NCBI RefSeq assembly: GCF_017834145.1
Contig: NZ_JAFIDA010000001.1
Coordinates: 2,046,001 to 2,110,000, forward strand
Length of the DNA stretch: 64,000 bases
Source of the DNA: Leucobacter exalbidus
Lineage (GTDB): Bacteria > Actinomycetota > Actinomycetes > Actinomycetales > Microbacteriaceae
Direction: 5' to 3'
Below the pieces are notes generated by a model, which ran no database searches, was not told the origin of the DNA, and saw nothing but the letters and a program-made list of their open reading frames with translations. This document shows positions 1 to 64,000 of the stretch, piece by piece (positions within the stretch are counted from its first letter, which is position 1; each line of letters begins with the position of its first letter). Made by a program: the position numbers and the translations under genes.

Positions 1-293
1 GCGTGGCGATCGCGCGGGCGCTCGCCATGGAGCCCAAGCTGATGCTGTTTGATGAGCCGACCAGCGCGCTCGACCCCGAGCTTGTGGGCGAGGTGCTCGA
101 TGTCATGAAGGGCCTCGCCGAGAGTGGCATGACGATGATCGTTGTGACGCACGAGATGGGGTTCGCGCGCGAGGTGGCCGACAAGCTCGTGTTTATGGAC
201 GGCGGCGTGGTCGTCGAAGAGGGTGACCCGGCCCAGGTGCTGTCGAACCCCCAGCGCGAGCGCACGAAGGCCTTCCTGTCGAAGGTGCTGTAG
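1..293 (+). CDS. Amino-acid ABC transporter ATP-binding protein, C-terminal part
   Basis: Only the last third or so of the protein is in the window; the reading frame enters at base 3. The fragment begins just after the ABC signature position (VAIARAL), then shows Walker B with D-loop ([13 protein letters not shown]) and the switch histidine (VVTHE), and ends with [14 protein letters not shown]. The tail and the wording around Walker B are typical of the polar amino-acid importer ATPases (GlnQ/HisP group), which energise uptake from the cytoplasmic face. Walker A and the LSGGQ motif lie upstream of the window. Substrate cannot be told. A strong hairpin terminator follows 30 bases after the stop, so this is probably the last gene of its operon. 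Confidence 0.9.
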
Positions 294-313
294 GCGCTGA
301 GGCGCTGAGGCAG

Positions 314-323
314 GATCCGGATC
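314..323. repeat. GATCCGGATC palindrome, copy 1
   Basis: Exact 10-bp palindrome in non-coding DNA directly abutting the terminator hairpin of the first gene. One of 11 exact copies in the window (see findings). Confidence 0.8.
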
Positions 324-358
324 GGGCGGTGCCGCAGAATTTTTCTGCGGCACCGCCC
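324..358. terminator. Hairpin terminator after the first gene
   Basis: Perfect 16-bp inverted repeat (324-339 with 343-358) with a 3-base TTT loop. There is no long T tract after the stem, so it is a strong GC hairpin as is usual in actinobacteria. Confidence 0.8.
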
Positions 359-449
359 GCCGTGTCAGTTCGTGCACCGAGGTGACGTGGCCGCGCGGGC
401 GCGATACGCTCGACGTTCGGGGTGCAGCGAAATGTAAGGGGAAGCCCGG

Positions 450-1475
450 ATGAGCCTGGTCGATATCGCGGTGTATCTTGATGGCGTGCGCGTGCCCGGG
501 GCAGGCACGCTGCCTGAGGCCGCCGCACAGGCGCGCGAGCTGGGCGGATTCGTGTGGCTGGGGCTGCTGAACCCGAGCGATGCCGAGGTGCAGCAGCTGG
601 GCGAGGTCTTTGGCCTGCACCCGCTGGCGCTTGAGGACGTGTCGCAGGGGCATCAGCGCCCAAAACTTGAGCGCTATGACGACTCCACGTTCTTGGTGCT
701 GCGCCCCGCACGGTATCTGCCCGATACCGAGCTCGTCGAGTTTGGTGAGCTGCACGTCTTCATCGGCCCGAACTTTATTGTCTCGATTCGCCTGGCCGAG
801 CACCCGAAGCTTTCGGGCATGCGGCAGGATCTTGAGCAGCAACCCGAGGTGTTGCGGCTCGGGCCTCCTGCGGTGCTGCACGCGCTGCTCGACCGCGTGG
901 TCGATGACTACGAACCCGTGGTGCGCGGCATCGAGAAAGCCGTCGATGAGATCGAAGACGAACTCTTTGACGGCTCGGGGAGCAGGCGTCAGCTTGCCCG
1001 GCGCATCTACCTGCTCTCGCGCGAGGTGATTACGTTTCAGCGGGCGGCCCGGCCGCTGCTGGAAGCGATCAAAGACCCGCACCAGGTGGAGGCGGCGGGG
1101 CTCACCCAGGTCGAGCTGCGGCGCTACCTGCGCGACGTCGTCGATCACCTGATTCCGATCTGTGACCGGATCGACAATTACCGCCAGCTGCTGCAGAACG
1201 CACTGACGGTGCACTTGAGCTTGGCAACGCAGGCGCGTGAAGAAGAGATGGCCCAGATGACGCAGACGAGCATTGAGCAGTCTGAGGCCATGAAGAAGAT
1301 TTCGAGCTGGGCCGCCATTATTTTCGCGCCCACGCTGATCAGCGGCATCTACGGCATGAACTTTGCCACGATGCCCGAGCTTGACTGGGGCATCGGGTAC
1401 CCGCTTGCGATGCTTGCCATGGGCGGGTTTGCGGTGACGCTGTACGTGATCTTCAAGCGCAAGAACTGGTTGTGA
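450..1475 (+). CDS. corA: CorA-family magnesium/cobalt transporter
   Basis: This is a 341-residue divalent metal channel of the CorA family. A large cytoplasmic alpha/beta-helical part fills residues 1 to about 280. Two membrane helices follow at about 284-304 and 316-334, separated by the family's pore signature GMN (in GIYGMNF, about residue 302). The positively charged end KRKNWL is the usual cytosolic tail. Length and layout match normal CorA pentamer subunits. The ATG start has a good ribosome site (AAGGGGAAG) and a TACGCT -10 box lies near base 405. The gene stands alone between two terminators. Whether it carries Mg, Co or Zn cannot be read from the sequence. Confidence 0.95.
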   Translation: MSLVDIAVYLDGVRVPGAGTLPEAAAQARELGGFVWLGLLNPSDAEVQQLGEVFGLHPLALEDVSQGHQRPKLERYDDSTFLVLRPARYLPDTELVEFGELHVFIGPNFIVSIRLAEHPKLSGMRQDLEQQPEVLRLGPPAVLHALLDRVVDDYEPVVRGIEKAVDEIEDELFDGSGSRRQLARRIYLLSREVITFQRAARPLLEAIKDPHQVEAAGLTQVELRRYLRDVVDHLIPICDRIDNYRQLLQNALTVHLSLATQAREEEMAQMTQTSIEQSEAMKKISSWAAIIFAPTLISGIYGMNFATMPELDWGIGYPLAMLAMGGFAVTLYVIFKRKNWL

Positions 1476-1492
1476 TCGGCGCATAACGCAAT

Positions 1493-1530
1493 CGAGCGGA
1501 GTGACCCCTGGGCAGGGGCCACTCCGCTCG
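1493..1530. terminator. Bidirectional terminator between corA and tagD
   Basis: An 11-bp outer stem (1493-1503 with 1520-1530) encloses a second inner stem CCCCTG/CAGGGG. It sits between two convergent genes and can serve both. Confidence 0.75.
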
Positions 1531-1562
1531 CGCGGGTGCGCGGCATCAGCGCGCGGCAGTAT

Positions 1563-1961
1563 CTAGGAGTTGACGCCGAGATCTCGCTTGATCTTGGTCG
1601 TCGAAACACCCTCGGTGCGGTCGAGGTAGATGACCTCGCAGTAGTCGCGCAGAATCTCGAAGCGGGGGTCGCCCTCCCAGTCGCCACCCATGACTACGGT
1701 GTCAATCTCGTACTTCTGCACGTCGCGAATCTTCTGATCCCACTCGGTCTCGGGAATCACGAGATCGACGTAGCGCACGGCCTCGAGCATATTCTTGCGA
1801 GTTTCGAAGTCGTGGTAGGTCTTCTTGCCCTTGCCCTCGTTGAACTCTTCGGTCGACGATGCGACGACGAGGTAGTCGCCGAGCGAGCGAGCACGGCGCA
1901 AGAGCCGAATGTGGCCCCAGTGCAGAAGGTCAAAGGTGCCGTAGGTGAGAATACGCTTCAT
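1563..1961 (-). CDS. tagD: Glycerol-3-phosphate cytidylyltransferase (TagD)
   Basis: The enzyme joins CTP and sn-glycerol-3-phosphate to give CDP-glycerol, the precursor of poly(glycerol phosphate) teichoic acids. The 132-residue length is that of the TagD subfamily. The nucleotidyltransferase signature GTFDLLHWGH (HWGH at 14-17) and the second signature RTEGVSTT (about 115-122) are both intact. Upstream of the ATG the order is TACTAT, GGAGGG, ATG, so the GGAGGG could act as a ribosome site, or the TACTAT could be a -10 box for a leaderless message. No other teichoic acid gene is in the window. Confidence 0.95.
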   Translation of the reverse strand: MKRILTYGTFDLLHWGHIRLLRRARSLGDYLVVASSTEEFNEGKGKKTYHDFETRKNMLEAVRYVDLVIPETEWDQKIRDVQKYEIDTVVMGGDWEGDPRFEILRDYCEVIYLDRTEGVSTTKIKRDLGVNS

Positions 1962-2111
1962 CCCTCCATAGTAGAGTCACTGCCGCGCCAATGCGGTATC
2001 CAGGCTGTGAGGTTGCGGGCAGCGAGGCGCAGCCCTTTCGGGTTTGGGCGTGCGAGCGTAGGCTGTGGGTACGGGCCGGCAGTGCTGCGGCCCCGCCAGT
2101 TGAAGGAGGGC

Positions 2112-2321
2112 ATGATGCTTTTTTCAGATGAGGTTCGAAGCCGTGACCACGATTCTGACCCCGCGCACACTCCAGGTGATGGTTGGGTAGGCGAGGGCGG
2201 CGCGTCACACCTGGGGCCGGCGACACATACCGGGTCGGCGCACGTCGACCACGATGATGATGAACCCGCAGACGACGACGGTGATACCGACACTGATGAG
2301 GATGCCTCAGCGGGCGAGTGA
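2112..2321 (+). CDS. Small acidic hypothetical protein
   Basis: I do not recognise a family. A near-perfect ribosome site (GAAGGAGG) ends two bases before tandem ATG codons at 2112 and 2115. The product would be 69 residues, very acidic in its second half (runs of Asp and Glu, for example HDDDDEPADDDGDTD-like composition) and without a membrane segment, so it is probably disordered and soluble. It reads towards the thioesterase gene, but that gene has its own -10 box. A longer frame open from 1536 overlaps tagD antisense and is not believable. The strong ribosome site is the main support. Confidence 0.5.
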   Translation: MMLFSDEVRSRDHDSDPAHTPGDGWVGEGGASHLGPATHTGSAHVDHDDDEPADDDGDTDTDEDASAGE

Positions 2322-2361
2322 GCTGAGAAGCCCAGCAGGGGCGGGCGCGTAGGCTGAGCGC

Positions 2362-2763
2362 ATGAGTGAGTATCGCCACATTGTGCGCAAGTGGGTAAAG
2401 CCCGAAGACCTCAATCAGCACGGCGCGCTCTTTGGCGGTCGGCTGTTGCAGTGGGTCGACGAAGAGGCCGCCATTATCGCGGTCGCCCAGCTGGGCCGCA
2501 TCGACGTGGTGACCCGTCACATGTCGGAGCTGAACTTCGTGTCACGCGCCGACCGGGGCGACCTGCTCGAGCTCGATTACCGGGTCACCCGGTTCGGGCG
2601 CACCTCGATGACGCTGTCGTGCCACGTGGAAAACGCGGTCACGGGGGCCGCGGTGCTTACCCTCGACGAGATCGTGTTTGTCTCGGTCGATGAGGCGGGT
2701 GCCCCGGTGGCGCACGGCATCACCGAGTCCACCAGCGGCACCGAGCGGTTACGCGGGCGATAG
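2362..2763 (+). CDS. Acyl-CoA thioesterase, hotdog fold (YciA-like)
   Basis: The 133-residue protein has one hotdog domain. The active-site stretch NQHGALFGG (18-26) and the following helix LLQWVDEEAA match YciA/BFIT-type acyl-CoA hydrolases, which release free acid and CoA in the cytoplasm. The acyl chain preference is unknown. The start is supported by TAGGCT at 2350-2355, exactly six bases before the ATG with no ribosome site, as expected of a leaderless message. The 3' end overlaps the convergent acetyltransferase gene by 15 bases. Confidence 0.88.
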   Translation: MSEYRHIVRKWVKPEDLNQHGALFGGRLLQWVDEEAAIIAVAQLGRIDVVTRHMSELNFVSRADRGDLLELDYRVTRFGRTSMTLSCHVENAVTGAAVLTLDEIVFVSVDEAGAPVAHGITESTSGTERLRGR

Positions 2764-3201
2764 ATCGTAGGTCACCCACGGCGTCTGCTTCGCAACGCGA
2801 TCGTAGACGCTGCGGGCGGCCGCGTTATCTTCGGCCGTGATCCAACGCACAAGCGCTGCGCGCTCATCGCGGGCGATCTCGGCCAGGCGCGTGATGATAG
2901 CCCCCGCGGCACCCGACCCACGTGCTGCGGGCGCGGTGAACAGGTCATCGAGGTAGAGGCCCCGCCCGCCGTCGATGGGGCGCGCAAAACTGCGAAAGTG
3001 CCCGAGCGCTACAGGGATGCCGTTCTTCAGCGCGAGTAAGCAACGGCTCTCGTGGCTCGTGTCCATCAGCCACGACCACACCGTGTCATAGACGGCCGGG
3101 TCGTGCGGCTTGTGATAGAAATCACGGTAGCCGCGGTAAAGCTCAGCCCACGTCTCACGGTCGCCGGCCTCGACTGGGCGCACCACGAGTGCGTCGCTCA
3201 C
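2749..3201 (-). CDS. GNAT-family N-acetyltransferase
   Basis: A 150-residue GNAT protein. The acetyl-CoA pyrophosphate loop is visible as AARGSGAAGAI around residue 90, preceded by the beta-4 strand LYLDDLFTA. The YDTVWSWLMD and LYRGYRDFYH segments resemble a subgroup of actinobacterial GNATs, but the acceptor is unknown. Its start overlaps the stop of the cupin gene by four bases (ATGA type), so the two are translated together, cupin first. The downstream end overlaps the convergent thioesterase gene. Confidence 0.85.
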   Translation of the reverse strand: MSDALVVRPVEAGDRETWAELYRGYRDFYHKPHDPAVYDTVWSWLMDTSHESRCLLALKNGIPVALGHFRSFARPIDGGRGLYLDDLFTAPAARGSGAAGAIITRLAEIARDERAALVRWITAEDNAAARSVYDRVAKQTPWVTYDLSPA

Positions 3202-3488
3202 GACAGACGCTCGATCTCAACGAAGACGATGGGGGAGGCCGAGGTGCGATTTTCGACCTGGTGCTCAGACCCGGCGGGCCGCGTGTAGCTCACCCCGGCC
3301 TCAAGCTCGGCGAGAATCACACCACCATCGGCCAGCACAACGTGCATGCGATCGGTGACCATCGGCACCACCACATACTCGTAGTCGTGCCGGTGCATGG
3401 GAATCACGCCCCCAGGCTGAATGGTCCACTCGGTCACCCGAAAGAATTCGTTCTCGAGCTGTACGACGCCGTTTGCTCCGGTACTCAT
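3198..3488 (-). CDS. Small cupin-domain protein
   Basis: A 96-residue single-domain cupin. The first cupin motif is visible as GVIPMHRHDYEYVVVP, whose histidines and glutamate-like position bind a metal, followed by an ELEAGVSYTRPAGSEHQVEN second motif with its histidine. Small cupins of this kind bind or convert small polar metabolites; the ligand cannot be told. The ATG has an excellent ribosome site (AAGGAGG). It forms an operon with the acetyltransferase, with which it overlaps by four bases. Confidence 0.85.
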   Translation of the reverse strand: MSTGANGVVQLENEFFRVTEWTIQPGGVIPMHRHDYEYVVVPMVTDRMHVVLADGGVILAELEAGVSYTRPAGSEHQVENRTSASPIVFVEIERLS

Positions 3489-3559
3489 GATCCTCCTTGA
3501 TCGGTGCTGTTGAGCACAGCGTACCGGCCAGATGGAGGGGAAGAGAAGAGGCCCGTCGG

Positions 3560-4027
3560 CTACTTCAGCGCGGCGAGCGATTCGGCGGTGATGTCATCCT
3601 CGCTCTTCGCGAGAGTGATGTACTTGCGCAGCAGTACGAGCGACGCCGAAGACTTATCGAACTCGGCCGCCACGAAGCGATCGGCAGCAATCAACCCCAG
3701 CGCATCGCGCGCCGGCATCACGGCGCCGCGCATCAGGTGACGACGGTCACCGGGCACGACCGCGCGCAGCTCATCCATCGAGGTGAACAGGGGCAGCACG
3801 AGTTTGCCGGTGGTCGACCGGATCGTGCGAATGCGGTGCCGCTTCTTCTTCGACGGCTCACCCGTCACATCGACGACGAGGTAGCCCTCGCGCAGCGCAT
3901 TCAAGAACGCCGCCAGGTGCTCGTAATCGGGCGTCGCCTGAAACGCGGTCAAGGCGGCTTGCGCCGATTCGTTCACATAATCGGGGTGAACGTCGTCGGG
4001 AATCTGCTCGGGAGTCTCTTCGGCCAT
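3560..4027 (-). CDS. SseB-family protein
   Basis: This 155-residue cytoplasmic protein matches the SseB N-terminal domain family: an initial helix ending in LAAFLNALREGYLVV, then KLVLPLFTSMDELRAVVP and the repeated beta/alpha unit ending in LVLLRKYI. The family is widespread in actinobacteria and its biochemical role is not settled. The ATG lies six bases after TAGGCT on the same strand, with no ribosome site, which suggests a leaderless message and fixes the start. It stands just upstream (3' side) of the biotin transporter genes but is transcribed from its own promoter. Confidence 0.8.
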   Translation of the reverse strand: MAEETPEQIPDDVHPDYVNESAQAALTAFQATPDYEHLAAFLNALREGYLVVDVTGEPSKKKRHRIRTIRSTTGKLVLPLFTSMDELRAVVPGDRRHLMRGAVMPARDALGLIAADRFVAAEFDKSSASLVLLRKYITLAKSEDDITAESLAALK

Positions 4028-4036
4028 GCCTCTAGC

Positions 4037-4681
4037 CTACGCCCGCGGTCGCGCCCGATGATCCGGATCATGATCACCCACGCCGCGAGCGGCCAGTGCC
4101 TCGCCCATCGCCTGGGCGTGGGCGACCGTGCGCAGCACGAGTGGCACGACCCGCGCCCGCAGGCTGCGGTCGAGCCCGCGTGCGCGCGCCGCCTGCTGCG
4201 TCTGCCGGGCGATCGTCACGATGCTGGGGATGGTCGAGATGGTGATCGAGAACGCGAGCGCGACCCGATCGGGGTCGACGCCGAAGCGGGCAAGCGGGCG
4301 CATGAGCCAGGCCACCGTGTCGAGCATGTCGGTCGCGGCGGTCGACGCCGTGACGGCGCTCGCGGCCAGAATCAGCGCGAGCAGATTGCCCACGATCGAG
4401 AAGCCCTGCAGTGGGCCGTGCTGCCACGCCTGAAACGCAAACAGCGGCACTCCAATGAGCAGAAAACCGCGTGCCACGCGCCATAAATCACGCCCGCGCA
4501 GCCCCGAGGCAAGCGCGAATGCGATGCCCAGCGCCAGCCACGCGGCGGTCCACCAGGGCCCCGAGGTCGTCATCACTGCGATGGCAAACAGGAACATGCC
4601 CAAGAGCTTGGCGCCCGGGCGCAGCCGATGGAGTGGCCCGCGACCGGGGCGGTAGGCGCCGAGGGGCGAGGGGGAGCTCAC
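4037..4681 (-). CDS. bioN: Biotin ECF transporter transmembrane subunit (BioN/EcfT)
   Basis: The 214-residue integral membrane subunit couples ATP hydrolysis by BioM to substrate release by BioY. It has about four to five hydrophobic helices starting at residue 25 and the coupling motif EALAARG (about residue 198), the family's Ala-Arg-Gly signature that docks on the ATPase. The GTG/ATG start overlaps the bioM stop by four bases, so it is co-translated. The C-terminus is charged (HDPDH) and contains one GATCCGGATC palindrome. It is the last gene of bioYMN. Confidence 0.92.
   Translation of the reverse strand: MSSPSPLGAYRPGRGPLHRLRPGAKLLGMFLFAIAVMTTSGPWWTAAWLALGIAFALASGLRGRDLWRVARGFLLIGVPLFAFQAWQHGPLQGFSIVGNLLALILAASAVTASTAATDMLDTVAWLMRPLARFGVDPDRVALAFSITISTIPSIVTIARQTQQAARARGLDRSLRARVVPLVLRTVAHAQAMGEALAARGVGDHDPDHRARPRA
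4070..4079. repeat. GATCCGGATC palindrome, copy 2 (inside bioN)
   Basis: Exact copy inside the 3' end of bioN, read there as Asp-Pro-Asp. Flanking bases extend it to a 14-bp palindrome. Confidence 0.8.
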
Positions 4682-5463
4682 GCGTGAGCCCGATACCAGG
4701 CGATGGCGGCAGCGGGGGCACCGTCAAAGGCGACGCGGCCGTCGGCGATCACAACGGTGCGGTCGGCGCGGGCCGCGAGCTCAAGATCGTGCGTCACGAT
4801 CACCGTTTGCTGGGGGAGGCCGATCAAAAGGTCTCCGATGCGGCGTGCATTTTTGAGGTCGAGCAGCGTGGTGGGCTCATCGGCAACCAGAATGCTCGGC
4901 TCGGTGGCGAGCACCGAGGCAATGGCGAGCAGCTGACGCTGGCCACCCGAGAGCGCGTGCACGCTGTGATCGGCGAGGTGGGCGAGCCCAAAACGGTCGA
5001 GGGCGCTCAGCGCGGCGGCGCGGCGCTCAGGCTTCTTGCGGTGCGTGCGGCGCAGCGAGAGCTCAACGTCTTCGATCACGGTGGGCATGATCATCTGCGC
5101 GGCGGGGTCGGTGAACACGAAGCCCACCGTGCGGCGCACGGCGTGACCGTCGTGGGCGGTGTCGAGCGCGGGGCTTGAGGAAGTGGGAGCGGAAGCGGGC
5201 GTGGCCGTGGCCCCGGCCGCACCGACTGCCCCGGTCGCCCCAGCTGCGCTCTCAGTGACCGGGTTCTGCGGCGTGATCGATACATGGCCAGTGGTGGGCT
5301 CAATGAGGCCGTTGATGAGGCGGGCGAGGGTGGATTTACCCGAGCCGTTGCCGCCGATGATCGAAATCTTGGGTTCGGTGAACGTGAGACTCACGGGGTG
5401 CAGAATCGTCAGGTCGCCGGTTTGGGTGGGGGCGACCACCGTTGCTTCGTGGAACTCGATCAC
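4678..5463 (-). CDS. bioM: Biotin ECF transporter ATPase (BioM/EcfA) with an Ala-rich insertion
   Basis: A 261-residue ABC ATPase that powers biotin uptake. Walker A is GGNGSGKST (37-45), the signature is LSGGQRQLLAIA and Walker B is ILVADEPTT, all intact, with the switch His in VIVTHDLEL. Between Walker A and the Q-loop, residues of about 67-105 form a low-complexity Ala/Gly/Thr/Ser insertion that ordinary BioM proteins lack; its DNA is compositionally repetitive. The chosen start is GTG at 5463 (VIEFHEATVV), 11 bases after the bioY stop; the frame is open further upstream but there overlaps bioY and has no homology. bioN follows with a four-base overlap. Confidence 0.92.
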   Translation of the reverse strand: MIEFHEATVVAPTQTGDLTILHPVSLTFTEPKISIIGGNGSGKSTLARLINGLIEPTTGHVSITPQNPVTESAAGATGAVGAAGATATPASAPTSSSPALDTAHDGHAVRRTVGFVFTDPAAQMIMPTVIEDVELSLRRTHRKKPERRAAALSALDRFGLAHLADHSVHALSGGQRQLLAIASVLATEPSILVADEPTTLLDLKNARRIGDLLIGLPQQTVIVTHDLELAARADRTVVIADGRVAFDGAPAAAIAWYRAHA

Positions 5464-5474
5464 GTTGGGAGAGC

Positions 5475-6158
5475 TTACTCGGTGGGGGCAGCGCCCGGGC
5501 GGGCGGTGGTTGTACGGGAAGCGGCCGGGCGGCGGCGCGAGGGCAGCAGTGCAGGGAATGCGCGGTGCACGGCGGTGGCCACGACCGCCACGAGCAGTGT
5601 CTTCAGCAGGTCGCCGGGCCAGAAGGCCAGGTCGAAGATGAAGGCGGCGCCCACCGGCATATCGGCGCGCCAGGCCAGGCCGAGCGGGCCGAGCAAGTGG
5701 ATGCTCAGCACGTTTGCGATGACTCCCGCGAGAAAGATGAGCGGAACGCTCGACGCGGCCTTCCCACGGGGCAGCCGCTCGACGAGAAACCCGGTGATCC
5801 AGGCGACGAGGGGAAATGCCACGAGATAGCCCACGGTGGGGCCGGCGAACGGGGCGAGCCCGGCCGCCCCGCCGGTAAACACGGGGAGCCCGATGGCACC
5901 GACCGCAAGGTACAGCAGCACAGCGAGAAACCCGCGGGAAGCTCCGAGTACGGCACCGCACAGAATCACGGCGAAGGTCTGCAGCGTGATCGGGGCCGGG
6001 CCCAGGCTGAACCCCGGCACAATCGAGCACACCGCGATGAGCGCCGCGAACGTGGCGATCAGCGCGAGATCGGTGGCGGTGCTGCGACGGCGCGGCCGCG
6101 GGCCGGGGCGCACAGTCGCCGCGTCGATGGGCGGCTGGGAAGCTGCGTTGGCGGTCAT
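5475..6158 (-). CDS. bioY: Biotin transporter substrate-capture protein BioY
   Basis: The 227-residue S component binds biotin with high affinity in the membrane. After a hydrophilic, Arg-rich N-terminus of about 27 residues, five to six hydrophobic helices follow, including the family stretches GPAPITLQTFAVIL and GAIGLPVFTGG with GPTVGYLVAFP. The ATG is preceded by GAGGGAG as ribosome site. It is the first gene of bioYMN and is divergent from the TetR regulator; two operator-like inverted repeats lie between them. The triad of genes with its regulator makes the biotin assignment firm. Confidence 0.95.
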   Translation of the reverse strand: MTANAASQPPIDAATVRPGPRPRRRSTATDLALIATFAALIAVCSIVPGFSLGPAPITLQTFAVILCGAVLGASRGFLAVLLYLAVGAIGLPVFTGGAAGLAPFAGPTVGYLVAFPLVAWITGFLVERLPRGKAASSVPLIFLAGVIANVLSIHLLGPLGLAWRADMPVGAAFIFDLAFWPGDLLKTLLVAVVATAVHRAFPALLPSRRRPAASRTTTARPGAAPTE

Positions 6159-6193
6159 GATCTCCCTCGGGGTGAAACGTTCGGCGCTCTACC

Positions 6194-6221
6194 TGAATAG
6201 TGTTCTGGTGAACGGTGTTCA
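6194..6221. promoter_or_regulatory. Tandem BioQ-type operators between bioY and bioQ
   Basis: TGAACGGTGTTCA (6209-6221) is a perfect 5-3-5 inverted repeat, and TGAATAGTGTTCT (6194-6206) is a second, imperfect copy 15 bases away. As I recall, the corynebacterial BioQ site has the same TGAAC-N3 layout. The perfect copy covers the region where the -35 box of the regulator would be. This arrangement predicts autorepression plus repression of bioYMN. Confidence 0.75.
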
Positions 6222-6242
6222 GGTTAGCTGTAGAGTGAACGC

Positions 6243-6809
6243 ATGCGCAACTCTTTGGCCGACGTCGTTGCCGCGGCCCTGCGCGTGCTTGGCGCACAGG
6301 GGCTCGAAAACTGTTCGATGCGTCGGGTGGCCGCAGAGCTCGGGGTGCAGCCGAGTGCGCTGTACCACCACGTGCCCGACAAGCAGACGCTGCTTGCACT
6401 CATGGCCGACGAGATCGTGGCCGGGGTCAACCTCGGCGCAGTCTCGGCGGGGCAGGCTGAGTCACGTATGGATGGCCCCGCGGCTGCGCGCCGCGTATGC
6501 GCCGAACTTCGGGCGGCCATGCTGGCGGTGCGCGACGGCGCCGACGTGGTGTCGACCGCATCGGCATTCAGGCTCGGTTCTTCGCTGGCCGAGGATTACC
6601 TCGCTGAACTGGTTGGCCGAGACGGGGCGCGCACGCTGCTGCTCTACACGTTTGGGCACGCGCAGGCCACCCAAATGCACCGCCACGCGGCGGCGTTCGG
6701 TGCGCTCATCGGCGGCGACCAGGTGAGTGAAACGAGCGGGGCAGATGACCTCGACGGGTCATACGTGCGCGGTCTCGACATCATTATCGCGGGCCTCGCC
6801 GTAGCCTAG
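6243..6809 (+). CDS. bioQ: TetR-family regulator of biotin uptake (BioQ-like)
   Basis: A 188-residue TetR-type repressor. The N-terminal helix-turn-helix is clear (SLADVVAAALRVLGAQG, then MRRVAAELGVQPSALYHHV around residues 27-45), followed by a TetR C-terminal ligand-binding domain. Its place, divergent from bioYMN across two 5-3-5 inverted repeats, is that of BioQ, which represses biotin genes in actinobacteria. BioQ is thought to respond to the biotin supply, in some species through biotin protein ligase. TAGAGT ends six bases before the ATG and there is no ribosome site, so the message is probably leaderless. Confidence 0.85.
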   Translation: MRNSLADVVAAALRVLGAQGLENCSMRRVAAELGVQPSALYHHVPDKQTLLALMADEIVAGVNLGAVSAGQAESRMDGPAAARRVCAELRAAMLAVRDGADVVSTASAFRLGSSLAEDYLAELVGRDGARTLLLYTFGHAQATQMHRHAAAFGALIGGDQVSETSGADDLDGSYVRGLDIIIAGLAVA

Positions 6810-6827
6810 GACGTCGCGATTGCATGC

Positions 6828-6837
6828 GATCCGGATC
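6828..6837. repeat. GATCCGGATC palindrome, copy 3
   Basis: Exact copy in the 44-bp gap between the convergent bioQ and nucS genes. Confidence 0.8.
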
Positions 6838-6853
6838 TGACGAGAGCGACCCG

Positions 6854-7546
6854 CTAGAACAGCGTGTTTTTGTCTTCCATGCCGCGCATCGCGTCGTAGT
6901 CGAGCACGAGGCAGCGAATGCCTCGATCCTCGGCCAGCGTGCGTGCCTGCGGCTTGATCTCCTGCGCCGCAAACACTCCGGTCACGGGGGCCAGCAGCGG
7001 GTCGCGGTTCATGAGTTCGAGGTAGCGGGTGAGCTGTTCGACGCCGTCGATTTCGCCGCGGCGCTTAATTTCGATTGCGATCGCGGTGCCCGAGGCATCG
7101 CGGGCAAGAATGTCGACGGGGCCGATCGCCGTCATGTACTCACGGCGTACGAGCGTGTGGCCGTCACCGACGAGGTCGATCTGCTCGGCGAGCAGCTCTT
7201 GCAGGTGCGCCTCGACGCCATCCTTCACGAGGCCGGGGTCGATGCCGAGGTCTTGTGCGTAGTCGTGAAACACCTCAAAGATTGACACGACGAGCTGGTC
7301 GGCGGTCTTTTTCTGCGTCACTTGCCAGGCCTCAACGATGCCGGCGGCGACCTGATCGTCGGTGAGCTCAAGGTCGGTGTGAGAGCACGGCGGGCTCATC
7401 CAGTTCAGCGGTTTATATGACCCGCCATCGGAGTGCACCAAGATGCTTCCGTCGTTTTTGAGCATGAGCACGCGCTTTGCCCTCGGAAGGTGGGCAGAGA
7501 GGCGCCCCGCGTAATTAACGGAGCAGTCAGCAACAACGATTCGCAC
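6854..7546 (-). CDS. nucS: Mismatch-specific endonuclease NucS (EndoMS)
   Basis: The 230-residue enzyme cleaves both strands at base mismatches and replaces MutS/MutL repair in most actinobacteria. The N-terminal DNA-binding/dimer domain begins [16 protein letters not shown]; the C-terminal RecB-like nuclease core shows GPVDILARD and [10 protein letters not shown] with the catalytic Asp, Glu and Lys. The extreme C-terminus (EDKNTLF) resembles a sliding-clamp-binding peptide, as found in other NucS proteins. The start is GTG at 7546; TAGACT ends six bases upstream and there is no ribosome site, so it is likely leaderless. Confidence 0.95.
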
Positions 7547-7569
7547 TGGGTCAGTCTACCTAAGTCTTT

Positions 7570-8787
7570 CTAGCCCTTGAGGTCAAACACGGGGGCAATG
7601 CTGGCGTTCACGAGCGCCGGGCGGTCAGCGCGAAACGGTTCGATGGGGTGCTGCGAGCGGCCCTCGATGATGAGCTCGGCGAGAATCTCACCGAGCAAAC
7701 CACAAAACTTGCCGGCGTGTGCGGCCCCCGAGCCGACGATCACGTTGGGGTGGCCCGGCATGAAATCGAGGATGAAGTCGCGATCGGGCGTCATATCGTA
7801 GGGGCAGGTTTTCGCGAGTACGACGCGGCCCGCGGCCTCGGGCAACCGCTCCGCCAAAAAGTCATGCAGCAGCGCGGTCTCTTCGGGGCGCGGTGCGGCG
7901 CTGCGGGTGTCTTGGGTGACCACGCGGCGTAGGTTCTCGCGGGCAAGCTTCACCGCGATTTCGCCGTACATCGGAAAGCCGTAGTAGAAGTCATCGCCGT
8001 GCCAGCACCAGATCGGAAAGTTCTCGACCGCGAAGGGCTTGAGGTCCTTCGGCTGCACATACACAACCTGTTCTTCGGTGACGGTCGTCTGCCAGGTCTG
8101 GCCGAGCGGCTGCAGCAGTGCATCGGTCCATGACGCGGCGCACACCACCACCTTGTCTGCCGTGAACACCTCGCCGTCGGTGATCACGCGCACGGTGCGG
8201 GTGCCGGTGCCTGTGCCGGCGCCAGCCGCTGAGCCCGCAACGCTCTCAATCGCGCGGGCCGCCGTGTGCTCGCGCACCTCGACCCCGAGGTTTTGCGCCA
8301 TAGCGATGTGGGTGGCGGTGGCGCGGCGAATATCGATGAACCCCGACTCCTCCTGAAAAGTCGCCCGCACCTCGTCTTCGGCGATGTGCCACTGCGGAAA
8401 CCGCTTCGCAAGCTGCGCCTTGTTGAGCGTCTCGAAGGGCACCCCGTTCGCCGCCATCACAGCGCGGTAGCGCTCGAGTGACGCGGTGCCAGGCGTCCCC
8501 TCGATCGCGATGTCGAGACCGCCCGTTTTGATGAACACCTGCTGCCCTGAGGCCGCCTCGAGCGCGGCCCAGTTGTCATACATGGGGCGGGTGAGCCGCC
8601 CGTAAATATCGTCGTGGTAGCTGTGCCGAATGATGCGGTGGTGATCGTTTGACGAGCCGTTCGCGTGCCCGAGCTCAAACTGCTCGAGCACCAGCACATC
8701 GCGCTGCCCGCCCTTGGCGAGCCAGTAGGCCGTCGCGCTGCCGATGGCTCCCGCGCCGATCACAATGGTGGAGTAGTGGGTGGGCAT
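7570..8787 (-). CDS. Monomeric sarcosine oxidase / N-methyltryptophan oxidase family flavoenzyme
   Basis: A 405-residue FAD-dependent amine oxidase. The Rossmann motif VIGAGAIGSATAYWLA is at residues 9-24. The segment KTCPYDMTPDRDF (Cys near 328) matches the motif whose cysteine carries covalent FAD in monomeric sarcosine oxidase. The substrate is therefore probably an N-methyl or secondary amino acid, with formaldehyde or an aldehyde and H2O2 as products. Near residue 190 there is a short Gly/Ala/Thr low-complexity insert (AGTGTGTRT). The ATG has a good ribosome site (GAAGGAG). A major-facilitator gene lies 59 bases upstream on the same strand and may be co-transcribed. Confidence 0.88.
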   Translation of the reverse strand: MPTHYSTIVIGAGAIGSATAYWLAKGGQRDVLVLEQFELGHANGSSNDHHRIIRHSYHDDIYGRLTRPMYDNWAALEAASGQQVFIKTGGLDIAIEGTPGTASLERYRAVMAANGVPFETLNKAQLAKRFPQWHIAEDEVRATFQEESGFIDIRRATATHIAMAQNLGVEVREHTAARAIESVAGSAAGAGTGTGTRTVRVITDGEVFTADKVVVCAASWTDALLQPLGQTWQTTVTEEQVVYVQPKDLKPFAVENFPIWCWHGDDFYYGFPMYGEIAVKLARENLRRVVTQDTRSAAPRPEETALLHDFLAERLPEAAGRVVLAKTCPYDMTPDRDFILDFMPGHPNVIVGSGAAHAGKFCGLLGEILAELIIEGRSQHPIEPFRADRPALVNASIAPVFDLKG

Positions 8788-8846
8788 GCGGTCTCCTTCG
8801 GGTGCGATGCGTGGAATGCGTGTGGTGATCGGGGGTTTGTGTCAGC

Positions 8847-10115
8847 TCACGCAGCGGGTTGCGCCGGCGGCGCGGGCTCCTTCGCCGAGCGCGCGAGCAC
8901 AAACGCGAGCGCGGCAAACGCGACGAGTGGCCAGAACGCGCTGAGCAGCCCGAAGTACTCGCCCAAAAACCCGATGAGCATCGGGCCGAGCAGCAGCGCG
9001 GTGTACGCGATCGCGGCGACGGCCGCGACATCGCGCGTCGCCGTCGCCGGGTTATCGGCGGCGGCAGAGATGCCAACAGGGAACCCGAGCGAGGCGCCCA
9101 TGCCCCACAGCACCACACCCAGCACGCTCGCCCACGGGGCCGCGACGAGAATGACGATGGCGACACCGCAGAGCACGAGCACCGCACTGACGCGCAGCAC
9201 GGGCACGCGGCCGAAGCGATGCAGCAGCCACGAGCCTGCGAACCGAGTCGCCGTCATCGAAACAAAGAACACGGTGAGCATCAGCGTGGCGTACTGGTTC
9301 GTCGCCCCGCGGCCATCGGCGAAGGCGAGCGGCAACCAGTCGCTCGCGGTGCCCTCGGCGAGGCTCATGCTCATCACGATGACGCCGACGGCGAGCACGC
9401 GGGGGTCGCGCCAGGGACTGCGGGTCTTGACGGGCGGGGTGGGCACGGCGGGGGTTGATCCGGATCCGGCCCCAGCATCAGCGCCTGCCGCCGTGCCCGC
9501 ATCGGCGCCGGCACCCGCGTGCGTGGCCTGGCCGTGCGGCACGAAGCGCAGCGCGGTGAACACCCCGATGGTGATCAGCGCATACATGATGCCCAGGTGC
9601 ACCGGCACCGCGATGCCCCCGGCCTCAGCGAGCGCGCCGATGCCCGTGGCTGCGACGCTGCCGAGGCTGAATCCGGCGTGCAGCAGCGGCATGCGGGGCT
9701 TGCCGAGCGCCTGCTCAGCACTCGCGCCGCTGACATTCATGGCGACGTCAGAGGTGCCAAACACGAAGCCAAAGATCGCGAGGCACGCGACCGCCGGGGG
9801 CACCATGCCCATCCAAAAGAACACGGTCGCGGTGGGCATCGCGAACAGCTGCACGACCACGCCGATCGCGAGGGTGCGGCGCGGGCCCAGCCACGACACC
9901 GTGTGCCCGGCGAGCACGAGGCCGAGCACCGATCCGGTCGCGAGCACGAAGCCAAACACGCTCATCTCGAGGGTGCTGGCCCCCAGATGGTCGCGCACCG
10001 CGGGAATGCGGCTGAGCCAGCTGCCAAATCCCAACCCCATGAGGGTGAAAATGGCGAGCACGCCATACGTCCAGCGCGTGGCAAATCGGCTGTGTTCGGA
10101 GGCCTGAGAGTGCAC
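8847..10115 (-). CDS. MFS transporter (YbjJ-like)
   Basis: A 422-residue protein with about twelve hydrophobic segments. The opening GFGSWLSRIPAVRDHLGAS and FVFGTSDVAMNVSGASAEQ resemble the YbjJ branch of the major facilitator superfamily, whose substrates are poorly known. The central cytoplasmic loop (about residues 195-225) is expanded by a low-complexity Gly/Ala/Asp stretch (AGAGADAGTAAGADAGAGSG) that also holds a GATCCGGATC palindrome. The start is GTG at 10115 with ribosome site AGGAG. It precedes the flavoenzyme gene on the same strand, so it may carry that enzyme's substrate, but this is inference. Confidence 0.85.
   Translation of the reverse strand: MHSQASEHSRFATRWTYGVLAIFTLMGLGFGSWLSRIPAVRDHLGASTLEMSVFGFVLATGSVLGLVLAGHTVSWLGPRRTLAIGVVVQLFAMPTATVFFWMGMVPPAVACLAIFGFVFGTSDVAMNVSGASAEQALGKPRMPLLHAGFSLGSVAATGIGALAEAGGIAVPVHLGIMYALITIGVFTALRFVPHGQATHAGAGADAGTAAGADAGAGSGSTPAVPTPPVKTRSPWRDPRVLAVGVIVMSMSLAEGTASDWLPLAFADGRGATNQYATLMLTVFFVSMTATRFAGSWLLHRFGRVPVLRVSAVLVLCGVAIVILVAAPWASVLGVVLWGMGASLGFPVGISAAADNPATATRDVAAVAAIAYTALLLGPMLIGFLGEYFGLLSAFWPLVAFAALAFVLARSAKEPAPPAQPAA
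9457..9466. repeat. GATCCGGATC palindrome, copy 4 (inside MFS gene)
   Basis: Exact copy in the low-complexity loop of the MFS gene, read there as Gly-Ser-Gly-Ser. Confidence 0.8.
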
Positions 10116-10229
10116 GATACTCCTGCGGTCGCGCGGCCCGGGTGAGCCGACGCTTCAGCGTACCAACGGGGCGCTCACCGGCGCATCACGCGCGCATTAT
10201 GGGCGGCTCACCGGGGACCCGGATCTTCA

Positions 10230-11564
10230 TCAGGCGCCCAGCACCAGCCAACGATCGCCGCGTGCGCGCAGCCCCAGGGTGACCGCGCGCGCCAGCATAA
10301 ACACGATCGTAAAGCCCGCGGTGAGCGCAACGAGCCCGGCAGTGCCGGCGGGCGCCGCGGTCGTGAGCGCCCACAGTGCGGGGAGGTAGACGGCGAGGTT
10401 CACGAGGCTCGTCCAAGCGAGGTAGCGGGCGTCGCCCGCGCCCATCAGCACCCCGTCGAGCACGAATACGAAACCGCCGAGCGGCAGCGAAATGCCGAGT
10501 GTGAGGATCGCGGCGGGCAGCATCGCGAGCACCGCGGCGTCGTTTGTGAACACGCGCCCAATGACCGGGCTCGTCGCGGCCAGCACGACGCCGATGCCCA
10601 CCCCGCAGCCCACCGCCCAAAAGATACAGCGCTTGACCACGGCCCGCGCACGGGCCTCGTCGCGCGAGCCGTGCGCCTCACCCACGAGCGCCTGCGCGGC
10701 AATCGCGAGCGCATCGAGGGCGAAGGCCGCGGTCGAGAAAATTGTGAAGACCACCTGGTACCCGGCGGTCGCTGCGGTGCCATGGCTCGTCGCCGCGAAC
10801 AGGGTGGCGAGCAGCGCGGCCCGCAACCCGATCGTGCGAATAAACAGCCAGCCGCCGCTGCGACCGGCATGCCCCAACCCGTCACGATGGGGCAGCGGGC
10901 CAACACCCGCGCGCTTCGCATGCCGCGCAATCACCGCGAGATACACGGCCACCATGCCCCACTGGGCGATCACGGTGCCCCACGCGCTGCCGGCGACGCC
11001 CCACCCCAGTACATAGATAAAGACCCAGTTCAGCACGACATTTGCGGCAAAAGCGATCGTCGCGACGATGAGCGGGGTGCGCGTATCCATCAGGCCGCGC
11101 AGCAGCCCGCTCGCCGCAAACACCAGCAGCATCGCGGGCACGCCAAGGCATGAAATCGCCAGGTAGGTGCGGGCGTGCACCGCGGTCGCGGCATCGAGGT
11201 CGAACGCCGCGACGAGGGGATCGGTGAGCGCCCACAGCAGCCCGCCCACCACGATGCCGATGCCGAGCGCGAGCCACAGCCCGTCGATGCCCGCCTGCAC
11301 CGCCCCCGTGAGGTCGCCCGCGCCGCGTCGCCGCGCCACCAGCGGGGTCGTCGAGTACGCCAGAAACACCATCAGCCCGACCGCGGTCTGCAAAATCGCG
11401 CCGGCGACCGCAAGACCCGCAAGCGGCGAAGCACCTAGGTGGCCGATCATTGCCGAGTCGGCGATCAGAAACAGGGGCTCGGCGATCAGTGCACCCAGCG
11501 CGGGGAACGCGAGTGCGCCGATCGCGCGGTCGATGCGGCGGTGCCCGGTGGCAGAAGAGCTCAT
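10230..11564 (-). CDS. MATE-family efflux transporter (DinF-like)
   Basis: A 444-residue multidrug and toxin extrusion transporter with about twelve membrane helices in two homologous halves. Typical family stretches are FPALGALIAEPLFLIADSAM near the N-terminus, VGLMVFLAYSTTPLVARR in helix 2-3 and FALDALAIAAQALVGEAHG at the start of the second half. It belongs to the DinF branch, usually Na+ or H+ coupled; substrates are unknown. TATTCT ends seven bases before the ATG with no ribosome site, which suggests a leaderless message. It is divergent from the M13 peptidase gene. Confidence 0.9.
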   Translation of the reverse strand: MSSSATGHRRIDRAIGALAFPALGALIAEPLFLIADSAMIGHLGASPLAGLAVAGAILQTAVGLMVFLAYSTTPLVARRRGAGDLTGAVQAGIDGLWLALGIGIVVGGLLWALTDPLVAAFDLDAATAVHARTYLAISCLGVPAMLLVFAASGLLRGLMDTRTPLIVATIAFAANVVLNWVFIYVLGWGVAGSAWGTVIAQWGMVAVYLAVIARHAKRAGVGPLPHRDGLGHAGRSGGWLFIRTIGLRAALLATLFAATSHGTAATAGYQVVFTIFSTAAFALDALAIAAQALVGEAHGSRDEARARAVVKRCIFWAVGCGVGIGVVLAATSPVIGRVFTNDAAVLAMLPAAILTLGISLPLGGFVFVLDGVLMGAGDARYLAWTSLVNLAVYLPALWALTTAAPAGTAGLVALTAGFTIVFMLARAVTLGLRARGDRWLVLGA

Positions 11565-11700
11565 GACTCACAGAATAGGTGGTGGGGCAGACATTGGCGC
11601 GTGTACTCCATCCGCTGCGCTCGAACCGCTGTGCCAGAACCGCTGTGCCTGCGGCGAACTCCTCACACCTCAACCCAGGGCTGATCGATAGGCTGGGGGC

Positions 11701-13719
11701 ATGAGCAACGCAGCGCACGCTTCAGGCATCGACCTCGCAGAACTCGACCCCGAGACCCGCCCGCAAGACGATCTCTATCGTCACGTCAACGGGCGTTGGA
11801 TGGATCGTACCGAGATTCCATCAGACAAGGCCCGCTACGGCTCATTCGCCGTGCTCGCCGAAAACGCTGAGGCCGCGGTGCGCGACATCATCACCGGCAC
11901 CCCGGCACCCGCCGCGGGCGAGGGCGCACAGACCCAGGCCGATAAGGTCGCGGCCCTCTACGCCAGCTTTATGGACACCGAGCTGGCTGACACGTTGGGA
12001 GCCGCGCCCATCGCCGGCGTACTCAACCGCGTCAGCAAGATCGCCTCGATCCCCGAGCTGATCACCGTGGTCGGTGACCTCGAGCGCCAGGGCCTCGGCG
12101 GCTTCTACGGCATGTACATCGACAACGATCCGGGCGACCCCGCCCGCTACATCGTGTTCGTGATGCAGGGCGGCCTCGGCCTGCCCGACGAGTCCTACTA
12201 CCGCGAAGACCAGTTCGCCGAGATTCGCGAGCAGTACCAGGCACACATCGCGCGCATGCTCGAACTGGCCGGCGCCACCGAGCCCGACACCACCGACGCC
12301 TGCGAGACGCCCGGCGAAACCCCGTCAGAGCACGTCGCGGGCCTCGCCTACGGCCTCGAGCAGCGCATCGCCGCCACCCACTGGGACAAGGTCGCCAGCC
12401 GCGACATCCAGAAGATGTACAACCTGCGCAGCTTCGCCGAGCTCGCCGAGCTCACCCCGCAGCTCGACTGGACGGCCTACCTCGCCGCGATGGGCGCCCC
12501 CGAGAGCGCGCTTGCCGAGGTCGTCGCCGCACAGCCCGACGCCATCTCGGGCCTCGCCGCCCTGCTCGTCGAAGACGAACTTGAAGCCTGGAAGGCCTGG
12601 CTGACCTGGGCCGTTGTGCGCGGCTCGGCTTCGCTGCTGTCGCAGGAGCTCTCGCTCGCCAACTTCGAGTTCTACGGCACCGCCCTCACCGGTGCCCCTG
12701 AGCAGCGCGACCGCTGGCGCCGCGGCGTCTCATTCGTCGAGGGTTCGATGGGCGAGGCCGTCGGCCAGCTCTACGTCGAACGCCACTTTGATGAGAACGC
12801 CAAGGGCGCCATGGACGAGCTCGTCGGCCACCTCATTGAGGCCTACCGCGACTCGATCACCGGCCTCGCCTGGATGAGCCCCGAGACCCGCGAACGCGCC
12901 CTCGAGAAGCTCAACAAGTTCACCCCCAAGATCGGCTACCCCGTGAAGTGGCGCGACTACTCGGCGCTCGCCGTCGACTCGGGCGACCTGTTTGGCAACT
13001 CACGCCGCGTCTCTGAGTACGAGTTCGCCCGTGAGCTGGCCAAGATCGGCAAGCCCATCGACCGCGATGAGTGGTTCATGACCCCGCAGACGGTCAACGC
13101 GTACTACAACCCGGGCTTCAATGAGATCGTGTTCCCCGCTGCGATCCTGCAGCCCCCGTTCTTCGACGTGACGTGGGATGCCGCGACCAACTTTGGCGCG
13201 ATCGGCGCTGTTATCGGCCACGAGATCGGCCACGGCTTCGACGACCAGGGCTCGCGCTACGACGGCGACGGCAAGCTCGTTGACTGGTGGACTGAGGCCG
13301 ACCGCACCGCGTTCGAGAAGCTCACCGGTGCCCTCATCGAGCAGTACAACGCACTGTCACCCGAGGGGGCCGACGGCCAGCTGGTCAACGGCGAGCTCAC
13401 CATCGGTGAGAACATCGGCGACCTCTCGGGTCTCGAGATCGCGTGGAAGGCGTACCTGCGCTCGCTGGGCGGCGCCGAATCACCCGTGATCGACGGGCTC
13501 ACCGGTGCCGAGCGCTTCTTCCTTGCCTGGTCACAGGCCTGGCAGCAGAAGTCGCGCCCCGAAGAGACGAAGCGCCTGCTGGCGATCGACCCGCACTCGC
13601 CCAATGAGTTTCGGTGCAACCAGATCGTAAAGAACCTCGCGGCCTTCCACGAGGCCTTCGCGACGAAGCCCGGCGATGCGCTGTGGCTCGACGAGGCCGA
13701 GCGCGTCTCGATCTGGTAG
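11701..13719 (+). CDS. M13-family metallopeptidase (neprilysin/PepO-like)
   Basis: A 672-residue zinc endopeptidase of the M13 family. The zinc site HEIGHGFDDQG lies at about residues 507-517, and the third ligand motif ENIGDLSG at about 569. The N-terminal M13 domain begins with QDDLYRHVNGRWMDRTEIP. No signal peptide or membrane anchor is present, so the protein should be cytoplasmic, as in several actinobacterial PepO-like oligopeptidases. It ends in VSIW, lacking the Cys-X-X-Trp of the secreted animal enzymes. TAGGCT ends six bases before the ATG and no ribosome site is visible, so the message is probably leaderless. A long hairpin terminator follows. Confidence 0.95.
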   Translation: MSNAAHASGIDLAELDPETRPQDDLYRHVNGRWMDRTEIPSDKARYGSFAVLAENAEAAVRDIITGTPAPAAGEGAQTQADKVAALYASFMDTELADTLGAAPIAGVLNRVSKIASIPELITVVGDLERQGLGGFYGMYIDNDPGDPARYIVFVMQGGLGLPDESYYREDQFAEIREQYQAHIARMLELAGATEPDTTDACETPGETPSEHVAGLAYGLEQRIAATHWDKVASRDIQKMYNLRSFAELAELTPQLDWTAYLAAMGAPESALAEVVAAQPDAISGLAALLVEDELEAWKAWLTWAVVRGSASLLSQELSLANFEFYGTALTGAPEQRDRWRRGVSFVEGSMGEAVGQLYVERHFDENAKGAMDELVGHLIEAYRDSITGLAWMSPETRERALEKLNKFTPKIGYPVKWRDYSALAVDSGDLFGNSRRVSEYEFARELAKIGKPIDRDEWFMTPQTVNAYYNPGFNEIVFPAAILQPPFFDVTWDAATNFGAIGAVIGHEIGHGFDDQGSRYDGDGKLVDWWTEADRTAFEKLTGALIEQYNALSPEGADGQLVNGELTIGENIGDLSGLEIAWKAYLRSLGGAESPVIDGLTGAERFFLAWSQAWQQKSRPEETKRLLAIDPHSPNEFRCNQIVKNLAAFHEAFATKPGDALWLDEAERVSIW

Positions 13720-13732
13720 CGCTGGGTTCATG

Positions 13733-13785
13733 ACCGCCGCCCCTGTCAGCGCCCCATTTAACGGGGAGCTGACAGGGGCGGCGGT
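13733..13785. terminator. Long hairpin terminator after the M13 peptidase
   Basis: Perfect 18-bp stem (13733-13750 with 13768-13785), with a further CCCC/GGGG pairing inside the loop, followed by a T-rich tract. It lies between convergent genes. Confidence 0.85.
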
Positions 13786-13828
13786 GTGTTTGTGCCCCGG
13801 ATTTGGGCGGGTCCTGCGGCAGCGGCCC

Positions 13829-14566
13829 TTAAGCGCTAGGCGCCTGGCCGGTGTAGAACCCAAAGGTCGCATCGGCCGAGCGCTGCGCCTGCTCGATCGA
13901 GGCACCCGCGGCCACGTGGGCCACGGCCCAGTGATCGGCAGCGCCCCGGTAGAAGCTCTGCCCCTCAGCGGTCGTGGCCCACGCCTCGGCCTCTGCGGGG
14001 GAGAGGCTGCCCGCCACGGCGCCCAGGTGCAAGGAAAGCCCGAGCAGGCCGCCGTCCCAGCCGACCCCCGTCGCGCCCGGGCCAAACGTCTCCCACATAT
14101 CTGCGGGAACGTCTGCGGCGAGGGCCGCGTGCTCGAGCTCGAAACGGGTTTGAGCCGGGCCCTGAGAGGAAAGGCGCACCGTCAGCCAGGTGGCGCCGCC
14201 ACCCATCTCCCACGTCACGCGATACCCGGCGGTGCGGGCCGCGGGCGCTGAGGTCTCGGTCTCACTCGTGTCAGCTGATTCACCGCTCTCGCCAGAGTCG
14301 GCCACGGGTGGGTGGCACTCGAGCACCTCGCCGCCAGCGTTGCCCGCGAACTGGTAGCGCCCACCGAGCGAGAGGTCACCCGTGAGCGGCAGAAACCAGG
14401 CGGCGATGCGGTCTGCGCGGCTCACCGCAGCCCACACCTCATCGAGCGATGTCGGCAGCGACTGCGTGAGCGTTTGCACGTTGAGGGGTGCGCCGTCGAG
14501 CTCGGTGAAACGCAGGCTGCGGGTTACTGAATTGAGCTGCTGAGAAACTTCAATGGGGGTCGTCAC
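13829..14566 (-). CDS. SRPBCC/AHSA1-domain protein
   Basis: About 245 residues in the START-like SRPBCC fold. The first part (LPTSLDEVWAAVSRADRIAAWFLPLTGDLSLGGRY) is the characteristic AHSA1 start with its WF pair and glycine-rich turn. The middle carries a small Ser/Glu/Thr-rich insertion. Such proteins bind hydrophobic ligands or act as co-chaperones; no specific role can be given. The most likely start is GTG at 14566 (VTTPIEVSQQ). GGAGG lies only two bases before it, which is too close for a normal ribosome site, so the start is uncertain; the open frame further upstream has no protein-like composition. Confidence 0.8.
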   Translation of the reverse strand: MTTPIEVSQQLNSVTRSLRFTELDGAPLNVQTLTQSLPTSLDEVWAAVSRADRIAAWFLPLTGDLSLGGRYQFAGNAGGEVLECHPPVADSGESGESADTSETETSAPAARTAGYRVTWEMGGGATWLTVRLSSQGPAQTRFELEHAALAADVPADMWETFGPGATGVGWDGGLLGLSLHLGAVAGSLSPAEAEAWATTAEGQSFYRGAADHWAVAHVAAGASIEQAQRSADATFGFYTGQAPSA

Positions 14567-14742
14567 GCCTCCATGCTCGCGAGTGCTGCCGTCGGCGTCA
14601 ACACAAAAACAGTGAGAGCCCTGCGATACGCAGAAATATCTCAGGCCCCCTGCGCGTTGCTCCTCATAACAACCGCGCGTGCGGTGGGGCGAGCGATTCG
14701 GGCTTTCAGAAAACGAATGGCTCACATTGACATAATTGAAGT

Positions 14743-15513
14743 ATGAGCGCGACGAAGGACACCGACTTGAGTACTGCAATCTCCGCGCACGATGACTGGC
14801 GCACGAACCGGCACACCTCGCTGACCGGTCCCACCGGCAACCTCAGCCTGACCCTCACCCGGTGGTTCCCCACCGGCACCACCGAGGCTGAAGCTGCGGC
14901 CGAGGTGTCGGCCGCGCGCGCAGACGCCGCCGACGGTGTCACCGTGACCGAGCTGTCGCGCCGCAACATCAACACCGATGCGCCCGAGTTTGGGCTGCGC
15001 GTGTGGGACGCGAACTCTGCTGCGATTCAGGCGTTCACGGGCGTGGACGCCTTCGACTACAACCCCGACTGGGTCGTTGACGCGCAGTTCACCCCCGTGA
15101 GCTCAGACCGCACCGTGCCCTTCGAACACATTCGCGACGCCGGCGGCACCCGCAACCTCGTGGTGCCCGGCGACATCACGTTCGAGCGCGATGGCCAAAC
15201 CTTTACGCTCGCCGCGTTTGACGACGATGGCACGCTGCTGCTCGTCTTCGGTGATCCCACCAACCGGGCCACCGATGACACACAGACCTATGGTGCGGGC
15301 CGGTTCTTGTTCGTCGAGTTCGTTGAGGGTGAGACGAACCACGCTGCTGGCGGTGCGGTGCGCCTCGATTTCAACCGCGCCTTCGTGCCGCCGTGTGGCT
15401 TCTCGGTGCAGTACAACTGCCCGATGCCGCCCGCACAGAACCGGCTGCCGTGGGCCGTGCACGCCGGCGAGAAGCTGCCCCGCTTCTCAGATGGCTTCGA
15501 CATCTACGCGTAA
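14743..15513 (+). CDS. DUF1684-domain protein
   Basis: A 256-residue protein of the DUF1684 family. The signature near the C-terminus, FNRAFVPPCGFSVQYNCP followed by PPAQNRL, is fully present. The family is common in actinobacteria and bacteroidetes and its function is not established. No signal peptide is seen. CATAAT (14731-14736) ends six bases before the ATG without a ribosome site, so a leaderless message is likely. The gene is followed by a large inverted repeat and then the peptide transporter operon. Confidence 0.88.
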   Translation: MSATKDTDLSTAISAHDDWRTNRHTSLTGPTGNLSLTLTRWFPTGTTEAEAAAEVSAARADAADGVTVTELSRRNINTDAPEFGLRVWDANSAAIQAFTGVDAFDYNPDWVVDAQFTPVSSDRTVPFEHIRDAGGTRNLVVPGDITFERDGQTFTLAAFDDDGTLLLVFGDPTNRATDDTQTYGAGRFLFVEFVEGETNHAAGGAVRLDFNRAFVPPCGFSVQYNCPMPPAQNRLPWAVHAGEKLPRFSDGFDIYA

Positions 15514-15528
15514 CCGCAGCTTCAAGGT

Positions 15529-15588
15529 GTTTGATGGCCACAAATCGTGGTTTTCGGCCCCGATAACAACGATTTGTGGCCACCAAAC
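15529..15588. promoter_or_regulatory. Large inverted repeat upstream of the peptide-transporter operon
   Basis: Bases 15529-15548 and 15569-15588 are inverted copies (20 bases, one mismatch) with the core TGGCCACAAATCGT, separated by 20 bases. The arms are AT-rich for this genome. It lies 46 bases before the start of the substrate-binding protein gene and 15 after the DUF1684 stop. It may be a terminator for the upstream gene or an operator for the transporter; the sequence alone does not decide. Confidence 0.6.
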
Positions 15589-15634
15589 CCTCCCGAACCC
15601 CCTCAAACTTCTCTCCCACACAAAGGAACCCCTC

Positions 15635-17143
15635 ATGCCTTCCCTGAAGAAGCACTTCTTCACCGCAGCGGGCGTCATCGCCGTCTCGGCGATCGCGCTC
15701 ACCGGTTGCGCAGGATCGAGCGGAGGCAGCGGCGCGACCGGCGCCGACGCCACGATCAACATCGGCTCACTGTACGAGCCGGTCAACCTGAGTAACACCG
15801 CGGGCGGCGGCCAGGGTGTCACCGAGGCCCTCACCGGCAACGTGTACGAGAGCCTGTCAAAGCTGAACGACGACGGCACGATCTCGCCGATGCTCGCCAC
15901 CGATCACGAGGTGAGCGAAGACGGCCTCACCTACACGTACAAGCTGCGCGAAGACGTGTCGTTCCAGTCGGGCAAGCAGCTCACCTCTGCAGACGTGAAG
16001 GCCAGCATTGAGGCCGTGCTCGCCCCCGATTCGCAGTCGGCACGCAAGGGCAGCCTCGAGGTCATCACCGGCATCGAAACCCCCGACGACTACACGGTCG
16101 TGCTGACGCTGAGCCAGCCGTCGATCTCGCTGCACTACCTGCTGTCGTACATCTGGATCGTCAACGCCGATGCCACCGACATCGAGAAGGAAGCCGACGG
16201 CACCGGCCCCTACACGCTCGGTCAGTGGAAGCGCGGCTCGACGCTCACGCTCGAGCGCTGGGATGACTACTGGGGTGAGCCCGCCTCAAACAAGCAGGTC
16301 GTGTTCAACTACTTCACCGACGCTACCGCCGAAGACACGGCGCTGAGCAGCGGCCGCGTCGACCTCATCACGAGCGTGCAGAACCCCGATTCGCTCGCGC
16401 AGTTTGAGTCGGGCGACAAGTTCACCATCAGCGAGGGGCAGTCGACCACGAAGGAGCTGCTCGCGTTCAATGACCGCGTCGCTCCCTTCGACGACGCCAA
16501 GGTGCGCCAGGCCGTGTACTCGGCGGTTGATCGCGAGAAGCTGCTGAACGCTATCTGGGGCGACTACGGCACCCTGATCGGTTCGATGGTGCCGCCGAGC
16601 GACCCCTGGTACGAGGATCTCAACGACCTCAACCCCTACGACGTTGACCGCTCGAAGAAGCTGCTCGCTGAAGCCGGCCTTGAAGACGGCTTCTCGTTCA
16701 CGCTCGACACCCCGAGCTACGACCCGCACCCGGCGGTCGCCGAGCTGCTGCAGTCAGAGCTCAAAAAGGTGGGCATCGAGGTCAAGATCAACACGATCAG
16801 CGCCGACGAGTGGTACACCAAGGTGTTCAAGGAGCGCGACTTCGAGGCGACGCTGCAAGAGCACGTCAACGACCGCGACGTCGTTTGGTACGGCAACCCC
16901 GACTTCTACTGGGGCTACGACAACGCCGAGGTCACCGAGTGGGTCTCGCGCGCCGAGCAGGCCCCCACCGAGGCCGAGCAGACCGAGCTGTTGAAGAAGG
17001 CCAACAAGCAGATCGCCACCGATGCGGCAAGCGTGTGGCTCTACCTGTACCCGCAGATTGTGGTCGCCTCGACCGATGTTGAGGGATACCCGATCAACGG
17101 CCTGAACTCGCAGTTCTTCGCTTACGATATCGTCAAGAACTAA
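15635..17143 (+). CDS. Peptide ABC transporter substrate-binding lipoprotein
   Basis: A 502-residue family-5 extracellular solute-binding protein. The signal peptide ends in a lipobox (ALTGC, Cys 25), so it is anchored to the outer face of the membrane. The family pattern is clear: a Gly/Ser linker, then LTYTYKLREDVSFQSGKQLTSADV, GTGPYTLGQWKRGS and VRQAVYSAVDREKLLN. These proteins bind oligopeptides, dipeptides or nickel; the peptide role is the default. The ATG start has AAAGGA as ribosome site; the frame is open upstream but without a signal sequence. It is the first of five transporter genes. Confidence 0.93.
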   Translation: MPSLKKHFFTAAGVIAVSAIALTGCAGSSGGSGATGADATINIGSLYEPVNLSNTAGGGQGVTEALTGNVYESLSKLNDDGTISPMLATDHEVSEDGLTYTYKLREDVSFQSGKQLTSADVKASIEAVLAPDSQSARKGSLEVITGIETPDDYTVVLTLSQPSISLHYLLSYIWIVNADATDIEKEADGTGPYTLGQWKRGSTLTLERWDDYWGEPASNKQVVFNYFTDATAEDTALSSGRVDLITSVQNPDSLAQFESGDKFTISEGQSTTKELLAFNDRVAPFDDAKVRQAVYSAVDREKLLNAIWGDYGTLIGSMVPPSDPWYEDLNDLNPYDVDRSKKLLAEAGLEDGFSFTLDTPSYDPHPAVAELLQSELKKVGIEVKINTISADEWYTKVFKERDFEATLQEHVNDRDVVWYGNPDFYWGYDNAEVTEWVSRAEQAPTEAEQTELLKKANKQIATDAASVWLYLYPQIVVASTDVEGYPINGLNSQFFAYDIVKN

Positions 17144-17158
17144 TTGAATTCAGCCCTG

Positions 17159-17190
17159 TGCCGCGCACCCCGATAACGGGGTGCGCGGCA
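17159..17190 (+). terminator. Intra-operon hairpin (attenuator or RNA stabiliser)
   Basis: Perfect 14-bp stem (17159-17172 with 17177-17190) with an ATAA loop and no T tract. It lies between the binding-protein gene and the first permease gene, a usual place for a structure that leaves more message for the binding protein than for the permeases. Confidence 0.75.
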
Positions 17191-17214
17191 TCTGGCTGCC
17201 AGGAAGGACACCCG

Positions 17215-18177
17215 ATGCTCGGATACGTGCTGCGACGTGGCGCGCTCCTGCTCGGATCATTCGCAATTGCGATGGTGCTGATCTTTGTGCTGCTGCGGCT
17301 GTTGCCCGGCGACCCCGCGAACGCGCTGCTGTCGGTGGGCGCGACCGATGAACAGATCGCGGCCGCGCAGGCGCAGGTGGGCTCTGACCAGCCACTGATC
17401 ATGCAGTTTGGGGCCTGGGCCGCACAGATTCTGCGGTTCGACCTGGGCGAATCGGTGATCACCGGCGCCGCAATCGGCCCCGATGTGGCCGCGAGACTGC
17501 AGGTCACGCTGCCGCTCACCCTGATGGCGTTTGTGATCGCCGTCGTGGTCGCCCTCGTGGCCGGTGTGACGAGCGCCGTGCGCGCCGACAAATGGTACGG
17601 CGTCGCCCTCTCGGGGGTCGCGCAGCTGGGCATCGCGGTGCCCGTGTTTTGGATCGGCATGATCCTCGTGTGGGTATTTGGGTTGCTGCTGGGCTGGTTT
17701 CCCACCGGCGGGTTTCCGACCGACGACTGGGCGTACCCGAGCGACGCGATCTCGTCGCTCGCGCTGCCCGCGATCGCTATTGCGATCGTGATGGGGGCCT
17801 CCCTCACGCGGTATGTGCGCTCGGCCACGCTCGATGTGCTCGGCAGCGACTACCTGCGCACCGCCCGCGCCCACGGCTCGGGCTTTGGCGAGGCGCTGTG
17901 GCGTCATGGGCTGCGCAACGGTGCGGTGCCCGTGATCTCGGTGCTTGGCATTGAACTTGCGTCGACGCTGCTGGGCGCCGTGGTGGTGGAGAGCGTGTTT
18001 GCGCTGCCCGGCCTCGGCAGCTACCTCGTCGACGGCATCGCGAAGCACGACTTCGCCGCTATCCAGGGAGTGCTTGTGGTCACCACACTGATGGTGCTGC
18101 TCGTCGGCTTTGCCGCCGATATTGCGCAGCGCATCGTCGACCCGCGGCTGCGGGCCCAGACGAAGGCCAGCGCATGA
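17215..18177 (+). CDS. Peptide ABC transporter permease (DppB/OppB type)
   Basis: A 320-residue membrane subunit with about six helices. The N-terminal RRGALLLGSFAIAMVLIFVLLRLLPGDPA is typical of DppB-type permeases, and the EAA loop that contacts the ATPase is seen at about residues 215-240 (YLRTARAHGSGFGEALWRHG). The start chosen is ATG at 17215, which has the ribosome site AGGAAGGA; an earlier in-frame start at 17158 lies within the hairpin. Its stop overlaps the next gene by four bases. Confidence 0.92.
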   Translation: MLGYVLRRGALLLGSFAIAMVLIFVLLRLLPGDPANALLSVGATDEQIAAAQAQVGSDQPLIMQFGAWAAQILRFDLGESVITGAAIGPDVAARLQVTLPLTLMAFVIAVVVALVAGVTSAVRADKWYGVALSGVAQLGIAVPVFWIGMILVWVFGLLLGWFPTGGFPTDDWAYPSDAISSLALPAIAIAIVMGASLTRYVRSATLDVLGSDYLRTARAHGSGFGEALWRHGLRNGAVPVISVLGIELASTLLGAVVVESVFALPGLGSYLVDGIAKHDFAAIQGVLVVTTLMVLLVGFAADIAQRIVDPRLRAQTKASA

Positions 18178-19106
18178 CCGCCCCGATCACCGGCGCCACC
18201 GAGCTGCCCGGTGGAGCTGGGGGAGCCGGGGGATCCGGATCAAAGAACGCAACTCAGCCCGCAACCACGAACGCACCCCAGCGCCGCCCGCGCTTGAGCG
18301 CCACCCTGTGGGTCGGCGCCGCGATGGTCGCGCTGATCGTTGTGATCGCGCTCGTGTCGCTCGTGTGGCTGCCGTACCCGCTCGATGACACCACCGGTGG
18401 CCGGCTCGAGGGCCCGAACGCGCAGCACCTGCTCGGCACCGACAAGCTCGGCCGCGACCTCGTCAGCCAGCTGATGGTGGGCGCGCGCATCGCGCTGATG
18501 GTGGGCGCCGGGTCAGTCGTGATCGCGGCCGTCATCGGTGTCACCGTGGGCATCATTGCCGCGCTCGCCACCTCGTGGGTCGACGACGCGATCTCGGCGT
18601 TCATCGACGTCGCCATCGCGTTCCCGGTGTTGCTCACCGCGATGCTGATCGTGGCGCTGCAGCCGCCGTCGCTGGGGTCTGCGATCGTCGCGATCGGACT
18701 CGCGATGTCGGCCGTGGTCGCCCGCATCGCCCGCATTCTCGCGAAAACGACCGCGTCGGCGCAGTTCGTCACCGCGGCCCGCACGAGCGGCACGGGCACC
18801 TGGGGCATCGTGCGCCGGCACCTGCTGCCGAACATGGCGCCCACGCTGTACGTCACGTTTGCGCTGCAGTTTGGCGCGGCCGTGCTCGCCGAGGCGAGCC
18901 TGTCGTATCTGGGGCTCGGCGCCCCGCCGCCAAACGCGTCGTGGGGCCGGTTGTTGCAGGAGGCCCAGGGCACCGTGCTCACCGCGCCCGCTGGAGCCAT
19001 CGCGCCCGGCCTCGCTCTCGTCGTGCTGGTGCTCGGCGTGAATTTTGTCGCCGATGGCCTGCGTGACGTCGCCGATCCCACGAGACGAAAGAAGAGCAAG
19101 GTATGA
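18174..19106 (+). CDS. Peptide ABC transporter permease (DppC/OppC type)
   Basis: A 310-residue second permease. It has a flexible N-terminal tail of about 40 residues, rich in Gly, Ala, Thr and Pro (ELPGGAGGAGGSGSKN), coded in part by a GATCCGGATC palindrome. Then follow the family helix at about 45-65, the HLLGTDKLGRDLVSQLMVGA segment that marks DppC proteins, and the EAA loop (AARTSGTGTWGIVRRHLLP). It overlaps both neighbours by four bases (ATGA junctions), so the operon is tightly coupled. Confidence 0.92.
   Translation: MTAPITGATELPGGAGGAGGSGSKNATQPATTNAPQRRPRLSATLWVGAAMVALIVVIALVSLVWLPYPLDDTTGGRLEGPNAQHLLGTDKLGRDLVSQLMVGARIALMVGAGSVVIAAVIGVTVGIIAALATSWVDDAISAFIDVAIAFPVLLTAMLIVALQPPSLGSAIVAIGLAMSAVVARIARILAKTTASAQFVTAARTSGTGTWGIVRRHLLPNMAPTLYVTFALQFGAAVLAEASLSYLGLGAPPPNASWGRLLQEAQGTVLTAPAGAIAPGLALVVLVLGVNFVADGLRDVADPTRRKKSKV
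18232..18241. repeat. GATCCGGATC palindrome, copy 5 (inside permease gene)
   Basis: Exact copy in the low-complexity N-terminal coding part of the DppC-type gene, read as Gly-Ser-Gly-Ser. Confidence 0.8.
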
Positions 19107-19993
19107 GCGCCCAGGCATCCGAACTGCTGCGCGTGAGCGACCTCACGGTGCACGCGGGCGACACCCCCCTCGTGGCCAGCATGTCGTTCTCGGTCGCGCC
19201 CGGTGAGCGGGTGGGGCTGATTGGCGAATCCGGATCAGGGAAATCCCTCACCTCCCTCGCCCTCACCGCCCTGCTTCCGGCCGGCCTCACGGCCGCGGGA
19301 TCGGTGCGGTTGACCGGGGTGGAGACCGTGGGCGCGAGCGAGGCCGCGCTGAAGCCGCTGCGCGGCGCGGTCGCCGCCATGGTGTTTCAGGAGCCGCTCA
19401 CCGCGCTCGACCCGCTGATGCGGGTGGGCAAGCAGATCGCCGAACCCATGCGCCGTCACCTCGGGCTGCGCGGCGCTGCCCTCGAGGCCGCCGTCACGGC
19501 GGCGCTCGCCGAGGTCAGCCTGTCGGAGTCGCGGCTCGCACGCGCGTTTCCCCACGAGCTCTCGGGCGGGCAGCGGCAGCGCGTCGCCATCGCGATCGCC
19601 CTCGCGGCGCAGCCGCAGCTACTCGTCGCCGATGAACCGACGACCGCGCTCGACGTCACCGTGCAGGCCGAGGTGCTCGCACTGCTCGGCCGGCTCGTGG
19701 TGGAGCGCGGCATGGGGCTGCTATTTGTGAGCCACGACCTCGCCGTCGTCTCGCGCATGACCGACCGCGTGCTGGTGCTGCAGCACGGGCGCACCGTTGA
19801 GGAGGGCGCCGTGCTCGATCTGCTGCGCGCCCCGCAGCACCCCTACACGGCGCAGCTCGTGGCACACGCCCGCGCGCTCGACACAGCGCTCGACGGTGCT
19901 GGTGCTGGCGCTGATGCTGGCAATGCCGGGCTTGGCGCTGAGGCCGATTCACGCAGTGCGGGAGCCCCTCGCGCAGAAGGCGGTGCACAGTGA
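19103..19993 (+). CDS. Peptide ABC transporter ATPase (DppD/OppD type)
   Basis: A 296-residue ATPase of the peptide importer. Walker A is GESGSGKS (about 44-51), the signature LSGGQRQRVAIAIALAAQP, Walker B LLVADEPTTALDV and the switch His in LFVSHDLAVV. The usual oligopeptide/dipeptide C-terminal extension is present up to HPYTAQLVAHA. It is then followed by a 35-residue low-complexity tail rich in Gly, Ala and Asp (GAGAGADAGNAGLGAEAD) in place of the cysteine-rich end that typical family members have. It overlaps its neighbours by four bases at both ends. Confidence 0.92.
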   Translation: MSAQASELLRVSDLTVHAGDTPLVASMSFSVAPGERVGLIGESGSGKSLTSLALTALLPAGLTAAGSVRLTGVETVGASEAALKPLRGAVAAMVFQEPLTALDPLMRVGKQIAEPMRRHLGLRGAALEAAVTAALAEVSLSESRLARAFPHELSGGQRQRVAIAIALAAQPQLLVADEPTTALDVTVQAEVLALLGRLVVERGMGLLFVSHDLAVVSRMTDRVLVLQHGRTVEEGAVLDLLRAPQHPYTAQLVAHARALDTALDGAGAGADAGNAGLGAEADSRSAGAPRAEGGAQ

Positions 19994-20745
19994 CGCTTCT
20001 GGAAGCCCGCGACGTCGACTTTTCATACGGCAAGCGGCTCACCCTCGAGGGCATCAACCTCGCGGTTGCCGCCGGCGACTCGGTGGGCATTGTGGGGGAG
20101 TCGGGGGCAGGTAAATCGACCCTGCTATCGCTGCTCTTGGGGCTTGCCGCCCCGAGTCGCGGCGAGATCTTGTTCGAGGGTGCCCCTCTGCAGCTGCGCA
20201 ACCGCGCCCTCATGCGCAAGTTTCGTGGCTCGGTGCAGGCGGTCTTCCAAGACCCCTACTCGTCGCTCGACCCGCGCCAGCGCATCGACCGCATCGTCGC
20301 CGAGCCCCTGGAATCGTTGGGGCTCGCGCGCGGCGCTGAGGCGCGCACCCGGGTGCTCGCGGCGCTCGAATCGGTGGGGCTCCCCAGCGATGCTGCGACC
20401 CGATACCCGCACGAATTCTCGGGCGGCCAGCGCCAGCGCATCGCCATCGCTCGCGCCACGGTGGTGGCGCCACGCGTGCTCATCGCCGATGAACCGGTCA
20501 GCGCGCTCGACGTCAGCACTCGCACCCAGGTCATTGAGCTCGTCAACGAGCTGCGCGCCAGCCACGGGCTCGCGCTCGTGATGGTGTCGCACGACCTCGG
20601 CACCGTCGCGGCCACCTGTGATCGCACCGCGGTGCTCGAGCGCGGCCGCCTCGTCGAGGTCGGCCCCACAAGCGAGATTCTGGTGTCACCGCGCGAGGCC
20701 TACACGCAGCGCCTCATCTCGGCGATTCCGCGGCTGCCGGCGTAA
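19990..20745 (+). CDS. Peptide ABC transporter ATPase (DppF/OppF type)
   Basis: The 251-residue partner ATPase. Walker A is GESGAGKST (about 37-45), signature FSGGQRQRIAIARATV, Walker B VLIADEPVSALDV and the switch His in VMVSHDLG. The VFQDPYSSLDPRQRI segment is the hallmark of DppF/OppF subunits. The start is GTG overlapping the previous stop (GTGA). Family-typical sequence HPYTQ at the end is replaced by REAYTQRLISAIPRLPA. It is the last gene of the five-gene operon and is convergent with the next. Confidence 0.92.
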   Translation: MTLLEARDVDFSYGKRLTLEGINLAVAAGDSVGIVGESGAGKSTLLSLLLGLAAPSRGEILFEGAPLQLRNRALMRKFRGSVQAVFQDPYSSLDPRQRIDRIVAEPLESLGLARGAEARTRVLAALESVGLPSDAATRYPHEFSGGQRQRIAIARATVVAPRVLIADEPVSALDVSTRTQVIELVNELRASHGLALVMVSHDLGTVAATCDRTAVLERGRLVEVGPTSEILVSPREAYTQRLISAIPRLPA

Positions 20746-20771
20746 CCAGACCTCAGCCGGCGAACCTCGAC

Positions 20772-21725
20772 CTACTCGGCGGCGCCGTCTGGGGCGGTGG
20801 GCCTGCGGCGGCCCGCGATCCGGAGCCGCTTGGTGCCCGGTTCGCGGGGTGCGCGCGGGGGTTTGGGTGCGCGGATTGCTTTTGGCGGGCGGGGTTCGAT
20901 CTCGGCGAGGCCGGGCGGCAGGGTGAAGGGGGCCGCCCCGAACGCGGTGCGCGAGCGGGCGAGTACGCGGCGCGCGAGCACGTGGTTGCCCGTCGCGCCC
21001 ACGACGGCGCCGACGCCGTAGGGCAGCGCCTTGCCGATGACCGAGGCGCTGCCGGCCTTGGCGGCCTTGCGCATGAACAGGCCCTTGAGCTGGTCAGCGA
21101 CCGGGCCCACGAGCTGGCGGGGCAGCGAGGATCCGACGAGATTGCCCCAGAACGATTTGCGGGAGTCGCCGCCCGTTGCCTGGCCGGTGACCTGGCGCAG
21201 CAACATCAGGCCCTCATCGCCCACGAGCAGCGTGAGCACGAGGATGCGGGCGCGATCGGGGTCGGTGAGCGTGAGCCCGTGCAGCTCGGCGAGCGACTGG
21301 GCGTAGAGGGCCGTGGCCTCGAGAAAGCCGATGGTTTCGGCGCTCGACAGCGCGAGGGCCGTTACCGTGCCCACCCCGGGTACCGCGGCGGTTGCGCCGA
21401 CGGCGGCACCTCCGGCGGTGACCGCAGCCAGGTACCGGTTCTCGAGCTTGCGCACCAGCTGGGCCGGGGTGGCCTGCGGGTTGCGCGCCCGCAGCTGCCG
21501 CAGGTGGGCCAGCACGAGCGGCCGCTGCACCGAGAACACCTTGTCTGCCGTGCGGTCAAGAAACGGTGCCCGGCCGGCGGGCTGGGGGAGCTCCTCGTAC
21601 GGAGCGTAGACAGGGTATGGGGCGTAGACCGGGGGTGGAGCGTAGGCAGCGTTCGGAGCGAGCTGGGCGGGCCGTGCGGCCCGCCGCTCGAGCTCTGGGT
21701 CGAAAGCGTTATCTGAGTCGTGCAC
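20772..21725 (-). CDS. EcsC-like hypothetical protein with Tyr/Pro-rich N-terminus
   Basis: I do not recognise a characterised family; the central part (GGAAVGATAAVPGVGTVTAL, then helices through LYAQSLAELHG) resembles EcsC-like membrane-associated proteins. The 317-residue protein starts with a proline/tyrosine-rich segment with repeats of YAPYPVYAPYEE type at about residues 28-45, then a hydrophobic Gly/Ala-rich helix pair near 110-150, and ends in a basic Pro/Arg-rich tail. The start chosen is GTG at 21725, because TACGCT ends six bases before it; a TTG at 21746 is the alternative. It stands alone, convergent with the peptide transporter. Confidence 0.65.
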   Translation of the reverse strand: MHDSDNAFDPELERRAARPAQLAPNAAYAPPPVYAPYPVYAPYEELPQPAGRAPFLDRTADKVFSVQRPLVLAHLRQLRARNPQATPAQLVRKLENRYLAAVTAGGAAVGATAAVPGVGTVTALALSSAETIGFLEATALYAQSLAELHGLTLTDPDRARILVLTLLVGDEGLMLLRQVTGQATGGDSRKSFWGNLVGSSLPRQLVGPVADQLKGLFMRKAAKAGSASVIGKALPYGVGAVVGATGNHVLARRVLARSRTAFGAAPFTLPPGLAEIEPRPPKAIRAPKPPRAPREPGTKRLRIAGRRRPTAPDGAAE

Positions 21726-21821
21726 CCCTGCAGCGTAAACGCGCAAACTGAGTGTTTGATCCCGCGTTCGCCAGGGGCGTGCGTGGGATTCGCGAGCCGC
21801 CGCGTGGGCTGCTGCGGTGGG

Positions 21822-22778
21822 TTACTGCGCGGTCTGCTTCGCTGTGGCCGCGTGCTCTGCGCACACGACTTGCTCGTGCGTTGCGCACGCCACGAAGCGA
21901 TTGCGGCAGTCGCGCGCTGCCGAGCAGTCGGCGAGCTGGTTCGAGGGCTCGTCGCACACGAGGCAGCGGCCGAGCACGGCAGCACCGGGGGCGAAATCGA
22001 GCGCCTCGCGGCCGTCAAACACCGCGAGGGAACCCTCCCACAGCCCGTCGTTGCCAAACGTTTCGCCGTAGCGCACGATGCCACCGTCGACCTGGTACAC
22101 CTCGTCGAAGCCGCGCTTCACCATGGCTGCCGAGAGAATCTCGCAGCGAATGCCGCCCGTGCAGTAGGTCACGACGGGGCGGCCCTTGAGGCTGTCGTAG
22201 GCGCCCGACTCGATCTGCGAAATGAAATCGTGGGTGGTGCGCACATCGGGCACGATGGCGTCTTTAAACTTGCCGATCTCGGCTTCCCATGCGTTGCGCC
22301 CGTCGAAGAAGACGACGTCATCGCCGCGCTCCTCCACGAGGTCATTGACGGCCTGGGGCGAGAGGTGCTTACCGCCGCCGACCACACCGGCGGGGGAGAC
22401 CTCGGTCTCGTCGGGGATGCCGAACGCGACGAGTTCGTCACGCACCTTCACGCTGAGCTTGGGAAAGTCGGTGAGGCGCTGCCACGGCACCGTGCGATCA
22501 ACGCCGTGCAATCGCACCGGCTTGGTCTCGGCGAACCCGGTGCCCTCGCTCCACTTCACCTCGAGGCCTGCGAAAGGCGTGTACTCGCGGGTGCTGCGCA
22601 GGTACTGCTTGCAGGCATCGATCTCGCCGCCGACGGTGCCATTAATGCCGTGCTTCGAGATGATGATGCGCCCGCGCAGGCCAAGCGATTCACACAGCTC
22701 ACGCTGCCACAGCTTGACCGCCTCGGGGTCGGCAACGGGCGCGAATACGTAGTACAGCAAAATCTTCGGGTGGCTCAC
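21822..22778 (-). CDS. trhO: tRNA uridine 5-hydroxylation rhodanese TrhO
   Basis: A 318-residue UPF0176 protein. In TrhO, an N-terminal acylphosphatase-like domain and a rhodanese domain carry out prephenate-independent hydroxylation of U34 in tRNA. Visible are [20 protein letters not shown] at the start, [13 protein letters not shown], and the rhodanese active loop YCTGGIRCE with catalytic Cys near 206. The C-terminal 60 residues hold a cysteine cluster (CLVCDEP...CSAARDC...CATH...CAEH) that could bind zinc. The GTG start at 22778 is supported by TACGAT ending six bases before it and by the [10 protein letters not shown] start common in the family. Confidence 0.92.
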
Positions 22779-22868
22779 CCATCCATCGTACGGGCTCGGG
22801 CTCCAAAGACGCACCTGACCGCTGCTCCGGATCCCATCGTAGAGTCAGCACGACCCTCACCGGCACGG

Positions 22869-24359
22869 CTACAGTAGCGCCCGCGCCCCCGCATAGGCGT
22901 CGGTCTCGTCGCGTACGGGCAGGTCGAAGACGCGGCTCGGGCCCAGGCCACCCCGGTCGGGCTCCCACCCGGGGTCACCGTGCTGGGCGAAGCGCACGAG
23001 GGCCCCGTGCACAGCGTCTGCGAGCTCTTGCGGCGGATGCTCACCGGCCACCCGGTGTACCCCGGGGGCTGCCAGCTGATCGAACACGAACGGTACATCG
23101 ATGCAGTGCCCGGCCCGGGGAGGCTCGTCGGCGTGCCAGGCGAAGCGGTAGCTCCAGGTGGGGCCGGCCTGGCCCGTCGTGCGGGCGGCCGCGATGCGTG
23201 GCACCCACGAGCGAAACACGGCATCGGTGACATAGCGCCCGAGCAGCACGGCGCTGCTGTCGGTCGCCTGCGCCTGATCGCTCGCCAGCCAGCGGTCGGC
23301 GGCCGCAGCGCTCGCCCCCAGCGCGCGCACGGCGGCCCGCCTGGGCATATGGTCGAACACGGTGCCCGGCTTAAACATGCCGAGCAGCTCATCGTCTGCG
23401 GTGCCGAGCACGAGTGGCACCGCAGCGCTCGGCCCGTGAGCCACCCCGTGCTCAACGGGGCCAGGCACGATGCTGCCGTCAGCGACGGGGCCGATGAGTA
23501 GCCCGTCGCGCAACATTCCGTGCAGGTCGCGCAAGAGACGGGGCGCCGAGGGCGACGCGATTTTGGGCTGCAGCTCGAGAATGCGCGCTTCGGTCAGCTC
23601 AGAGAATCCATGCAGATCGGGCGTCACACGGGCCAGCTTGGCAAGCCGGTGGGAGCGGTCGCGGGCCGCATCCACCGAGGGGTCGGCGATGGCGGCGCTG
23701 AGCGCGTAGCCGCCGCTGAAGAGCCCGCGTGCGGCCGGGGCGCCCAGCAACGTGAGCACCGCACCGCCGCCAGCAGACTGACCAGCGATCGTGACGCGCT
23801 GGGGGTCGCCGCCAAACGAAGCGATGTTGAGTTGCACCCACTCGAGTGCGCAAATCCAGTCGAGCACCCCGCGGTTGGGCACGGCGCCGTCGATCCACCC
23901 GAACCCGGTAAACCCGATCCGGTACGACAGCGTGACGAGCACCACGCCGTCACGGGCGAAGGCGCTGCCGTCGTACCAGGTGCTGGCGGGGGAGCCCGAG
24001 GTGAACCCGCCGCCGTGAATCCACACGACCACGGGCAGCTGGGCCGCGGGGTCGAGCGTGGGCGTCCACACATTGACGTTGAGGGTGTCGTCGCCGGGCA
24101 CGCTCGTCTCGGGGATGAGGGTGATGCCGGTATCGCCGCGCTGCGGCGTCGGGCCAAACTGGGTGGCATCAAGGATGCCGGCCCAGGGTTCACGCGGCAC
24201 CGGAGCCGCGAAGCGCAACGGCCCCACCGGAGCCTGTGCGTAGGGGATACCGCGGAACGCCGCGATGGGCGGGGTCGACTGTGCCCACGTGCCGATCATG
24301 CGGCCCGATGGGGTGTCGGCTACCGGGGCTTCGGCATCACGCTGAACGGAGGGGAGCAT
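22869..24359 (-). CDS. Type-B carboxylesterase
   Basis: A 496-residue alpha/beta-hydrolase of the carboxylesterase/p-nitrobenzyl esterase family. It has FRGIPYAQAPVGPLRF, the oxyanion-hole motif WIHGGGF, the nucleophile elbow GQSAGG with Ser near residue 194 and the late histidine segment GHCIDVPFVF. There is no signal peptide, so the enzyme is cytoplasmic; its natural ester is unknown. TAGCAT ends six bases before the ATG, without a ribosome site, so the message is likely leaderless. A GntR regulator gene lies 45 bases upstream on the same strand. Confidence 0.93.
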   Translation of the reverse strand: MLPSVQRDAEAPVADTPSGRMIGTWAQSTPPIAAFRGIPYAQAPVGPLRFAAPVPREPWAGILDATQFGPTPQRGDTGITLIPETSVPGDDTLNVNVWTPTLDPAAQLPVVVWIHGGGFTSGSPASTWYDGSAFARDGVVLVTLSYRIGFTGFGWIDGAVPNRGVLDWICALEWVQLNIASFGGDPQRVTIAGQSAGGGAVLTLLGAPAARGLFSGGYALSAAIADPSVDAARDRSHRLAKLARVTPDLHGFSELTEARILELQPKIASPSAPRLLRDLHGMLRDGLLIGPVADGSIVPGPVEHGVAHGPSAAVPLVLGTADDELLGMFKPGTVFDHMPRRAAVRALGASAAAADRWLASDQAQATDSSAVLLGRYVTDAVFRSWVPRIAAARTTGQAGPTWSYRFAWHADEPPRAGHCIDVPFVFDQLAAPGVHRVAGEHPPQELADAVHGALVRFAQHGDPGWEPDRGGLGPSRVFDLPVRDETDAYAGARALL

Positions 24360-24404
24360 GCTTGCATGCTATCGAGACGCCCAGCAGCGGGGGAAGAGCG
24401 GCGG

Positions 24405-25193
24405 CTAGACCTGCTCCTGCAGCTTGTCGTCTTGCACCTCGATGGCGTTCTCGATGCGCTGCTGCTGCTCGGGGGTGCGTGACAGCGCTGGAACGACCTC
24501 GTGCTGGTCGTTTACGATCACGACGTCGTGATCAACGTGATCAACCATGGCGTGCACCGCGTCGATGAAGTCACGGCGGCGAATTGCGTCGAGCACTCGG
24601 GCGTGGTCGCGTTCCATTTCAGCACCCGTGGCCACGTTTGCGAGACGGCCGCGGTGCTCGGGGAGGCGCAGCTGGTCGTTGACACCGGCATACAGCGAGG
24701 CGAGCAGGCGGTTCTTTGCCGAGTCAAACACGAGGCGGTGGAACTTGCTGTCGAACGCGTTGTCATCGTCGCTCGCGAAACCCATCACGGGGCAGCGGGT
24801 GCAGCCGCGCTCTTCTGCGGCGGCGCGTTCGAGCGCCACGAGGTCTTCTTCGGTGCGGTGAATGGAGGCGTGCTGTGCAGCCTCAATCTCGAGCGCACGA
24901 CGGTAGCTCAGAATTTCTTCGAGCGTGAAGTCGGCCAGAAACTGGTTCAACAGCGCGCTTGTGGGGGCCGCCGAGCGCACAAATGTGCCGCGCCCAGGCA
25001 ACGTTTCAATCATGCCCACTGATGCGAGTGACCGCACGGCCTCGCGCACGGTCGACCGGCCGACACCGGTCTGCTCTGCGAGTTCGGGTTCGATGGGAAT
25101 GCGACTTCCCACCTCCCACTCGCCAGTGGTGATCTTGCGGCGAAGGTAAGCGAGAGTCGCGCGAGCGCGCTCAGATCCCGTAGTTCCAGCCAT
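24405..25193 (-). CDS. GntR/FadR-family transcription regulator
   Basis: A 262-residue regulator of the FadR branch. The winged helix is at the N-terminus (GEWEVGSRIPIEPELAEQTGVGRSTVREAVRSL, about 25-58), followed by an FCD helical ligand domain with the His-containing FDSKFHRLVFDSAKNRL stretch. FCD proteins bind metal and carboxylic acids. The ATG at 25193 has AAGGGG as ribosome site; the longer open frame upstream is non-homologous. Its position before the esterase gene suggests that it may control that gene, but no operator was identified. Confidence 0.9.
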   Translation of the reverse strand: MAGTTGSERARATLAYLRRKITTGEWEVGSRIPIEPELAEQTGVGRSTVREAVRSLASVGMIETLPGRGTFVRSAAPTSALLNQFLADFTLEEILSYRRALEIEAAQHASIHRTEEDLVALERAAAEERGCTRCPVMGFASDDDNAFDSKFHRLVFDSAKNRLLASLYAGVNDQLRLPEHRGRLANVATGAEMERDHARVLDAIRRRDFIDAVHAMVDHVDHDVVIVNDQHEVVPALSRTPEQQQRIENAIEVQDDKLQEQV

Positions 25194-25467
25194 GTTGCCC
25201 CTTGTCTGGCGCCGAAATGCACCGAAGCCTAGTTCCCCGAGTATACCGGCGACTCTCAGTGGCAACCGGGAGATAACTGTCGCGGCGCCAAAGAGCCTCG
25301 CAGCGCGTGGTGGGAGGGCGGTGATCACGCAGCGGTAATCGTGTGGCTGTCAGGTGAGTGCGAAACGGGGTGAAAAACGGGGGTGATAACCGTGAGATCT
25401 AGCTTTCAGGGGTGGCCAGCTCGTACGCTGAAAACAGAGGCAATACCGGTGCGGTTGCCTCACACCT

Positions 25468-25500
25468 GTGCCAAGTAAGCATCCCCCCGCTCCTTGGCAC
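25468..25500. repeat. Hairpin in the 400-bp gap before the GntR gene
   Basis: GTGCCAAG (25468-25475) pairs with CTTGGCAC (25493-25500). The gap 25194-25593 carries the divergent side of the GntR promoter, this hairpin and the terminator at 25531-25582; I see no gene in it. Confidence 0.5.
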
Positions 25501-25530
25501 GGTGAGACTTGTCCCCCCAAATGACATGTC

Positions 25531-25582
25531 TGGAATCCAAGGAGGTAGCGCGACGTCCCCCCGCCGCGCTACCTCCGATTCC
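25531..25582. terminator. Terminator after the MFS/LuxR block
   Basis: GGAATC...GGAGGTAGCGCG pairs with CGCGCTACCTCC GATTCC, a long stem with a small bulge. It lies 12 bases after the stop of the minus-strand MFS gene. Confidence 0.75.
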
Positions 25583-25593
25583 TTCTTAAATGG

Positions 25594-26880
25594 TCATGCT
25601 TGCACGGTCGCGCGCACACGCTTCGAGCGATGCGCCGCAGCGATGATGGCCCACACCAGAGGCAACACGGCAAGCCACGCAAACACCATGCGTACGGGCG
25701 CGCTCCCGCTCGGGCCGACGCTCCACTCCATCACCGCGAGCGCACTGAGCCCGAGGATCGGGCCCGCGAGCTGACCGAGCACCCCCACCGCACTAAACGT
25801 GCCAATGTACCGCCCGCTACGCTGTGCTGGCGCGTGTTCGAGGGCGGTGGCCAACAGTGCGGAGCTATTGACCCCGACGGCAAAACCGCTCAGGGCAGCC
25901 GTCAGCAGCATTGCCCAGATGGGTAGGTCAACGGCGCGCAGTGCAAGTGAAGCTGCGAGCGATACGCCCGTGAATATGAGCACGCGGCGTGCGTTTGCGA
26001 GCAGTGTCGGGCGCACCAAGAGCACGATGCTTGCCGCGATGAGCCCGATGGCCGCCGCGATCAGCACTCCGACGGTGAGACGCGTCGCGGCATCTCCCGT
26101 CGCGCCGACTCGTTCCACAACGTCGAGCGGGTGATAGGTCACAAACGCGGCGAGTACGGCGCCAGCCATGCCCTGCACCAGCAGCACGAACCCCCGCGAA
26201 AGTTGCGCGGGGCCGGCAATGCTGGGCGCTGACGGGGCGGCCGCGGGCGCTTCTTGGGGCGGAACAATACGCCGCACCGAAGCCAAGAAAATGAACGGAA
26301 TGGCGAGGCTCAGGGCCGCAAACCCGAGTGTTGTCTCCCAGATACGGCTGGGCATCAGCATCAGGGCGACCAGCGCGAGCGACATGCCACCGTACCCACC
26401 AAGCACGAGGAACACGGCGCCCCGCCGGCGTTGCGACGTGAGCGCACTGCCCAAGATGGTGCGTAAGACGGCCATGGAGCCCGAAAACCCGAGCTGGGCG
26501 ATGCTCCAGCCGGCGATCAATTGCGGCACGGAAGCCGCAAAACTCAGCGTCACCAGCCCGGCAGCACCGATGGCCGACCCCAGCGCCACCCAATACCAGC
26601 GTTGATGGGCGCGCGTGAGACGCATATCGGAAAGCGCACCGAAGCTGAGCGCCCCAATGATCGCGCAGATGGATCCGATCGTGGCGGTCGTGGTCACGAG
26701 CGCTGCGGTTTCTAGGGCGTGCTGTTCGGCGCCGCCGAATTGCGTGGCACGCTGTGCGATGCCGGTGACGATGGGCGGGGTCAGCGCGGCGAGCTGAACA
26801 AACTTAGCGAGGTTGACGAACACCGCGATGTTTCGCGATGCCGCCTGATCACTGAGCTGATGCATCTGACTCGGGGTCAA
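25594..26880 (-). CDS. MFS transporter
   Basis: A 428-residue major facilitator protein with about twelve hydrophobic segments. The GALSDMRLTRAHQRWYWV loop between helices 2 and 3 is a variant of the facilitator signature. Its substrate is unknown. The first ATG (26880) lies inside the end of the upstream LuxR-type regulator gene, giving a 32-base overlap; a second ATG at 26865 would shorten this to 17 bases. The overlap implies co-transcription and probably coupled translation with the regulator, so the exporter is likely its target or shares its signal. Confidence 0.85.
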   Translation of the reverse strand: MTPSQMHQLSDQAASRNIAVFVNLAKFVQLAALTPPIVTGIAQRATQFGGAEQHALETAALVTTTATIGSICAIIGALSFGALSDMRLTRAHQRWYWVALGSAIGAAGLVTLSFAASVPQLIAGWSIAQLGFSGSMAVLRTILGSALTSQRRRGAVFLVLGGYGGMSLALVALMLMPSRIWETTLGFAALSLAIPFIFLASVRRIVPPQEAPAAAPSAPSIAGPAQLSRGFVLLVQGMAGAVLAAFVTYHPLDVVERVGATGDAATRLTVGVLIAAAIGLIAASIVLLVRPTLLANARRVLIFTGVSLAASLALRAVDLPIWAMLLTAALSGFAVGVNSSALLATALEHAPAQRSGRYIGTFSAVGVLGQLAGPILGLSALAVMEWSVGPSGSAPVRMVFAWLAVLPLVWAIIAAAHRSKRVRATVQA

Positions 26881-29473
26881 CGTTCAAGAGCCCGGCCTCA
26901 CCAGCATTTCTGATGGCCTCGGCCCGGGATCGTGCGCCCAGTTTGCGGTACACCTGCTTGAGCTGGGACTTAGTGGTTGCGGGGCTCACGAAGAGCGCAG
27001 CTGCAGCTGCAGCGGTGCTGCCGTGCTCGACCACGGCAATGAAGGTGCGATGCTCGGCGGGCGTCAGCGGCACAATCTCGCGTACAGAACTCTGCAGGCT
27101 GAATTCGGCGGGGAGTTCGGGCACGAGACGTGCCAGGGCTTCAGCTGCATCGCGGGGGATCACCCGCATCGGGAGCGTGAGCGCATACTCCTGCATCAGG
27201 TTTGCCGCGCGCTGGGCTGCAGTGCGTGCGCCGTCGAGGTCGTCGACGCGTCGAGCGCACTCTGCCTGCAGCAGTAGATACTCGGCGCGCCTGCGGGGCT
27301 GGTTCGCGACGATCTCTTGGCGTTCAAGCCCCGCTGCGATGGCCCCGGCGATGAGCGGCTCCCCGCGTCGCAGCTCGGTAAAGACCGACTCAATGCCGTC
27401 GCCGAGGAGGCGTTTGCGGGGCGAGAGGGGTTGGCCTGACTGCCACTGCAGCCGGGCTTTCAGCTCTTGCAACACCTGGTGGGTGGCGCCAAAGAGGGTC
27501 GTGGCATTGCGCCTGCGGGTGATGTTTGTGGTGAGCCGGTGCAGGGCCTCATTCGGGCCGAGGCGAGTTTCAGTGATGAGCGCATCGAGCACCACCAGGT
27601 ATGGCCAGTGTTCGATGGTTTCGAAGTGAGGGGCAAGTGCTTCGAGATGCTGGGCCGCGGTATCGGCGTCACCCGTCTCGAGCGCGCTGAGCGCAGCCGC
27701 GATGCGGTACCCGGTGCCGATATAGGCGCTGTCCCAGCCGACGGGCACCTGGGTGTCTTGGGCCTCGCTGATGAGCGTGTGCGCGGCGGGCATATCGCCA
27801 CGCCACGCGGCAGACCACGTGATGAGCGCCAGCGCGTGTGCGCGTGCCGCGTGCAACATGAGTGTGGAGTCAGTGCGCAGGGGCTGCACCATGCGCTCGG
27901 CCTCGGCAAATTGGCCCGCGTGCAGCAGCGTAATTGCCGAGTGGGTGAGCGCCAGCTGCAGCGGCCCGCCGTACGTTTTGATGTCATCATCGGTGAGGGT
28001 GCCGAGGGTGATCCGCACGCGCTCGACCATACGCAGCGCGAGTGATTCGTTGCCCACGAGCCTGCCGGCCACCATGCGCAGGCCAGCCGCCACCGCACCG
28101 GTAATGCCTACGCTTTCAGATTCCACCGCGAGCGGGCGGCCGGCCAATATTTTGAGCCCATTGATGGCTCGGCCGGCGCGATTGGATGGATACGCATACT
28201 CTTCGAGCAGCGCAAACGTCTCAATCACGGGGTAGCGCTCCCGAACCGACGCCGGAATATCAGATAACCAAAGCTGCGGTCTTCTGCGCACAATGGCGGC
28301 CGAAGTGACCCGACGCACCAGCAGCTCGGAAACGAGGTCCCACTGCTCTGACTTCACGGCGCTCACCACCGCGAACTGCACTCGCACATCACGAAACGCG
28401 TGTGCGGCGCGCGCGTGCACGGCCTGCAACTGCTGCGGGGTGAGTAACGCCGCAGCCCGAGCGGCCAACTCGACGCGCAGCAGGTCGTGGTGCCGATACC
28501 ACCTCGTGCCGTGGTCATCGACCCAGTGCGCGAAACTTGCCTCGAGGCCAGCCTCAAGGGTGTCTGCTACGAACTCTGGGGGCATCTGCAGTATCGCTGC
28601 AAGGGCCGGGGCAGAAACCTCGTCGAAGAGCGCCGAGACGCACACCACCTGCTGCACCTCGGGCGCACTGGAGTCGAGCAGCCGCGTCACCAGATTGCGA
28701 ATGAAGGCACTCGGCCGTGACGGGCCCTGCGGTGAACCGACACCCGCCTGGCCCTGATCATTGCGTTCCACAATGAGGGCTTGAGCTGCGAGCGGCCACC
28801 CTTTTGACGAGCGATACACTTGCTCGGCGATGCCCGCCCGTTCGCTCGCTGGCAGCTGCGGCGCTCGAAGCCGCACGAGCTCATCAACCTCGGGTCGGGT
28901 GAGCGCAAGGTCGACGCCAGTGAGCTCAGCAATGGGAATGGATAACCGGGCTGCCGGTGAAAGTAACTCGGGGTGCGTCTGCCGGGTGGTGACGAGAATG
29001 GTTAACGCCGACGTCGATTCAAGCGCACGAATGATGTCGAGTGCGCCGGGGCCATCAAGCACCGTGTGGATGTCGTCGAGCACCAGAAACAGCTTGCGTG
29101 CATGCTCAGTTAATGCCCGCGCCGCCGTGTGCGGGTCAACATGTGAGACGCCACCGGTCACGATGCGCTCGGCCAGGCTGTCGGGTGTGAAGAGCCTCGC
29201 CTCGTGAATCGTGTCAAAGATTCGCTGCCAGACGCCGTCTGATCCGGCATCGTTTTCTTCGAAGGGCACCCATACCGCGTCAGTGTGATGCGGGTCTCGA
29301 GCCACGAACGCTGCTGCGATCTGCGCGGCGATCACCGATTTACCGCTGCCCCCGCCACCCCGCAGCACAATCAGTGCTGGGTCGCCGTGAAGCGCGCGGT
29401 TCACGAGATCTGGGCGCGCCAAAACGGCGTACCGGTGCACGGGAAAGAAGTGAGTGCTGCGAGTGTCGACCAT
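26849..29473 (-). CDS. Large ATP-binding LuxR-family regulator (MalT/LAL-like)
   Basis: An 874-residue protein in the plan of STAND/LAL regulators. Walker A GGGGSGKS is at about residues 39-46 and Walker B LFLVLDDIH near 135. A long helical repeat region follows (residues about 330-790), then a C-terminal LuxR helix-turn-helix (LTPAEHRTFIAVVEHGSTA..SPATTKSQLKQVYRKLGARSRAEA). The ATPase switches the protein to an active oligomer on binding an inducer, as in MalT. The ATG at 29473 is preferred, with a weak AGCAGG upstream; a TTG 13 codons earlier is possible. The inducer is unknown. It overlaps the MFS gene and is divergent from the PEBP gene. Confidence 0.88.
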   Translation of the reverse strand: MVDTRSTHFFPVHRYAVLARPDLVNRALHGDPALIVLRGGGGSGKSVIAAQIAAAFVARDPHHTDAVWVPFEENDAGSDGVWQRIFDTIHEARLFTPDSLAERIVTGGVSHVDPHTAARALTEHARKLFLVLDDIHTVLDGPGALDIIRALESTSALTILVTTRQTHPELLSPAARLSIPIAELTGVDLALTRPEVDELVRLRAPQLPASERAGIAEQVYRSSKGWPLAAQALIVERNDQGQAGVGSPQGPSRPSAFIRNLVTRLLDSSAPEVQQVVCVSALFDEVSAPALAAILQMPPEFVADTLEAGLEASFAHWVDDHGTRWYRHHDLLRVELAARAAALLTPQQLQAVHARAAHAFRDVRVQFAVVSAVKSEQWDLVSELLVRRVTSAAIVRRRPQLWLSDIPASVRERYPVIETFALLEEYAYPSNRAGRAINGLKILAGRPLAVESESVGITGAVAAGLRMVAGRLVGNESLALRMVERVRITLGTLTDDDIKTYGGPLQLALTHSAITLLHAGQFAEAERMVQPLRTDSTLMLHAARAHALALITWSAAWRGDMPAAHTLISEAQDTQVPVGWDSAYIGTGYRIAAALSALETGDADTAAQHLEALAPHFETIEHWPYLVVLDALITETRLGPNEALHRLTTNITRRRNATTLFGATHQVLQELKARLQWQSGQPLSPRKRLLGDGIESVFTELRRGEPLIAGAIAAGLERQEIVANQPRRRAEYLLLQAECARRVDDLDGARTAAQRAANLMQEYALTLPMRVIPRDAAEALARLVPELPAEFSLQSSVREIVPLTPAEHRTFIAVVEHGSTAAAAAALFVSPATTKSQLKQVYRKLGARSRAEAIRNAGEAGLLNVDPESDASAQ

Positions 29474-29661
29474 TGACCTGCTGTTCGCCCCCAAGGAAAA
29501 CGTGCGCTTCAACCGAAGCTACCCAGCCAACTATAAGGGGCACAGAAGTGAACGCTATGAACGGGGGCAGAAAGCGCCGATACACTGCGGGGAGGAGAAC
29601 GATCTGCGCTCCAGCCGCGGCATACGCGGGCAGATCACCATTACGAGAAAGGGCTCGAAAC

Positions 29662-30222
29662 GTGGCACATGAGATCCAAGGGCGGGGCATCTTCAATCCC
29701 TACGCCGGTATGCGACAGGTCGCATCATTCACCCTGCTGAGCGATGACATTCGCGACGGCGAACCCCTGCCCGCCGAGGTGTACGCAGAGTACGCAGGCG
29801 GCGCCAATAGTTCACCTCAGCTCAGCTGGTCAGGTTTCCCCGCCGAAACGAAGAGCTTCGTCGTCACCTGCTTCGACCCCGATGCCCCCACCGGCTCGGG
29901 CTTCTGGCACTGGGCCGTCGCCAACATTCCCGCCGCAGTCACCGAGCTGTCAGCCGGTGCTGGCGCCGAGGGGGCCACGCACCTGCTGCCCGAGGGCGCC
30001 ATCACGATGCCCAACGAGAAGCGTGAACCCTCATTCACGGGAGCCGGCCCGCCCGAGCACACCGGCGTGCACCACTACTGGTTCGTCGTGCACGCCCTCG
30101 ACGTCGACCACATCGACATCGACCCGCAGTCCACCCCGGCCGTGCTCGGATTCATGATGCGCGAAGCCGTGCTCGCCCGCGCGATCATTGTCGCCACCGG
30201 CGAATTCGGGGGAGCGGCCTAA
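29662..30222 (+). CDS. PEBP family protein (YbhB/YbcL type)
   Basis: A 186-residue phosphatidylethanolamine-binding-protein fold. The anion-binding pocket motifs are present: SPQLSWSGFP, CFDPDAPTGSGFWHWAVANIP (split here by nothing) and HHYWFVVHALD. It is soluble and has no signal peptide. Bacterial members have no agreed function, although some inhibit proteases or kinases. The start is GTG at 29662, with GAAAGGG upstream; a longer open frame from 29374 is antisense to the LuxR gene. A GC-rich terminator follows the gene. Confidence 0.9.
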   Translation: MAHEIQGRGIFNPYAGMRQVASFTLLSDDIRDGEPLPAEVYAEYAGGANSSPQLSWSGFPAETKSFVVTCFDPDAPTGSGFWHWAVANIPAAVTELSAGAGAEGATHLLPEGAITMPNEKREPSFTGAGPPEHTGVHHYWFVVHALDVDHIDIDPQSTPAVLGFMMREAVLARAIIVATGEFGGAA

Positions 30223-30244
30223 CCGGCACACCCCACCCCACACC

Positions 30245-30283
30245 CCGCCGCCCCGTCACCAGATCGACCCCACGGGGCGGCGG
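30245..30283 (+). terminator. Terminator after the PEBP gene
   Basis: Perfect 12-bp stem CCGCCGCCCCGT (30245-30256) with ACGGGGCGGCGG (30272-30283). Confidence 0.8.
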
Positions 30284-30375
30284 CACTGTCACCAACCACC
30301 CATAAACACCCGCCCACGCGAGCAACGGCTTGGTTACAAAGCCACACCCGTTTGGGTGAATGCGCGGTGGGGCGG

Positions 30376-30452
30376 TTACGATGCTGGAAACGGCGTATTG
30401 CTGCGCCGTTCACCCACTCGCCTCGGCACCGCTGCCGCGGCCAGCATCGTAA
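30376..30452 (+). promoter_or_regulatory. Candidate structured leader (three-way junction) before an ABC transporter operon
   Basis: TTACGATGCTGG (30376-30387) pairs perfectly with CCAGCATCGTAA (30441-30452). Inside lie a 7-bp hairpin (30389-30395 with 30404-30410) and a 5-bp hairpin (CGGCA 30424-30428 with TGCCG 30433-30437), so the RNA can fold as a three-way junction. The last two bases of the closing stem are the first two of the ribosome site AAGGA, so closing the stem would hinder translation. A caveat: TACGAT at 30377-30382 also looks like a -10 box, in which case the left arm would be promoter DNA. Just upstream CACCC/GGGTG (30345-30358) forms another small hairpin. Confidence 0.45.
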
Positions 30453-30466
30453 GGATTCGATAGCAC

Positions 30467-31483
30467 ATGAGCCAGATCTCATTTCGCCGCCGCGCGCTCA
30501 CACTCGTAGGCATTGCCGCGGCCGCAACCCTCACCCTTTCTTCCTGCTCATCGGCTCCCGCCGAGAGCTCGGGCGCAGACGCCGCAGAGAAGATCACGAT
30601 CGGCATCAGCCAGCTCGCACCGCACCCCGCGCTCGACGCTGCCACCGAGGGCTTCAAGCAGGCCTTCTTCGACGCCGGCTACGAAGATGACAAAACCGTC
30701 GAGTTCGACGTGCAGAACGCCAACGGTGAGCAGTCGACTGCCGTCACGATCGCGCAGAGCTTCGCCTCCTCAGACCTCGACCTCGTGCTCGCCGTCGCCA
30801 CCCCCGCAGCGCAGGCCGCAGCGCAGGCGATCACCGACAAGCCCGTGCTCTTCACCGCCGTCACCGACGCGCTCGCCGCAGAGCTCGTCGATTCAGACGA
30901 AAAGCCCGGCGCTAACGTCACCGGCACGGTCGACGCGGTTCCCGAGGATGCCCTCGTGACCCAGTTCGAGCTCATCAAGGAGATTGACCCCGACGCCAAG
31001 AAGGTCGGCATCGTGTACGCATCGGGCGAGGTGAACTCTGAGGTGCAGGTCAAGAACGCTGAGTCCGTCGCCAAGGATCTCGACCTCGAGATCGTCACGA
31101 AGACCGTCACCACGGCCAACGACATCGCGCAGGCCACCGAGGCGCTCGGCGACGTTGACGCGATCTACGTACCCACCGACAACATGGTTGTCAACGGCAT
31201 CGCCTCGCTCGTGCAGGTGGCAGAGACCAAGCAGATCCCCGTGATCGGCGCCGAGCCCGGCACCGTCGAGGGCGGCGCCGTTGCCACCTACGGCATCGAT
31301 TACACCAAGCTCGGTAAGCAGACCGGCGAGATGGCTATCCGCATCCTCGAGGGCGCAGACCCTGCCACCACCCCCGTTGAAGAGCCGAGCGAGCTCAGCT
31401 ACGTTGTGAACACCGCGGCTGCGAAGCGCATGGGCGTGGAGATCCCCAAGGGGATTCTCGACCAGGCAACGGTCGTCGAGTAA
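30467..31483 (+). CDS. ABC transporter substrate-binding lipoprotein (COG2984 type)
   Basis: A 338-residue lipoprotein: the signal peptide ends in LSSCSS (Cys 27). The mature part follows the COG2984 pattern (ITIGISQLAPHPALDAATEGFKQ-like opening, LVLAVATPAAQAA, FTAVTDALAAELV, VNTAAAKRMGVEIP). These binding proteins are related to those for tryptophan/tyrosine (TrpX) in streptococci; the ligand in this organism is not known. The ATG has ribosome site AAGGA, which overlaps the closing stem of the candidate leader. It is first in an operon with a permease and an ATPase. Confidence 0.9.
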   Translation: MSQISFRRRALTLVGIAAAATLTLSSCSSAPAESSGADAAEKITIGISQLAPHPALDAATEGFKQAFFDAGYEDDKTVEFDVQNANGEQSTAVTIAQSFASSDLDLVLAVATPAAQAAAQAITDKPVLFTAVTDALAAELVDSDEKPGANVTGTVDAVPEDALVTQFELIKEIDPDAKKVGIVYASGEVNSEVQVKNAESVAKDLDLEIVTKTVTTANDIAQATEALGDVDAIYVPTDNMVVNGIASLVQVAETKQIPVIGAEPGTVEGGAVATYGIDYTKLGKQTGEMAIRILEGADPATTPVEEPSELSYVVNTAAAKRMGVEIPKGILDQATVVE

Positions 31484-31553
31484 CCAACGGTTTCTCGACT
31501 CGCGGGCCAGCAAGCTCGTAGGGGCGCGGTAACGTATCACGCATACCCTCACC

Positions 31554-31620
31554 GGCCCCCGCCGCCCATCAATCGGGCAGCGCGGGGGCCACAGTGCCAG
31601 GCGCGCATCGCGCCTGGCAC
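31554..31620 (+). terminator. Two intra-operon hairpins between binding-protein and permease genes
   Basis: GGCCCCCGC (31554-31562) pairs with GCGGGGGCC (31582-31590); directly after, GTGCCAGGCGCG (31594-31605) pairs with CGCGCCTGGCAC (31609-31620) around a CAT loop. Neither has a T tract. A tandem pair here probably lowers read-through into the permease gene or protects the upstream message. Confidence 0.7.
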
Positions 31621-31667
31621 TCGCCTTATCTTCGAGGCGAATGAACGCATGAAGGAACGGATAACGC

Positions 31668-32690
31668 ATGATCGGTGCGATCGAACTTGGCCTCATCTAC
31701 GGGGTGATGGCGCTTGGCGTCTATCTGACATTTCGGGTGCTGAACTTCCCTGACCTCACGGTCGACGGAAGTTTCACCACCGGAGCGGCCACCGCGGCCG
31801 CGCTGATCACCGCGGGCCACAACCCCGTGCTCGCCACTGCCGCGGGCGCCATCGTCGGCGTGATCGCGGGCGCCATCACGGGCCTGCTGCACACGAAGGG
31901 CAAGATCGACGGGCTGCTCGCCGGTATCTTGACCATGATCGCCCTGTGGTCGATCAACCTGCGCATCATGGGCACGGTGAAAGAGAACTCGGCGGTCGCG
32001 GCCAACCTGCCGCTGCTGCGCGCCGAGACCCTGTTCACCCCGCTGCGCGACGCGAACCTGCTCGGCAGCTGGGCAGGCATCGCGATCATCGCGGTGGGCG
32101 TGCTCGTGCTGAAGTTCTTGGTCGACTGGTTCTTGACCACCAACCTGGGTCTCGCGATTCAGGCCACGGGCGATAACGGCCCGATGATCCGCAGCTTCGG
32201 CGTCAGCACCGACGGCACCAAGATCCTCACGCTCGCAATTTCGAACGGCTTCGTGGGCCTGTGCGGCGCGCTCGTCGCCCAGTACCAGGGGTTCTCAGAC
32301 ATCAGCATGGGCGTCGGCCTGATTCTCGTCGGCCTCGCCTCGGTGATTCTCGGCCAGGCGATCTTCGGCCAGCGCTTCATCTGGGTCGCGACCCTCGCCG
32401 TGATCTTCGGCGCGGTGCTCTACCGCCTCATCATCTTCTATGCACTGCGCGTCGGCCTCGACCCCAACGACATGAAGCTCGTCACCGCGCTGCTCGTGGT
32501 GGCCGCGCTGCTGCTGCCCCGCTGGGGCTTGCTGCGCAAGATCCCCAAGCTGGGCAAGCGCGGCGGCAGCGTCGTGTTCGAGACGGTTCCTGCGGCGCCC
32601 AAACACGCTGATCCGGATCATGGCCCCGCGGCCGCGGCCGCCCCGGGCGCCGATGCCAGCGAGGCACCCGCACGAACGAGCGAGAGGTAA
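31668..32690 (+). CDS. ABC transporter permease (COG4120 type)
   Basis: A 340-residue permease of the branched-chain type fold with eight to ten hydrophobic helices. The family stretches VYLTFRVLNFPDLTVDGSFT and VGLCGALVAQYQGFSDISMGVGLIL are typical of the COG4120 permeases that pair with COG2984 binding proteins. The final 40 residues are a hydrophilic Ala/Pro/Asp-rich tail that includes a GATCCGGATC palindrome. The ATG at 31668 has AAGGAAC upstream. The ATPase gene follows five bases later. Confidence 0.9.
   Translation: MIGAIELGLIYGVMALGVYLTFRVLNFPDLTVDGSFTTGAATAAALITAGHNPVLATAAGAIVGVIAGAITGLLHTKGKIDGLLAGILTMIALWSINLRIMGTVKENSAVAANLPLLRAETLFTPLRDANLLGSWAGIAIIAVGVLVLKFLVDWFLTTNLGLAIQATGDNGPMIRSFGVSTDGTKILTLAISNGFVGLCGALVAQYQGFSDISMGVGLILVGLASVILGQAIFGQRFIWVATLAVIFGAVLYRLIIFYALRVGLDPNDMKLVTALLVVAALLLPRWGLLRKIPKLGKRGGSVVFETVPAAPKHADPDHGPAAAAAPGADASEAPARTSER
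32610..32619. repeat. GATCCGGATC palindrome, copy 6 (inside permease gene)
   Basis: Exact copy in the tail-coding part of the COG4120 permease gene, read as Asp-Pro-Asp-His. Confidence 0.8.
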
Positions 32691-32694
32691 GCGC

Positions 32695-33486
32695 ATGCTC
32701 AACATCGACACCATTGAGAAGACGTTCTTTGCGGGCACGATCAACGAACGGCGCGCGCTCGCCGGCCTGAACCTGCAGCTCGCCGAGGGTGATTTTGTCA
32801 CTGTCATCGGGTCAAACGGTGCGGGCAAGTCGACGCTGCTGAACGCGATTTCAGGTCGCTACACCGTTGATTCGGGCAGTATCGAGATCGATGGCACCCG
32901 GGTTAACAAGCTCAGCGAGCACCAGCGCGCGAAGTTCATCGGCCGGGTGTTTCAAGACCCGATGGCGGGCACGGCCCCCGAGCTCACCATCGAGCAGAAC
33001 CTGGCGCTCGCGGTGCGCCGCGGCAAGGTGCGTGGCTTAGGCCCCGCGCTCACCCGCCCGCTGCGCGAACGCTTTCGCACTGAACTGCAGTCGCTCGAGC
33101 TGGGGCTCGAGAACCGGCTCACCGCCAAGGTGGGGCTGCTGTCTGGCGGGCAACGCCAGGCGCTGTCGCTGTTGATGGCTGGGTTCACGCACCCGCGCAT
33201 TCTGCTGCTCGATGAGCACACGGCGGCGCTTGATCCGCAGCGCGCCGCGCTCGTGACCGAGCTCACCGATCGCATCGTGTCGCAGGGCGGCCTCACCACA
33301 TTGATGGTGACGCACAACATGGAGCAGGCGATTCAGCTGGGCAACCGCCTCATCATGATGCACGAGGGGCGCATCGTCTTCGAGGCTTCGGCCGAGCAGA
33401 AGAAAGCCCTCACGGTGCCGCTGCTGCTGGCCGAGTTCGCGAAGATCAAGGGCGCACAGCTCGACGATCGCGCGCTGCTCGCGTAG
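32695..33486 (+). CDS. ABC transporter ATPase (COG1101 type)
   Basis: A 263-residue ATPase, third part of the importer. Walker A is GSNGAGKST (about 40-48), signature LSGGQRQALSLLMA, Walker B ILLLDEHTAALDP and the switch His in LMVTHNMEQA. The DEHTAALDP form is typical of COG1101 subunits. The ATG at 32695 has GAGAGG as ribosome site. Together with the preceding genes it makes a complete importer, with the PutA-like gene 44 bases downstream having its own promoter. Confidence 0.92.
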   Translation: MLNIDTIEKTFFAGTINERRALAGLNLQLAEGDFVTVIGSNGAGKSTLLNAISGRYTVDSGSIEIDGTRVNKLSEHQRAKFIGRVFQDPMAGTAPELTIEQNLALAVRRGKVRGLGPALTRPLRERFRTELQSLELGLENRLTAKVGLLSGGQRQALSLLMAGFTHPRILLLDEHTAALDPQRAALVTELTDRIVSQGGLTTLMVTHNMEQAIQLGNRLIMMHEGRIVFEASAEQKKALTVPLLLAEFAKIKGAQLDDRALLA

Positions 33487-33530
33487 CGCGCCTCACCGCG
33501 CTCGCAGCGCACGCGACATACAGTGGGCGT

Positions 33531-36500
33531 ATGCCCGCCGTCGTCATCACCGCTGAACCGTTCTGGGACGAGCTTGTTGACCGCGCACTCGCGCGTGCGA
33601 CGGCCTGGAACGCCACCTCTCGTGACCTGTTTGCGGGGGTGACGGGCGACCCCGAGGGCGTCGAGTTCACCAGGCGACTGTTTGAACTGTTGCTCGGCGA
33701 TGATGACGCCGTCACGTCGGCGCTCGAGCTGAAGCGGCTCGCCCCCGAGGCGCCAGCGTCGATGCCCGCCCCCGACCGCCTGCTGCTGCGGGCGGGCGGG
33801 GCGGTGTCGCTCGGGCTGCCGTGGGCGGTGATGCCGGTGGTGCGCCGTTGGCTGCGTGACCGGCTCACCCACCTGGTGTTGGCCACGAGGTCACCGGGCG
33901 CAATCGCCGAGGCGCTGCGCCGGCACACCGACGCCCGCGTGATGCCCGTCGTGCGCCCGCTCGGTGACCGGGTGATCGGCCCGGCCGGGGTGGCCCGCGA
34001 GACGGCCCGCCTCATCGCACTCGCCTCGATGCCGGCGGTGACGCACCTCGTTGTCGACCCCGCGCGGCTCGTGCCCGGTGGCAGTGACTGGTCGGCCGAC
34101 GCTGATGCCGCGGCGACCGCGTGCGCGCTGCGCCCTATTTTGTTGGCCGCGCTCGAGCACCACACCGCGGTGCTGATCGAACCCACGAGTGTGCGCTGGG
34201 CGCGCCTCATCCCCACCATTCTTGAACTCGCGCTCGTCGACTCAGTGTTCGACCGGTTGCGGGTGGGCGTGGGCATCTTCGCCGAGCTGCCCGAATCAAG
34301 AGAGCTCTACAGCCAGGTCAGTCGGTGGGCGCTGCGCCGCGTCGCCGACGGCGGCGCCCCCGTTGAAGCCAGCATTAGCGTGGGCGGGGTCGCCGCGCAC
34401 GAGCGGGTGAGCGCGGTGCGCTCGGGGCTGCCCGTGCCCGTGGTGGAAGACGATGTGGCCATCGCCGCCCAGCAGCTGGCGCTGATCGAACTCGCCCTGC
34501 ACGCGGGCCGCGCGGCCGCGCTGCGCCCCATCATCGCGACCGAAGACCCGCTGATCATCGCCGCCGCCATTGAGGCCGCCGCGAAGCTCGGCTCACACGA
34601 CCTGTTCTCGGTGCGCATGCGCGCGGGGGTGGCCCCTGGCTTCGCCGAACGGCTCGCGGCCGAACGCCGCGTGGCCGGGACACCCGAGATTCCTGAGGTG
34701 CGCGTGTGCCTGCCGGTGACTGATCCGCGCGAGTACAACGGCGCGATCGATCTGCTGGTGCCGCTCGCCTTCGAGGGCGCCGCGCGCGCCCCCGAACGCG
34801 AGGAAGCGCGCGAAACGGTCTTTCGTGATGCCGCGGTGCTCGCCTGCCGCGATGCGCGCACCTCGCACCGCACCCAGTCGCGCAGCCGCGAGTGGGATCC
34901 CACCGAGCGCGACAGCGCACTGTTTTATCGCGCCCCCGATGAGGCAGCGCGCTTTGACACCGGCGGCCTCACCGCCGCGGTGCTGGGCCTCACCCGCGGC
35001 GAAACCGGCGAGATCGTGCTCACCGAGGTGACCGAGGCCCGCGCGATCCCCGTGGTCTCGGCGACCGGGTTCGCCAACGAACCCGACACCGATGCCTCGC
35101 GCGCCGAGAACCGCGACTGGGCACGCCGCATCGTGACGCTCGCCCGCGCCGACGTCGCTGCTGCTGCTGGTGCTGATGTGGTTGACGAAGCTCGCGTACC
35201 CGGTGCTGGGGGCGCGGCGAATGATCCGGATCCCGCGGCCAGTCACGCCATCGACACCGTTGACGCCCTCACCGCCGCGGCCCGCTGGCGCCGGCTTGGG
35301 CACGGTCAGCGCGCGATTCACCTGCGCCGGCTCGCGCTCGGCGCCGTGGCGGCGCGCGACCGCCTGCTGCGCACGCTTATCGCTGAGACCGGGGCGCCCG
35401 TGCGCGATATTGACGCAGAAATCGGCCGCATTGTCGACGCCGCGCGCTACACCGGGCAGCTCGCCGAGGGCCTCGCCGCCGTGCGCGGCGCGACCTTCAC
35501 CCCCGACGAGCTCGCGCTCGTGACGGGCGACGCCTGGGCCGGTATCGCTGCCCACGCCGAAGCCGTGCTCGCGGCGCTGGGGGCCGGCAGCGGGGTGCTG
35601 TGGGTGGCCCCGGCAAGCCTTGCGCAATCGGCCCGTGCGCTGCTCGAAGAGTGGGCCGCCGCGGGGCTGCCCGCCGGTAGCGTCACCCTCGAAGTGCTCA
35701 CGCACCCTGAGCAGCTCGCCGAACTTGACGAGGTGGGCGGGGTCGATCGTGCCATCGTGCTCGGTGATCGCTCCGCGGCGACCGCGCTCGCACATCGCCG
35801 CCCCGAGCTCACCGTCGAGGGCCGCTTTCTCGCCCGCGGCAGCATCATCGTGATGCCCTCGGCCGAGCTCTCGCACGCGGTCGATGACGTGATTGCCTCG
35901 GCGTTCACCGGCTCGCTGCTCGCCCGCGCCAACCAGGTGATTGTGGTGGGCAGTGTGGGGCGCGTGCGCCGCTTCACGCAGGCGCTCGCCGATGCGGTGC
36001 GCAGCCTGCGCGTGGGGGACTCTTCGCGCTCGCTTGCGGGCGACAGTACCGGTGAGGGTGGCGAGCACGATCCGCTCGCGGCCTGGGTTGGCCCGCTGCC
36101 CGTGCCGCCCACCGCCGCACAGCTGCGCGCGCTCACGACCCTCGAGCGTGGCGAACGCTGGGCCCAGCAGCCGGAGCCGCTCGCGGGCGATACCGGGAGC
36201 GACGCCGATCGTGATCGCAGCCGTGACCGTGACCGCGGCCCCGACAGCGATGGCCACCGTGACCCGGGCGAAGCTCACGCGGCCAGCGGGAGACTGCGGC
36301 GCCCCGGCGTGCGCGCGGGCGTTGCCGCACACTCACCCTTCTGGGCTGCCGCGGCGGGGCTACCCGTCATCGGTGTGGTGCATGCGCACACGCTGGCTGA
36401 GGGGATCCGGATCCAAAATTCGGCCGGCAGCGGTGCGGTCGCAGGCCTGCAATCGACCTCGCCCTCTGAGGTCGGGGTGTGGCTCGAGAACGCCGAAGCG

Positions 36501-37289
36501 GCCACGCTCTCGCTCAACCGAGCCACGAGCGATGTGCGCGTCGAACGGCAGCCCGTTGGCGGTTGGAACGACGCCGGCATGGGGCTCGCGCCGCTCTCGG
36601 CCGGCCCCAATCGGCTCGTCACCCTCGGGTCGTGGCGGTTGCGGCCGGGCACCCCCAGCAGCACGCTGCACCTGCGCGGTCTGGCCCCGCAGGTCACCCA
36701 GCTCATCGAAACGATGCAGCCCGAGCTCTCATACGACGACTTCGATGAGCTGCGACGTGCGGCGCTCGCAGACTCGCTCGCGTGGCGCACCAGCTTCGCC
36801 CCCGACCGCGACACCGCGGGCCTCGGCACCGAACGCAACATGCTGCGCTACCACCCCGTGCCCTCGCTGATCAGGCTTTCTGAGGGCGCCCGCGTGGTGG
36901 AGCTCGTGCGCGTGATCGCGGTGGCGCTGCTCGTGGATGCCCCCATCACGGTGTCGACGGGGGAGGAATTACCCGCATCGCTCGCCATTCACCTCTACAA
37001 AAACGGCATCGAAGTGTCACAAGAGGGTGACGACGAATGGGTCGAGGCGGCGCTGGCCACCAAGGATGTGCCGCACGAAGCGTTCGAGCGACGCGTGCGC
37101 CTCATCGGAGGGGATGCCGAGCACCACGCGGCCGAGTTTGGCGGGCGCGACCTCGTCGCGCTGTGGGCCGAGCCGGTCACGATGGCTGGGCCGGTCGAAA
37201 TTTTGTCGCTCGTGCGCGAACAAGCTGTGTCGGCTCGTGCACATCGGCACGGGCTCGCGGTGCCCGTGCCGGGGCTCGACGCGCGCTAG
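33531..37289 (+). CDS. PutA-fold protein (proline/P5C dehydrogenase-like), apparently catalytically inactive
   Basis: A 1252-residue protein with the two-domain plan of bifunctional proline dehydrogenase / glutamate-semialdehyde dehydrogenase. Residues of about 30-430 align with a proline dehydrogenase barrel, and residues of about 570-1100 with an aldehyde dehydrogenase, recognised by LNRATSDVRVERQPVGGW near 1000. Hallmark catalytic residues seem lost: the KGA-type strand reads EASISVGG near 278, the YLVRRL-type helix reads YNGAIDLLVPL near 401, and the aldehyde dehydrogenase cysteine segment reads SLLARANQVIVVG near 795. A low-complexity linker rich in Asp and Arg lies near 885. TACAGT ends six bases before the ATG. 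Possibly a regulatory or degenerate paralogue; it is full length and without stops. Confidence 0.75.
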   Translation: MPAVVITAEPFWDELVDRALARATAWNATSRDLFAGVTGDPEGVEFTRRLFELLLGDDDAVTSALELKRLAPEAPASMPAPDRLLLRAGGAVSLGLPWAVMPVVRRWLRDRLTHLVLATRSPGAIAEALRRHTDARVMPVVRPLGDRVIGPAGVARETARLIALASMPAVTHLVVDPARLVPGGSDWSADADAAATACALRPILLAALEHHTAVLIEPTSVRWARLIPTILELALVDSVFDRLRVGVGIFAELPESRELYSQVSRWALRRVADGGAPVEASISVGGVAAHERVSAVRSGLPVPVVEDDVAIAAQQLALIELALHAGRAAALRPIIATEDPLIIAAAIEAAAKLGSHDLFSVRMRAGVAPGFAERLAAERRVAGTPEIPEVRVCLPVTDPREYNGAIDLLVPLAFEGAARAPEREEARETVFRDAAVLACRDARTSHRTQSRSREWDPTERDSALFYRAPDEAARFDTGGLTAAVLGLTRGETGEIVLTEVTEARAIPVVSATGFANEPDTDASRAENRDWARRIVTLARADVAAAAGADVVDEARVPGAGGAANDPDPAASHAIDTVDALTAAARWRRLGHGQRAIHLRRLALGAVAARDRLLRTLIAETGAPVRDIDAEIGRIVDAARYTGQLAEGLAAVRGATFTPDELALVTGDAWAGIAAHAEAVLAALGAGSGVLWVAPASLAQSARALLEEWAAAGLPAGSVTLEVLTHPEQLAELDEVGGVDRAIVLGDRSAATALAHRRPELTVEGRFLARGSIIVMPSAELSHAVDDVIASAFTGSLLARANQVIVVGSVGRVRRFTQALADAVRSLRVGDSSRSLAGDSTGEGGEHDPLAAWVGPLPVPPTAAQLRALTTLERGERWAQQPEPLAGDTGSDADRDRSRDRDRGPDSDGHRDPGEAHAASGRLRRPGVRAGVAAHSPFWAAAAGLPVIGVVHAHTLAEGIRIQNSAGSGAVAGLQSTSPSEVGVWLENAEAATLSLNRATSDVRVERQPVGGWNDAGMGLAPLSAGPNRLVTLGSWRLRPGTPSSTLHLRGLAPQVTQLIETMQPELSYDDFDELRRAALADSLAWRTSFAPDRDTAGLGTERNMLRYHPVPSLIRLSEGARVVELVRVIAVALLVDAPITVSTGEELPASLAIHLYKNGIEVSQEGDDEWVEAALATKDVPHEAFERRVRLIGGDAEHHAAEFGGRDLVALWAEPVTMAGPVEILSLVREQAVSARAHRHGLAVPVPGLDAR
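35223..35232. repeat. GATCCGGATC palindrome, copy 7 (inside PutA-like gene)
   Basis: Exact copy in the inter-domain linker of the PutA-like gene, read as Asp-Pro-Asp. Confidence 0.8.
36404..36413. repeat. GATCCGGATC palindrome, copy 8 (inside PutA-like gene)
   Basis: Exact copy in the second half of the PutA-like gene, read in a different frame from copy 7, as Ile-Arg-Ile. Confidence 0.8.
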
Positions 37290-37768
37290 CGAATACGCAT
37301 CTCGACGTGCGGAATATCGTCTTCGAGAAACACGTCACCGGTGACGCGAAACCCAAACCGGGCGTACCAATCAGCGAGGTGCGCCTGCGCATGAATTCTG
37401 ATGGCGGCCGTGCCGCAGTGCGCAATCGCTGCCCGCAGCAGTGCTCCCGCGGCGCCGCGACCGCGCCAGGCGGGGGCGGTAACGACGCGGCCAATGCTCA
37501 TGAGCCCCGCCTCATCTGCGGTTTCGTCGAGAATGCGCACCGAGGTGGCGATCTCGCCTGCTGGCCCCTCGGCCCACATCTGTAAGCATCCGGGCTCGAG
37601 ATCGCGGCCATCAAGATCGAGATACACGCAGTTCTGCTCAACCACGAAGATCTCTTGGCGCAGCTTCGCGATCGCGTAAAAGGTGCGCGCGGGCAGCTCA
37701 TCGAGGCTCTCAGTGATGCGCAGCGTGAGGCCGTCGGGCAGCTCGATCTGGTCGGGTGTGATGCTCAT
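37286..37768 (-). CDS. ElaA-like GNAT acetyltransferase
   Basis: A 160-residue GNAT protein of the ElaA group: YAIAKLRQEIFVVEQNCVYLDLDGRD at the N-terminus, then the acetyl-CoA loop RGRGAAGALL near residue 110 and the final HAQAHLADWYARFGFRV. The substrate is unknown. The start is ATG at 37768 (MSITPDQIEL); no ribosome site is seen. Its stop shares the palindromic CTAG with the stop of the convergent PutA-like gene, so the two genes overlap by four bases. Confidence 0.88.
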   Translation of the reverse strand: MSITPDQIELPDGLTLRITESLDELPARTFYAIAKLRQEIFVVEQNCVYLDLDGRDLEPGCLQMWAEGPAGEIATSVRILDETADEAGLMSIGRVVTAPAWRGRGAAGALLRAAIAHCGTAAIRIHAQAHLADWYARFGFRVTGDVFLEDDIPHVEMRIR

Positions 37769-37860
37769 GAAGCAAGTGTGCCACGCCCATGTGCACTCGA
37801 TTTCCATTCAGGGGCTCGAGCCGGTATCTTTAATTCTGGTTGTGCATGCACGATCATTTT

Positions 37861-37944
37861 GGCGGATTGCCCGAGCGGCCAAAGGGAGCTGACTGTAAAT
37901 CAGCCGCGCAAGCTACGTGAGTTCGAATCTCGCATCCGCCACCA
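37861..37944 (+). tRNA. tRNA-Tyr (GTA anticodon)
   Basis: An 84-nt tRNA with the terminal CCA encoded. The acceptor stem GGCGGAT/ATCCGCC is perfect, the anticodon stem is GCTGA/TCAGC with loop CTGTAAA (anticodon GTA), there is a long class-II variable arm, and the T-loop reads TTCGAAT. A T-rich terminator follows within four bases. Confidence 0.96.
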
Positions 37945-37947
37945 AGT

Positions 37948-37982
37948 AAAACCCGATCAGATCTCATCTGGTCGGGTTTTTT
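37948..37982 (+). terminator. Rho-independent terminator of tRNA-Tyr
   Basis: AAACCCGATCAGAT pairs with ATCTGGTCGGGTTT (one G-T pair) around a CTC loop and runs into TTTTTT. A partial copy of the right arm (CTCATCTGGTC) recurs 30 bases downstream. Confidence 0.9.
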
Positions 37983-38078
37983 GGTACCCGCTCTCATCTG
38001 GTCAGGCGGGGCGCCTACCGCGAGATACGATGACGACGACGCCTGACACGGTCGTCACCTCGATGCGAAGGAGCCCCC

Positions 38079-38453
38079 ATGGAAACCGCCCCGATTCTTG
38101 CTTGGACGTTGCGCAACGAAATTGCCATTCCGCAAGATGTCATCTCGCTGCTGCTGGAGGGCGAGCAGGCGGTGGCCTCGTTCCAAACTTTTCGAGACTC
38201 TGCGACCTTTACGACGAAACGACTCATCGTGCGTGATGCCCAGGGCATGACCGGCAAAAAGGTTGAGGTGTACTCGCTGCCCTACAGCTCAATCAACATG
38301 TGGTCGTCAGAGAACGCTGGCGGAATTTTGGACCGCGACGGCGAGATTGAACTCTGGACGCGTGCGGGGCACATCAAGGTGAAGCTCGGTAAGGGCGCCG
38401 ATGTGCGACGCATCGACAGCCTGATCGCGTGGGCCGTGTTGCAGTCTCACTAA
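38079..38453 (+). CDS. Bacterial PH-domain protein
   Basis: A 124-residue single-domain protein matching the YvbH-like bacterial pleckstrin-homology family: LLEGEQAVASFQTFRDSATFTTKRLIVRD, then EVYSLPYSSINMWSSENA and GHIKVKLGKGADVRRIDSLIAWAVL. The family is soluble and its partner is unknown. A TACGAT box upstream and GAAGGAG before the ATG give an ordinary led message. A hairpin terminator follows. Confidence 0.88.
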   Translation: METAPILAWTLRNEIAIPQDVISLLLEGEQAVASFQTFRDSATFTTKRLIVRDAQGMTGKKVEVYSLPYSSINMWSSENAGGILDRDGEIELWTRAGHIKVKLGKGADVRRIDSLIAWAVLQSH

Positions 38454-38464
38454 CGGCCTGACTC

Positions 38465-38491
38465 CCCGGCAGCGCGCGGGCCGCTGCCGGG
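38465..38491 (+). terminator. Terminator after the PH-domain gene
   Basis: Perfect 10-bp stem CCCGGCAGCG (38465-38474) with CGCTGCCGGG (38482-38491). Confidence 0.75.
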
Positions 38492-38632
38492 CTGGCAGCT
38501 TCGCCCCCTGTGGGCGGGCGCAGCCGTGCAAAAGTACGCGCGCCGGGGTGTTGACGCGGGGCTAAGGTTCATGAGGTAGGCAGGCGCACTGTGGCGCCCG
38601 CCTGGATCACCGGAGATCCGGAAGGAAACATC

Positions 38633-40141
38633 ATGAATGACACACCCAAACCTGCGCACCTCGCCGATGAGGAGCATCTCGCCGTTCTCGGCTACGAAGG
38701 CAAGTTTGACCGCTCCATGAGCCTGTGGGCGAACTTCGCCCTCGGGTTCACCTACCTCTCGCCGCTCGTGGGCGTTTATTCGCTGCTCGCGATCGCCCTG
38801 TCGACCGGTGGCCCGCCCTCGATCTGGTGGATCGTGATCGTCGCCTGCGGGCAACTGCTCGTTTCGCTCGTGTTCGGCGAGATCGTCTCGCAGTTTCCCA
38901 TTCACGGCGGCATCTACCCCTGGGCGCGCAGGCTGTGGGGCCGCCGCTACGCCTGGATGGCCGCGTGGGTCTACATCTGGGCGATGATCGTCACGATCAC
39001 CTCGGTGGCCGAGTTTGGCGCGGGCTTCGTCACGAGCCTGCTGGGCATCGAACTCACCCCGCTGTCAACGCTGATCACCGCCCTCGGGCTGCTGCTTTTG
39101 GCCCTCGCCATCAACTTCACCGGCACCAAATCGCTTGCGCGTATCGCCCGCCTGGGCCTCTTCGCCGAACTCATCGGTGTCATCGGGCTCGGGCTCTACC
39201 TGCTGCTCTTTCAGCGCGTGCATGACTTCTCGGTGTTCTTCGACACCATGGGCACCGCGGGCGACGGCTCATACCTGCCCGTGTTCATGGCCTCGGCGCT
39301 CGCCGGCCTGTTCTTGTTCTACGGCTTCGAAGCGTGCGGCGATGTCGCAGAAGAGGTGGCTGATCCGGCGCGACGCATTCCCCGCGCCATGATCATGACT
39401 ATTCTCGTGGGCGCCGTATCTGCGCTGTTCTCCTTCGGCGGCTACGTGCTGGCCGCCCCCAACCTGGAAGACATCGTGGCGGGCAAGGTCGCCGACCCGA
39501 TCCCCGCGATCCTCGAGGCAACCCTCGGCACGGTGGGCGCCAAGGCATTCTTGGTGATCGCCGTGCTCGCGTTCATCTCGTGCGTGCTGAGCCTGCAGGC
39601 CGCCGCCAGCCGCCTGCTCTACTCCTTCGCGCGCGACGGCATGCTGCCCGGCTACAAGTGGCTGTCGCAGGTGTCGCCCCGCACCAAGGTGCCCAACAAC
39701 GCGTTGATCGTGGCGTGCACGGTGCCCGCGCTGATCTGCGTGCTGATCTTCGTCAACGACGGCATTCTCGTGGCCGTCACGTCGTTTGCGATCCTCGGCA
39801 TCTACCTGTCGTTCCAGATGGTCGTGCTCGCCAGCCTGAAGCAGCGGCTGCAGGGGTGGAAGCCCGCAGGCCCCTTCAACCTGCGCACCGCCGGCTTCGT
39901 GATTAACGTGCTCGCGCTGGCCTACGGCATCTTCGCCATGGTGCTGCTGGCGACACCTGGCAGCTCGGGCGATTTCTTTGCCGATCACATCGTGTTGATC
40001 GGCCTGGGCGTGGTGCTCGTGACCGGGTTCGCATACCTGTTTATCGCCCGCCCCGACGTGAAGTCAGATGCGCCGCAGGGCGACGCGAAGGTCGTCGCAG
40101 ACGAGATTCGTCGCCGCACCGGGCAGATCTCAGTGCGGTAG
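38633..40141 (+). CDS. APC-family amino-acid/polyamine permease
   Basis: A 502-residue amino-acid permease of the APC superfamily with about twelve membrane helices. Family stretches: NFALGFTYLSPLVGVYSLL (helix 1), IHGGIYPWARRLWGRRYAW (the conserved GGxYxWA region), FYGFEACGDVAEEVADPARRIPRAM and ARDGMLPGYKWLSQVSPRTKVP. It resembles GABA/choline-type permeases, but its substrate is unknown. The ATG at 38633 has ribosome site GGAAGGAA; upstream extension is unlikely. A very long hairpin terminator follows. The nearby aldehyde dehydrogenase could act in the same amine or GABA pathway, which is inference. Confidence 0.9.
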   Translation: MNDTPKPAHLADEEHLAVLGYEGKFDRSMSLWANFALGFTYLSPLVGVYSLLAIALSTGGPPSIWWIVIVACGQLLVSLVFGEIVSQFPIHGGIYPWARRLWGRRYAWMAAWVYIWAMIVTITSVAEFGAGFVTSLLGIELTPLSTLITALGLLLLALAINFTGTKSLARIARLGLFAELIGVIGLGLYLLLFQRVHDFSVFFDTMGTAGDGSYLPVFMASALAGLFLFYGFEACGDVAEEVADPARRIPRAMIMTILVGAVSALFSFGGYVLAAPNLEDIVAGKVADPIPAILEATLGTVGAKAFLVIAVLAFISCVLSLQAAASRLLYSFARDGMLPGYKWLSQVSPRTKVPNNALIVACTVPALICVLIFVNDGILVAVTSFAILGIYLSFQMVVLASLKQRLQGWKPAGPFNLRTAGFVINVLALAYGIFAMVLLATPGSSGDFFADHIVLIGLGVVLVTGFAYLFIARPDVKSDAPQGDAKVVADEIRRRTGQISVR

Positions 40142-40180
40142 CCACCAGGCTGCAACCGAGCCGCTTTGCGGCAGCACAAA

Positions 40181-40236
40181 CGCAGCGAGGGCCGCTGCCG
40201 ACCGGAGTGATCCGGTGGGCAGCGGCCCTCGCTGCG
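40181..40236. terminator. Long perfect hairpin after the APC permease
   Basis: A perfect 19-bp stem (40181-40199 with 40218-40236), extended inside by ACCGG/CCGGT. It follows the permease gene by 40 bases. Confidence 0.85.
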
Positions 40237-40390
40237 TGCGTTCAGCGGTGCCGACGCGTGGTGTGAAGCGGCATGCCCAGATCGCTCTTCAGCGGCAGAA
40301 ACCCGTGAGAATCCCCCGATGAAAAGGGGTCAGGCATGCAAAAATCGCCTGGTGTGACAGCTCAGCTGGTACACCAGGGCGACTCAAAAA

Positions 40391-40585
40391 TTATGCGAAA
40401 CGGCCGCGCAGCTCGGCTGCGTGGCGAATGTCTCCCTCGAGGGAAGCCAACTGCTCGTCTGAGAGGCTGCCACGCTTCTTAGCGGCGTCGAGGCGCTCAA
40501 GGCCGTTTTCTACTTCTTGGTCGAGCCCGTCGGTGACGAGGCGCTGCACGCTGTCAGGCAGACGTTGAAAGCTGGAAGTGTCCAT
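40391..40585 (-). CDS. Small hypothetical protein (64 residues)
   Basis: I do not recognise a family. The 64-residue product (MDTSSFQRLPDSV..., ending LRGRFA) is helical and charged with a repeated Leu pattern, and looks like a small soluble coil. The start at 40585 is supported by TATTCT ending six bases before the ATG with no ribosome site, the same pattern as in the other leaderless genes here. The gene is divergent from the hydroxyacid dehydrogenase gene. Confidence 0.6.
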   Translation of the reverse strand: MDTSSFQRLPDSVQRLVTDGLDQEVENGLERLDAAKKRGSLSDEQLASLEGDIRHAAELRGRFA

Positions 40586-40776
40586 GTGGTCAGAATACCC
40601 CGAACTGGCCCCCAGATGCTGCACCAAGTTGTTAAGCACCAAATGTCGTGCTGTGTTCTCGGTGCACAAACAACCTCTGTGCGATGAATATTGCGATGCA
40701 ATGGGTGAGCGAAATTGCGTGACTCTCGCCGGTTGGTGCACCCGCGCGAGGGCGAACGCTCGGTAGACTCGCGCTT

Positions 40777-41724
40777 ATGAGCGAATTCGTCGTGTCACTG
40801 CCGAGCGATCCTGGTCTTCTTGAGGCCGTACAACACACGCTGGGGGAGACCCCCAACGTGCGATTTGTTGAGTGGGACTTAATTACCCCAGCACCCGCTG
40901 ACTCAATAAACATTGTTGTTCCTCCCTATTGGGGCGGAGCGCGCAGGCTTGCGAATCTCGCCGCGGTGAACCCGCAGCTCGTGCAGTGGCAGTCGATCGG
41001 TTACAACGGTGTAGGGGATCACCTGCCCGAGGGCCTGCCGTTCGCAAACGCGAGCAGCGTGCACGAAGCCTCGACCGCTGAGCTAGCGCTCGGCCTCACC
41101 CTCGCCTCGCAGCGCGGCATCGACGCGTTTGTGCGCCAGGCCACGACTCACACTTGGGATCTGCGCTCGTACCCGAGCCTCGCCGATCGGCGCGTGCTGA
41201 TCGTCGGCTACGGCGGCGTCAGCAAGGCCATCGAGGCCCGGCTCGCCGGCTTCGAGGTTGATGTGACCCGGATCGCGCGCACCGCGCGCCAAGACACCTC
41301 ACTCACGGGCGCATCGGTGCCCGTGCACGGCATGGACGAGCTGAAGGCGTGCCTGGCCAATGCCGAGATTGTGATTTTGGCGGTGCCGCTGACGGCTGAG
41401 ACGACGAGCCTGCTGGGCGCCGACGAACTCGCCGCGCTGCCCGATGGCGCACTGATCGTCAACGTCGCGCGCGGCCCCGTGGTCAACACTGACGCGCTCA
41501 TGGCTGAGCTCAACGCCGGCCGGTTGCGCGCGGCGCTCGACGTCACCGACCCCGAGCCGTTGCCCGCCGACCACCCGCTGTGGGACTGCCCCAACCTCAT
41601 CGTCACGCCCCACGCTGGCGGCGACTCGAGCGCGATGCTGCCCCGCATGTCGGCGCTCATCACCCGCCAGATCACGCACCTGCTGGCCGGCGAGTCCCCC
41701 GAAAACCTCGTGCAGGTCGGTTAG
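40777..41724 (+). CDS. D-2-hydroxyacid dehydrogenase
   Basis: A 315-residue NAD(P)-dependent dehydrogenase of the D-isomer-specific family. The nucleotide motif is VLIVGYGGVSKAIEARLAG, where the last glycine of GxGxxG is replaced (G-x-G-x-x-S). The catalytic Arg (VNVARGPVV), Glu (DPEPLP) and His (VTPHAGG) are all present, so activity is expected. The N-terminal substrate domain is divergent and the substrate is unknown. TAGACT ends seven bases before the ATG, so a leaderless message is likely. A terminator hairpin follows. Confidence 0.9.
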   Translation: MSEFVVSLPSDPGLLEAVQHTLGETPNVRFVEWDLITPAPADSINIVVPPYWGGARRLANLAAVNPQLVQWQSIGYNGVGDHLPEGLPFANASSVHEASTAELALGLTLASQRGIDAFVRQATTHTWDLRSYPSLADRRVLIVGYGGVSKAIEARLAGFEVDVTRIARTARQDTSLTGASVPVHGMDELKACLANAEIVILAVPLTAETTSLLGADELAALPDGALIVNVARGPVVNTDALMAELNAGRLRAALDVTDPEPLPADHPLWDCPNLIVTPHAGGDSSAMLPRMSALITRQITHLLAGESPENLVQVG

Positions 41725-41741
41725 CCACGACCCACGATTCA

Positions 41742-41783
41742 CGCGCGGCAGTGACCTGAGAATCTCTCGGGAATTGCCGCGCG
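41742..41783 (+). terminator. Hairpin after the hydroxyacid dehydrogenase
   Basis: CGCGCGGCA (41742-41750) pairs with TGCCGCGCG (41775-41783). A second hairpin, ATGGTGGC (41785-41792) with GCCACCAT (41799-41806), follows in the leader of the next gene. Confidence 0.65.
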
Positions 41784-41861
41784 CATGGTGGCCTCAATGC
41801 CACCATGAAAAGCACAGGCACGGCATTCGTGCGCTGTTCACTGAGACAGGAAACGATAACA

Positions 41862-43238
41862 ATGGCGAAGTATCGAGTTCAAAACCCCGCGACGGGCGAG
41901 ATTGTCGAGACCTTCGAATCTGCAACCGATGCGCAGATCGAGCAGTCGCTCGCAAGCGCAGACGCTGTATACCGCGAGTGGCGTGAGCGCAGCGTGCAAG
42001 AGCGCGCGCAGGTCGTCAAGCGCGTGGCCGAGCTGTTTGCGGAGCGCAAAGAAGAGCTCGCCGGCATCATCGCACTCGAGATGGGCAAGTCACTCGCCGA
42101 GTCAATCGACGAGGTCGAGTTCGCGATCGAGATCATCGAGTACTACGCGGTGCACGGGCCCAACCTCATCACCGATGTTGAGATCCCCAGCACCGTTCCC
42201 GGCAAGGCCACCATCGAGCAGCTGCCCGTGGGTGCGCTTCTGGGCATCATGCCCTGGAACTTCCCGTACTACCAGGCGGCTCGCTTCGCGGCACCCAACC
42301 TGCTGCTGGGCAACACGATCCTGCTGAAGCACGCCGATGTGTGCGCGCGTTCGTCGCTCACCATTCAGGCCATCATGGAAGAGGCCGGCGTGCCCGTCGG
42401 CGGCTACCAGAACGTGTTTGCCTCGCACGACCAGATCGCCACGATGATCGCTGACCCCCGCGTGCAGGGCGTCTCGCTCACCGGATCAGAGCGTGCCGGC
42501 GCCATCATCGGCGCCCAGGCTGGCGCGCACCTGAAGAAGTGCGTGCTCGAGCTCGGCGGCATCGACCCGATGGTCGTGCTCGACTCTGACAACGTGGCAG
42601 ATGTGGCCCGCCAGGCGTGGGAGTTTCGCACCTACAACGTCGGCCAGGTGTGCAACTCGAACAAGCGCCTCATCGTGATGGATGACATCTACGACGAGTT
42701 CGTTGCCGAGCTCGTGCGCCTCGCTGAGGGCCTCACCCCCGGCGACCAGCTGAACCTGGGCGAGGGCGAATTCGTGCCGATGTCGACCCGTGCCGCGGCC
42801 GAAACGGTCAACGCGCAGGTGCAGAAGGCTGTTGCCTCGGGCGCCCGGCTGCTCGCGGGCGGCGTGCTGTCTGATGGCCCCTCGGCGCACTACTCGCCGG
42901 CCGTGCTCGTCGACGTGCCCCGCGACTCTGAGTCGTACGGCGAAGAGCTGTTTGGCCCGGTCGCCACGGTCTACCGCGTCTCGAGCGACGCTGAGGCGCT
43001 CGAACTCGCGAACGACTGCGCACTGGGCCTGGGCGGCTCGGTGTTCTCAACCGACGAGGCCCGCGCTGCACGCGTCGCCTCGAAGCTCGAGGTCGGCATG
43101 GCGCACGTCAACACGATCGCGGCTGAGGCCGCAGAGCTGCCCTTCGGCGGTGTGAAGCGCTCGGGCTTCGGCCGCGAGATGGGCCCGCTCGGCATCGGCG
43201 AATTCGCCAACAAGCGCCTCTACTTCGTCGCGAAGTAG
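41862..43238 (+). CDS. NAD(P)-dependent succinate-semialdehyde dehydrogenase family protein
   Basis: A 458-residue aldehyde dehydrogenase. Catalytic Glu is in LELGGIDP (about 230) and Cys in GQVCNSNKR (about 263); the C-terminal ELPFGGVKRSGFGREMG closes the fold. The short N-terminus and these motifs fit the bacterial SSADH branch, which oxidises succinate semialdehyde to succinate in GABA breakdown. The ATG at 41862 has AGGAAA upstream; an earlier in-frame start at 41805 lies inside a hairpin region. A strong terminator follows. Confidence 0.9.
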   Translation: MAKYRVQNPATGEIVETFESATDAQIEQSLASADAVYREWRERSVQERAQVVKRVAELFAERKEELAGIIALEMGKSLAESIDEVEFAIEIIEYYAVHGPNLITDVEIPSTVPGKATIEQLPVGALLGIMPWNFPYYQAARFAAPNLLLGNTILLKHADVCARSSLTIQAIMEEAGVPVGGYQNVFASHDQIATMIADPRVQGVSLTGSERAGAIIGAQAGAHLKKCVLELGGIDPMVVLDSDNVADVARQAWEFRTYNVGQVCNSNKRLIVMDDIYDEFVAELVRLAEGLTPGDQLNLGEGEFVPMSTRAAAETVNAQVQKAVASGARLLAGGVLSDGPSAHYSPAVLVDVPRDSESYGEELFGPVATVYRVSSDAEALELANDCALGLGGSVFSTDEARAARVASKLEVGMAHVNTIAAEAAELPFGGVKRSGFGREMGPLGIGEFANKRLYFVAK

Positions 43239-43249
43239 CGCGCTGCACT

Positions 43250-43281
43250 AACGCCCCCGCGGGAATTTCCGCGGGGGCGTT
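43250..43281 (+). terminator. Terminator after the aldehyde dehydrogenase
   Basis: Perfect 13-bp stem AACGCCCCCGCGG (43250-43262) with CCGCGGGGGCGTT (43269-43281) around GAATTT. Confidence 0.85.
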
Positions 43282-43356
43282 GTGCTGCCCTCGATCCGGG
43301 TCCTGATGCGGCCGCGATGGCGTGCGCAGCGAGCCGCGCTGCGGTCGGAATGAGCG

Positions 43357-43366
43357 GATCCGGATC
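43357..43366. repeat. GATCCGGATC palindrome, copy 9
   Basis: Exact copy in the gap between the aldehyde dehydrogenase and glyS genes. A 9-of-10 variant (GATCCGGGTC, 43293-43302) lies 55 bases before it. Confidence 0.8.
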
Positions 43367-43449
43367 ATGCCGCGCCGCCGCGACCCCGTCCTGGGCGCGC
43401 GAGCAAGCGGGCACCTGGGGCACCGGGAGCTTGCGAGAGTAGACTTGGT

Positions 43450-43482
43450 GGGGAGTGCGCCGGAATTCCGGCGTGCGTTCCC
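43450..43482 (+). promoter_or_regulatory. Leader hairpin of glyS
   Basis: The centre CGCCGGAATTCCGGCG (43458-43473) is a perfect palindrome and extends outward with G-T pairs. TAGACT at 43440-43445 is a plausible -10 box directly before it, so the hairpin would sit at the 5' end of the glyS message. I see no T-box features (no specifier domain or antiterminator), so T-box control is not supported. Confidence 0.45.
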
Positions 43483-43516
43483 AAGATCCCCGCTTGCACC
43501 TTGGAGTGAAAAGAAC

Positions 43517-44902
<1,386 letters not shown>

Positions 44903-44928
44903 CCACGCAACACGCGCGTGAAAACGAA

Positions 44929-44965
44929 TCCTCTCACCCACGTCACCAGACGCGGGTGAGAGGAT
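44929..44965 (+). terminator. Hairpin after glyS that overlaps the next ribosome site
   Basis: CCTCTCACCC (44930-44939) pairs with GGGTGAGAGG (44954-44963). The right arm contains GAGAGG, the only ribosome-site candidate of the following gene (ATG at 44973). So it can stop glyS transcription and, in read-through RNA, hide the ribosome site of the next gene. Confidence 0.7.
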
Positions 44966-44972
44966 TGTTTGT

Positions 44973-46196
44973 ATGACGAGCAGCACACCGAGCGATTTGA
45001 ACTCGGCGCCACAGGATTCGCCCGCCCCGCCGCAGCCGGGGGCGACGCCGCAGCCCGCCCAGCCTGCGATGCCGCAGTGGGCGGCCCAGCGGCGCGTCTG
45101 GCGCACCGTCGAGACCGAACCGCTCGAATACCACCGCCTGCTGCGCGGCACCGCCGGGTATCGGTGGTGGAAGCCGCTGCTATTGCTGCTGCTGTCGGGC
45201 GTCTACTTCGGCGTCTTTACGGTCGTCGTGGGCTTCGCTTCGATCCCGCTGATGATGTGGCTTGATCCGTCGTACCTCAACGACATCGCAGCGGGCACCG
45301 GCGAGATTCTCGATACCCAGCGCCCCGTGTCGGTGTTCGTGAGCCTCGTCTCGATCATCGTCATGATTCCGGCCGTGATGCTCGCCATGCTGAGCATGGG
45401 GATGCGCCCCGTGGGTCGTATCTGGTCGGTGGCTGGCCGCATGCGCTGGGGCCTGTTTGGCAAGCTGATGGGGGTGGCGGTCGCCTCGGTGGTCGTCATG
45501 AACCTCGTGGGCATTGTCGCGGGTCTCGTGCTTGACCCCGCCACAGCGAGCGCCCCGCTGGCGTCGCAAGACGACAGCTTCAGCTGGCAGCTCGCCGGTA
45601 TCTCGATGCTGCTCGTGCTCTTGCTGGTGCCGTTTCAGGCCGCAGCCGAAGAAGTTGTGTTTCGCGGCCTGTTCATGCAGGTTCTGGGCTCATGGGTGAA
45701 GAACCCGTGGCTCGCGATCTTGCTGCCCACGCTGGGCTTTGCCGCTGCCCACATCTATGACATGTGGGGGCTCGCCGCCGTCGGCCTGATGGGTGGCGTC
45801 GCCGCCTGGCTGAGCTGGCGCACCGGTGGCCTCGAAGCCGCCATCGCCATTCACATCGTCAACAACCTCATCGCGTTTGGGTTCATGGCCGCGGGGCTTG
45901 CCGGTTCGACCGCGCAGACCGAGTCGAGCGGCGGCGCAGGCACGCTGATCGGTGAAATCGCAGGTCTGGGCACCTTTATCTGGCTCACGCTGATCGTGTT
46001 TCGACGCGGCGGATACGGCCGACAGCGCATCGACCTCGTAAACATTGAGATGCCTGCTGCGCCCGCCGGGGCTGCGCCGATGGCTGCGCCTGCTGCGCCG
46101 ATTGCCGCGCCGGCTGCACCTGTTGCGCCCGTTGCCACACCAACGCCCGAAGTCGGCACCGAAACCACCCCCGAGAACGGATCTTCACATGCTTGA
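44973..46196 (+). CDS. CPBP-family intramembrane metalloprotease
   Basis: A 407-residue membrane protein of the CPBP (CAAX protease and bacteriocin-processing) family. About eight hydrophobic helices. The catalytic motifs are EEVVFRG near residue 227, the AAAHIYD histidine motif about 35 residues later and a third His in AIAIHIVNN. The N-terminus (residues 1-40) is Pro/Gln-rich. The C-terminal 50 residues form a Pro/Ala repeat tail (MPAAPAGAAPMAAPAAPI-like). The gene is read in the same direction as glyS and its stop overlaps the next start by eight bases. Confidence 0.9.
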   Translation: MTSSTPSDLNSAPQDSPAPPQPGATPQPAQPAMPQWAAQRRVWRTVETEPLEYHRLLRGTAGYRWWKPLLLLLLSGVYFGVFTVVVGFASIPLMMWLDPSYLNDIAAGTGEILDTQRPVSVFVSLVSIIVMIPAVMLAMLSMGMRPVGRIWSVAGRMRWGLFGKLMGVAVASVVVMNLVGIVAGLVLDPATASAPLASQDDSFSWQLAGISMLLVLLLVPFQAAAEEVVFRGLFMQVLGSWVKNPWLAILLPTLGFAAAHIYDMWGLAAVGLMGGVAAWLSWRTGGLEAAIAIHIVNNLIAFGFMAAGLAGSTAQTESSGGAGTLIGEIAGLGTFIWLTLIVFRRGGYGRQRIDLVNIEMPAAPAGAAPMAAPAAPIAAPAAPVAPVATPTPEVGTETTPENGSSHA

Positions 46197-47703
46197 CGCC
46201 TACGTTGTCGGCCACGGCATTACCGAGCTCGCCGCCGCCCTTGAGCTGGCCGAGGTGGGGTTGCGCGTGCGCATCGCCGCCCCCGCGCAGGCCAGCGCAC
46301 CCGCTGCTGCCGAAGCCAGCGCTGCCGGTCCGAGCCCCGAGGCCCCCGATCGCGGTGAGCCAGACGATGACGGCGCGATTCGTGCCCTGCTGGCCCACCT
46401 GGCCGCCCCAATTGGCACCAAGCCAGGGGAGGAGCGCGCAGCGAACACCGCTGTGCATACCGCGGCGGGGCTTGCGGCCATTACCTGCCCGCCCGGGCGC
46501 ACGCTGCTGCGTGGCGCGAACGGGCAGTGGGCGCCGCTGCCCGAGGTAAATGTGTGGGGTATCCCCGCGGTGCCGATGTCGGGCGAAGCCGCGGCATTGC
46601 TGGGCGGCAGGGGTGCATTGCGCGCCTCGGTCGATCGGGTGCGCCCGGTGCTGACGATCGGTAAAACGGTGGGCCTGGGTGCGCTCGTGCGCAGCCGCAT
46701 GGGCCAGCAGGTGCTCGACCGCGTGGTCAACACGCTCGTGGGTGCCCGCTATGGTGTGCCGGCCGACAATGTCGACGTCGCGATCGCGGCGCCGGGCCTG
46801 AATGGCGCGCTCACCAGCGCCGGATCGCTCTCTGGCGCAGTGCTCACCGAAGCCGAGAGCTACGTTGCACGTGAAACGCTTGTACGCCCCGCTGTGGGCT
46901 GGGCGGGGCTGCGTGCCGCGCTGCTCGAGCGCCTCGCGCTGTACAACGTGCAGTTTGGCGCCGCGGCGACCACGGTCACCGAACTCGCGGTTGATGCAGA
47001 GGCCCCCAACCAGCACATGACCCCGCACTGGCAGGTGCGCGAGGACACCGGAGAGGTCTTCGACGTGGTCGCACTCGCGGCCGGCCGCGACGGCTCGCGC
47101 GAAACACCGGCCGCGCTGCAGTCCATCGAACTCGGGCTGCACGCTGTGCCGGGGGCGGTCATCTGGCGCCCTCAGCTGACGGCCGTGGTGCCCGAGGCGA
47201 GCGTGCCCGAGCACGTGCTCACCGCGGTGGCTGCGCTCGAGGCGGCGGCGGGTGAGGGACACGGACGTGGATCAACACCCCACACCGTAAGCATCGGCAC
47301 CGCAGCGATCGAGCCACTGGCCGTGGGCGCGGGCTGGTCGGTGCGGTACGAAGAAGCGGGCGCGGGCCACTGGCGCGTGACCGCCGCGGGGCCCGCGCAG
47401 ATTGCCGCTGACGCCCTGAACACTGCCGATACGCCCCGCGCGCTGAGCGCCGACGCGCTCGCCCAGGTGCACGCCGAGGTGCCCGCGCTCGCGGGTGCCC
47501 GCGCCGCCTGGGTGCTCGCGCCCTGGGCGACCGTCACCGAGCGCGACGCGGCGGAGGCGGCGCTTGCGGCCGAGCGCAGCGACCGTGAATGGCTGCTGCA
47601 CGCGGGCCGCGAGCTGCACGCAGGCAACCTTGCAGACAGCATCGCCGATGCTCGACAGGCCGCCGTGCACCTCAGGCGCAGGCTTGTGGGCATCAGCGAC
47701 TAA
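46189..47703 (+). CDS. Protoporphyrinogen-oxidase-like protein with atypical FAD motif
   Basis: A 504-residue protein with the plan of a HemY-type protoporphyrinogen oxidase: N-terminal nucleotide fold, middle segment RMGQQVLDRVVNTLVGARYG and C-terminal HAGNLADSIADARQAA resembling the usual GNSVPDC-like end. But the FAD motif GxGxxG reads VVGHGITELAAALELA, with the final glycine and the expected GGG lacking, and the flavin-contact cap is replaced by an Ala/Pro insert at about 40-65. Oxidase activity is therefore doubtful. It overlaps the CPBP protease by eight bases and leads into a row of small membrane-protein genes and then hemD. The start at 46189 is ATG without strong ribosome site. Confidence 0.65.
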   Translation: MLDAYVVGHGITELAAALELAEVGLRVRIAAPAQASAPAAAEASAAGPSPEAPDRGEPDDDGAIRALLAHLAAPIGTKPGEERAANTAVHTAAGLAAITCPPGRTLLRGANGQWAPLPEVNVWGIPAVPMSGEAAALLGGRGALRASVDRVRPVLTIGKTVGLGALVRSRMGQQVLDRVVNTLVGARYGVPADNVDVAIAAPGLNGALTSAGSLSGAVLTEAESYVARETLVRPAVGWAGLRAALLERLALYNVQFGAAATTVTELAVDAEAPNQHMTPHWQVREDTGEVFDVVALAAGRDGSRETPAALQSIELGLHAVPGAVIWRPQLTAVVPEASVPEHVLTAVAALEAAAGEGHGRGSTPHTVSIGTAAIEPLAVGAGWSVRYEEAGAGHWRVTAAGPAQIAADALNTADTPRALSADALAQVHAEVPALAGARAAWVLAPWATVTERDAAEAALAAERSDREWLLHAGRELHAGNLADSIADARQAAVHLRRRLVGISD

Positions 47704-47791
47704 CTACATATTCCGCAACCGGTATGCGCGCCCCGGGCTTGGGCGGGTAGGCTGGCTGCATCTCACGAAACGCCATTGAGCGGGAGGCATC

Positions 47792-48073
47792 ATGAAGGGC
47801 AAAGTCGCATTCGTACTCGGCGCAACAGTCGGGTATGTGTTGGGCACGCGAGCCGGTCGCGAGCGGTACGCACAGATTAAACGCGGTGCACAGACCGTGT
47901 GGGAAACCGCACCCGTGCAGCGCGGTGTCGCCTGCGTACGCGGGGCCGTGCAGCAGCGCGTTGACAACGCGAAAGCCGCGGCAACACGTGCAGGAAAGAG
48001 CGCGTTCGCCGCGTTTGTGCAGTCAGACACGCAGCCTCGCGGCACCGTGCCGCCCGAAGCGGGTGCACAGTGA
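47792..48073 (+). CDS. YtxH-like small protein
   Basis: A 93-residue protein that opens with one hydrophobic segment (VAFVLGATVGYVLGTRAGRERY), then a helical charged stretch and a short disordered tail. This resembles YtxH-domain proteins, which are linked to envelope stress and have no known reaction. The ATG has GGGAGG as ribosome site. It overlaps the next gene by four bases and forms one transcription unit with the two following genes. Confidence 0.75.
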   Translation: MKGKVAFVLGATVGYVLGTRAGRERYAQIKRGAQTVWETAPVQRGVACVRGAVQQRVDNAKAAATRAGKSAFAAFVQSDTQPRGTVPPEAGAQ

Positions 48074-48531
48074 GTCGCCGGGGCAACGAACCGCGCACGA
48101 TCGAACTGCTGGCGCGGTTGCCACAGCAGATCGTCAACCTCGCGAAGATTGAATACGACAACGCCAAGCGCGAGGTCGTCTCGAAGGCGAAGAACGCCGG
48201 CATCGGACTCGGCGCGATTGTGGTCGCGCTGTTCTTCCTGTTCTTCATGCTCGAAGCGCTCGTGATCGCTGCGATTGCGGCGCTTGCGCTCGTGTGGCCC
48301 TGGTGGCTCGCCGCGCTGACGGTCGCGGCCGCACTGCTCGTGCTCGCCGCCGCCGCGGTGCTGGGTGGCGTGATGCTCATCAAGCGGGGCAACCCGGTGC
48401 CCACCGAGACCCTCGGCCGCCTTGAAAGCGATGCCGCCGTGCTCGCCGAGGTGCGCGTGAACTCTGACGCAGACACCGCCAAATCGCGCGGAGACATGCC
48501 GCAGGCAAACCAGGAAGGAAATTGGCGATGA
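48070..48531 (+). CDS. Actinobacterial phage-holin-family membrane protein
   Basis: A 153-residue protein with two long hydrophobic segments (about residues 45-70 and 78-103) between a helical N-terminus and a charged tail. This is the pattern of the DUF1469/actinobacterial holin-like family. Although named after holins, these proteins occur in chromosomal gene blocks; no prophage genes are near, so lysis is unlikely. The GTG start overlaps the preceding stop (GTGA). Confidence 0.8.
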   Translation: MSRRGNEPRTIELLARLPQQIVNLAKIEYDNAKREVVSKAKNAGIGLGAIVVALFFLFFMLEALVIAAIAALALVWPWWLAALTVAAALLVLAAAAVLGGVMLIKRGNPVPTETLGRLESDAAVLAEVRVNSDADTAKSRGDMPQANQEGNWR

Positions 48532-48785
48532 ACGCCGAGCAGAAGCAGCGGGGAATCGCTGATGCCGCCCGTGCCCGCGACGAGCTGTACGGCACGCTGG
48601 GGCAGCTGACTCATCAGCTGAACTACGCGCGCCGTATTGACGAGGCGATCGACGAGGCAAAAATTCGGGTTGGCGAGATGAAGCGAACCCGCCCCGTCGC
48701 CTTTGTTGCGGGCGTTGCCTGCGCCGCCGCTGTGGTGGGCCTTGGCGTGTGGGGTGTCGTGCGAGCGGTCTCGAAGCGCGTATAG
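48528..48785 (+). CDS. DUF3618-family protein
   Basis: An 85-residue protein: an N-terminal helix (ADAARARDELYGTLGQLTHQLNY), then one membrane helix near residues 60-82. This is the DUF3618 pattern, common in actinobacteria next to holin-family genes. Function unknown, probably an envelope accessory. The ATG at 48528 has ribosome site AAGGAAA and overlaps the preceding stop by four bases; TTG at 48522 is less likely. Confidence 0.82.
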   Translation: MNAEQKQRGIADAARARDELYGTLGQLTHQLNYARRIDEAIDEAKIRVGEMKRTRPVAFVAGVACAAAVVGLGVWGVVRAVSKRV

Positions 48786-48932
48786 TTCAGATGAGCCGAG
48801 GTTACGGTTCGGCTACATTTGCCGATCGGCGTGCCCTCGTTTTGCGTCAAGAGGGACACAGAGTAAGAATAGGGACAACGGATTTCCGTCGTCAGCCGGG
48901 TCAATGCTTTCAGGTATTGACTGCAGGCTTCA

Positions 48933-49751
48933 ATGTTTAATGCGAGTGAGTTGGGGTCTATGTCGGCTGAGGCGAAACCGCTCAGTGGCCTGCGAGTGCT
49001 GGTCCCGCGCGGAGGCACTTGGGGTGATCTTGTCTCGAAAGCACTTCGTGAGCGAGGCGCACACACTGTCATTGCGCCGCTCGTTGACTTTGCTCACACG
49101 AGCGAAGAAGACAAGCTTGTCGCCGCTCTGAAGGATCTCGAGGCTGGCAAGTTTGATTGGATGACTGCGACCAGCTCGACGGTCGCCGATGTCATGCAGC
49201 ACCATAATGCAGTGATCCACCCAGATACACGGGTCGCCCTCGTCGGCGAGGCCACCGCCGTGGCCTTCCACGACGCTGGCTACCAGATCACTCGCACCCC
49301 CAGTGAAGAGAACAGCACCCACGCACTGCTGCGTGAGTGGCCTGAGATCGACACCGGCGAGGTGTTGCGTGTGCTGACACTGCGCTCTGACGTTGCTATT
49401 CCCGTGGTCACTCAGGGCCTGATCGGTCGCGGCCACGATGTCACTCAGGTGCTCGCTTTCCGCACGGTCGGTGTGCCCGCTTCGGTGCACATTCGTGAAG
49501 ACGTCGAATCGGGTCGCATTAACGCGATCGTGGTCGCATCGGCCAAGATCGCGCAAGAGGTGGCCACCCAGTTCCCCGAGTTGCACGAGGACACGCTGCT
49601 GGCGTGCGTCGGCGCCAACACGGTCGAAACGGTCGCTGCGCTGGGTCTGCCGGTTGAGGCAGACGACCCCGAGCACCCGCTGTACGCAACGAAGCGGGCT
49701 CTGCTCGACGCCGTCGAGTCAGTGATCGACCAGAGCGACACACTGGACTAA
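48933..49751 (+). CDS. hemD: Uroporphyrinogen-III synthase (HemD)
   Basis: A 272-residue HemD-family protein. It cyclises hydroxymethylbilane to uroporphyrinogen III in haem synthesis. Visible marks are the start GLRVLVPRGGTWGDLVSKAL, the loop DWMTATSSTVADVM (the usual SxN/SxT region), ALVGEATAVAFHDAG, and LACVGANTVETVAALG near the C-terminus. The family is very variable and reaction-critical residues are few, so the specific function is inferred. The first ATG is 48933; a later ATG at 48960 (MSAEAKPLSG) may be the true start. A -10-like TAAGAA is seen near 48864. Confidence 0.82.
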   Translation: MFNASELGSMSAEAKPLSGLRVLVPRGGTWGDLVSKALRERGAHTVIAPLVDFAHTSEEDKLVAALKDLEAGKFDWMTATSSTVADVMQHHNAVIHPDTRVALVGEATAVAFHDAGYQITRTPSEENSTHALLREWPEIDTGEVLRVLTLRSDVAIPVVTQGLIGRGHDVTQVLAFRTVGVPASVHIREDVESGRINAIVVASAKIAQEVATQFPELHEDTLLACVGANTVETVAALGLPVEADDPEHPLYATKRALLDAVESVIDQSDTLD

Positions 49752-49755
49752 CGCC

Positions 49756-50184
49756 ATGGCTCGCGTCGAAGTGCACGCCGACCGCATCGTGATTCAACTC
49801 ACCGCGGCCGAGAAACTTGCTGCCGTGCGTCGTCACGACATCACGCTTGATCGCTCAATGATCACCTCAGCGGTGATCACCGAGGATCCGTGGGTCTGGA
49901 TTCACGGCGTGCGGTCACCCGGTACCCACGTGCCAGGCAAATATGCCGCCGGCACCTGGCGCAACCTAACGGGCCGAGACTTTGTGCTCGCGCGTTCGGG
50001 GCGCACCGCCGTGGTCATCGACTTCGAACGACCCGAGCACCCCGACGAAGAAAAGGGCTGGGTCGGCGAGTTCGACCGCTACTCACGCGTCATCTTGTCA
50101 ACGGTGCACGCCGCAGATCTCGTGCGGGCGCTGCGCCTCGATGACTCAGGTGCTGATGCCGAGGTCGGGTACAGCGCAGGCTAA
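49756..50184 (+). CDS. Conserved hypothetical protein
   Basis: A 142-residue soluble protein that I do not assign to a named family. It is rich in beta-strand-like segments (EVHADRIVIQLTAAEKLAAVR, WVWIHGVRSPGTHVPG, AVVIDFERP) and looks like a PH-like or immunoglobulin-like small domain seen in many actinobacteria. It follows hemD by five bases and shares its message. A bidirectional terminator follows. Confidence 0.6.
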   Translation: MARVEVHADRIVIQLTAAEKLAAVRRHDITLDRSMITSAVITEDPWVWIHGVRSPGTHVPGKYAAGTWRNLTGRDFVLARSGRTAVVIDFERPEHPDEEKGWVGEFDRYSRVILSTVHAADLVRALRLDDSGADAEVGYSAG

Positions 50185-50240
50185 CTCAGATCACGGGCGG
50201 TCACGCCGCCGGGCCAGATACACGCTCGAGCACATACACA

Positions 50241-50288
50241 AAAGCCGCGTGCCACGCCTCCCAGCAGGGAAACGCGGCACGCGGCTTT
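50241..50288. terminator. Bidirectional terminator
   Basis: AAAGCCGCGTGCC (50241-50253) pairs perfectly with GGCACGCGGCTTT (50276-50288). It sits between a plus-strand unit and the minus-strand nitroreductase gene. Confidence 0.85.
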
Positions 50289-50295
50289 GTTGGTG

Positions 50296-50871
50296 TTAGT
50301 CGCGCACGATCACGATCTCATCGAGCTCGAACCGGGTGCGGGGTGCCAGCTCGCGCTCGCGCAGCGCCTCGGGCAGGTTATCTGCCGAGCCGATGGCGCC
50401 CACCGCGGTGATCGAGATCGGCTGGAAGCGGGCCTCGAGCTCAAACGACTCTGAGATGGCTGCGCGGTCAAAGCCGCCCATCTGGTGCAGGTGGAAACCC
50501 TCGCTCTGCGCCTGCACCGAGAGGTGCGCGACGGCCTGGCCCAGGTCGTACTCGGCCCACGGCAGGGCCTTGCCCTCGGCGTCGCTGAGCTCGGCGATGT
50601 TCACGATGAGCGCGGCTGCGCTGCCGGCCCACATCTGGTTGAAGCCCATGAGCGTGGCCTCGATCTTCGCGAAGCTCTCAGAACCGCGACGGGCGAGAAT
50701 GAAGCGCCAGGGCTGCGTGTTGCTCGCGCTGGGAGCCCAACGAGCCGCCTCGAACATGCCGCGCAGGGCGTTCTCGGGGAACGCGTGTGCGTCGTCGAAT
50801 GCGCGGGGGCTCCAACGCTCGGCGAGAGCGGGGAGTACGGGGGCGCTGGTCTGGGCGATACGCGGGTTCAA
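50296..50871 (-). CDS. Nitroreductase-family protein
   Basis: A 191-residue FMN-dependent oxidoreductase. The initial RWSPRAFDDAHAF and the ARWAPSASNTQPWRF flavin-contact motif are intact, and AQSEGFHLHQMGGFD follows. It belongs to the nitroreductase/malonic semialdehyde reductase family; substrate unknown. The start is TTG at 50871 (LNPRIAQTSA), with ribosome site AGAGGAG, as no ATG or GTG fits. It is separated from the preceding unit by the bidirectional terminator. Confidence 0.87.
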   Translation of the reverse strand: MNPRIAQTSAPVLPALAERWSPRAFDDAHAFPENALRGMFEAARWAPSASNTQPWRFILARRGSESFAKIEATLMGFNQMWAGSAAALIVNIAELSDAEGKALPWAEYDLGQAVAHLSVQAQSEGFHLHQMGGFDRAAISESFELEARFQPISITAVGAIGSADNLPEALRERELAPRTRFELDEIVIVRD

Positions 50872-50973
50872 GGGGGCTCCTCTGAGTCAGTGGTTCGTGC
50901 CGTGAAAGTGAAACACTATCGCGGGCAGAATATTCCCGGGGTGCCGACTGAGTTTTGGCCGTTCAAGATCTGG

Positions 50974-50983
50974 GATCCGGATC
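50974..50983. repeat. GATCCGGATC palindrome, copy 10
   Basis: Exact copy in the gap between the nitroreductase gene and lysG. Confidence 0.8.
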
Positions 50984-51009
50984 AGCAATCAGCGCCCCGC
51001 CCGTGCGCC

Positions 51010-51894
51010 TCAGCCGAGTGCGGCCGCGGCCTCTTCGGCGATGATCGTCGAGAGCGTATCGAGCACGGGGGAGCGCAGGTTCCAGCGCTGCCAGTAGAGC
51101 GGCAGCGCGATTGCGGGCTCGTGGCCGAGCGCGACAAGGACACCGGTGGCGAGGCCCGGTGCGCACTGGAGCTGGGGGAGCATGCCCCAGCCCATGCCCA
51201 GCTCAATGGCGTGCGCGAACTCAGTGGATGAGGGCACGAAGTGGCGCGGGGGAGCGATCGCCGCCGAGGTGTGCTGGCGAATGAAGCGCGACTGGAAGGC
51301 ATCGTGCCGGTCGAACTCGACGATCGGGGCGGCGGCAAGCGACTCTCCCGTGACACCAGCGGCAAAGTGCTCGGCCACAAATGCGGGGCTCGCGACGGCA
51401 CGATAATGATCGGCGCCAATGCTCGTGGAGGTACAGCCGGGCACTGCCTCGGCCGTCGCGGTGAGGGCCGCCATCACCTCGCCGCTGCGCAGCTTCTCAG
51501 TCGACATGGTTTCGTCAGCACGCAGCACCTCGAAGCGGGCGCCGGTCTCGCGCGCCGCGCGTGCCAGCGCCGGCACAAACCAGGTCGCGAGTGAATCGGC
51601 GTTCACCACAATAGGGATGAGGGTGCCGCCCGCAGGCCCCGGCTCAAGCTCCGTGGCCACATCGCTTACGATCTGCGCGATCTGGCGGGCCGCGCGCAGC
51701 ACCGTCGCGCCGGCCGAGGTCGTGGTGACCGGGCGAGTGCGACGCAGCAGCACCGAACCGGTGCGCTGCTCCATCGCGCGCACCCGCTGGCTCACGGCAG
51801 AGGGCGTGATGTGTAGCCGTCGGGCCGCGCCCTCGAAGCTGCCCTCCTCAATAATCACGGCGAAGGTCTGCAGGTGTTCGACGGGAAGCTCCAT
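51010..51894 (-). CDS. lysG: LysR-type regulator LysG/ArgP of basic amino-acid export
   Basis: A 294-residue LysR-type regulator. The N-terminal helix-turn-helix is complete (EEGSFEGAARRLHITPSAVSQRVRAMEQRTG, about 13-43), followed by a substrate-binding domain. It is divergent from a LysE exporter gene, the arrangement of LysG, which activates lysE when basic amino acids rise, so regulation of lysE is inferred. TAACTT ends six bases before the ATG and no ribosome site is seen. No clear T-N11-A operator was fixed by eye in the 90-bp gap. Confidence 0.9.
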   Translation of the reverse strand: MELPVEHLQTFAVIIEEGSFEGAARRLHITPSAVSQRVRAMEQRTGSVLLRRTRPVTTTSAGATVLRAARQIAQIVSDVATELEPGPAGGTLIPIVVNADSLATWFVPALARAARETGARFEVLRADETMSTEKLRSGEVMAALTATAEAVPGCTSTSIGADHYRAVASPAFVAEHFAAGVTGESLAAAPIVEFDRHDAFQSRFIRQHTSAAIAPPRHFVPSSTEFAHAIELGMGWGMLPQLQCAPGLATGVLVALGHEPAIALPLYWQRWNLRSPVLDTLSTIIAEEAAAALG

Positions 51895-51984
51895 GTGCCT
51901 AAGTTAAGCACCACTAATGCAACTGAAGAAAGATGATGCACGCTGATGTAGCGGCCGGGGGCAGCGAGGCCGTACCGTCGAAGG

Positions 51985-52599
51985 GTGATCATCCCCATCC
52001 TCATTGGTATCGGCAGCGGCCTCTCCCTCATCATGGCCATCGGTGCGCAGAACGCGTTCGTACTGCGGCAGGGCATTCGCCGCGAACACGTGCTGCCCGT
52101 CGTGCTGATCTGCGGGCTCACCGACGCCCTGCTCGAAACGCTGGGCGTCGCCGGCATCGGCTTTGTGATCGAGCGGGCACCCGCCGTGCTCGAGATCGTG
52201 CGCTGGGGCGGAGTCGCGTTCTTGCTTTGGTACGCGTGGACCGCCGTGCGCCGAGCAATGAAACCGCAAGCCCTCGTCGTGGAGGGCGAGAGCGCCGGGT
52301 CATTGAAGCGCACCGTGCTCGCCTGCCTCGCCATCACCTATCTCAATCCGCACGTCTATCTCGACACCATGGTGCTGATGGGCTCGATCGGTAATGCACA
52401 GGGCGACCCGGCGAAATGGTGGTTCGCGTTGGGTGGGGCGCTCGCAAGCGTGATGTGGTTCTTTGCCCTGGGGTATGGGGCCCGCATGCTGACCCGCTTC
52501 TTTGCCACCCCCAAGTCATGGCAGATCCTTGACGGCTTCGTCGCCCTCGTCATGCTGGTGATCGCCGCCCGCCTCGCCTTTGGTGGCATGGGGGTGTGA
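51985..52599 (+). CDS. lysE: LysE-family basic amino-acid exporter
   Basis: A 204-residue exporter of L-lysine or L-arginine, with five to six hydrophobic helices. The LysE marks are IGSGLSLIMAIGAQNAFVLRQ at the N-terminus and ITYLNPHVYLDTMVLMG in the middle. It works in the cytoplasmic membrane, driven by the ion gradient. The start is GTG at 51985, in a short CGAAGG leader. It is divergent from lysG and is probably induced through it. A weak hairpin (GTGCCG/CGGCAC, 52602-52629) follows the stop. Confidence 0.92.
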   Translation: MIIPILIGIGSGLSLIMAIGAQNAFVLRQGIRREHVLPVVLICGLTDALLETLGVAGIGFVIERAPAVLEIVRWGGVAFLLWYAWTAVRRAMKPQALVVEGESAGSLKRTVLACLAITYLNPHVYLDTMVLMGSIGNAQGDPAKWWFALGGALASVMWFFALGYGARMLTRFFATPKSWQILDGFVALVMLVIAARLAFGGMGV

Positions 52600-53060
52600 C
52601 GGTGCCGGTTTCCTCGCGCTGTTCGGCACATAGGTAGTGCGCCGCCGCAGCGTGAATATTGGGTGGATTTGGCATGAATACTCGCAACACGCCCGCGATA
52701 GTGGCGCGAGTTGCCCTCGCCCCCGCATCTGCGTATTGTTATCTCTTGTCGCTGCAACGCTGCCGGGCCGGAACAACAGTCCGGCTCATTAGCTTGCGCA
52801 AATACTTGCCAGTAGTTGTGGTAGGTTAGACAGGTTGCTCTTCGGAAGGCTTTGGCTGGTACGGGGGGTGTCTGGTCCTTGAGAACTCAATAGTGTGCAC
52901 TTAAATTGTCAAATGCCAATTTATTTAAGAACCTGGTGCTTCGGTGCTGGGTTCGATTTTGGACAAATTATATGAACGTCAGTAATGATGTTCGTTTTTG
53001 TCAGGTTGAACTCGCTCCGTTCAGAGACTTTTTCCGTTTCTGTGTGGGGCATGTAATTTT
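52600..53060 (+). promoter_or_regulatory. rrn: rRNA operon promoter and leader region
   Basis: This 461-bp stretch has no gene. TTGCCC (52711-52716) and TATTGT (52734-52739), with a 17-base spacer, make a good promoter. A second candidate has TTGCCA (52806-52811) with TAGACA (52827-52832). TTGAGAACTCAATAGTGTGC (52879-52898) is a conserved actinobacterial rRNA leader element near which antitermination factors act; a related copy is found in the 16S-23S spacer at 54892. An A/T-rich stem region precedes the 16S gene. Confidence 0.75.
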
Positions 53061-58118
<5,058 letters not shown>

Positions 58119-58253
58119 TTCCCACTTGTTGGGCATAAGATTTTTAGTGTAACGATTGTTCGCGTCTACTTTGTGGTTCCCAACGGACGGCCACACCCCC
58201 AAACAAGTCACTTTTTGGTGTCAGGGTTTGGGTGTGGTTTGTGTGTTGATAGA

Positions 58254-58372
58254 GTTACGGTGGTTATAGCATCAGGGAAACGCCCGGTCACATTCCGAAC
58301 CCGGAAGCTAAGACTGATTGCGCCGATGGTACTGCACTCGGGAGGGTGTGGGAGAGTAGGTCACCGCCGGAC
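58254..58372 (+). rRNA. rrf: 5S ribosomal RNA
   Basis: About 119 bases, from GTTACGGTGGTTATAGC to TCACCGCCGGA. It contains the conserved CCCGGTCACATTCCGAACCC loop. Its terminal helix TTACGGTGGT/GTCACCGCC is intact. It closes the operon and is followed by a terminator. Confidence 0.93.
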
Positions 58373-58383
58373 ACCTTTTCATG

Positions 58384-58436
58384 AAGGGGTCGTTAGGATG
58401 TTCACGATTGAGTGAGCGTGTCCTGACGGCCCCTTT
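58384..58436 (+). terminator. rrn operon terminator
   Basis: AAGGGGTCGTTAGGA (58384-58398) pairs with TCCTGACGGCCCCTTT (58421-58436), with a T-rich end. It lies 12 bases after the 5S gene. Confidence 0.85.
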
Positions 58437-58538
58437 GTTTTACCCACTACCACCATAGACGGTACAAGCTCGTTTCGGGTGTGTAAAACATTCAGCCCCA
58501 GGTCAAAGCCCGGCCCACCGCCGCGATACGATTTGGGT

Positions 58539-59042
58539 ATGCAACTCAGTGATACCGATCAGAAGTACCTGGGCCTCGCCATCGAGCAGGCCGAAATTGG
58601 ATGGGGCGAGGGGGGCGTGCCCATCGGCGCCGCACTCGTCCACCACGGCAAAGACGGCGACAAGGTACTCGCCGTCGGCCGCAACCGTCGCGTGCAGATG
58701 GGCAGTGCTATTCGCCACGGCGAAACCGACTGCCTCGAGACCGCCGGCCGCCTTCCCACCAGCGTCTACCGCGAGTGCACGCTCTACACGACCCTGTCGC
58801 CCTGCACGATGTGCGCCGGCACCGCGATCCTGTACGAGATCCCCCGCATCGTCATTGGCGAGAACCAGAGCTTCGAAGCCTCAGAAGAATGGCTGCTGAG
58901 CAAGGGCACCGAGCTCGTCATCGCCGAAGACGCCACCTGCGTCTCGCTGATGGAACGCATGATGACCGAACGCCCCGAGATCTGGGCAGAAGACATCGGC
59001 GTGGAAACCTCTGACCTGCGCCCGTCTGAGCCGACCGCGTGA
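58539..59042 (+). CDS. Eukaryote-type cytosine deaminase (yeast FCY1 family)
   Basis: A 167-residue zinc deaminase. The zinc ligands and catalytic residues are H60-A/G-E62 in RHGETDCLE, C89 and C92 in SPCTMC; yeast FCY1 has these at 62, 64, 91 and 94. The C-terminal motif ERPEIWAEDIG is the FCY1 signature, absent from the unrelated bacterial CodA. It turns cytosine into uracil and ammonia. TACGAT ends six bases before the ATG, so a leaderless message is likely; the open frame upstream begins inside the rrn terminator region. A permease gene overlaps its stop by four bases. Confidence 0.93.
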   Translation: MQLSDTDQKYLGLAIEQAEIGWGEGGVPIGAALVHHGKDGDKVLAVGRNRRVQMGSAIRHGETDCLETAGRLPTSVYRECTLYTTLSPCTMCAGTAILYEIPRIVIGENQSFEASEEWLLSKGTELVIAEDATCVSLMERMMTERPEIWAEDIGVETSDLRPSEPTA

Positions 59043-60412
59043 GCACACCTGACACCTCGCGACCCGTCGCGGGTCAGGGCGGCGACCGCGCTGTAGGCGA
59101 CGCCGGTGGCGATTCGGAATTCGCAGCTCACCAGACGACCGGGGGCGCCGAAGCCGCCACGGCCACTGTGATCGACAAAGACTACCCGGTGACCCCGGTA
59201 CCCACTCACGCGCGCAAGGGCTTCTTCTCGCTCGCCGTGGTACTGCTGGGCTTCACCGTCTTCACGCCGACCATGGTGGCCGGCGCGCAACTGGGCGTGA
59301 GCTTCAACCTCAACGATCTCATCATCGTGATCGCGCTCGGTTCGCTCGTGCTCGGCGCCTACGTCGCCGCGCTCGGCTGGATCGGCGCGCGCACCGGGCT
59401 CACCACCGTCGTCATGGCCCGCTACACCCTGGGCACCCGCGGCTCGAAGCTCGCCTCCCTTTTGCTCGGCGGCACACAAATCGGCTGGTACGGCGTGTGT
59501 ATCGGCATGATCGGTGACCTCACCGCGCAAGCGCTCGGCTGGGACACCTTCGCGGCCAAGGCCGCCATCATGATCGCCGTTAGTGCGCTGATGTGCATCA
59601 CCGCCTGCTACGGCTACCGCGGCATGTACTGGGTGTCGCTGATCTCGACCCCGCTGATCTTGGTGCTCGCGTTTTGGGTGATGTCGCGCTCCCTCGCCGA
59701 AGTGGGCGGCTGGGCCGGCCTCGCCGCCATCGAACCTGAATCTCAGATGAGCATCGCGGTCGCCATTACCGCCGTGGTGGGCACCTTTGTGTCAGCTGGC
59801 ACGCAGGCTCCCAACTGGACCCGCTTCGCCCGCTCAGGGCGGCAAGCCGTGATCGCCTGCCTCACCGGGTTCCTCATCGGCAATGCGCTGATGATCTTCT
59901 TCGGCGCCATCGGTGCGATCACGTTCGGTGAGGGCGACTTCGTGCTCATTCTCTACCGCATGGGGCTCGTCGGCTGGGGCCTGTTCTTGTTGTTCGGTAA
60001 CCTGTGGAAGTCGAACGCCGACGCCGCCTACTCCTTTGGCGTCGCGGGCGCCGAAGCCTTCGAGAAGCCCAGCAAGACCCGCTTCATCGTGGTCGGCTCG
60101 ATCATCGGCACCGTGCTCGCCCTCATCGGCGTGCACGAGCACCTGCCGCAGTATCTCGGGTTGCTGGGTACGTTCATCCCGCCGCTCGGCGGCGTGATCA
60201 TCGGCGACTATCTCGCACGCTGGCGCCGCACGCAGATGCCAGAGGGGGAGAAGCTGCCCCGCTTCAACCTCGTCACGCTCGGCATTTATGTCGTCTCGTG
60301 CGCGCTCGCGTGGAGCGCCGGCGAACTCGCGATCGGCATTCCGCCCGTGATTGGCATTCTCGCCGCACTGGTGCTGTCACTGGCGCTCGCAAAGCTGTCG
60401 CCTAAGCGGTAG
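59039..60412 (+). CDS. NCS1-family cytosine permease (CodB-like)
   Basis: A 457-residue nucleobase:cation symporter with about twelve membrane helices. Marks include GFTVFTPTMVAGAQLGVSFN, the GWYGVCIGMIGDLTAQAL stretch and AGTQAPNWTRFARSGRQA. Its pairing with a cytosine deaminase supports cytosine uptake. The start is GTG overlapping the deaminase stop. The N-terminus of about 50 residues is hydrophilic. A terminator follows, separating it from the convergent threonine aldolase gene. Confidence 0.92.
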   Translation: MSTPDTSRPVAGQGGDRAVGDAGGDSEFAAHQTTGGAEAATATVIDKDYPVTPVPTHARKGFFSLAVVLLGFTVFTPTMVAGAQLGVSFNLNDLIIVIALGSLVLGAYVAALGWIGARTGLTTVVMARYTLGTRGSKLASLLLGGTQIGWYGVCIGMIGDLTAQALGWDTFAAKAAIMIAVSALMCITACYGYRGMYWVSLISTPLILVLAFWVMSRSLAEVGGWAGLAAIEPESQMSIAVAITAVVGTFVSAGTQAPNWTRFARSGRQAVIACLTGFLIGNALMIFFGAIGAITFGEGDFVLILYRMGLVGWGLFLLFGNLWKSNADAAYSFGVAGAEAFEKPSKTRFIVVGSIIGTVLALIGVHEHLPQYLGLLGTFIPPLGGVIIGDYLARWRRTQMPEGEKLPRFNLVTLGIYVVSCALAWSAGELAIGIPPVIGILAALVLSLALAKLSPKR

Positions 60413-60425
60413 TCGCGCACGTAAG

Positions 60426-60479
60426 AGCACCCGCTGAGGCGGTGATGGGCTGAGGCCCGTCACCGCCTCGCGTGCTTTT
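60426..60479. terminator. Terminator between cytosine permease and threonine aldolase
   Basis: GAGGCGGTGATGGGC (60436-60450) pairs with GCCCGTCACCGCCTC (60455-60469, one G-T pair); outer AGCAC/GTGCT and a T run extend it. It serves convergent genes. Confidence 0.85.
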
Positions 60480-61536
60480 ATGCGCCGGCGAGTTCGGCGA
60501 GCAGCGCGTCGACCTGCCCCTCGCTCGTATCGAAGGCGCACATCAGGCGAAACAGCCCGGGAGTTGTGGGCCACTGCCCAAAATGGAACCGCTCGCGGGC
60601 GCGCGCCGCGGTGGCCTCGGGGAGTACCGCGAACACGGCGTTGGACTGCACGGGGTGGGCGATCCGGATCCCAGTATTCTGCGTCTCGAGCCGCGCGATA
60701 CCGGCCCCCAAGCGCGCCGCCATCGCATTGGCGTGCTGCGCCGACCGCAGCCACAGGTCGCCCTCGTAGAGTGCGTTCAGCTGCGCCGAGATGAACCGCA
60801 TCTTCGAGGCGAGCTGCAGGTTGATCTTGCGCAGGTACTTCATGCCGGGCGCCGCCGCGGGCCGAAGCACGATGACGGCCTCGGCCCCCATCAGCCCGTT
60901 CTTGGTGCCACCGAGGCTGAGCACGTCGATGCCGGTGTCGGTGGTGAGCTCAGCAAGGCTGGTGCCCAGGTGCGCGGCAGCGTTGCCGAGACGCGAGCCG
61001 TCGAGGTGCAGCAGCATGCCGTGCGCGTGAGCCTGCTCGGCGAGCGCGGTGATCTCAGCCGCCGTGTAACACGTGCCGAGCTCGGTGACCTGCGAGATCG
61101 AGACCGCCAGCGGCTCAGCGCGGTGCTCATTGCCCCAGCCCCAAGCCTCCTGCGCGACGAGCTCGGGAGTGAGCTTGCCATCGGGCGTCTCAACCGTGAG
61201 CAACTTCAGGCCGCCCGTTTTCTCGGGGGCACCCGTCTCATCACAGTGAATGTGAGCGGTGCGGGCACAGATCACCGCGCCCCAGCGAGGCAGCATCGCC
61301 TGCAGCGCGAGCACGTTCGCGCCGGTGCCATTGAGCACGGGGAAGGCCTCGGCGTGAGCGCCAAACAGGGTCTTGGCGAGTGCGTGGAATCGCGCGGTGT
61401 GGGAGTCGCCACCGTACGCAGGTTCGGCGCCCTGGTTGGCTGCGACGAGCGCATCGAGCACCTCGGGGTGCACCCCCGCCCAATTGTCTGAGGCAAATGA
61501 TGGAATGGGTGCGCTGTGTGGGTTCGAGTGAGTCAC
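60478..61536 (-). CDS. Low-specificity L-threonine aldolase
   Basis: A 352-residue PLP enzyme that splits threonine to glycine and acetaldehyde. The PLP lysine is in SLGGTKNG (about residue 212); HIHCDETG and HLDGSRLGNAAAH also fit the family. It belongs to the fold-type I beta-eliminating lyases. The start is GTG at 61536; TAAACT ends six bases before it with no ribosome site, so the message is probably leaderless. A GATCCGGATC palindrome lies in its coding region. It is divergent from the DnaA-box region and the ABC-2 exporter. Confidence 0.9.
   Translation of the reverse strand: MTHSNPHSAPIPSFASDNWAGVHPEVLDALVAANQGAEPAYGGDSHTARFHALAKTLFGAHAEAFPVLNGTGANVLALQAMLPRWGAVICARTAHIHCDETGAPEKTGGLKLLTVETPDGKLTPELVAQEAWGWGNEHRAEPLAVSISQVTELGTCYTAAEITALAEQAHAHGMLLHLDGSRLGNAAAHLGTSLAELTTDTGIDVLSLGGTKNGLMGAEAVIVLRPAAAPGMKYLRKINLQLASKMRFISAQLNALYEGDLWLRSAQHANAMAARLGAGIARLETQNTGIRIAHPVQSNAVFAVLPEATAARARERFHFGQWPTTPGLFRLMCAFDTSEGQVDALLAELAGA
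60661..60670. repeat. GATCCGGATC palindrome, copy 11 (inside threonine aldolase gene)
   Basis: Exact copy in coding DNA, read on the minus strand as Ile-Arg-Ile. Confidence 0.8.
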
Positions 61537-62254
61537 ACGATCAGTTTACGGCCCGGGTGCGCACGCCGCCGTAGGCGACTGCGGCGACCGCTGTGCACAG
61601 GTTGGGTGAGCTATCCACCGATCTATCCCCGAAGTTATCCACAATAGTTTCCACCTGTGCATAACTCCTGTGGATTCCTCCACAACCGGTGGAGAAACGT
61701 GAACTTGGTGTGCTGGTGCGGCAGACGCGAGAGGCGCGCCCGGCCCGTAAACGCGGTTTTCACAACTTACCCACACATTTATCCCCAGCTGTGAGTAATT
61801 ACATGCGTGTAGTTCGATAAGTGTGTGGAATTTGCGCACTCGTGCATGGAGCGGGGAGCGGGGCGGCCCCGAAATGAACCCGTTTGCACATGGACACCCG
61901 GGTAAAACGGCCTTCGGGGGAGCCTTGGCGACGAAGCCACCCGCAAATCGCGATATTTGCTCCCCAATCGGACCGCGCAGGGGTGTGCAAAGTGAAGTGC
62001 CTGTGGATAGTTACAGCCGTGTAATTCACCGCCTGTGAACAGGGAAAATGGCCAAAATTCGGTGTGATCTCAACGAAGTTCGCCGCGCCCGGGCGACGAA
62101 ACAAGAAAATCTTACACAGACTTCCCCACAGGCTGCGGCCGTAATTGTGGATAACTTTCTCGCGTGCGATCTTTGGCATCCACCGACCGGTGGATGCCAA
62201 AGATCAGCCTCCCCATGGCTGACGCTGCCAGGGGAAGCGAGCCAAGATGGAGAC
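61537..62254. other. 718-bp non-coding region with clustered DnaA boxes
   Basis: No gene is supported here. Perfect TTATNCACA sites lie at 61635-61643 (plus), 61656-61664 (minus, TGTGCATAA) and 62146-62154 (minus, TGTGGATAA). Sites with one mismatch are 61767-61775 (TTACCCACA), 61779-61787 (TTATCCCCA), 61790-61798 (TGTGAGTAA) and 62002-62010 (TGTGGATAG). Weaker ones are 61611-61619, 61669-61677 and 62122-62130. Further structure: CTCCAC/GTGGAG at 61677-61694 and a GCAAAT/ATTTGC pair at 61943-61960. The neighbours are not dnaA or dnaN, so an origin is not shown; see findings. Confidence 0.7.
62168..62205. repeat. Perfect 17-bp inverted repeat before the ABC-2 exporter
   Basis: GATCTTTGGCATCCACC (62168-62184) pairs with its exact inverse (62189-62205) around GACC. 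It lies 49 bases before the ATPase start and 14 bases after the last DnaA box. No gene reads into it from the left, so a terminator role is not obvious; a large operator or an attenuator is possible. Confidence 0.6.
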
Positions 62255-63172
62255 ATGGATAACAGCAGCGGTGCGCACGGCACCAGCGCGGTGCGTGTGA
62301 GTGGCCTCACCAAGACCTACGGCACGCAACAGGTGCTGCGAGGCGTCGACCTCGACATCGCTGTCGGCGAGACCTATGCGCTGCTCGGCCCCAACGGTGC
62401 GGGCAAGAGCACGACTATCGAGGTGTTCGAGGGTATTCGTCGGGGTGACACAGGCTCGGTGCGGGTGCTCGGGGTTGACCCGCTCACCGCGCCGCGGCAG
62501 TGGCGGTCGCGGGTGGGCATCGTGGCGCAGAGCACGGGCGACCTGGGGCCCTTTACCCCGCGCGAACTGATCGGCTACTTCGGCTCGCTCGCCACCGCAC
62601 CGCGCGGCGTTGACGAGGTGCTCGAGCTCGTGGGCCTGACGGCGCACGCCGGCAAGAGGGCAGCCAAACTCTCGGGCGGCCAGCAGCGCCGACTCGATGT
62701 GGCGCTGGGCATCGTCGGGCGACCCGAGGTGCTGTTTCTTGATGAGCCCACGACGGGCTTCGACCCCGAGGCCAGGCACCAGTTCTGGGACATGATCGCG
62801 GGGCTGTCGGCCGAGGGCACATCAATTCTGTTGACCACGCACTATCTCGACGAGGCGGCCCAGCTGGCCGACCGCGTCGGGGTGCTGTCGGGTGGCCGCA
62901 TCGTTGCTGAAGCGACCCCCGAGCTGCTCGGCGGCGCTGAAGCGCGGGTGCCGGTGGTGCGGTGGCGAGACGTGAACGGTGACTGGTGTGAAGAACGCAC
63001 CGAGCAGCCGGGGGAGCTGGTGGGCCGACTCTGCGCTGAGGCGCGAACGGCGGGCCTCGCGGGCGGGGAGCCCGAGGGCCTCGAAGTGCGCAGGCCCTCA
63101 CTGGAAGACATTTACCTGGGGCTCATCGCCGCAGACGAAACCGAACGCGCAGCAGCGGAGGCCCAGCGATGA
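62255..63172 (+). CDS. ABC-2 type exporter ATPase
   Basis: A 305-residue ATPase of the drug/antibiotic-exporter (DrrA-like) family. Walker A is GPNGAGKST, signature LSGGQQRRLDVALGIVG, Walker B VLFLDEPTTGFDP, and switch His in LLTTHYLDEA. The C-terminal extension EVRRPSLEDIYLGL is typical of DrrA-type ATPases. The ATG at 62255 has GATGGAG upstream; the long frame from 62048 runs through non-coding DnaA-box DNA. Its stop overlaps the permease start by four bases. Confidence 0.9.
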   Translation: MDNSSGAHGTSAVRVSGLTKTYGTQQVLRGVDLDIAVGETYALLGPNGAGKSTTIEVFEGIRRGDTGSVRVLGVDPLTAPRQWRSRVGIVAQSTGDLGPFTPRELIGYFGSLATAPRGVDEVLELVGLTAHAGKRAAKLSGGQQRRLDVALGIVGRPEVLFLDEPTTGFDPEARHQFWDMIAGLSAEGTSILLTTHYLDEAAQLADRVGVLSGGRIVAEATPELLGGAEARVPVVRWRDVNGDWCEERTEQPGELVGRLCAEARTAGLAGGEPEGLEVRRPSLEDIYLGLIAADETERAAAEAQR

Positions 63173-64000
63173 ACACACAACCCACGAACGCGGGCCACGG
63201 CACCGGTTCACCTGCTCGCCCCCATGCCAGTGGTCTCCACGAACCACTCGCCGATGCTCGCCGCACACCCCGCGCCGGCGGAATCCTACGGCTAGGGCTC
63301 GCGGCCATCACCCTTGAGCTGCGCGCCTACTTTCGCACCTCTGACACCGTCTTCTTCACCTTCCTGTTTCCCATCTTGATGCTGTGCATCTTTGGGGTCG
63401 CCTTCGAATCGGTCGGCGAGATCGGCGCTGCACCCGACGGCACGGGCGGCATTACGATGGCCGCGTACTACCTGCCGGGCATGGTGGCCGCCGGGCTGCT
63501 ACTCACCGGGGTGCAGAACCTCGCCATCGATATCGCCCGCGAACGTAGCGAGGGGTGGCTGCGTCGCTTGGGAGGCACCGCGATGTCGCCGGTGTCATAC
63601 TTCATCGGCAAAGCGGGCATGATTCTCGTGACCTCTGTCGTGCAGCTTGCGCTGCTGCTCGCCTTCGCAAAGTTTGCGCTGCGGGTCGACCTGCCCGCAG
63701 AGCCTGCGCTATGGCTACGCTTCAGCTGGCTGTACCTGCTGGGCATTGTGACCATGACGCTGCTCGGTATCGCGCTGTCGGCGCTGCCCCGCTCATCGCG
63801 CAGCGCCTCGGCCGTCGTGCTGCCCGTCGTGTTGCTGCTGCAGTTCATTTCAGGTGTCTACCTGCAGTTCACAATGCTGCCGGGCTGGTTGCAAGACTTC
63901 GCCTCACTGTTCCCGCTGAAGTGGCTCGCGCAGGGGATGCGCAGCGTGTTCTTGCCCGAGCACTTCGCGCTCGCTGAACAGGGCGGCGGGTGGGACCTGG
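63169..64000 (+). CDS. ABC-2 type exporter permease, cut by the window end
   Basis: 277 residues are visible and the gene runs past the window. A 40-residue hydrophilic start is followed by family helices (DTVFFTFLFPILMLCIFG, then YYLPGMVAAGLLLTG) and LLQFISGVYLQFTMLPGWL with FPLKWLAQGMRSVFLPE, which are typical of ABC-2 (DrrB-like) permeases. The ATG overlaps the ATPase stop by four bases (ATGA), so both are translated together. The exported compound is unknown. Confidence 0.88.
   Translation, partial: MNTQPTNAGHGTGSPARPHASGLHEPLADARRTPRAGGILRLGLAAITLELRAYFRTSDTVFFTFLFPILMLCIFGVAFESVGEIGAAPDGTGGITMAAYYLPGMVAAGLLLTGVQNLAIDIARERSEGWLRRLGGTAMSPVSYFIGKAGMILVTSVVQLALLLAFAKFALRVDLPAEPALWLRFSWLYLLGIVTMTLLGIALSALPRSSRSASAVVLPVVLLLQFISGVYLQFTMLPGWLQDFASLFPLKWLAQGMRSVFLPEHFALAEQGGGWDL

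What the first reader, a model, noticed from the sequence alone, without database searches (positions are those of the whole stretch)
314..60670. GATCCGGATC is an iterated palindrome: 11 exact copies in 64 kb
Seen: exact copies at 314, 4070, 6828, 9457, 18232, 32610, 35223, 36404, 43357, 50974 and 60661 (hand count), plus 9-of-10 variants at 10216, 19227, 41265 and 43293. At roughly two-thirds GC, a given 10-mer of this composition should occur well under once here. Four copies are intergenic, though little of the window is non-coding. The seven coding copies use all three frames (Asp-Pro-Asp three times, Gly-Ser-Gly-Ser twice, Ile-Arg-Ile twice) and mostly fall in loops, tails and linkers. 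That pattern means the DNA, not the protein, is being kept. It is like the HIP1 palindrome of cyanobacteria, which is a different sequence. Inference: a binding site for a nucleoid, replication or methylation protein, or a mutationally favoured element.
Basis: partly seen in the sequence, partly recalled or inferred. Interest (0 to 1): 0.82.

Follow-up and report, generated by a model that had tools for sequence, protein, structure and literature searches.

The report
Genome-wide repeated ten-base DNA word
A ten-letter DNA palindrome, GATCCGGATC, recurs 265 times in this actinobacterial (Leucobacter) genome, far above chance; it looks like one local dialect of short repeated words found in its family, which may mark a cell's own DNA, although that role is not proven.

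Summary
GATCCGGATC occurs 11 times in the window (one reader coordinate is off by ten) and 265 times in the 3.18 Mb genome. In a 934 kb sample there are 83 copies against 0.4-1.7 expected (Markov 3-4); in called genes 61 against 4.8 after synonymous-codon shuffling. It ranks first of all 1024 palindromic 10-mers. The genus is Leucobacter; the closest sampled relative, L. salsicius M1-8, has 409. Copies are not an insertion family and show no strand bias. They are dense between convergent genes (1.03/kb), rare in divergent spacers (0.06/kb) and present in all frames of genes (0.08/kb). The underlying unit is a half-site, GATCCGG. Other Leucobacter carry different GATCC words. Some other Microbacteriaceae carry longer non-palindromic words with the core CGGAT; CGGATGCCNCG reaches 2,287 and 2,671 strand-balanced copies in two genomes. 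I read this as a dialect system that works like DNA uptake sequences (about 0.4). Methylation/repair-driven HIP-like drive and a DNA-binding protein acting at gene 3' ends are live rivals. One orphan methyltransferase correlates with copy number, but neighbour contrasts in a tree mostly do not support it as the cause.

The parts
314..323 (.). exact copy; intergenic, 20 bases after the upstream called gene and next to a strong hairpin
4060..4069 (.). exact copy (reader wrote 4070); inside a called gene
6828..6837 (.). exact copy between two convergent called genes
9457..9466 (.). exact copy in an MFS transporter gene
18232..18241 (.). exact copy in an ABC permease gene (PF00528)
32610..32619 (.). 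exact copy in an ABC permease gene (PF02653); aligned position in L. salsicius reads GCTCCGGATC
35223..35232 (.). exact copy in the 1252-aa aldehyde-dehydrogenase-domain gene
36404..36413 (.). exact copy in the same 1252-aa gene; aligned position in L. salsicius reads GATCCGGCAC
43357..43366 (.). exact copy upstream of (or at the very start of) a class II tRNA synthetase gene
50974..50983 (.). exact copy in a tandem spacer, 26 bases from the upstream gene's stop
60661..60670 (.). exact copy inside a called gene
10216..10225 (+). one-mismatch variant GACCCGGATC
19227..19236 (+). one-mismatch variant AATCCGGATC
20817..20826 (+). one-mismatch variant GATCCGGAGC (half-site form GATCCGGNGC)
22824..22833 (+). 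one-mismatch variant GCTCCGGATC (half-site form on the other strand)
41265..41274 (+). one-mismatch variant GACCCGGATC
43293..43302 (+). one-mismatch variant GATCCGGGTC

Best explanation
GATCCGGATC is the dialect, in this genome and L. salsicius, of a set of short self-signature words in Microbacteriaceae built on the core CGGAT, and it works like a DNA uptake sequence. A DNA receptor of the competence apparatus (probably a Tad/Flp pilus plus ComEA/ComEC) would prefer fragments carrying the word. Recombination of such fragments then spreads and restores the word at any position that tolerates it. As the receptor's specificity drifts, species acquire different dialects. Shown: extreme excess, a sharp word with a half-site, substitution differences at alignable sites, no strand bias, species-specific words sharing a core, DUS-scale copy numbers in some relatives, a Tad-type cluster and a ComEC gene in this genome. 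Inferred: the relation between the Leucobacter word and the CGGATGCC words, the receptor, competence itself, and spread by biased uptake.
For: 265 copies and 409 in the sister L. salsicius; outside the genus at most 59 in the 249-genome family sample and 72 in the 296-genome phylum sample. Dialects inside the genus: GATCCGG in G000 and G026, GATCCAC in G013, GATCCYG in G051 and G016, GATCCTG in G003, GATCCCG in G024, G001, G012 and G049. Outside it: CGGATGCCNCG with 2,287, 2,671, 484 and 1,622 copies in the four genomes of unnamed genus g79, balanced between strands (1167/1120 in G131), mirror control 11-29 in these, 14 and 22 copies in G000 and G026 (six of its nine handles were chosen because one search showed many copies); ACGGATGC in Cryobacterium; CGGATGCG in G101. 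Neisseriaceae DUS dialects run to thousands per genome and use permissive and intergenic sites (PMC3630211, abstract start and passages). Half-site on the G-rich strand 179, C-rich 170. Aligned copies that differ from L. salsicius mostly do so by substitution. PF00437 ATPase in 54 of 54 and ComEC in 52 of 54 genus genomes; Tad-type cluster in G000. Micrococcus luteus transforms through Flp pili and ComEC (PMC4322843, abstract start and passages).
Against: The Leucobacter word shares only CGGAT with the CGGATGCC words and is palindromic, unlike known DUS/USS (recalled). ComEC and a PF00437 ATPase are also present in genomes with 0-2 copies, so they do not predict copy number. The strong convergent-spacer bias and near absence from divergent spacers is more than mere permissiveness would give; the G131 word shows no such bias in a small sample (0 in 1.4 kb convergent, 3 in 2.0 kb divergent). 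Pools from some other genera showed no such word. The M. luteus paper that I looked into says nothing of Leucobacter or of uptake sequences (PMC4322843, 0 occurrences of either term). Presence of an orphan methyltransferase correlates with copy number, which this model does not predict.
Confidence: 0.4

Rival explanations
1. HIP-like drive: a DNA methyltransferase that recognises the word (or a sub-word) and a linked repair or conversion process keep creating and restoring it, as Elhai proposed for HIP1 and alternate HIPs in cyanobacteria. The best candidate is a 287-aa orphan PF01555 methyltransferase (around G000:C1:13.6-14.4 kb).
For: Palindrome containing GATC twice; Elhai reports that alternate HIPs go with a methyltransferase specific for them (PMC4390886, abstract and passages). 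The orphan enzyme is in both top genomes, 93% identical. By my reading, 32 genus genomes have it (median 21.9 copies/Mb) and 22 do not (median 6.7), p = 1.4e-5, uncorrected for phylogeny.
Against: The enzyme is found in many other Actinomycetota: the 80 loci kept are a capped list, and the non-Leucobacter pools tested held 1 copy of the word in 52 loci. Of the five genomes without the enzyme in the 30-genome tree, only G036 against G000/G026 fits; G043, G001 and G027 are not lower than their neighbours, G003 has no close neighbour, and G025, which has the enzyme, has 3/Mb. G013 has no PF01555, PF00145 or PF02086 hit yet has its own dialect GATCCAC. No PF02086 (Dam-type) hit in G000 or G026; the C5 enzyme of G000 has no PF00145 counterpart in G026. 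Other methyltransferase families were not searched. The g79 word is an 11-base non-palindrome.
Confidence: 0.25
2. Binding site for an abundant dimeric DNA-binding protein that acts at gene 3' ends and between convergent genes (transcription end, supercoil or nucleoid organisation), with half-sites in genes.
For: Palindrome with a half-site; 10 copies in 9.75 kb of convergent spacers, 9 in 34.7 kb tandem, 1 in 17.2 kb divergent, p = 3e-4 for convergent against divergent; the half-site shows the same order while GATC, GATCCCG and GATCCAC do not; in tandem spacers closer to the upstream stop (median 26) than to the downstream start (median 102).
Against: 61 of 83 sampled copies are in genes, in all frames. 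Only 1 of 5 alignable copies is kept in L. salsicius, so single sites are not conserved. Mismatches in the central CCGG are not above chance, sharper than usual for a regulator. CCGG and GGCC alone show about a 2-fold convergent-over-divergent excess, so part of the bias is composition. The bias is weaker in L. salsicius (0.66, 0.21 and 0.16/kb on 2, 2 and 1 copies). No clear hairpin excess at copies (1 of 10 convergent against 8% of random positions, 2 of 9 tandem against 5%).
Confidence: 0.25
3. Context-dependent mutation or codon-pair bias: GGA/TCC is strongly avoided in these genomes and GGATC is the exempt remainder, so GATCC words pile up passively.
For: GGA 0.48, GGAC 0.26, CGGAC 0.12 of synonymous expectation in G000 while GGATC is 0.97 (similar).
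Against: GATCC as a whole is at expectation in G000 (0.96) while GATCCGG is 2.3-fold and the palindrome 12.7-fold up under the same codon shuffle. The convergent-spacer excess is not a codon effect. GGA avoidance is also present in G101 and G131 (0.62 and 0.60), which have only 2 and 6 copies.
Confidence: 0.08

Closest known systems
HIP1 and alternate HIPs of cyanobacteria (Elhai 2015, PMC4390886)
   Same: Short over-represented palindrome containing GATC; replaced by another word in some relatives.
   Different: Sequence differs; about 83-128 copies/Mb here against the 1000-2000/Mb that Elhai states; convergent-spacer bias; half-site enriched alone; no matched methyltransferase shown; words in other genera of the family are non-palindromic.
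DNA uptake sequence dialects of Neisseriaceae (Frye 2013, PMC3630211) and USS of Pasteurellaceae
   Same: Species-specific variants around a core, strand balance, genic and permissive intergenic sites, thousands of copies for the g79 word.
   Different: Different phylum and sequence; palindromic here; uptake not tested; 265-409 copies rather than thousands; no spaced inverted pairs of half-sites found.
Chi and KOPS/FRS polar words
   Same: Species-specific over-represented short words.
   Different: No strand polarity against GC skew (179/170; 1167/1120 for the g79 word).
REP/BIME and small mobile repeats
   Same: Dispersed; intergenic copies favour 3' ends (for REP, recalled).
   Different: Only 10 bases, no longer shared flank visible, alignable sites mostly differ by substitution, mostly inside genes.

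Membership tests
Highly iterated palindrome (HIP) | Palindromic oligomer greatly over-represented genome-wide | tested here: met
Highly iterated palindrome (HIP) | Methyltransferase specific for the word or a sub-word present where it is frequent | tested here: inconclusive
   Orphan PF01555 enzyme correlates but its specificity is unknown and neighbour contrasts mostly do not support it
Highly iterated palindrome (HIP) | Density of 1000-2000 per Mb | tested here: not met
   83/Mb and 128/Mb; Elhai's figure
DNA uptake sequence (DUS/USS) | Sharp, strand-balanced, dispersed word in hundreds to thousands of copies | tested here: met
   relatives
DNA uptake sequence (DUS/USS) | Related species carry dialects sharing a core | tested here: inconclusive
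   GATCC dialects within Leucobacter clear in most sampled genomes; link to CGGATGCC words rests on CGGAT only
DNA uptake sequence (DUS/USS) | Word raises DNA uptake or transformation | not testable with these tools
   Needs an uptake assay
DNA uptake sequence (DUS/USS) | Competence genes present | tested here: met
   ComEC in 52 of 54 and a PF00437 ATPase in 54 of 54 genus genomes, Tad-type cluster in G000; not discriminating; ComEA not searched
DNA uptake sequence (DUS/USS) | Depleted in recently acquired DNA | not tested
   No islands mapped
Chi / KOPS | Orientation bias along replichores | tested here: not met
   Half-site 71/74 and 100/104 by chromosome halves; 179/170 against GC skew, p = 0.67
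Mobile repeat (REP, MITE) | Copies share longer conserved ends or empty sites in relatives | tested here: not met
   No longer shared flank; of 8 alignable copies not shared with the relative, 5 align without gaps and 3 lie in gapped alignment

The most novel reading that the evidence does not exclude
Microbacteriaceae, high-GC Gram-positive bacteria, run a family-wide system of DNA self-recognition words with dialects built on the core CGGAT: GATCCGGATC and other GATCC words in Leucobacter, ACGGATGCC in Cryobacterium, CGGATGCCNCG (over 2,000 copies in two genomes) in another genus. It would be an uptake-sequence system in Actinomycetota, likely read by a Tad/Flp-pilus competence apparatus.
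Probability: 0.33. Interest if true: 0.86.

Novelty: new variant of a known kind. Interest (0 to 1): 0.68.

Why it matters
Uptake sequences are described for naturally competent Pasteurellaceae and Neisseriaceae (start of the abstract of PMC7811141 in the listing). A dialect system in Actinomycetota would suggest that self-marking of DNA arose again with a different pilus, and would give a direct test of how such words spread. If it is instead methylation-driven, it gives a non-cyanobacterial HIP case, with related species that have and lack the word, for the open question of what makes HIPs.

Tried and rejected
Chi/KOPS-like polarity: rejected, no strand bias. Ori-ter trend: none seen; density 77/Mb in the first 1.30 Mb and 88/Mb in the rest; the origin was not mapped. 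Regular spacing: close to random over the 100 listed positions, CV 0.88, slightly few short gaps, p = 0.03. Terminator hairpin: several intergenic copies sit at hairpin tips, but with no clear excess over random positions in the same spacers. Paired half-sites: GATCC to GGATC distances show only the zero-spacer palindrome and the overlapping GGATCC. Dam methylation: no PF02086 hit in G000 or G026. C5 methylation of CCGG: PF00145 hit in G000 but not G026. Protein-level selection: DPD 1.36 of expectation in G000, within the spread of the other sampled genomes. GC content: no correlation with copy density over the 30 genomes in the tree, GC taken from one fetched locus each. Literature (open-licence library only): no paper with CGGATGCC plus CGAGGCATCC; none with all of DNA uptake sequence, Actinobacteria, competence and overrepresented; of 93 papers with three of four related terms the 15 listed showed no uptake sequence in Actinobacteria by title and abstract start; 8 papers with Leucobacter and palindromic look unrelated by title; of 62 papers holding the letters GATCCGGATC, 20 were listed and none opened; the titles look unrelated to a genomic repeat.

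Limits: gene calls come from my own simple caller (coding fraction 0.80), so intergenic counts are approximate. The methyltransferase presence list was read by eye (orphan-type hits of about 138 bits or more; G052, with a 186.7-bit hit in a 315-aa frame, was put with the absent ones; G016, 138 bits in a 249-aa frame, with the present ones). Cryobacterium loci all surround one gene and share ancestry, so their counts are inflated by homology. The pools without a clear word are small (6-78 kb).


Full report
Observation. Seventeen sites match with up to one mismatch. The window is G000:C1:2046001-2110000 of a single 3,181,803-base contig that holds 265 copies. I sampled 40 stretches of 20 kb spread over the genome plus the window (864 kb): 78 copies against 1.57 (Markov 4) or 0.38 (Markov 3); order 5 gives 18.6 and orders 6-7 approach the count because they contain most of the word. 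With four more stretches (934 kb) there are 83 against 1.73 and 0.41. Ranked by z under Markov 3 it is first of all 1024 palindromic 10-mers; among 319 others of the same composition the largest count is 14 and the mean 1.4. In 761 called genes (751 kb) 61 copies compare with 4.8 after shuffling synonymous codons within genes (20 shuffles).

What the word is. One-mismatch forms total 77 against 21.9; the excess lies in the outer three positions, above all A>C at position 2 (25 against 0.7), and not in the central CCGG. GATCCGG alone is 2.3-fold up in genes, GATCCGC is at 0.45, and the four GATCCGGNGC forms are 3.8- to 6.8-fold up. So the unit is a half-site GATCCGG with a favoured C at position 10, and the palindrome is two overlapping half-sites. 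The next base outward is A in 74 of 156 cases, and no longer shared flank is visible.

Where it sits. Of 83 sampled copies 22 are intergenic and 61 genic; genic copies use all three frames (37, 9 and 15 in frames 0, 1 and 2). Spacers of 20-400 bases: convergent 10 copies in 9.75 kb, tandem 9 in 34.7 kb, divergent 1 in 17.2 kb; genes 0.081/kb; convergent against divergent p = 3e-4. The half-site follows the same order (2.82, 0.83, 0.27/kb) while GATC, GATCCCG and GATCCAC do not; CCGG and GGCC show a weaker, about 2-fold, convergent-over-divergent excess. In L. salsicius the order is the same but weaker and on few copies (2, 2 and 1). In tandem spacers copies lie nearer the upstream stop (median 26 bases) than the downstream start (median 102). 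Copies are not clearly more often at hairpin tips than random spacer positions. Half-sites show no strand bias by chromosome halves or against GC skew (179/170, p = 0.67).

History. The genus is Leucobacter: the nearest sampled genome, G026, is Leucobacter salsicius M1-8 (its contig of 543,571 bases matches the record named). Among 54 genus genomes the count runs from 0 to 409, with four at 0; the two highest, G000 and G026, are sisters in a one-gene tree of 30 genomes. In 249 family genomes the highest count outside the genus is 59, and in 296 phylum genomes 72. Over 48 kb aligned to L. salsicius at 81% identity, 5 copies of this genome fall in aligned blocks: 1 is conserved, 2 differ by one and two substitutions, 2 lie in gapped alignment (one gapped inside the word, one in its flanks). 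Four further L. salsicius copies have no match here: three align without gaps (one, two and four substitutions) and one is gapped. So copies turn over, mostly by point change; the numbers are small.

Dialects. With the same codon-shuffle test, other Leucobacter show other GATCC words: GATCCAC 98/25 in G013; GATCCCG 107/42 and GATCCTG 71/26 in G051; GATCCTG 81/23 and GATCCCG 79/26 in G016; GATCCCG 132/38 in G024; GATCCTG 35/10 in G003; GATCCCG about 2-fold in G001, G012 and G049; G042, G020 and G039 weak or unclear. Outside the genus the enriched words share CGGAT but extend the other way: ACGGATGC(C) in pooled Cryobacterium loci, CGGATGCG in G101, CGGATGCCTCG in G131 (23 in 80 kb against 0.34). 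A pool of other Microbacteriaceae had CGGATGC 90/39; pools of the Arthrobacter group, Rothia and Nesterenkonia showed no such word, Mycetocola a different one (GGAATCC 14/3), and the Bifidobacterium pool was too small. Whole genomes: CGGATGCCTCG has 1,102 copies in G131, 348, 219 and 640 in the other three g79 genomes, and some 130-360 in some members of g40, g52, g53, g57, g7 and g80 among 249 genomes. CGGATGCCNCG, in nine genomes of which six were chosen for high counts: 2,287 in G131, 2,671 in G193, 484 in G244, 1,622 in G289, 888 in G105, 1,130 in G092, 87 in G101, 14 in G000 and 22 in G026, balanced between strands, mirror control 8-29. In the 80 kb of G131, 34 of 42 copies are genic, with 0 in 1.4 kb convergent and 3 in 2.0 kb divergent spacers.

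Candidate machinery. ComEC is found in 52 of 54 genus genomes and a PF00437 (T2SSE) ATPase in 54 of 54; in G000 the ATPase heads a cluster with T2SSF, DUF4244 and TadE-like products. Neither predicts copy number. Micrococcus luteus, another high-GC Gram-positive, transforms through Flp pili and ComEC, and tad plus comEA/EC is said to be frequent in the actinobacterial lineage (PMC4322843, passages). Methyltransferases: G000 has one orphan PF01555 enzyme of 287 aa, 93% identical in L. salsicius and found in many Actinomycetota (capped at 80 loci), with RsrI as best solved match and no NCBIfam model over its cut-off; plus one C5 enzyme with no PF00145 counterpart in G026. A second weak PF01555 hit in G000 has the motif order of an RsmD-type rRNA enzyme, by my reading. 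Orphan presence associates with copy density over 54 genomes (p = 1.4e-5, uncorrected), but neighbour contrasts in the tree mostly do not follow it, and G013 has a dialect without a hit in any of the three methyltransferase families searched.

Judgement. The finding is real, genome-wide and unusual. The palindrome is best seen as one dialect of a wider set of repeated words. The mechanism I rate most likely is uptake-sequence-like self-recognition (0.4), followed by methylation/repair drive (0.25) and a 3'-end binding protein (0.25). The step from Leucobacter words to CGGATGCC words is an inference from a shared five-base core and could be coincidence.

Noticed in passing
G131:C1 and other g79, g40, g53 genomes (loci L175-L178): An 11-base word CGGATGCCNCG in 888-2,671 copies in five of the nine genomes searched and 484 in a sixth, strand-balanced, 14 and 22 copies in the two Leucobacter genomes.
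   Followed up: partly
G000 sample, called genes: GGA/TCC is strongly avoided across codon boundaries (CGGAC 0.12 of synonymous expectation; GCG-GAC 16 pairs against GCC-GAC 578), weaker in the other sampled Microbacteriaceae.
   Followed up: partly
L031:14024: One copy of the palindrome lies inside the orphan methyltransferase gene itself.
   Followed up: no
G001:C1:492443-492854: Six copies of GATCCGGATC within about 410 bases in another Leucobacter genome.
   Followed up: no
G000:C1:1830433-1831362 (L179): A C5 methyltransferase gene directly beside a 308-aa ORF that may be its restriction partner (family not searched); no PF00145 hit in L. salsicius.
   Followed up: no
G013, G027, G031, G045, G046, G052: Six Leucobacter genomes carry a full-length T2SSE ATPase of about 450 bits that suggests a classical type IV pilus besides Tad; G041 has a partial one.
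   Followed up: no
L171-L174 (G101): TTTCACGTGAAA occurs three times in 80 kb; it resembles the parS site (recalled).
   Followed up: no
window 53060-58372: A complete 16S-23S-5S rRNA operon accounts for the low-GC stretch of the window.
   Followed up: yes
G000:C1:343724-344440 and G026, G049, G028, G025, G003, G017: ComEC hits in these genomes score lower and miss the first 25-27 profile positions, so the ComEC N-terminus may differ.
   Followed up: no
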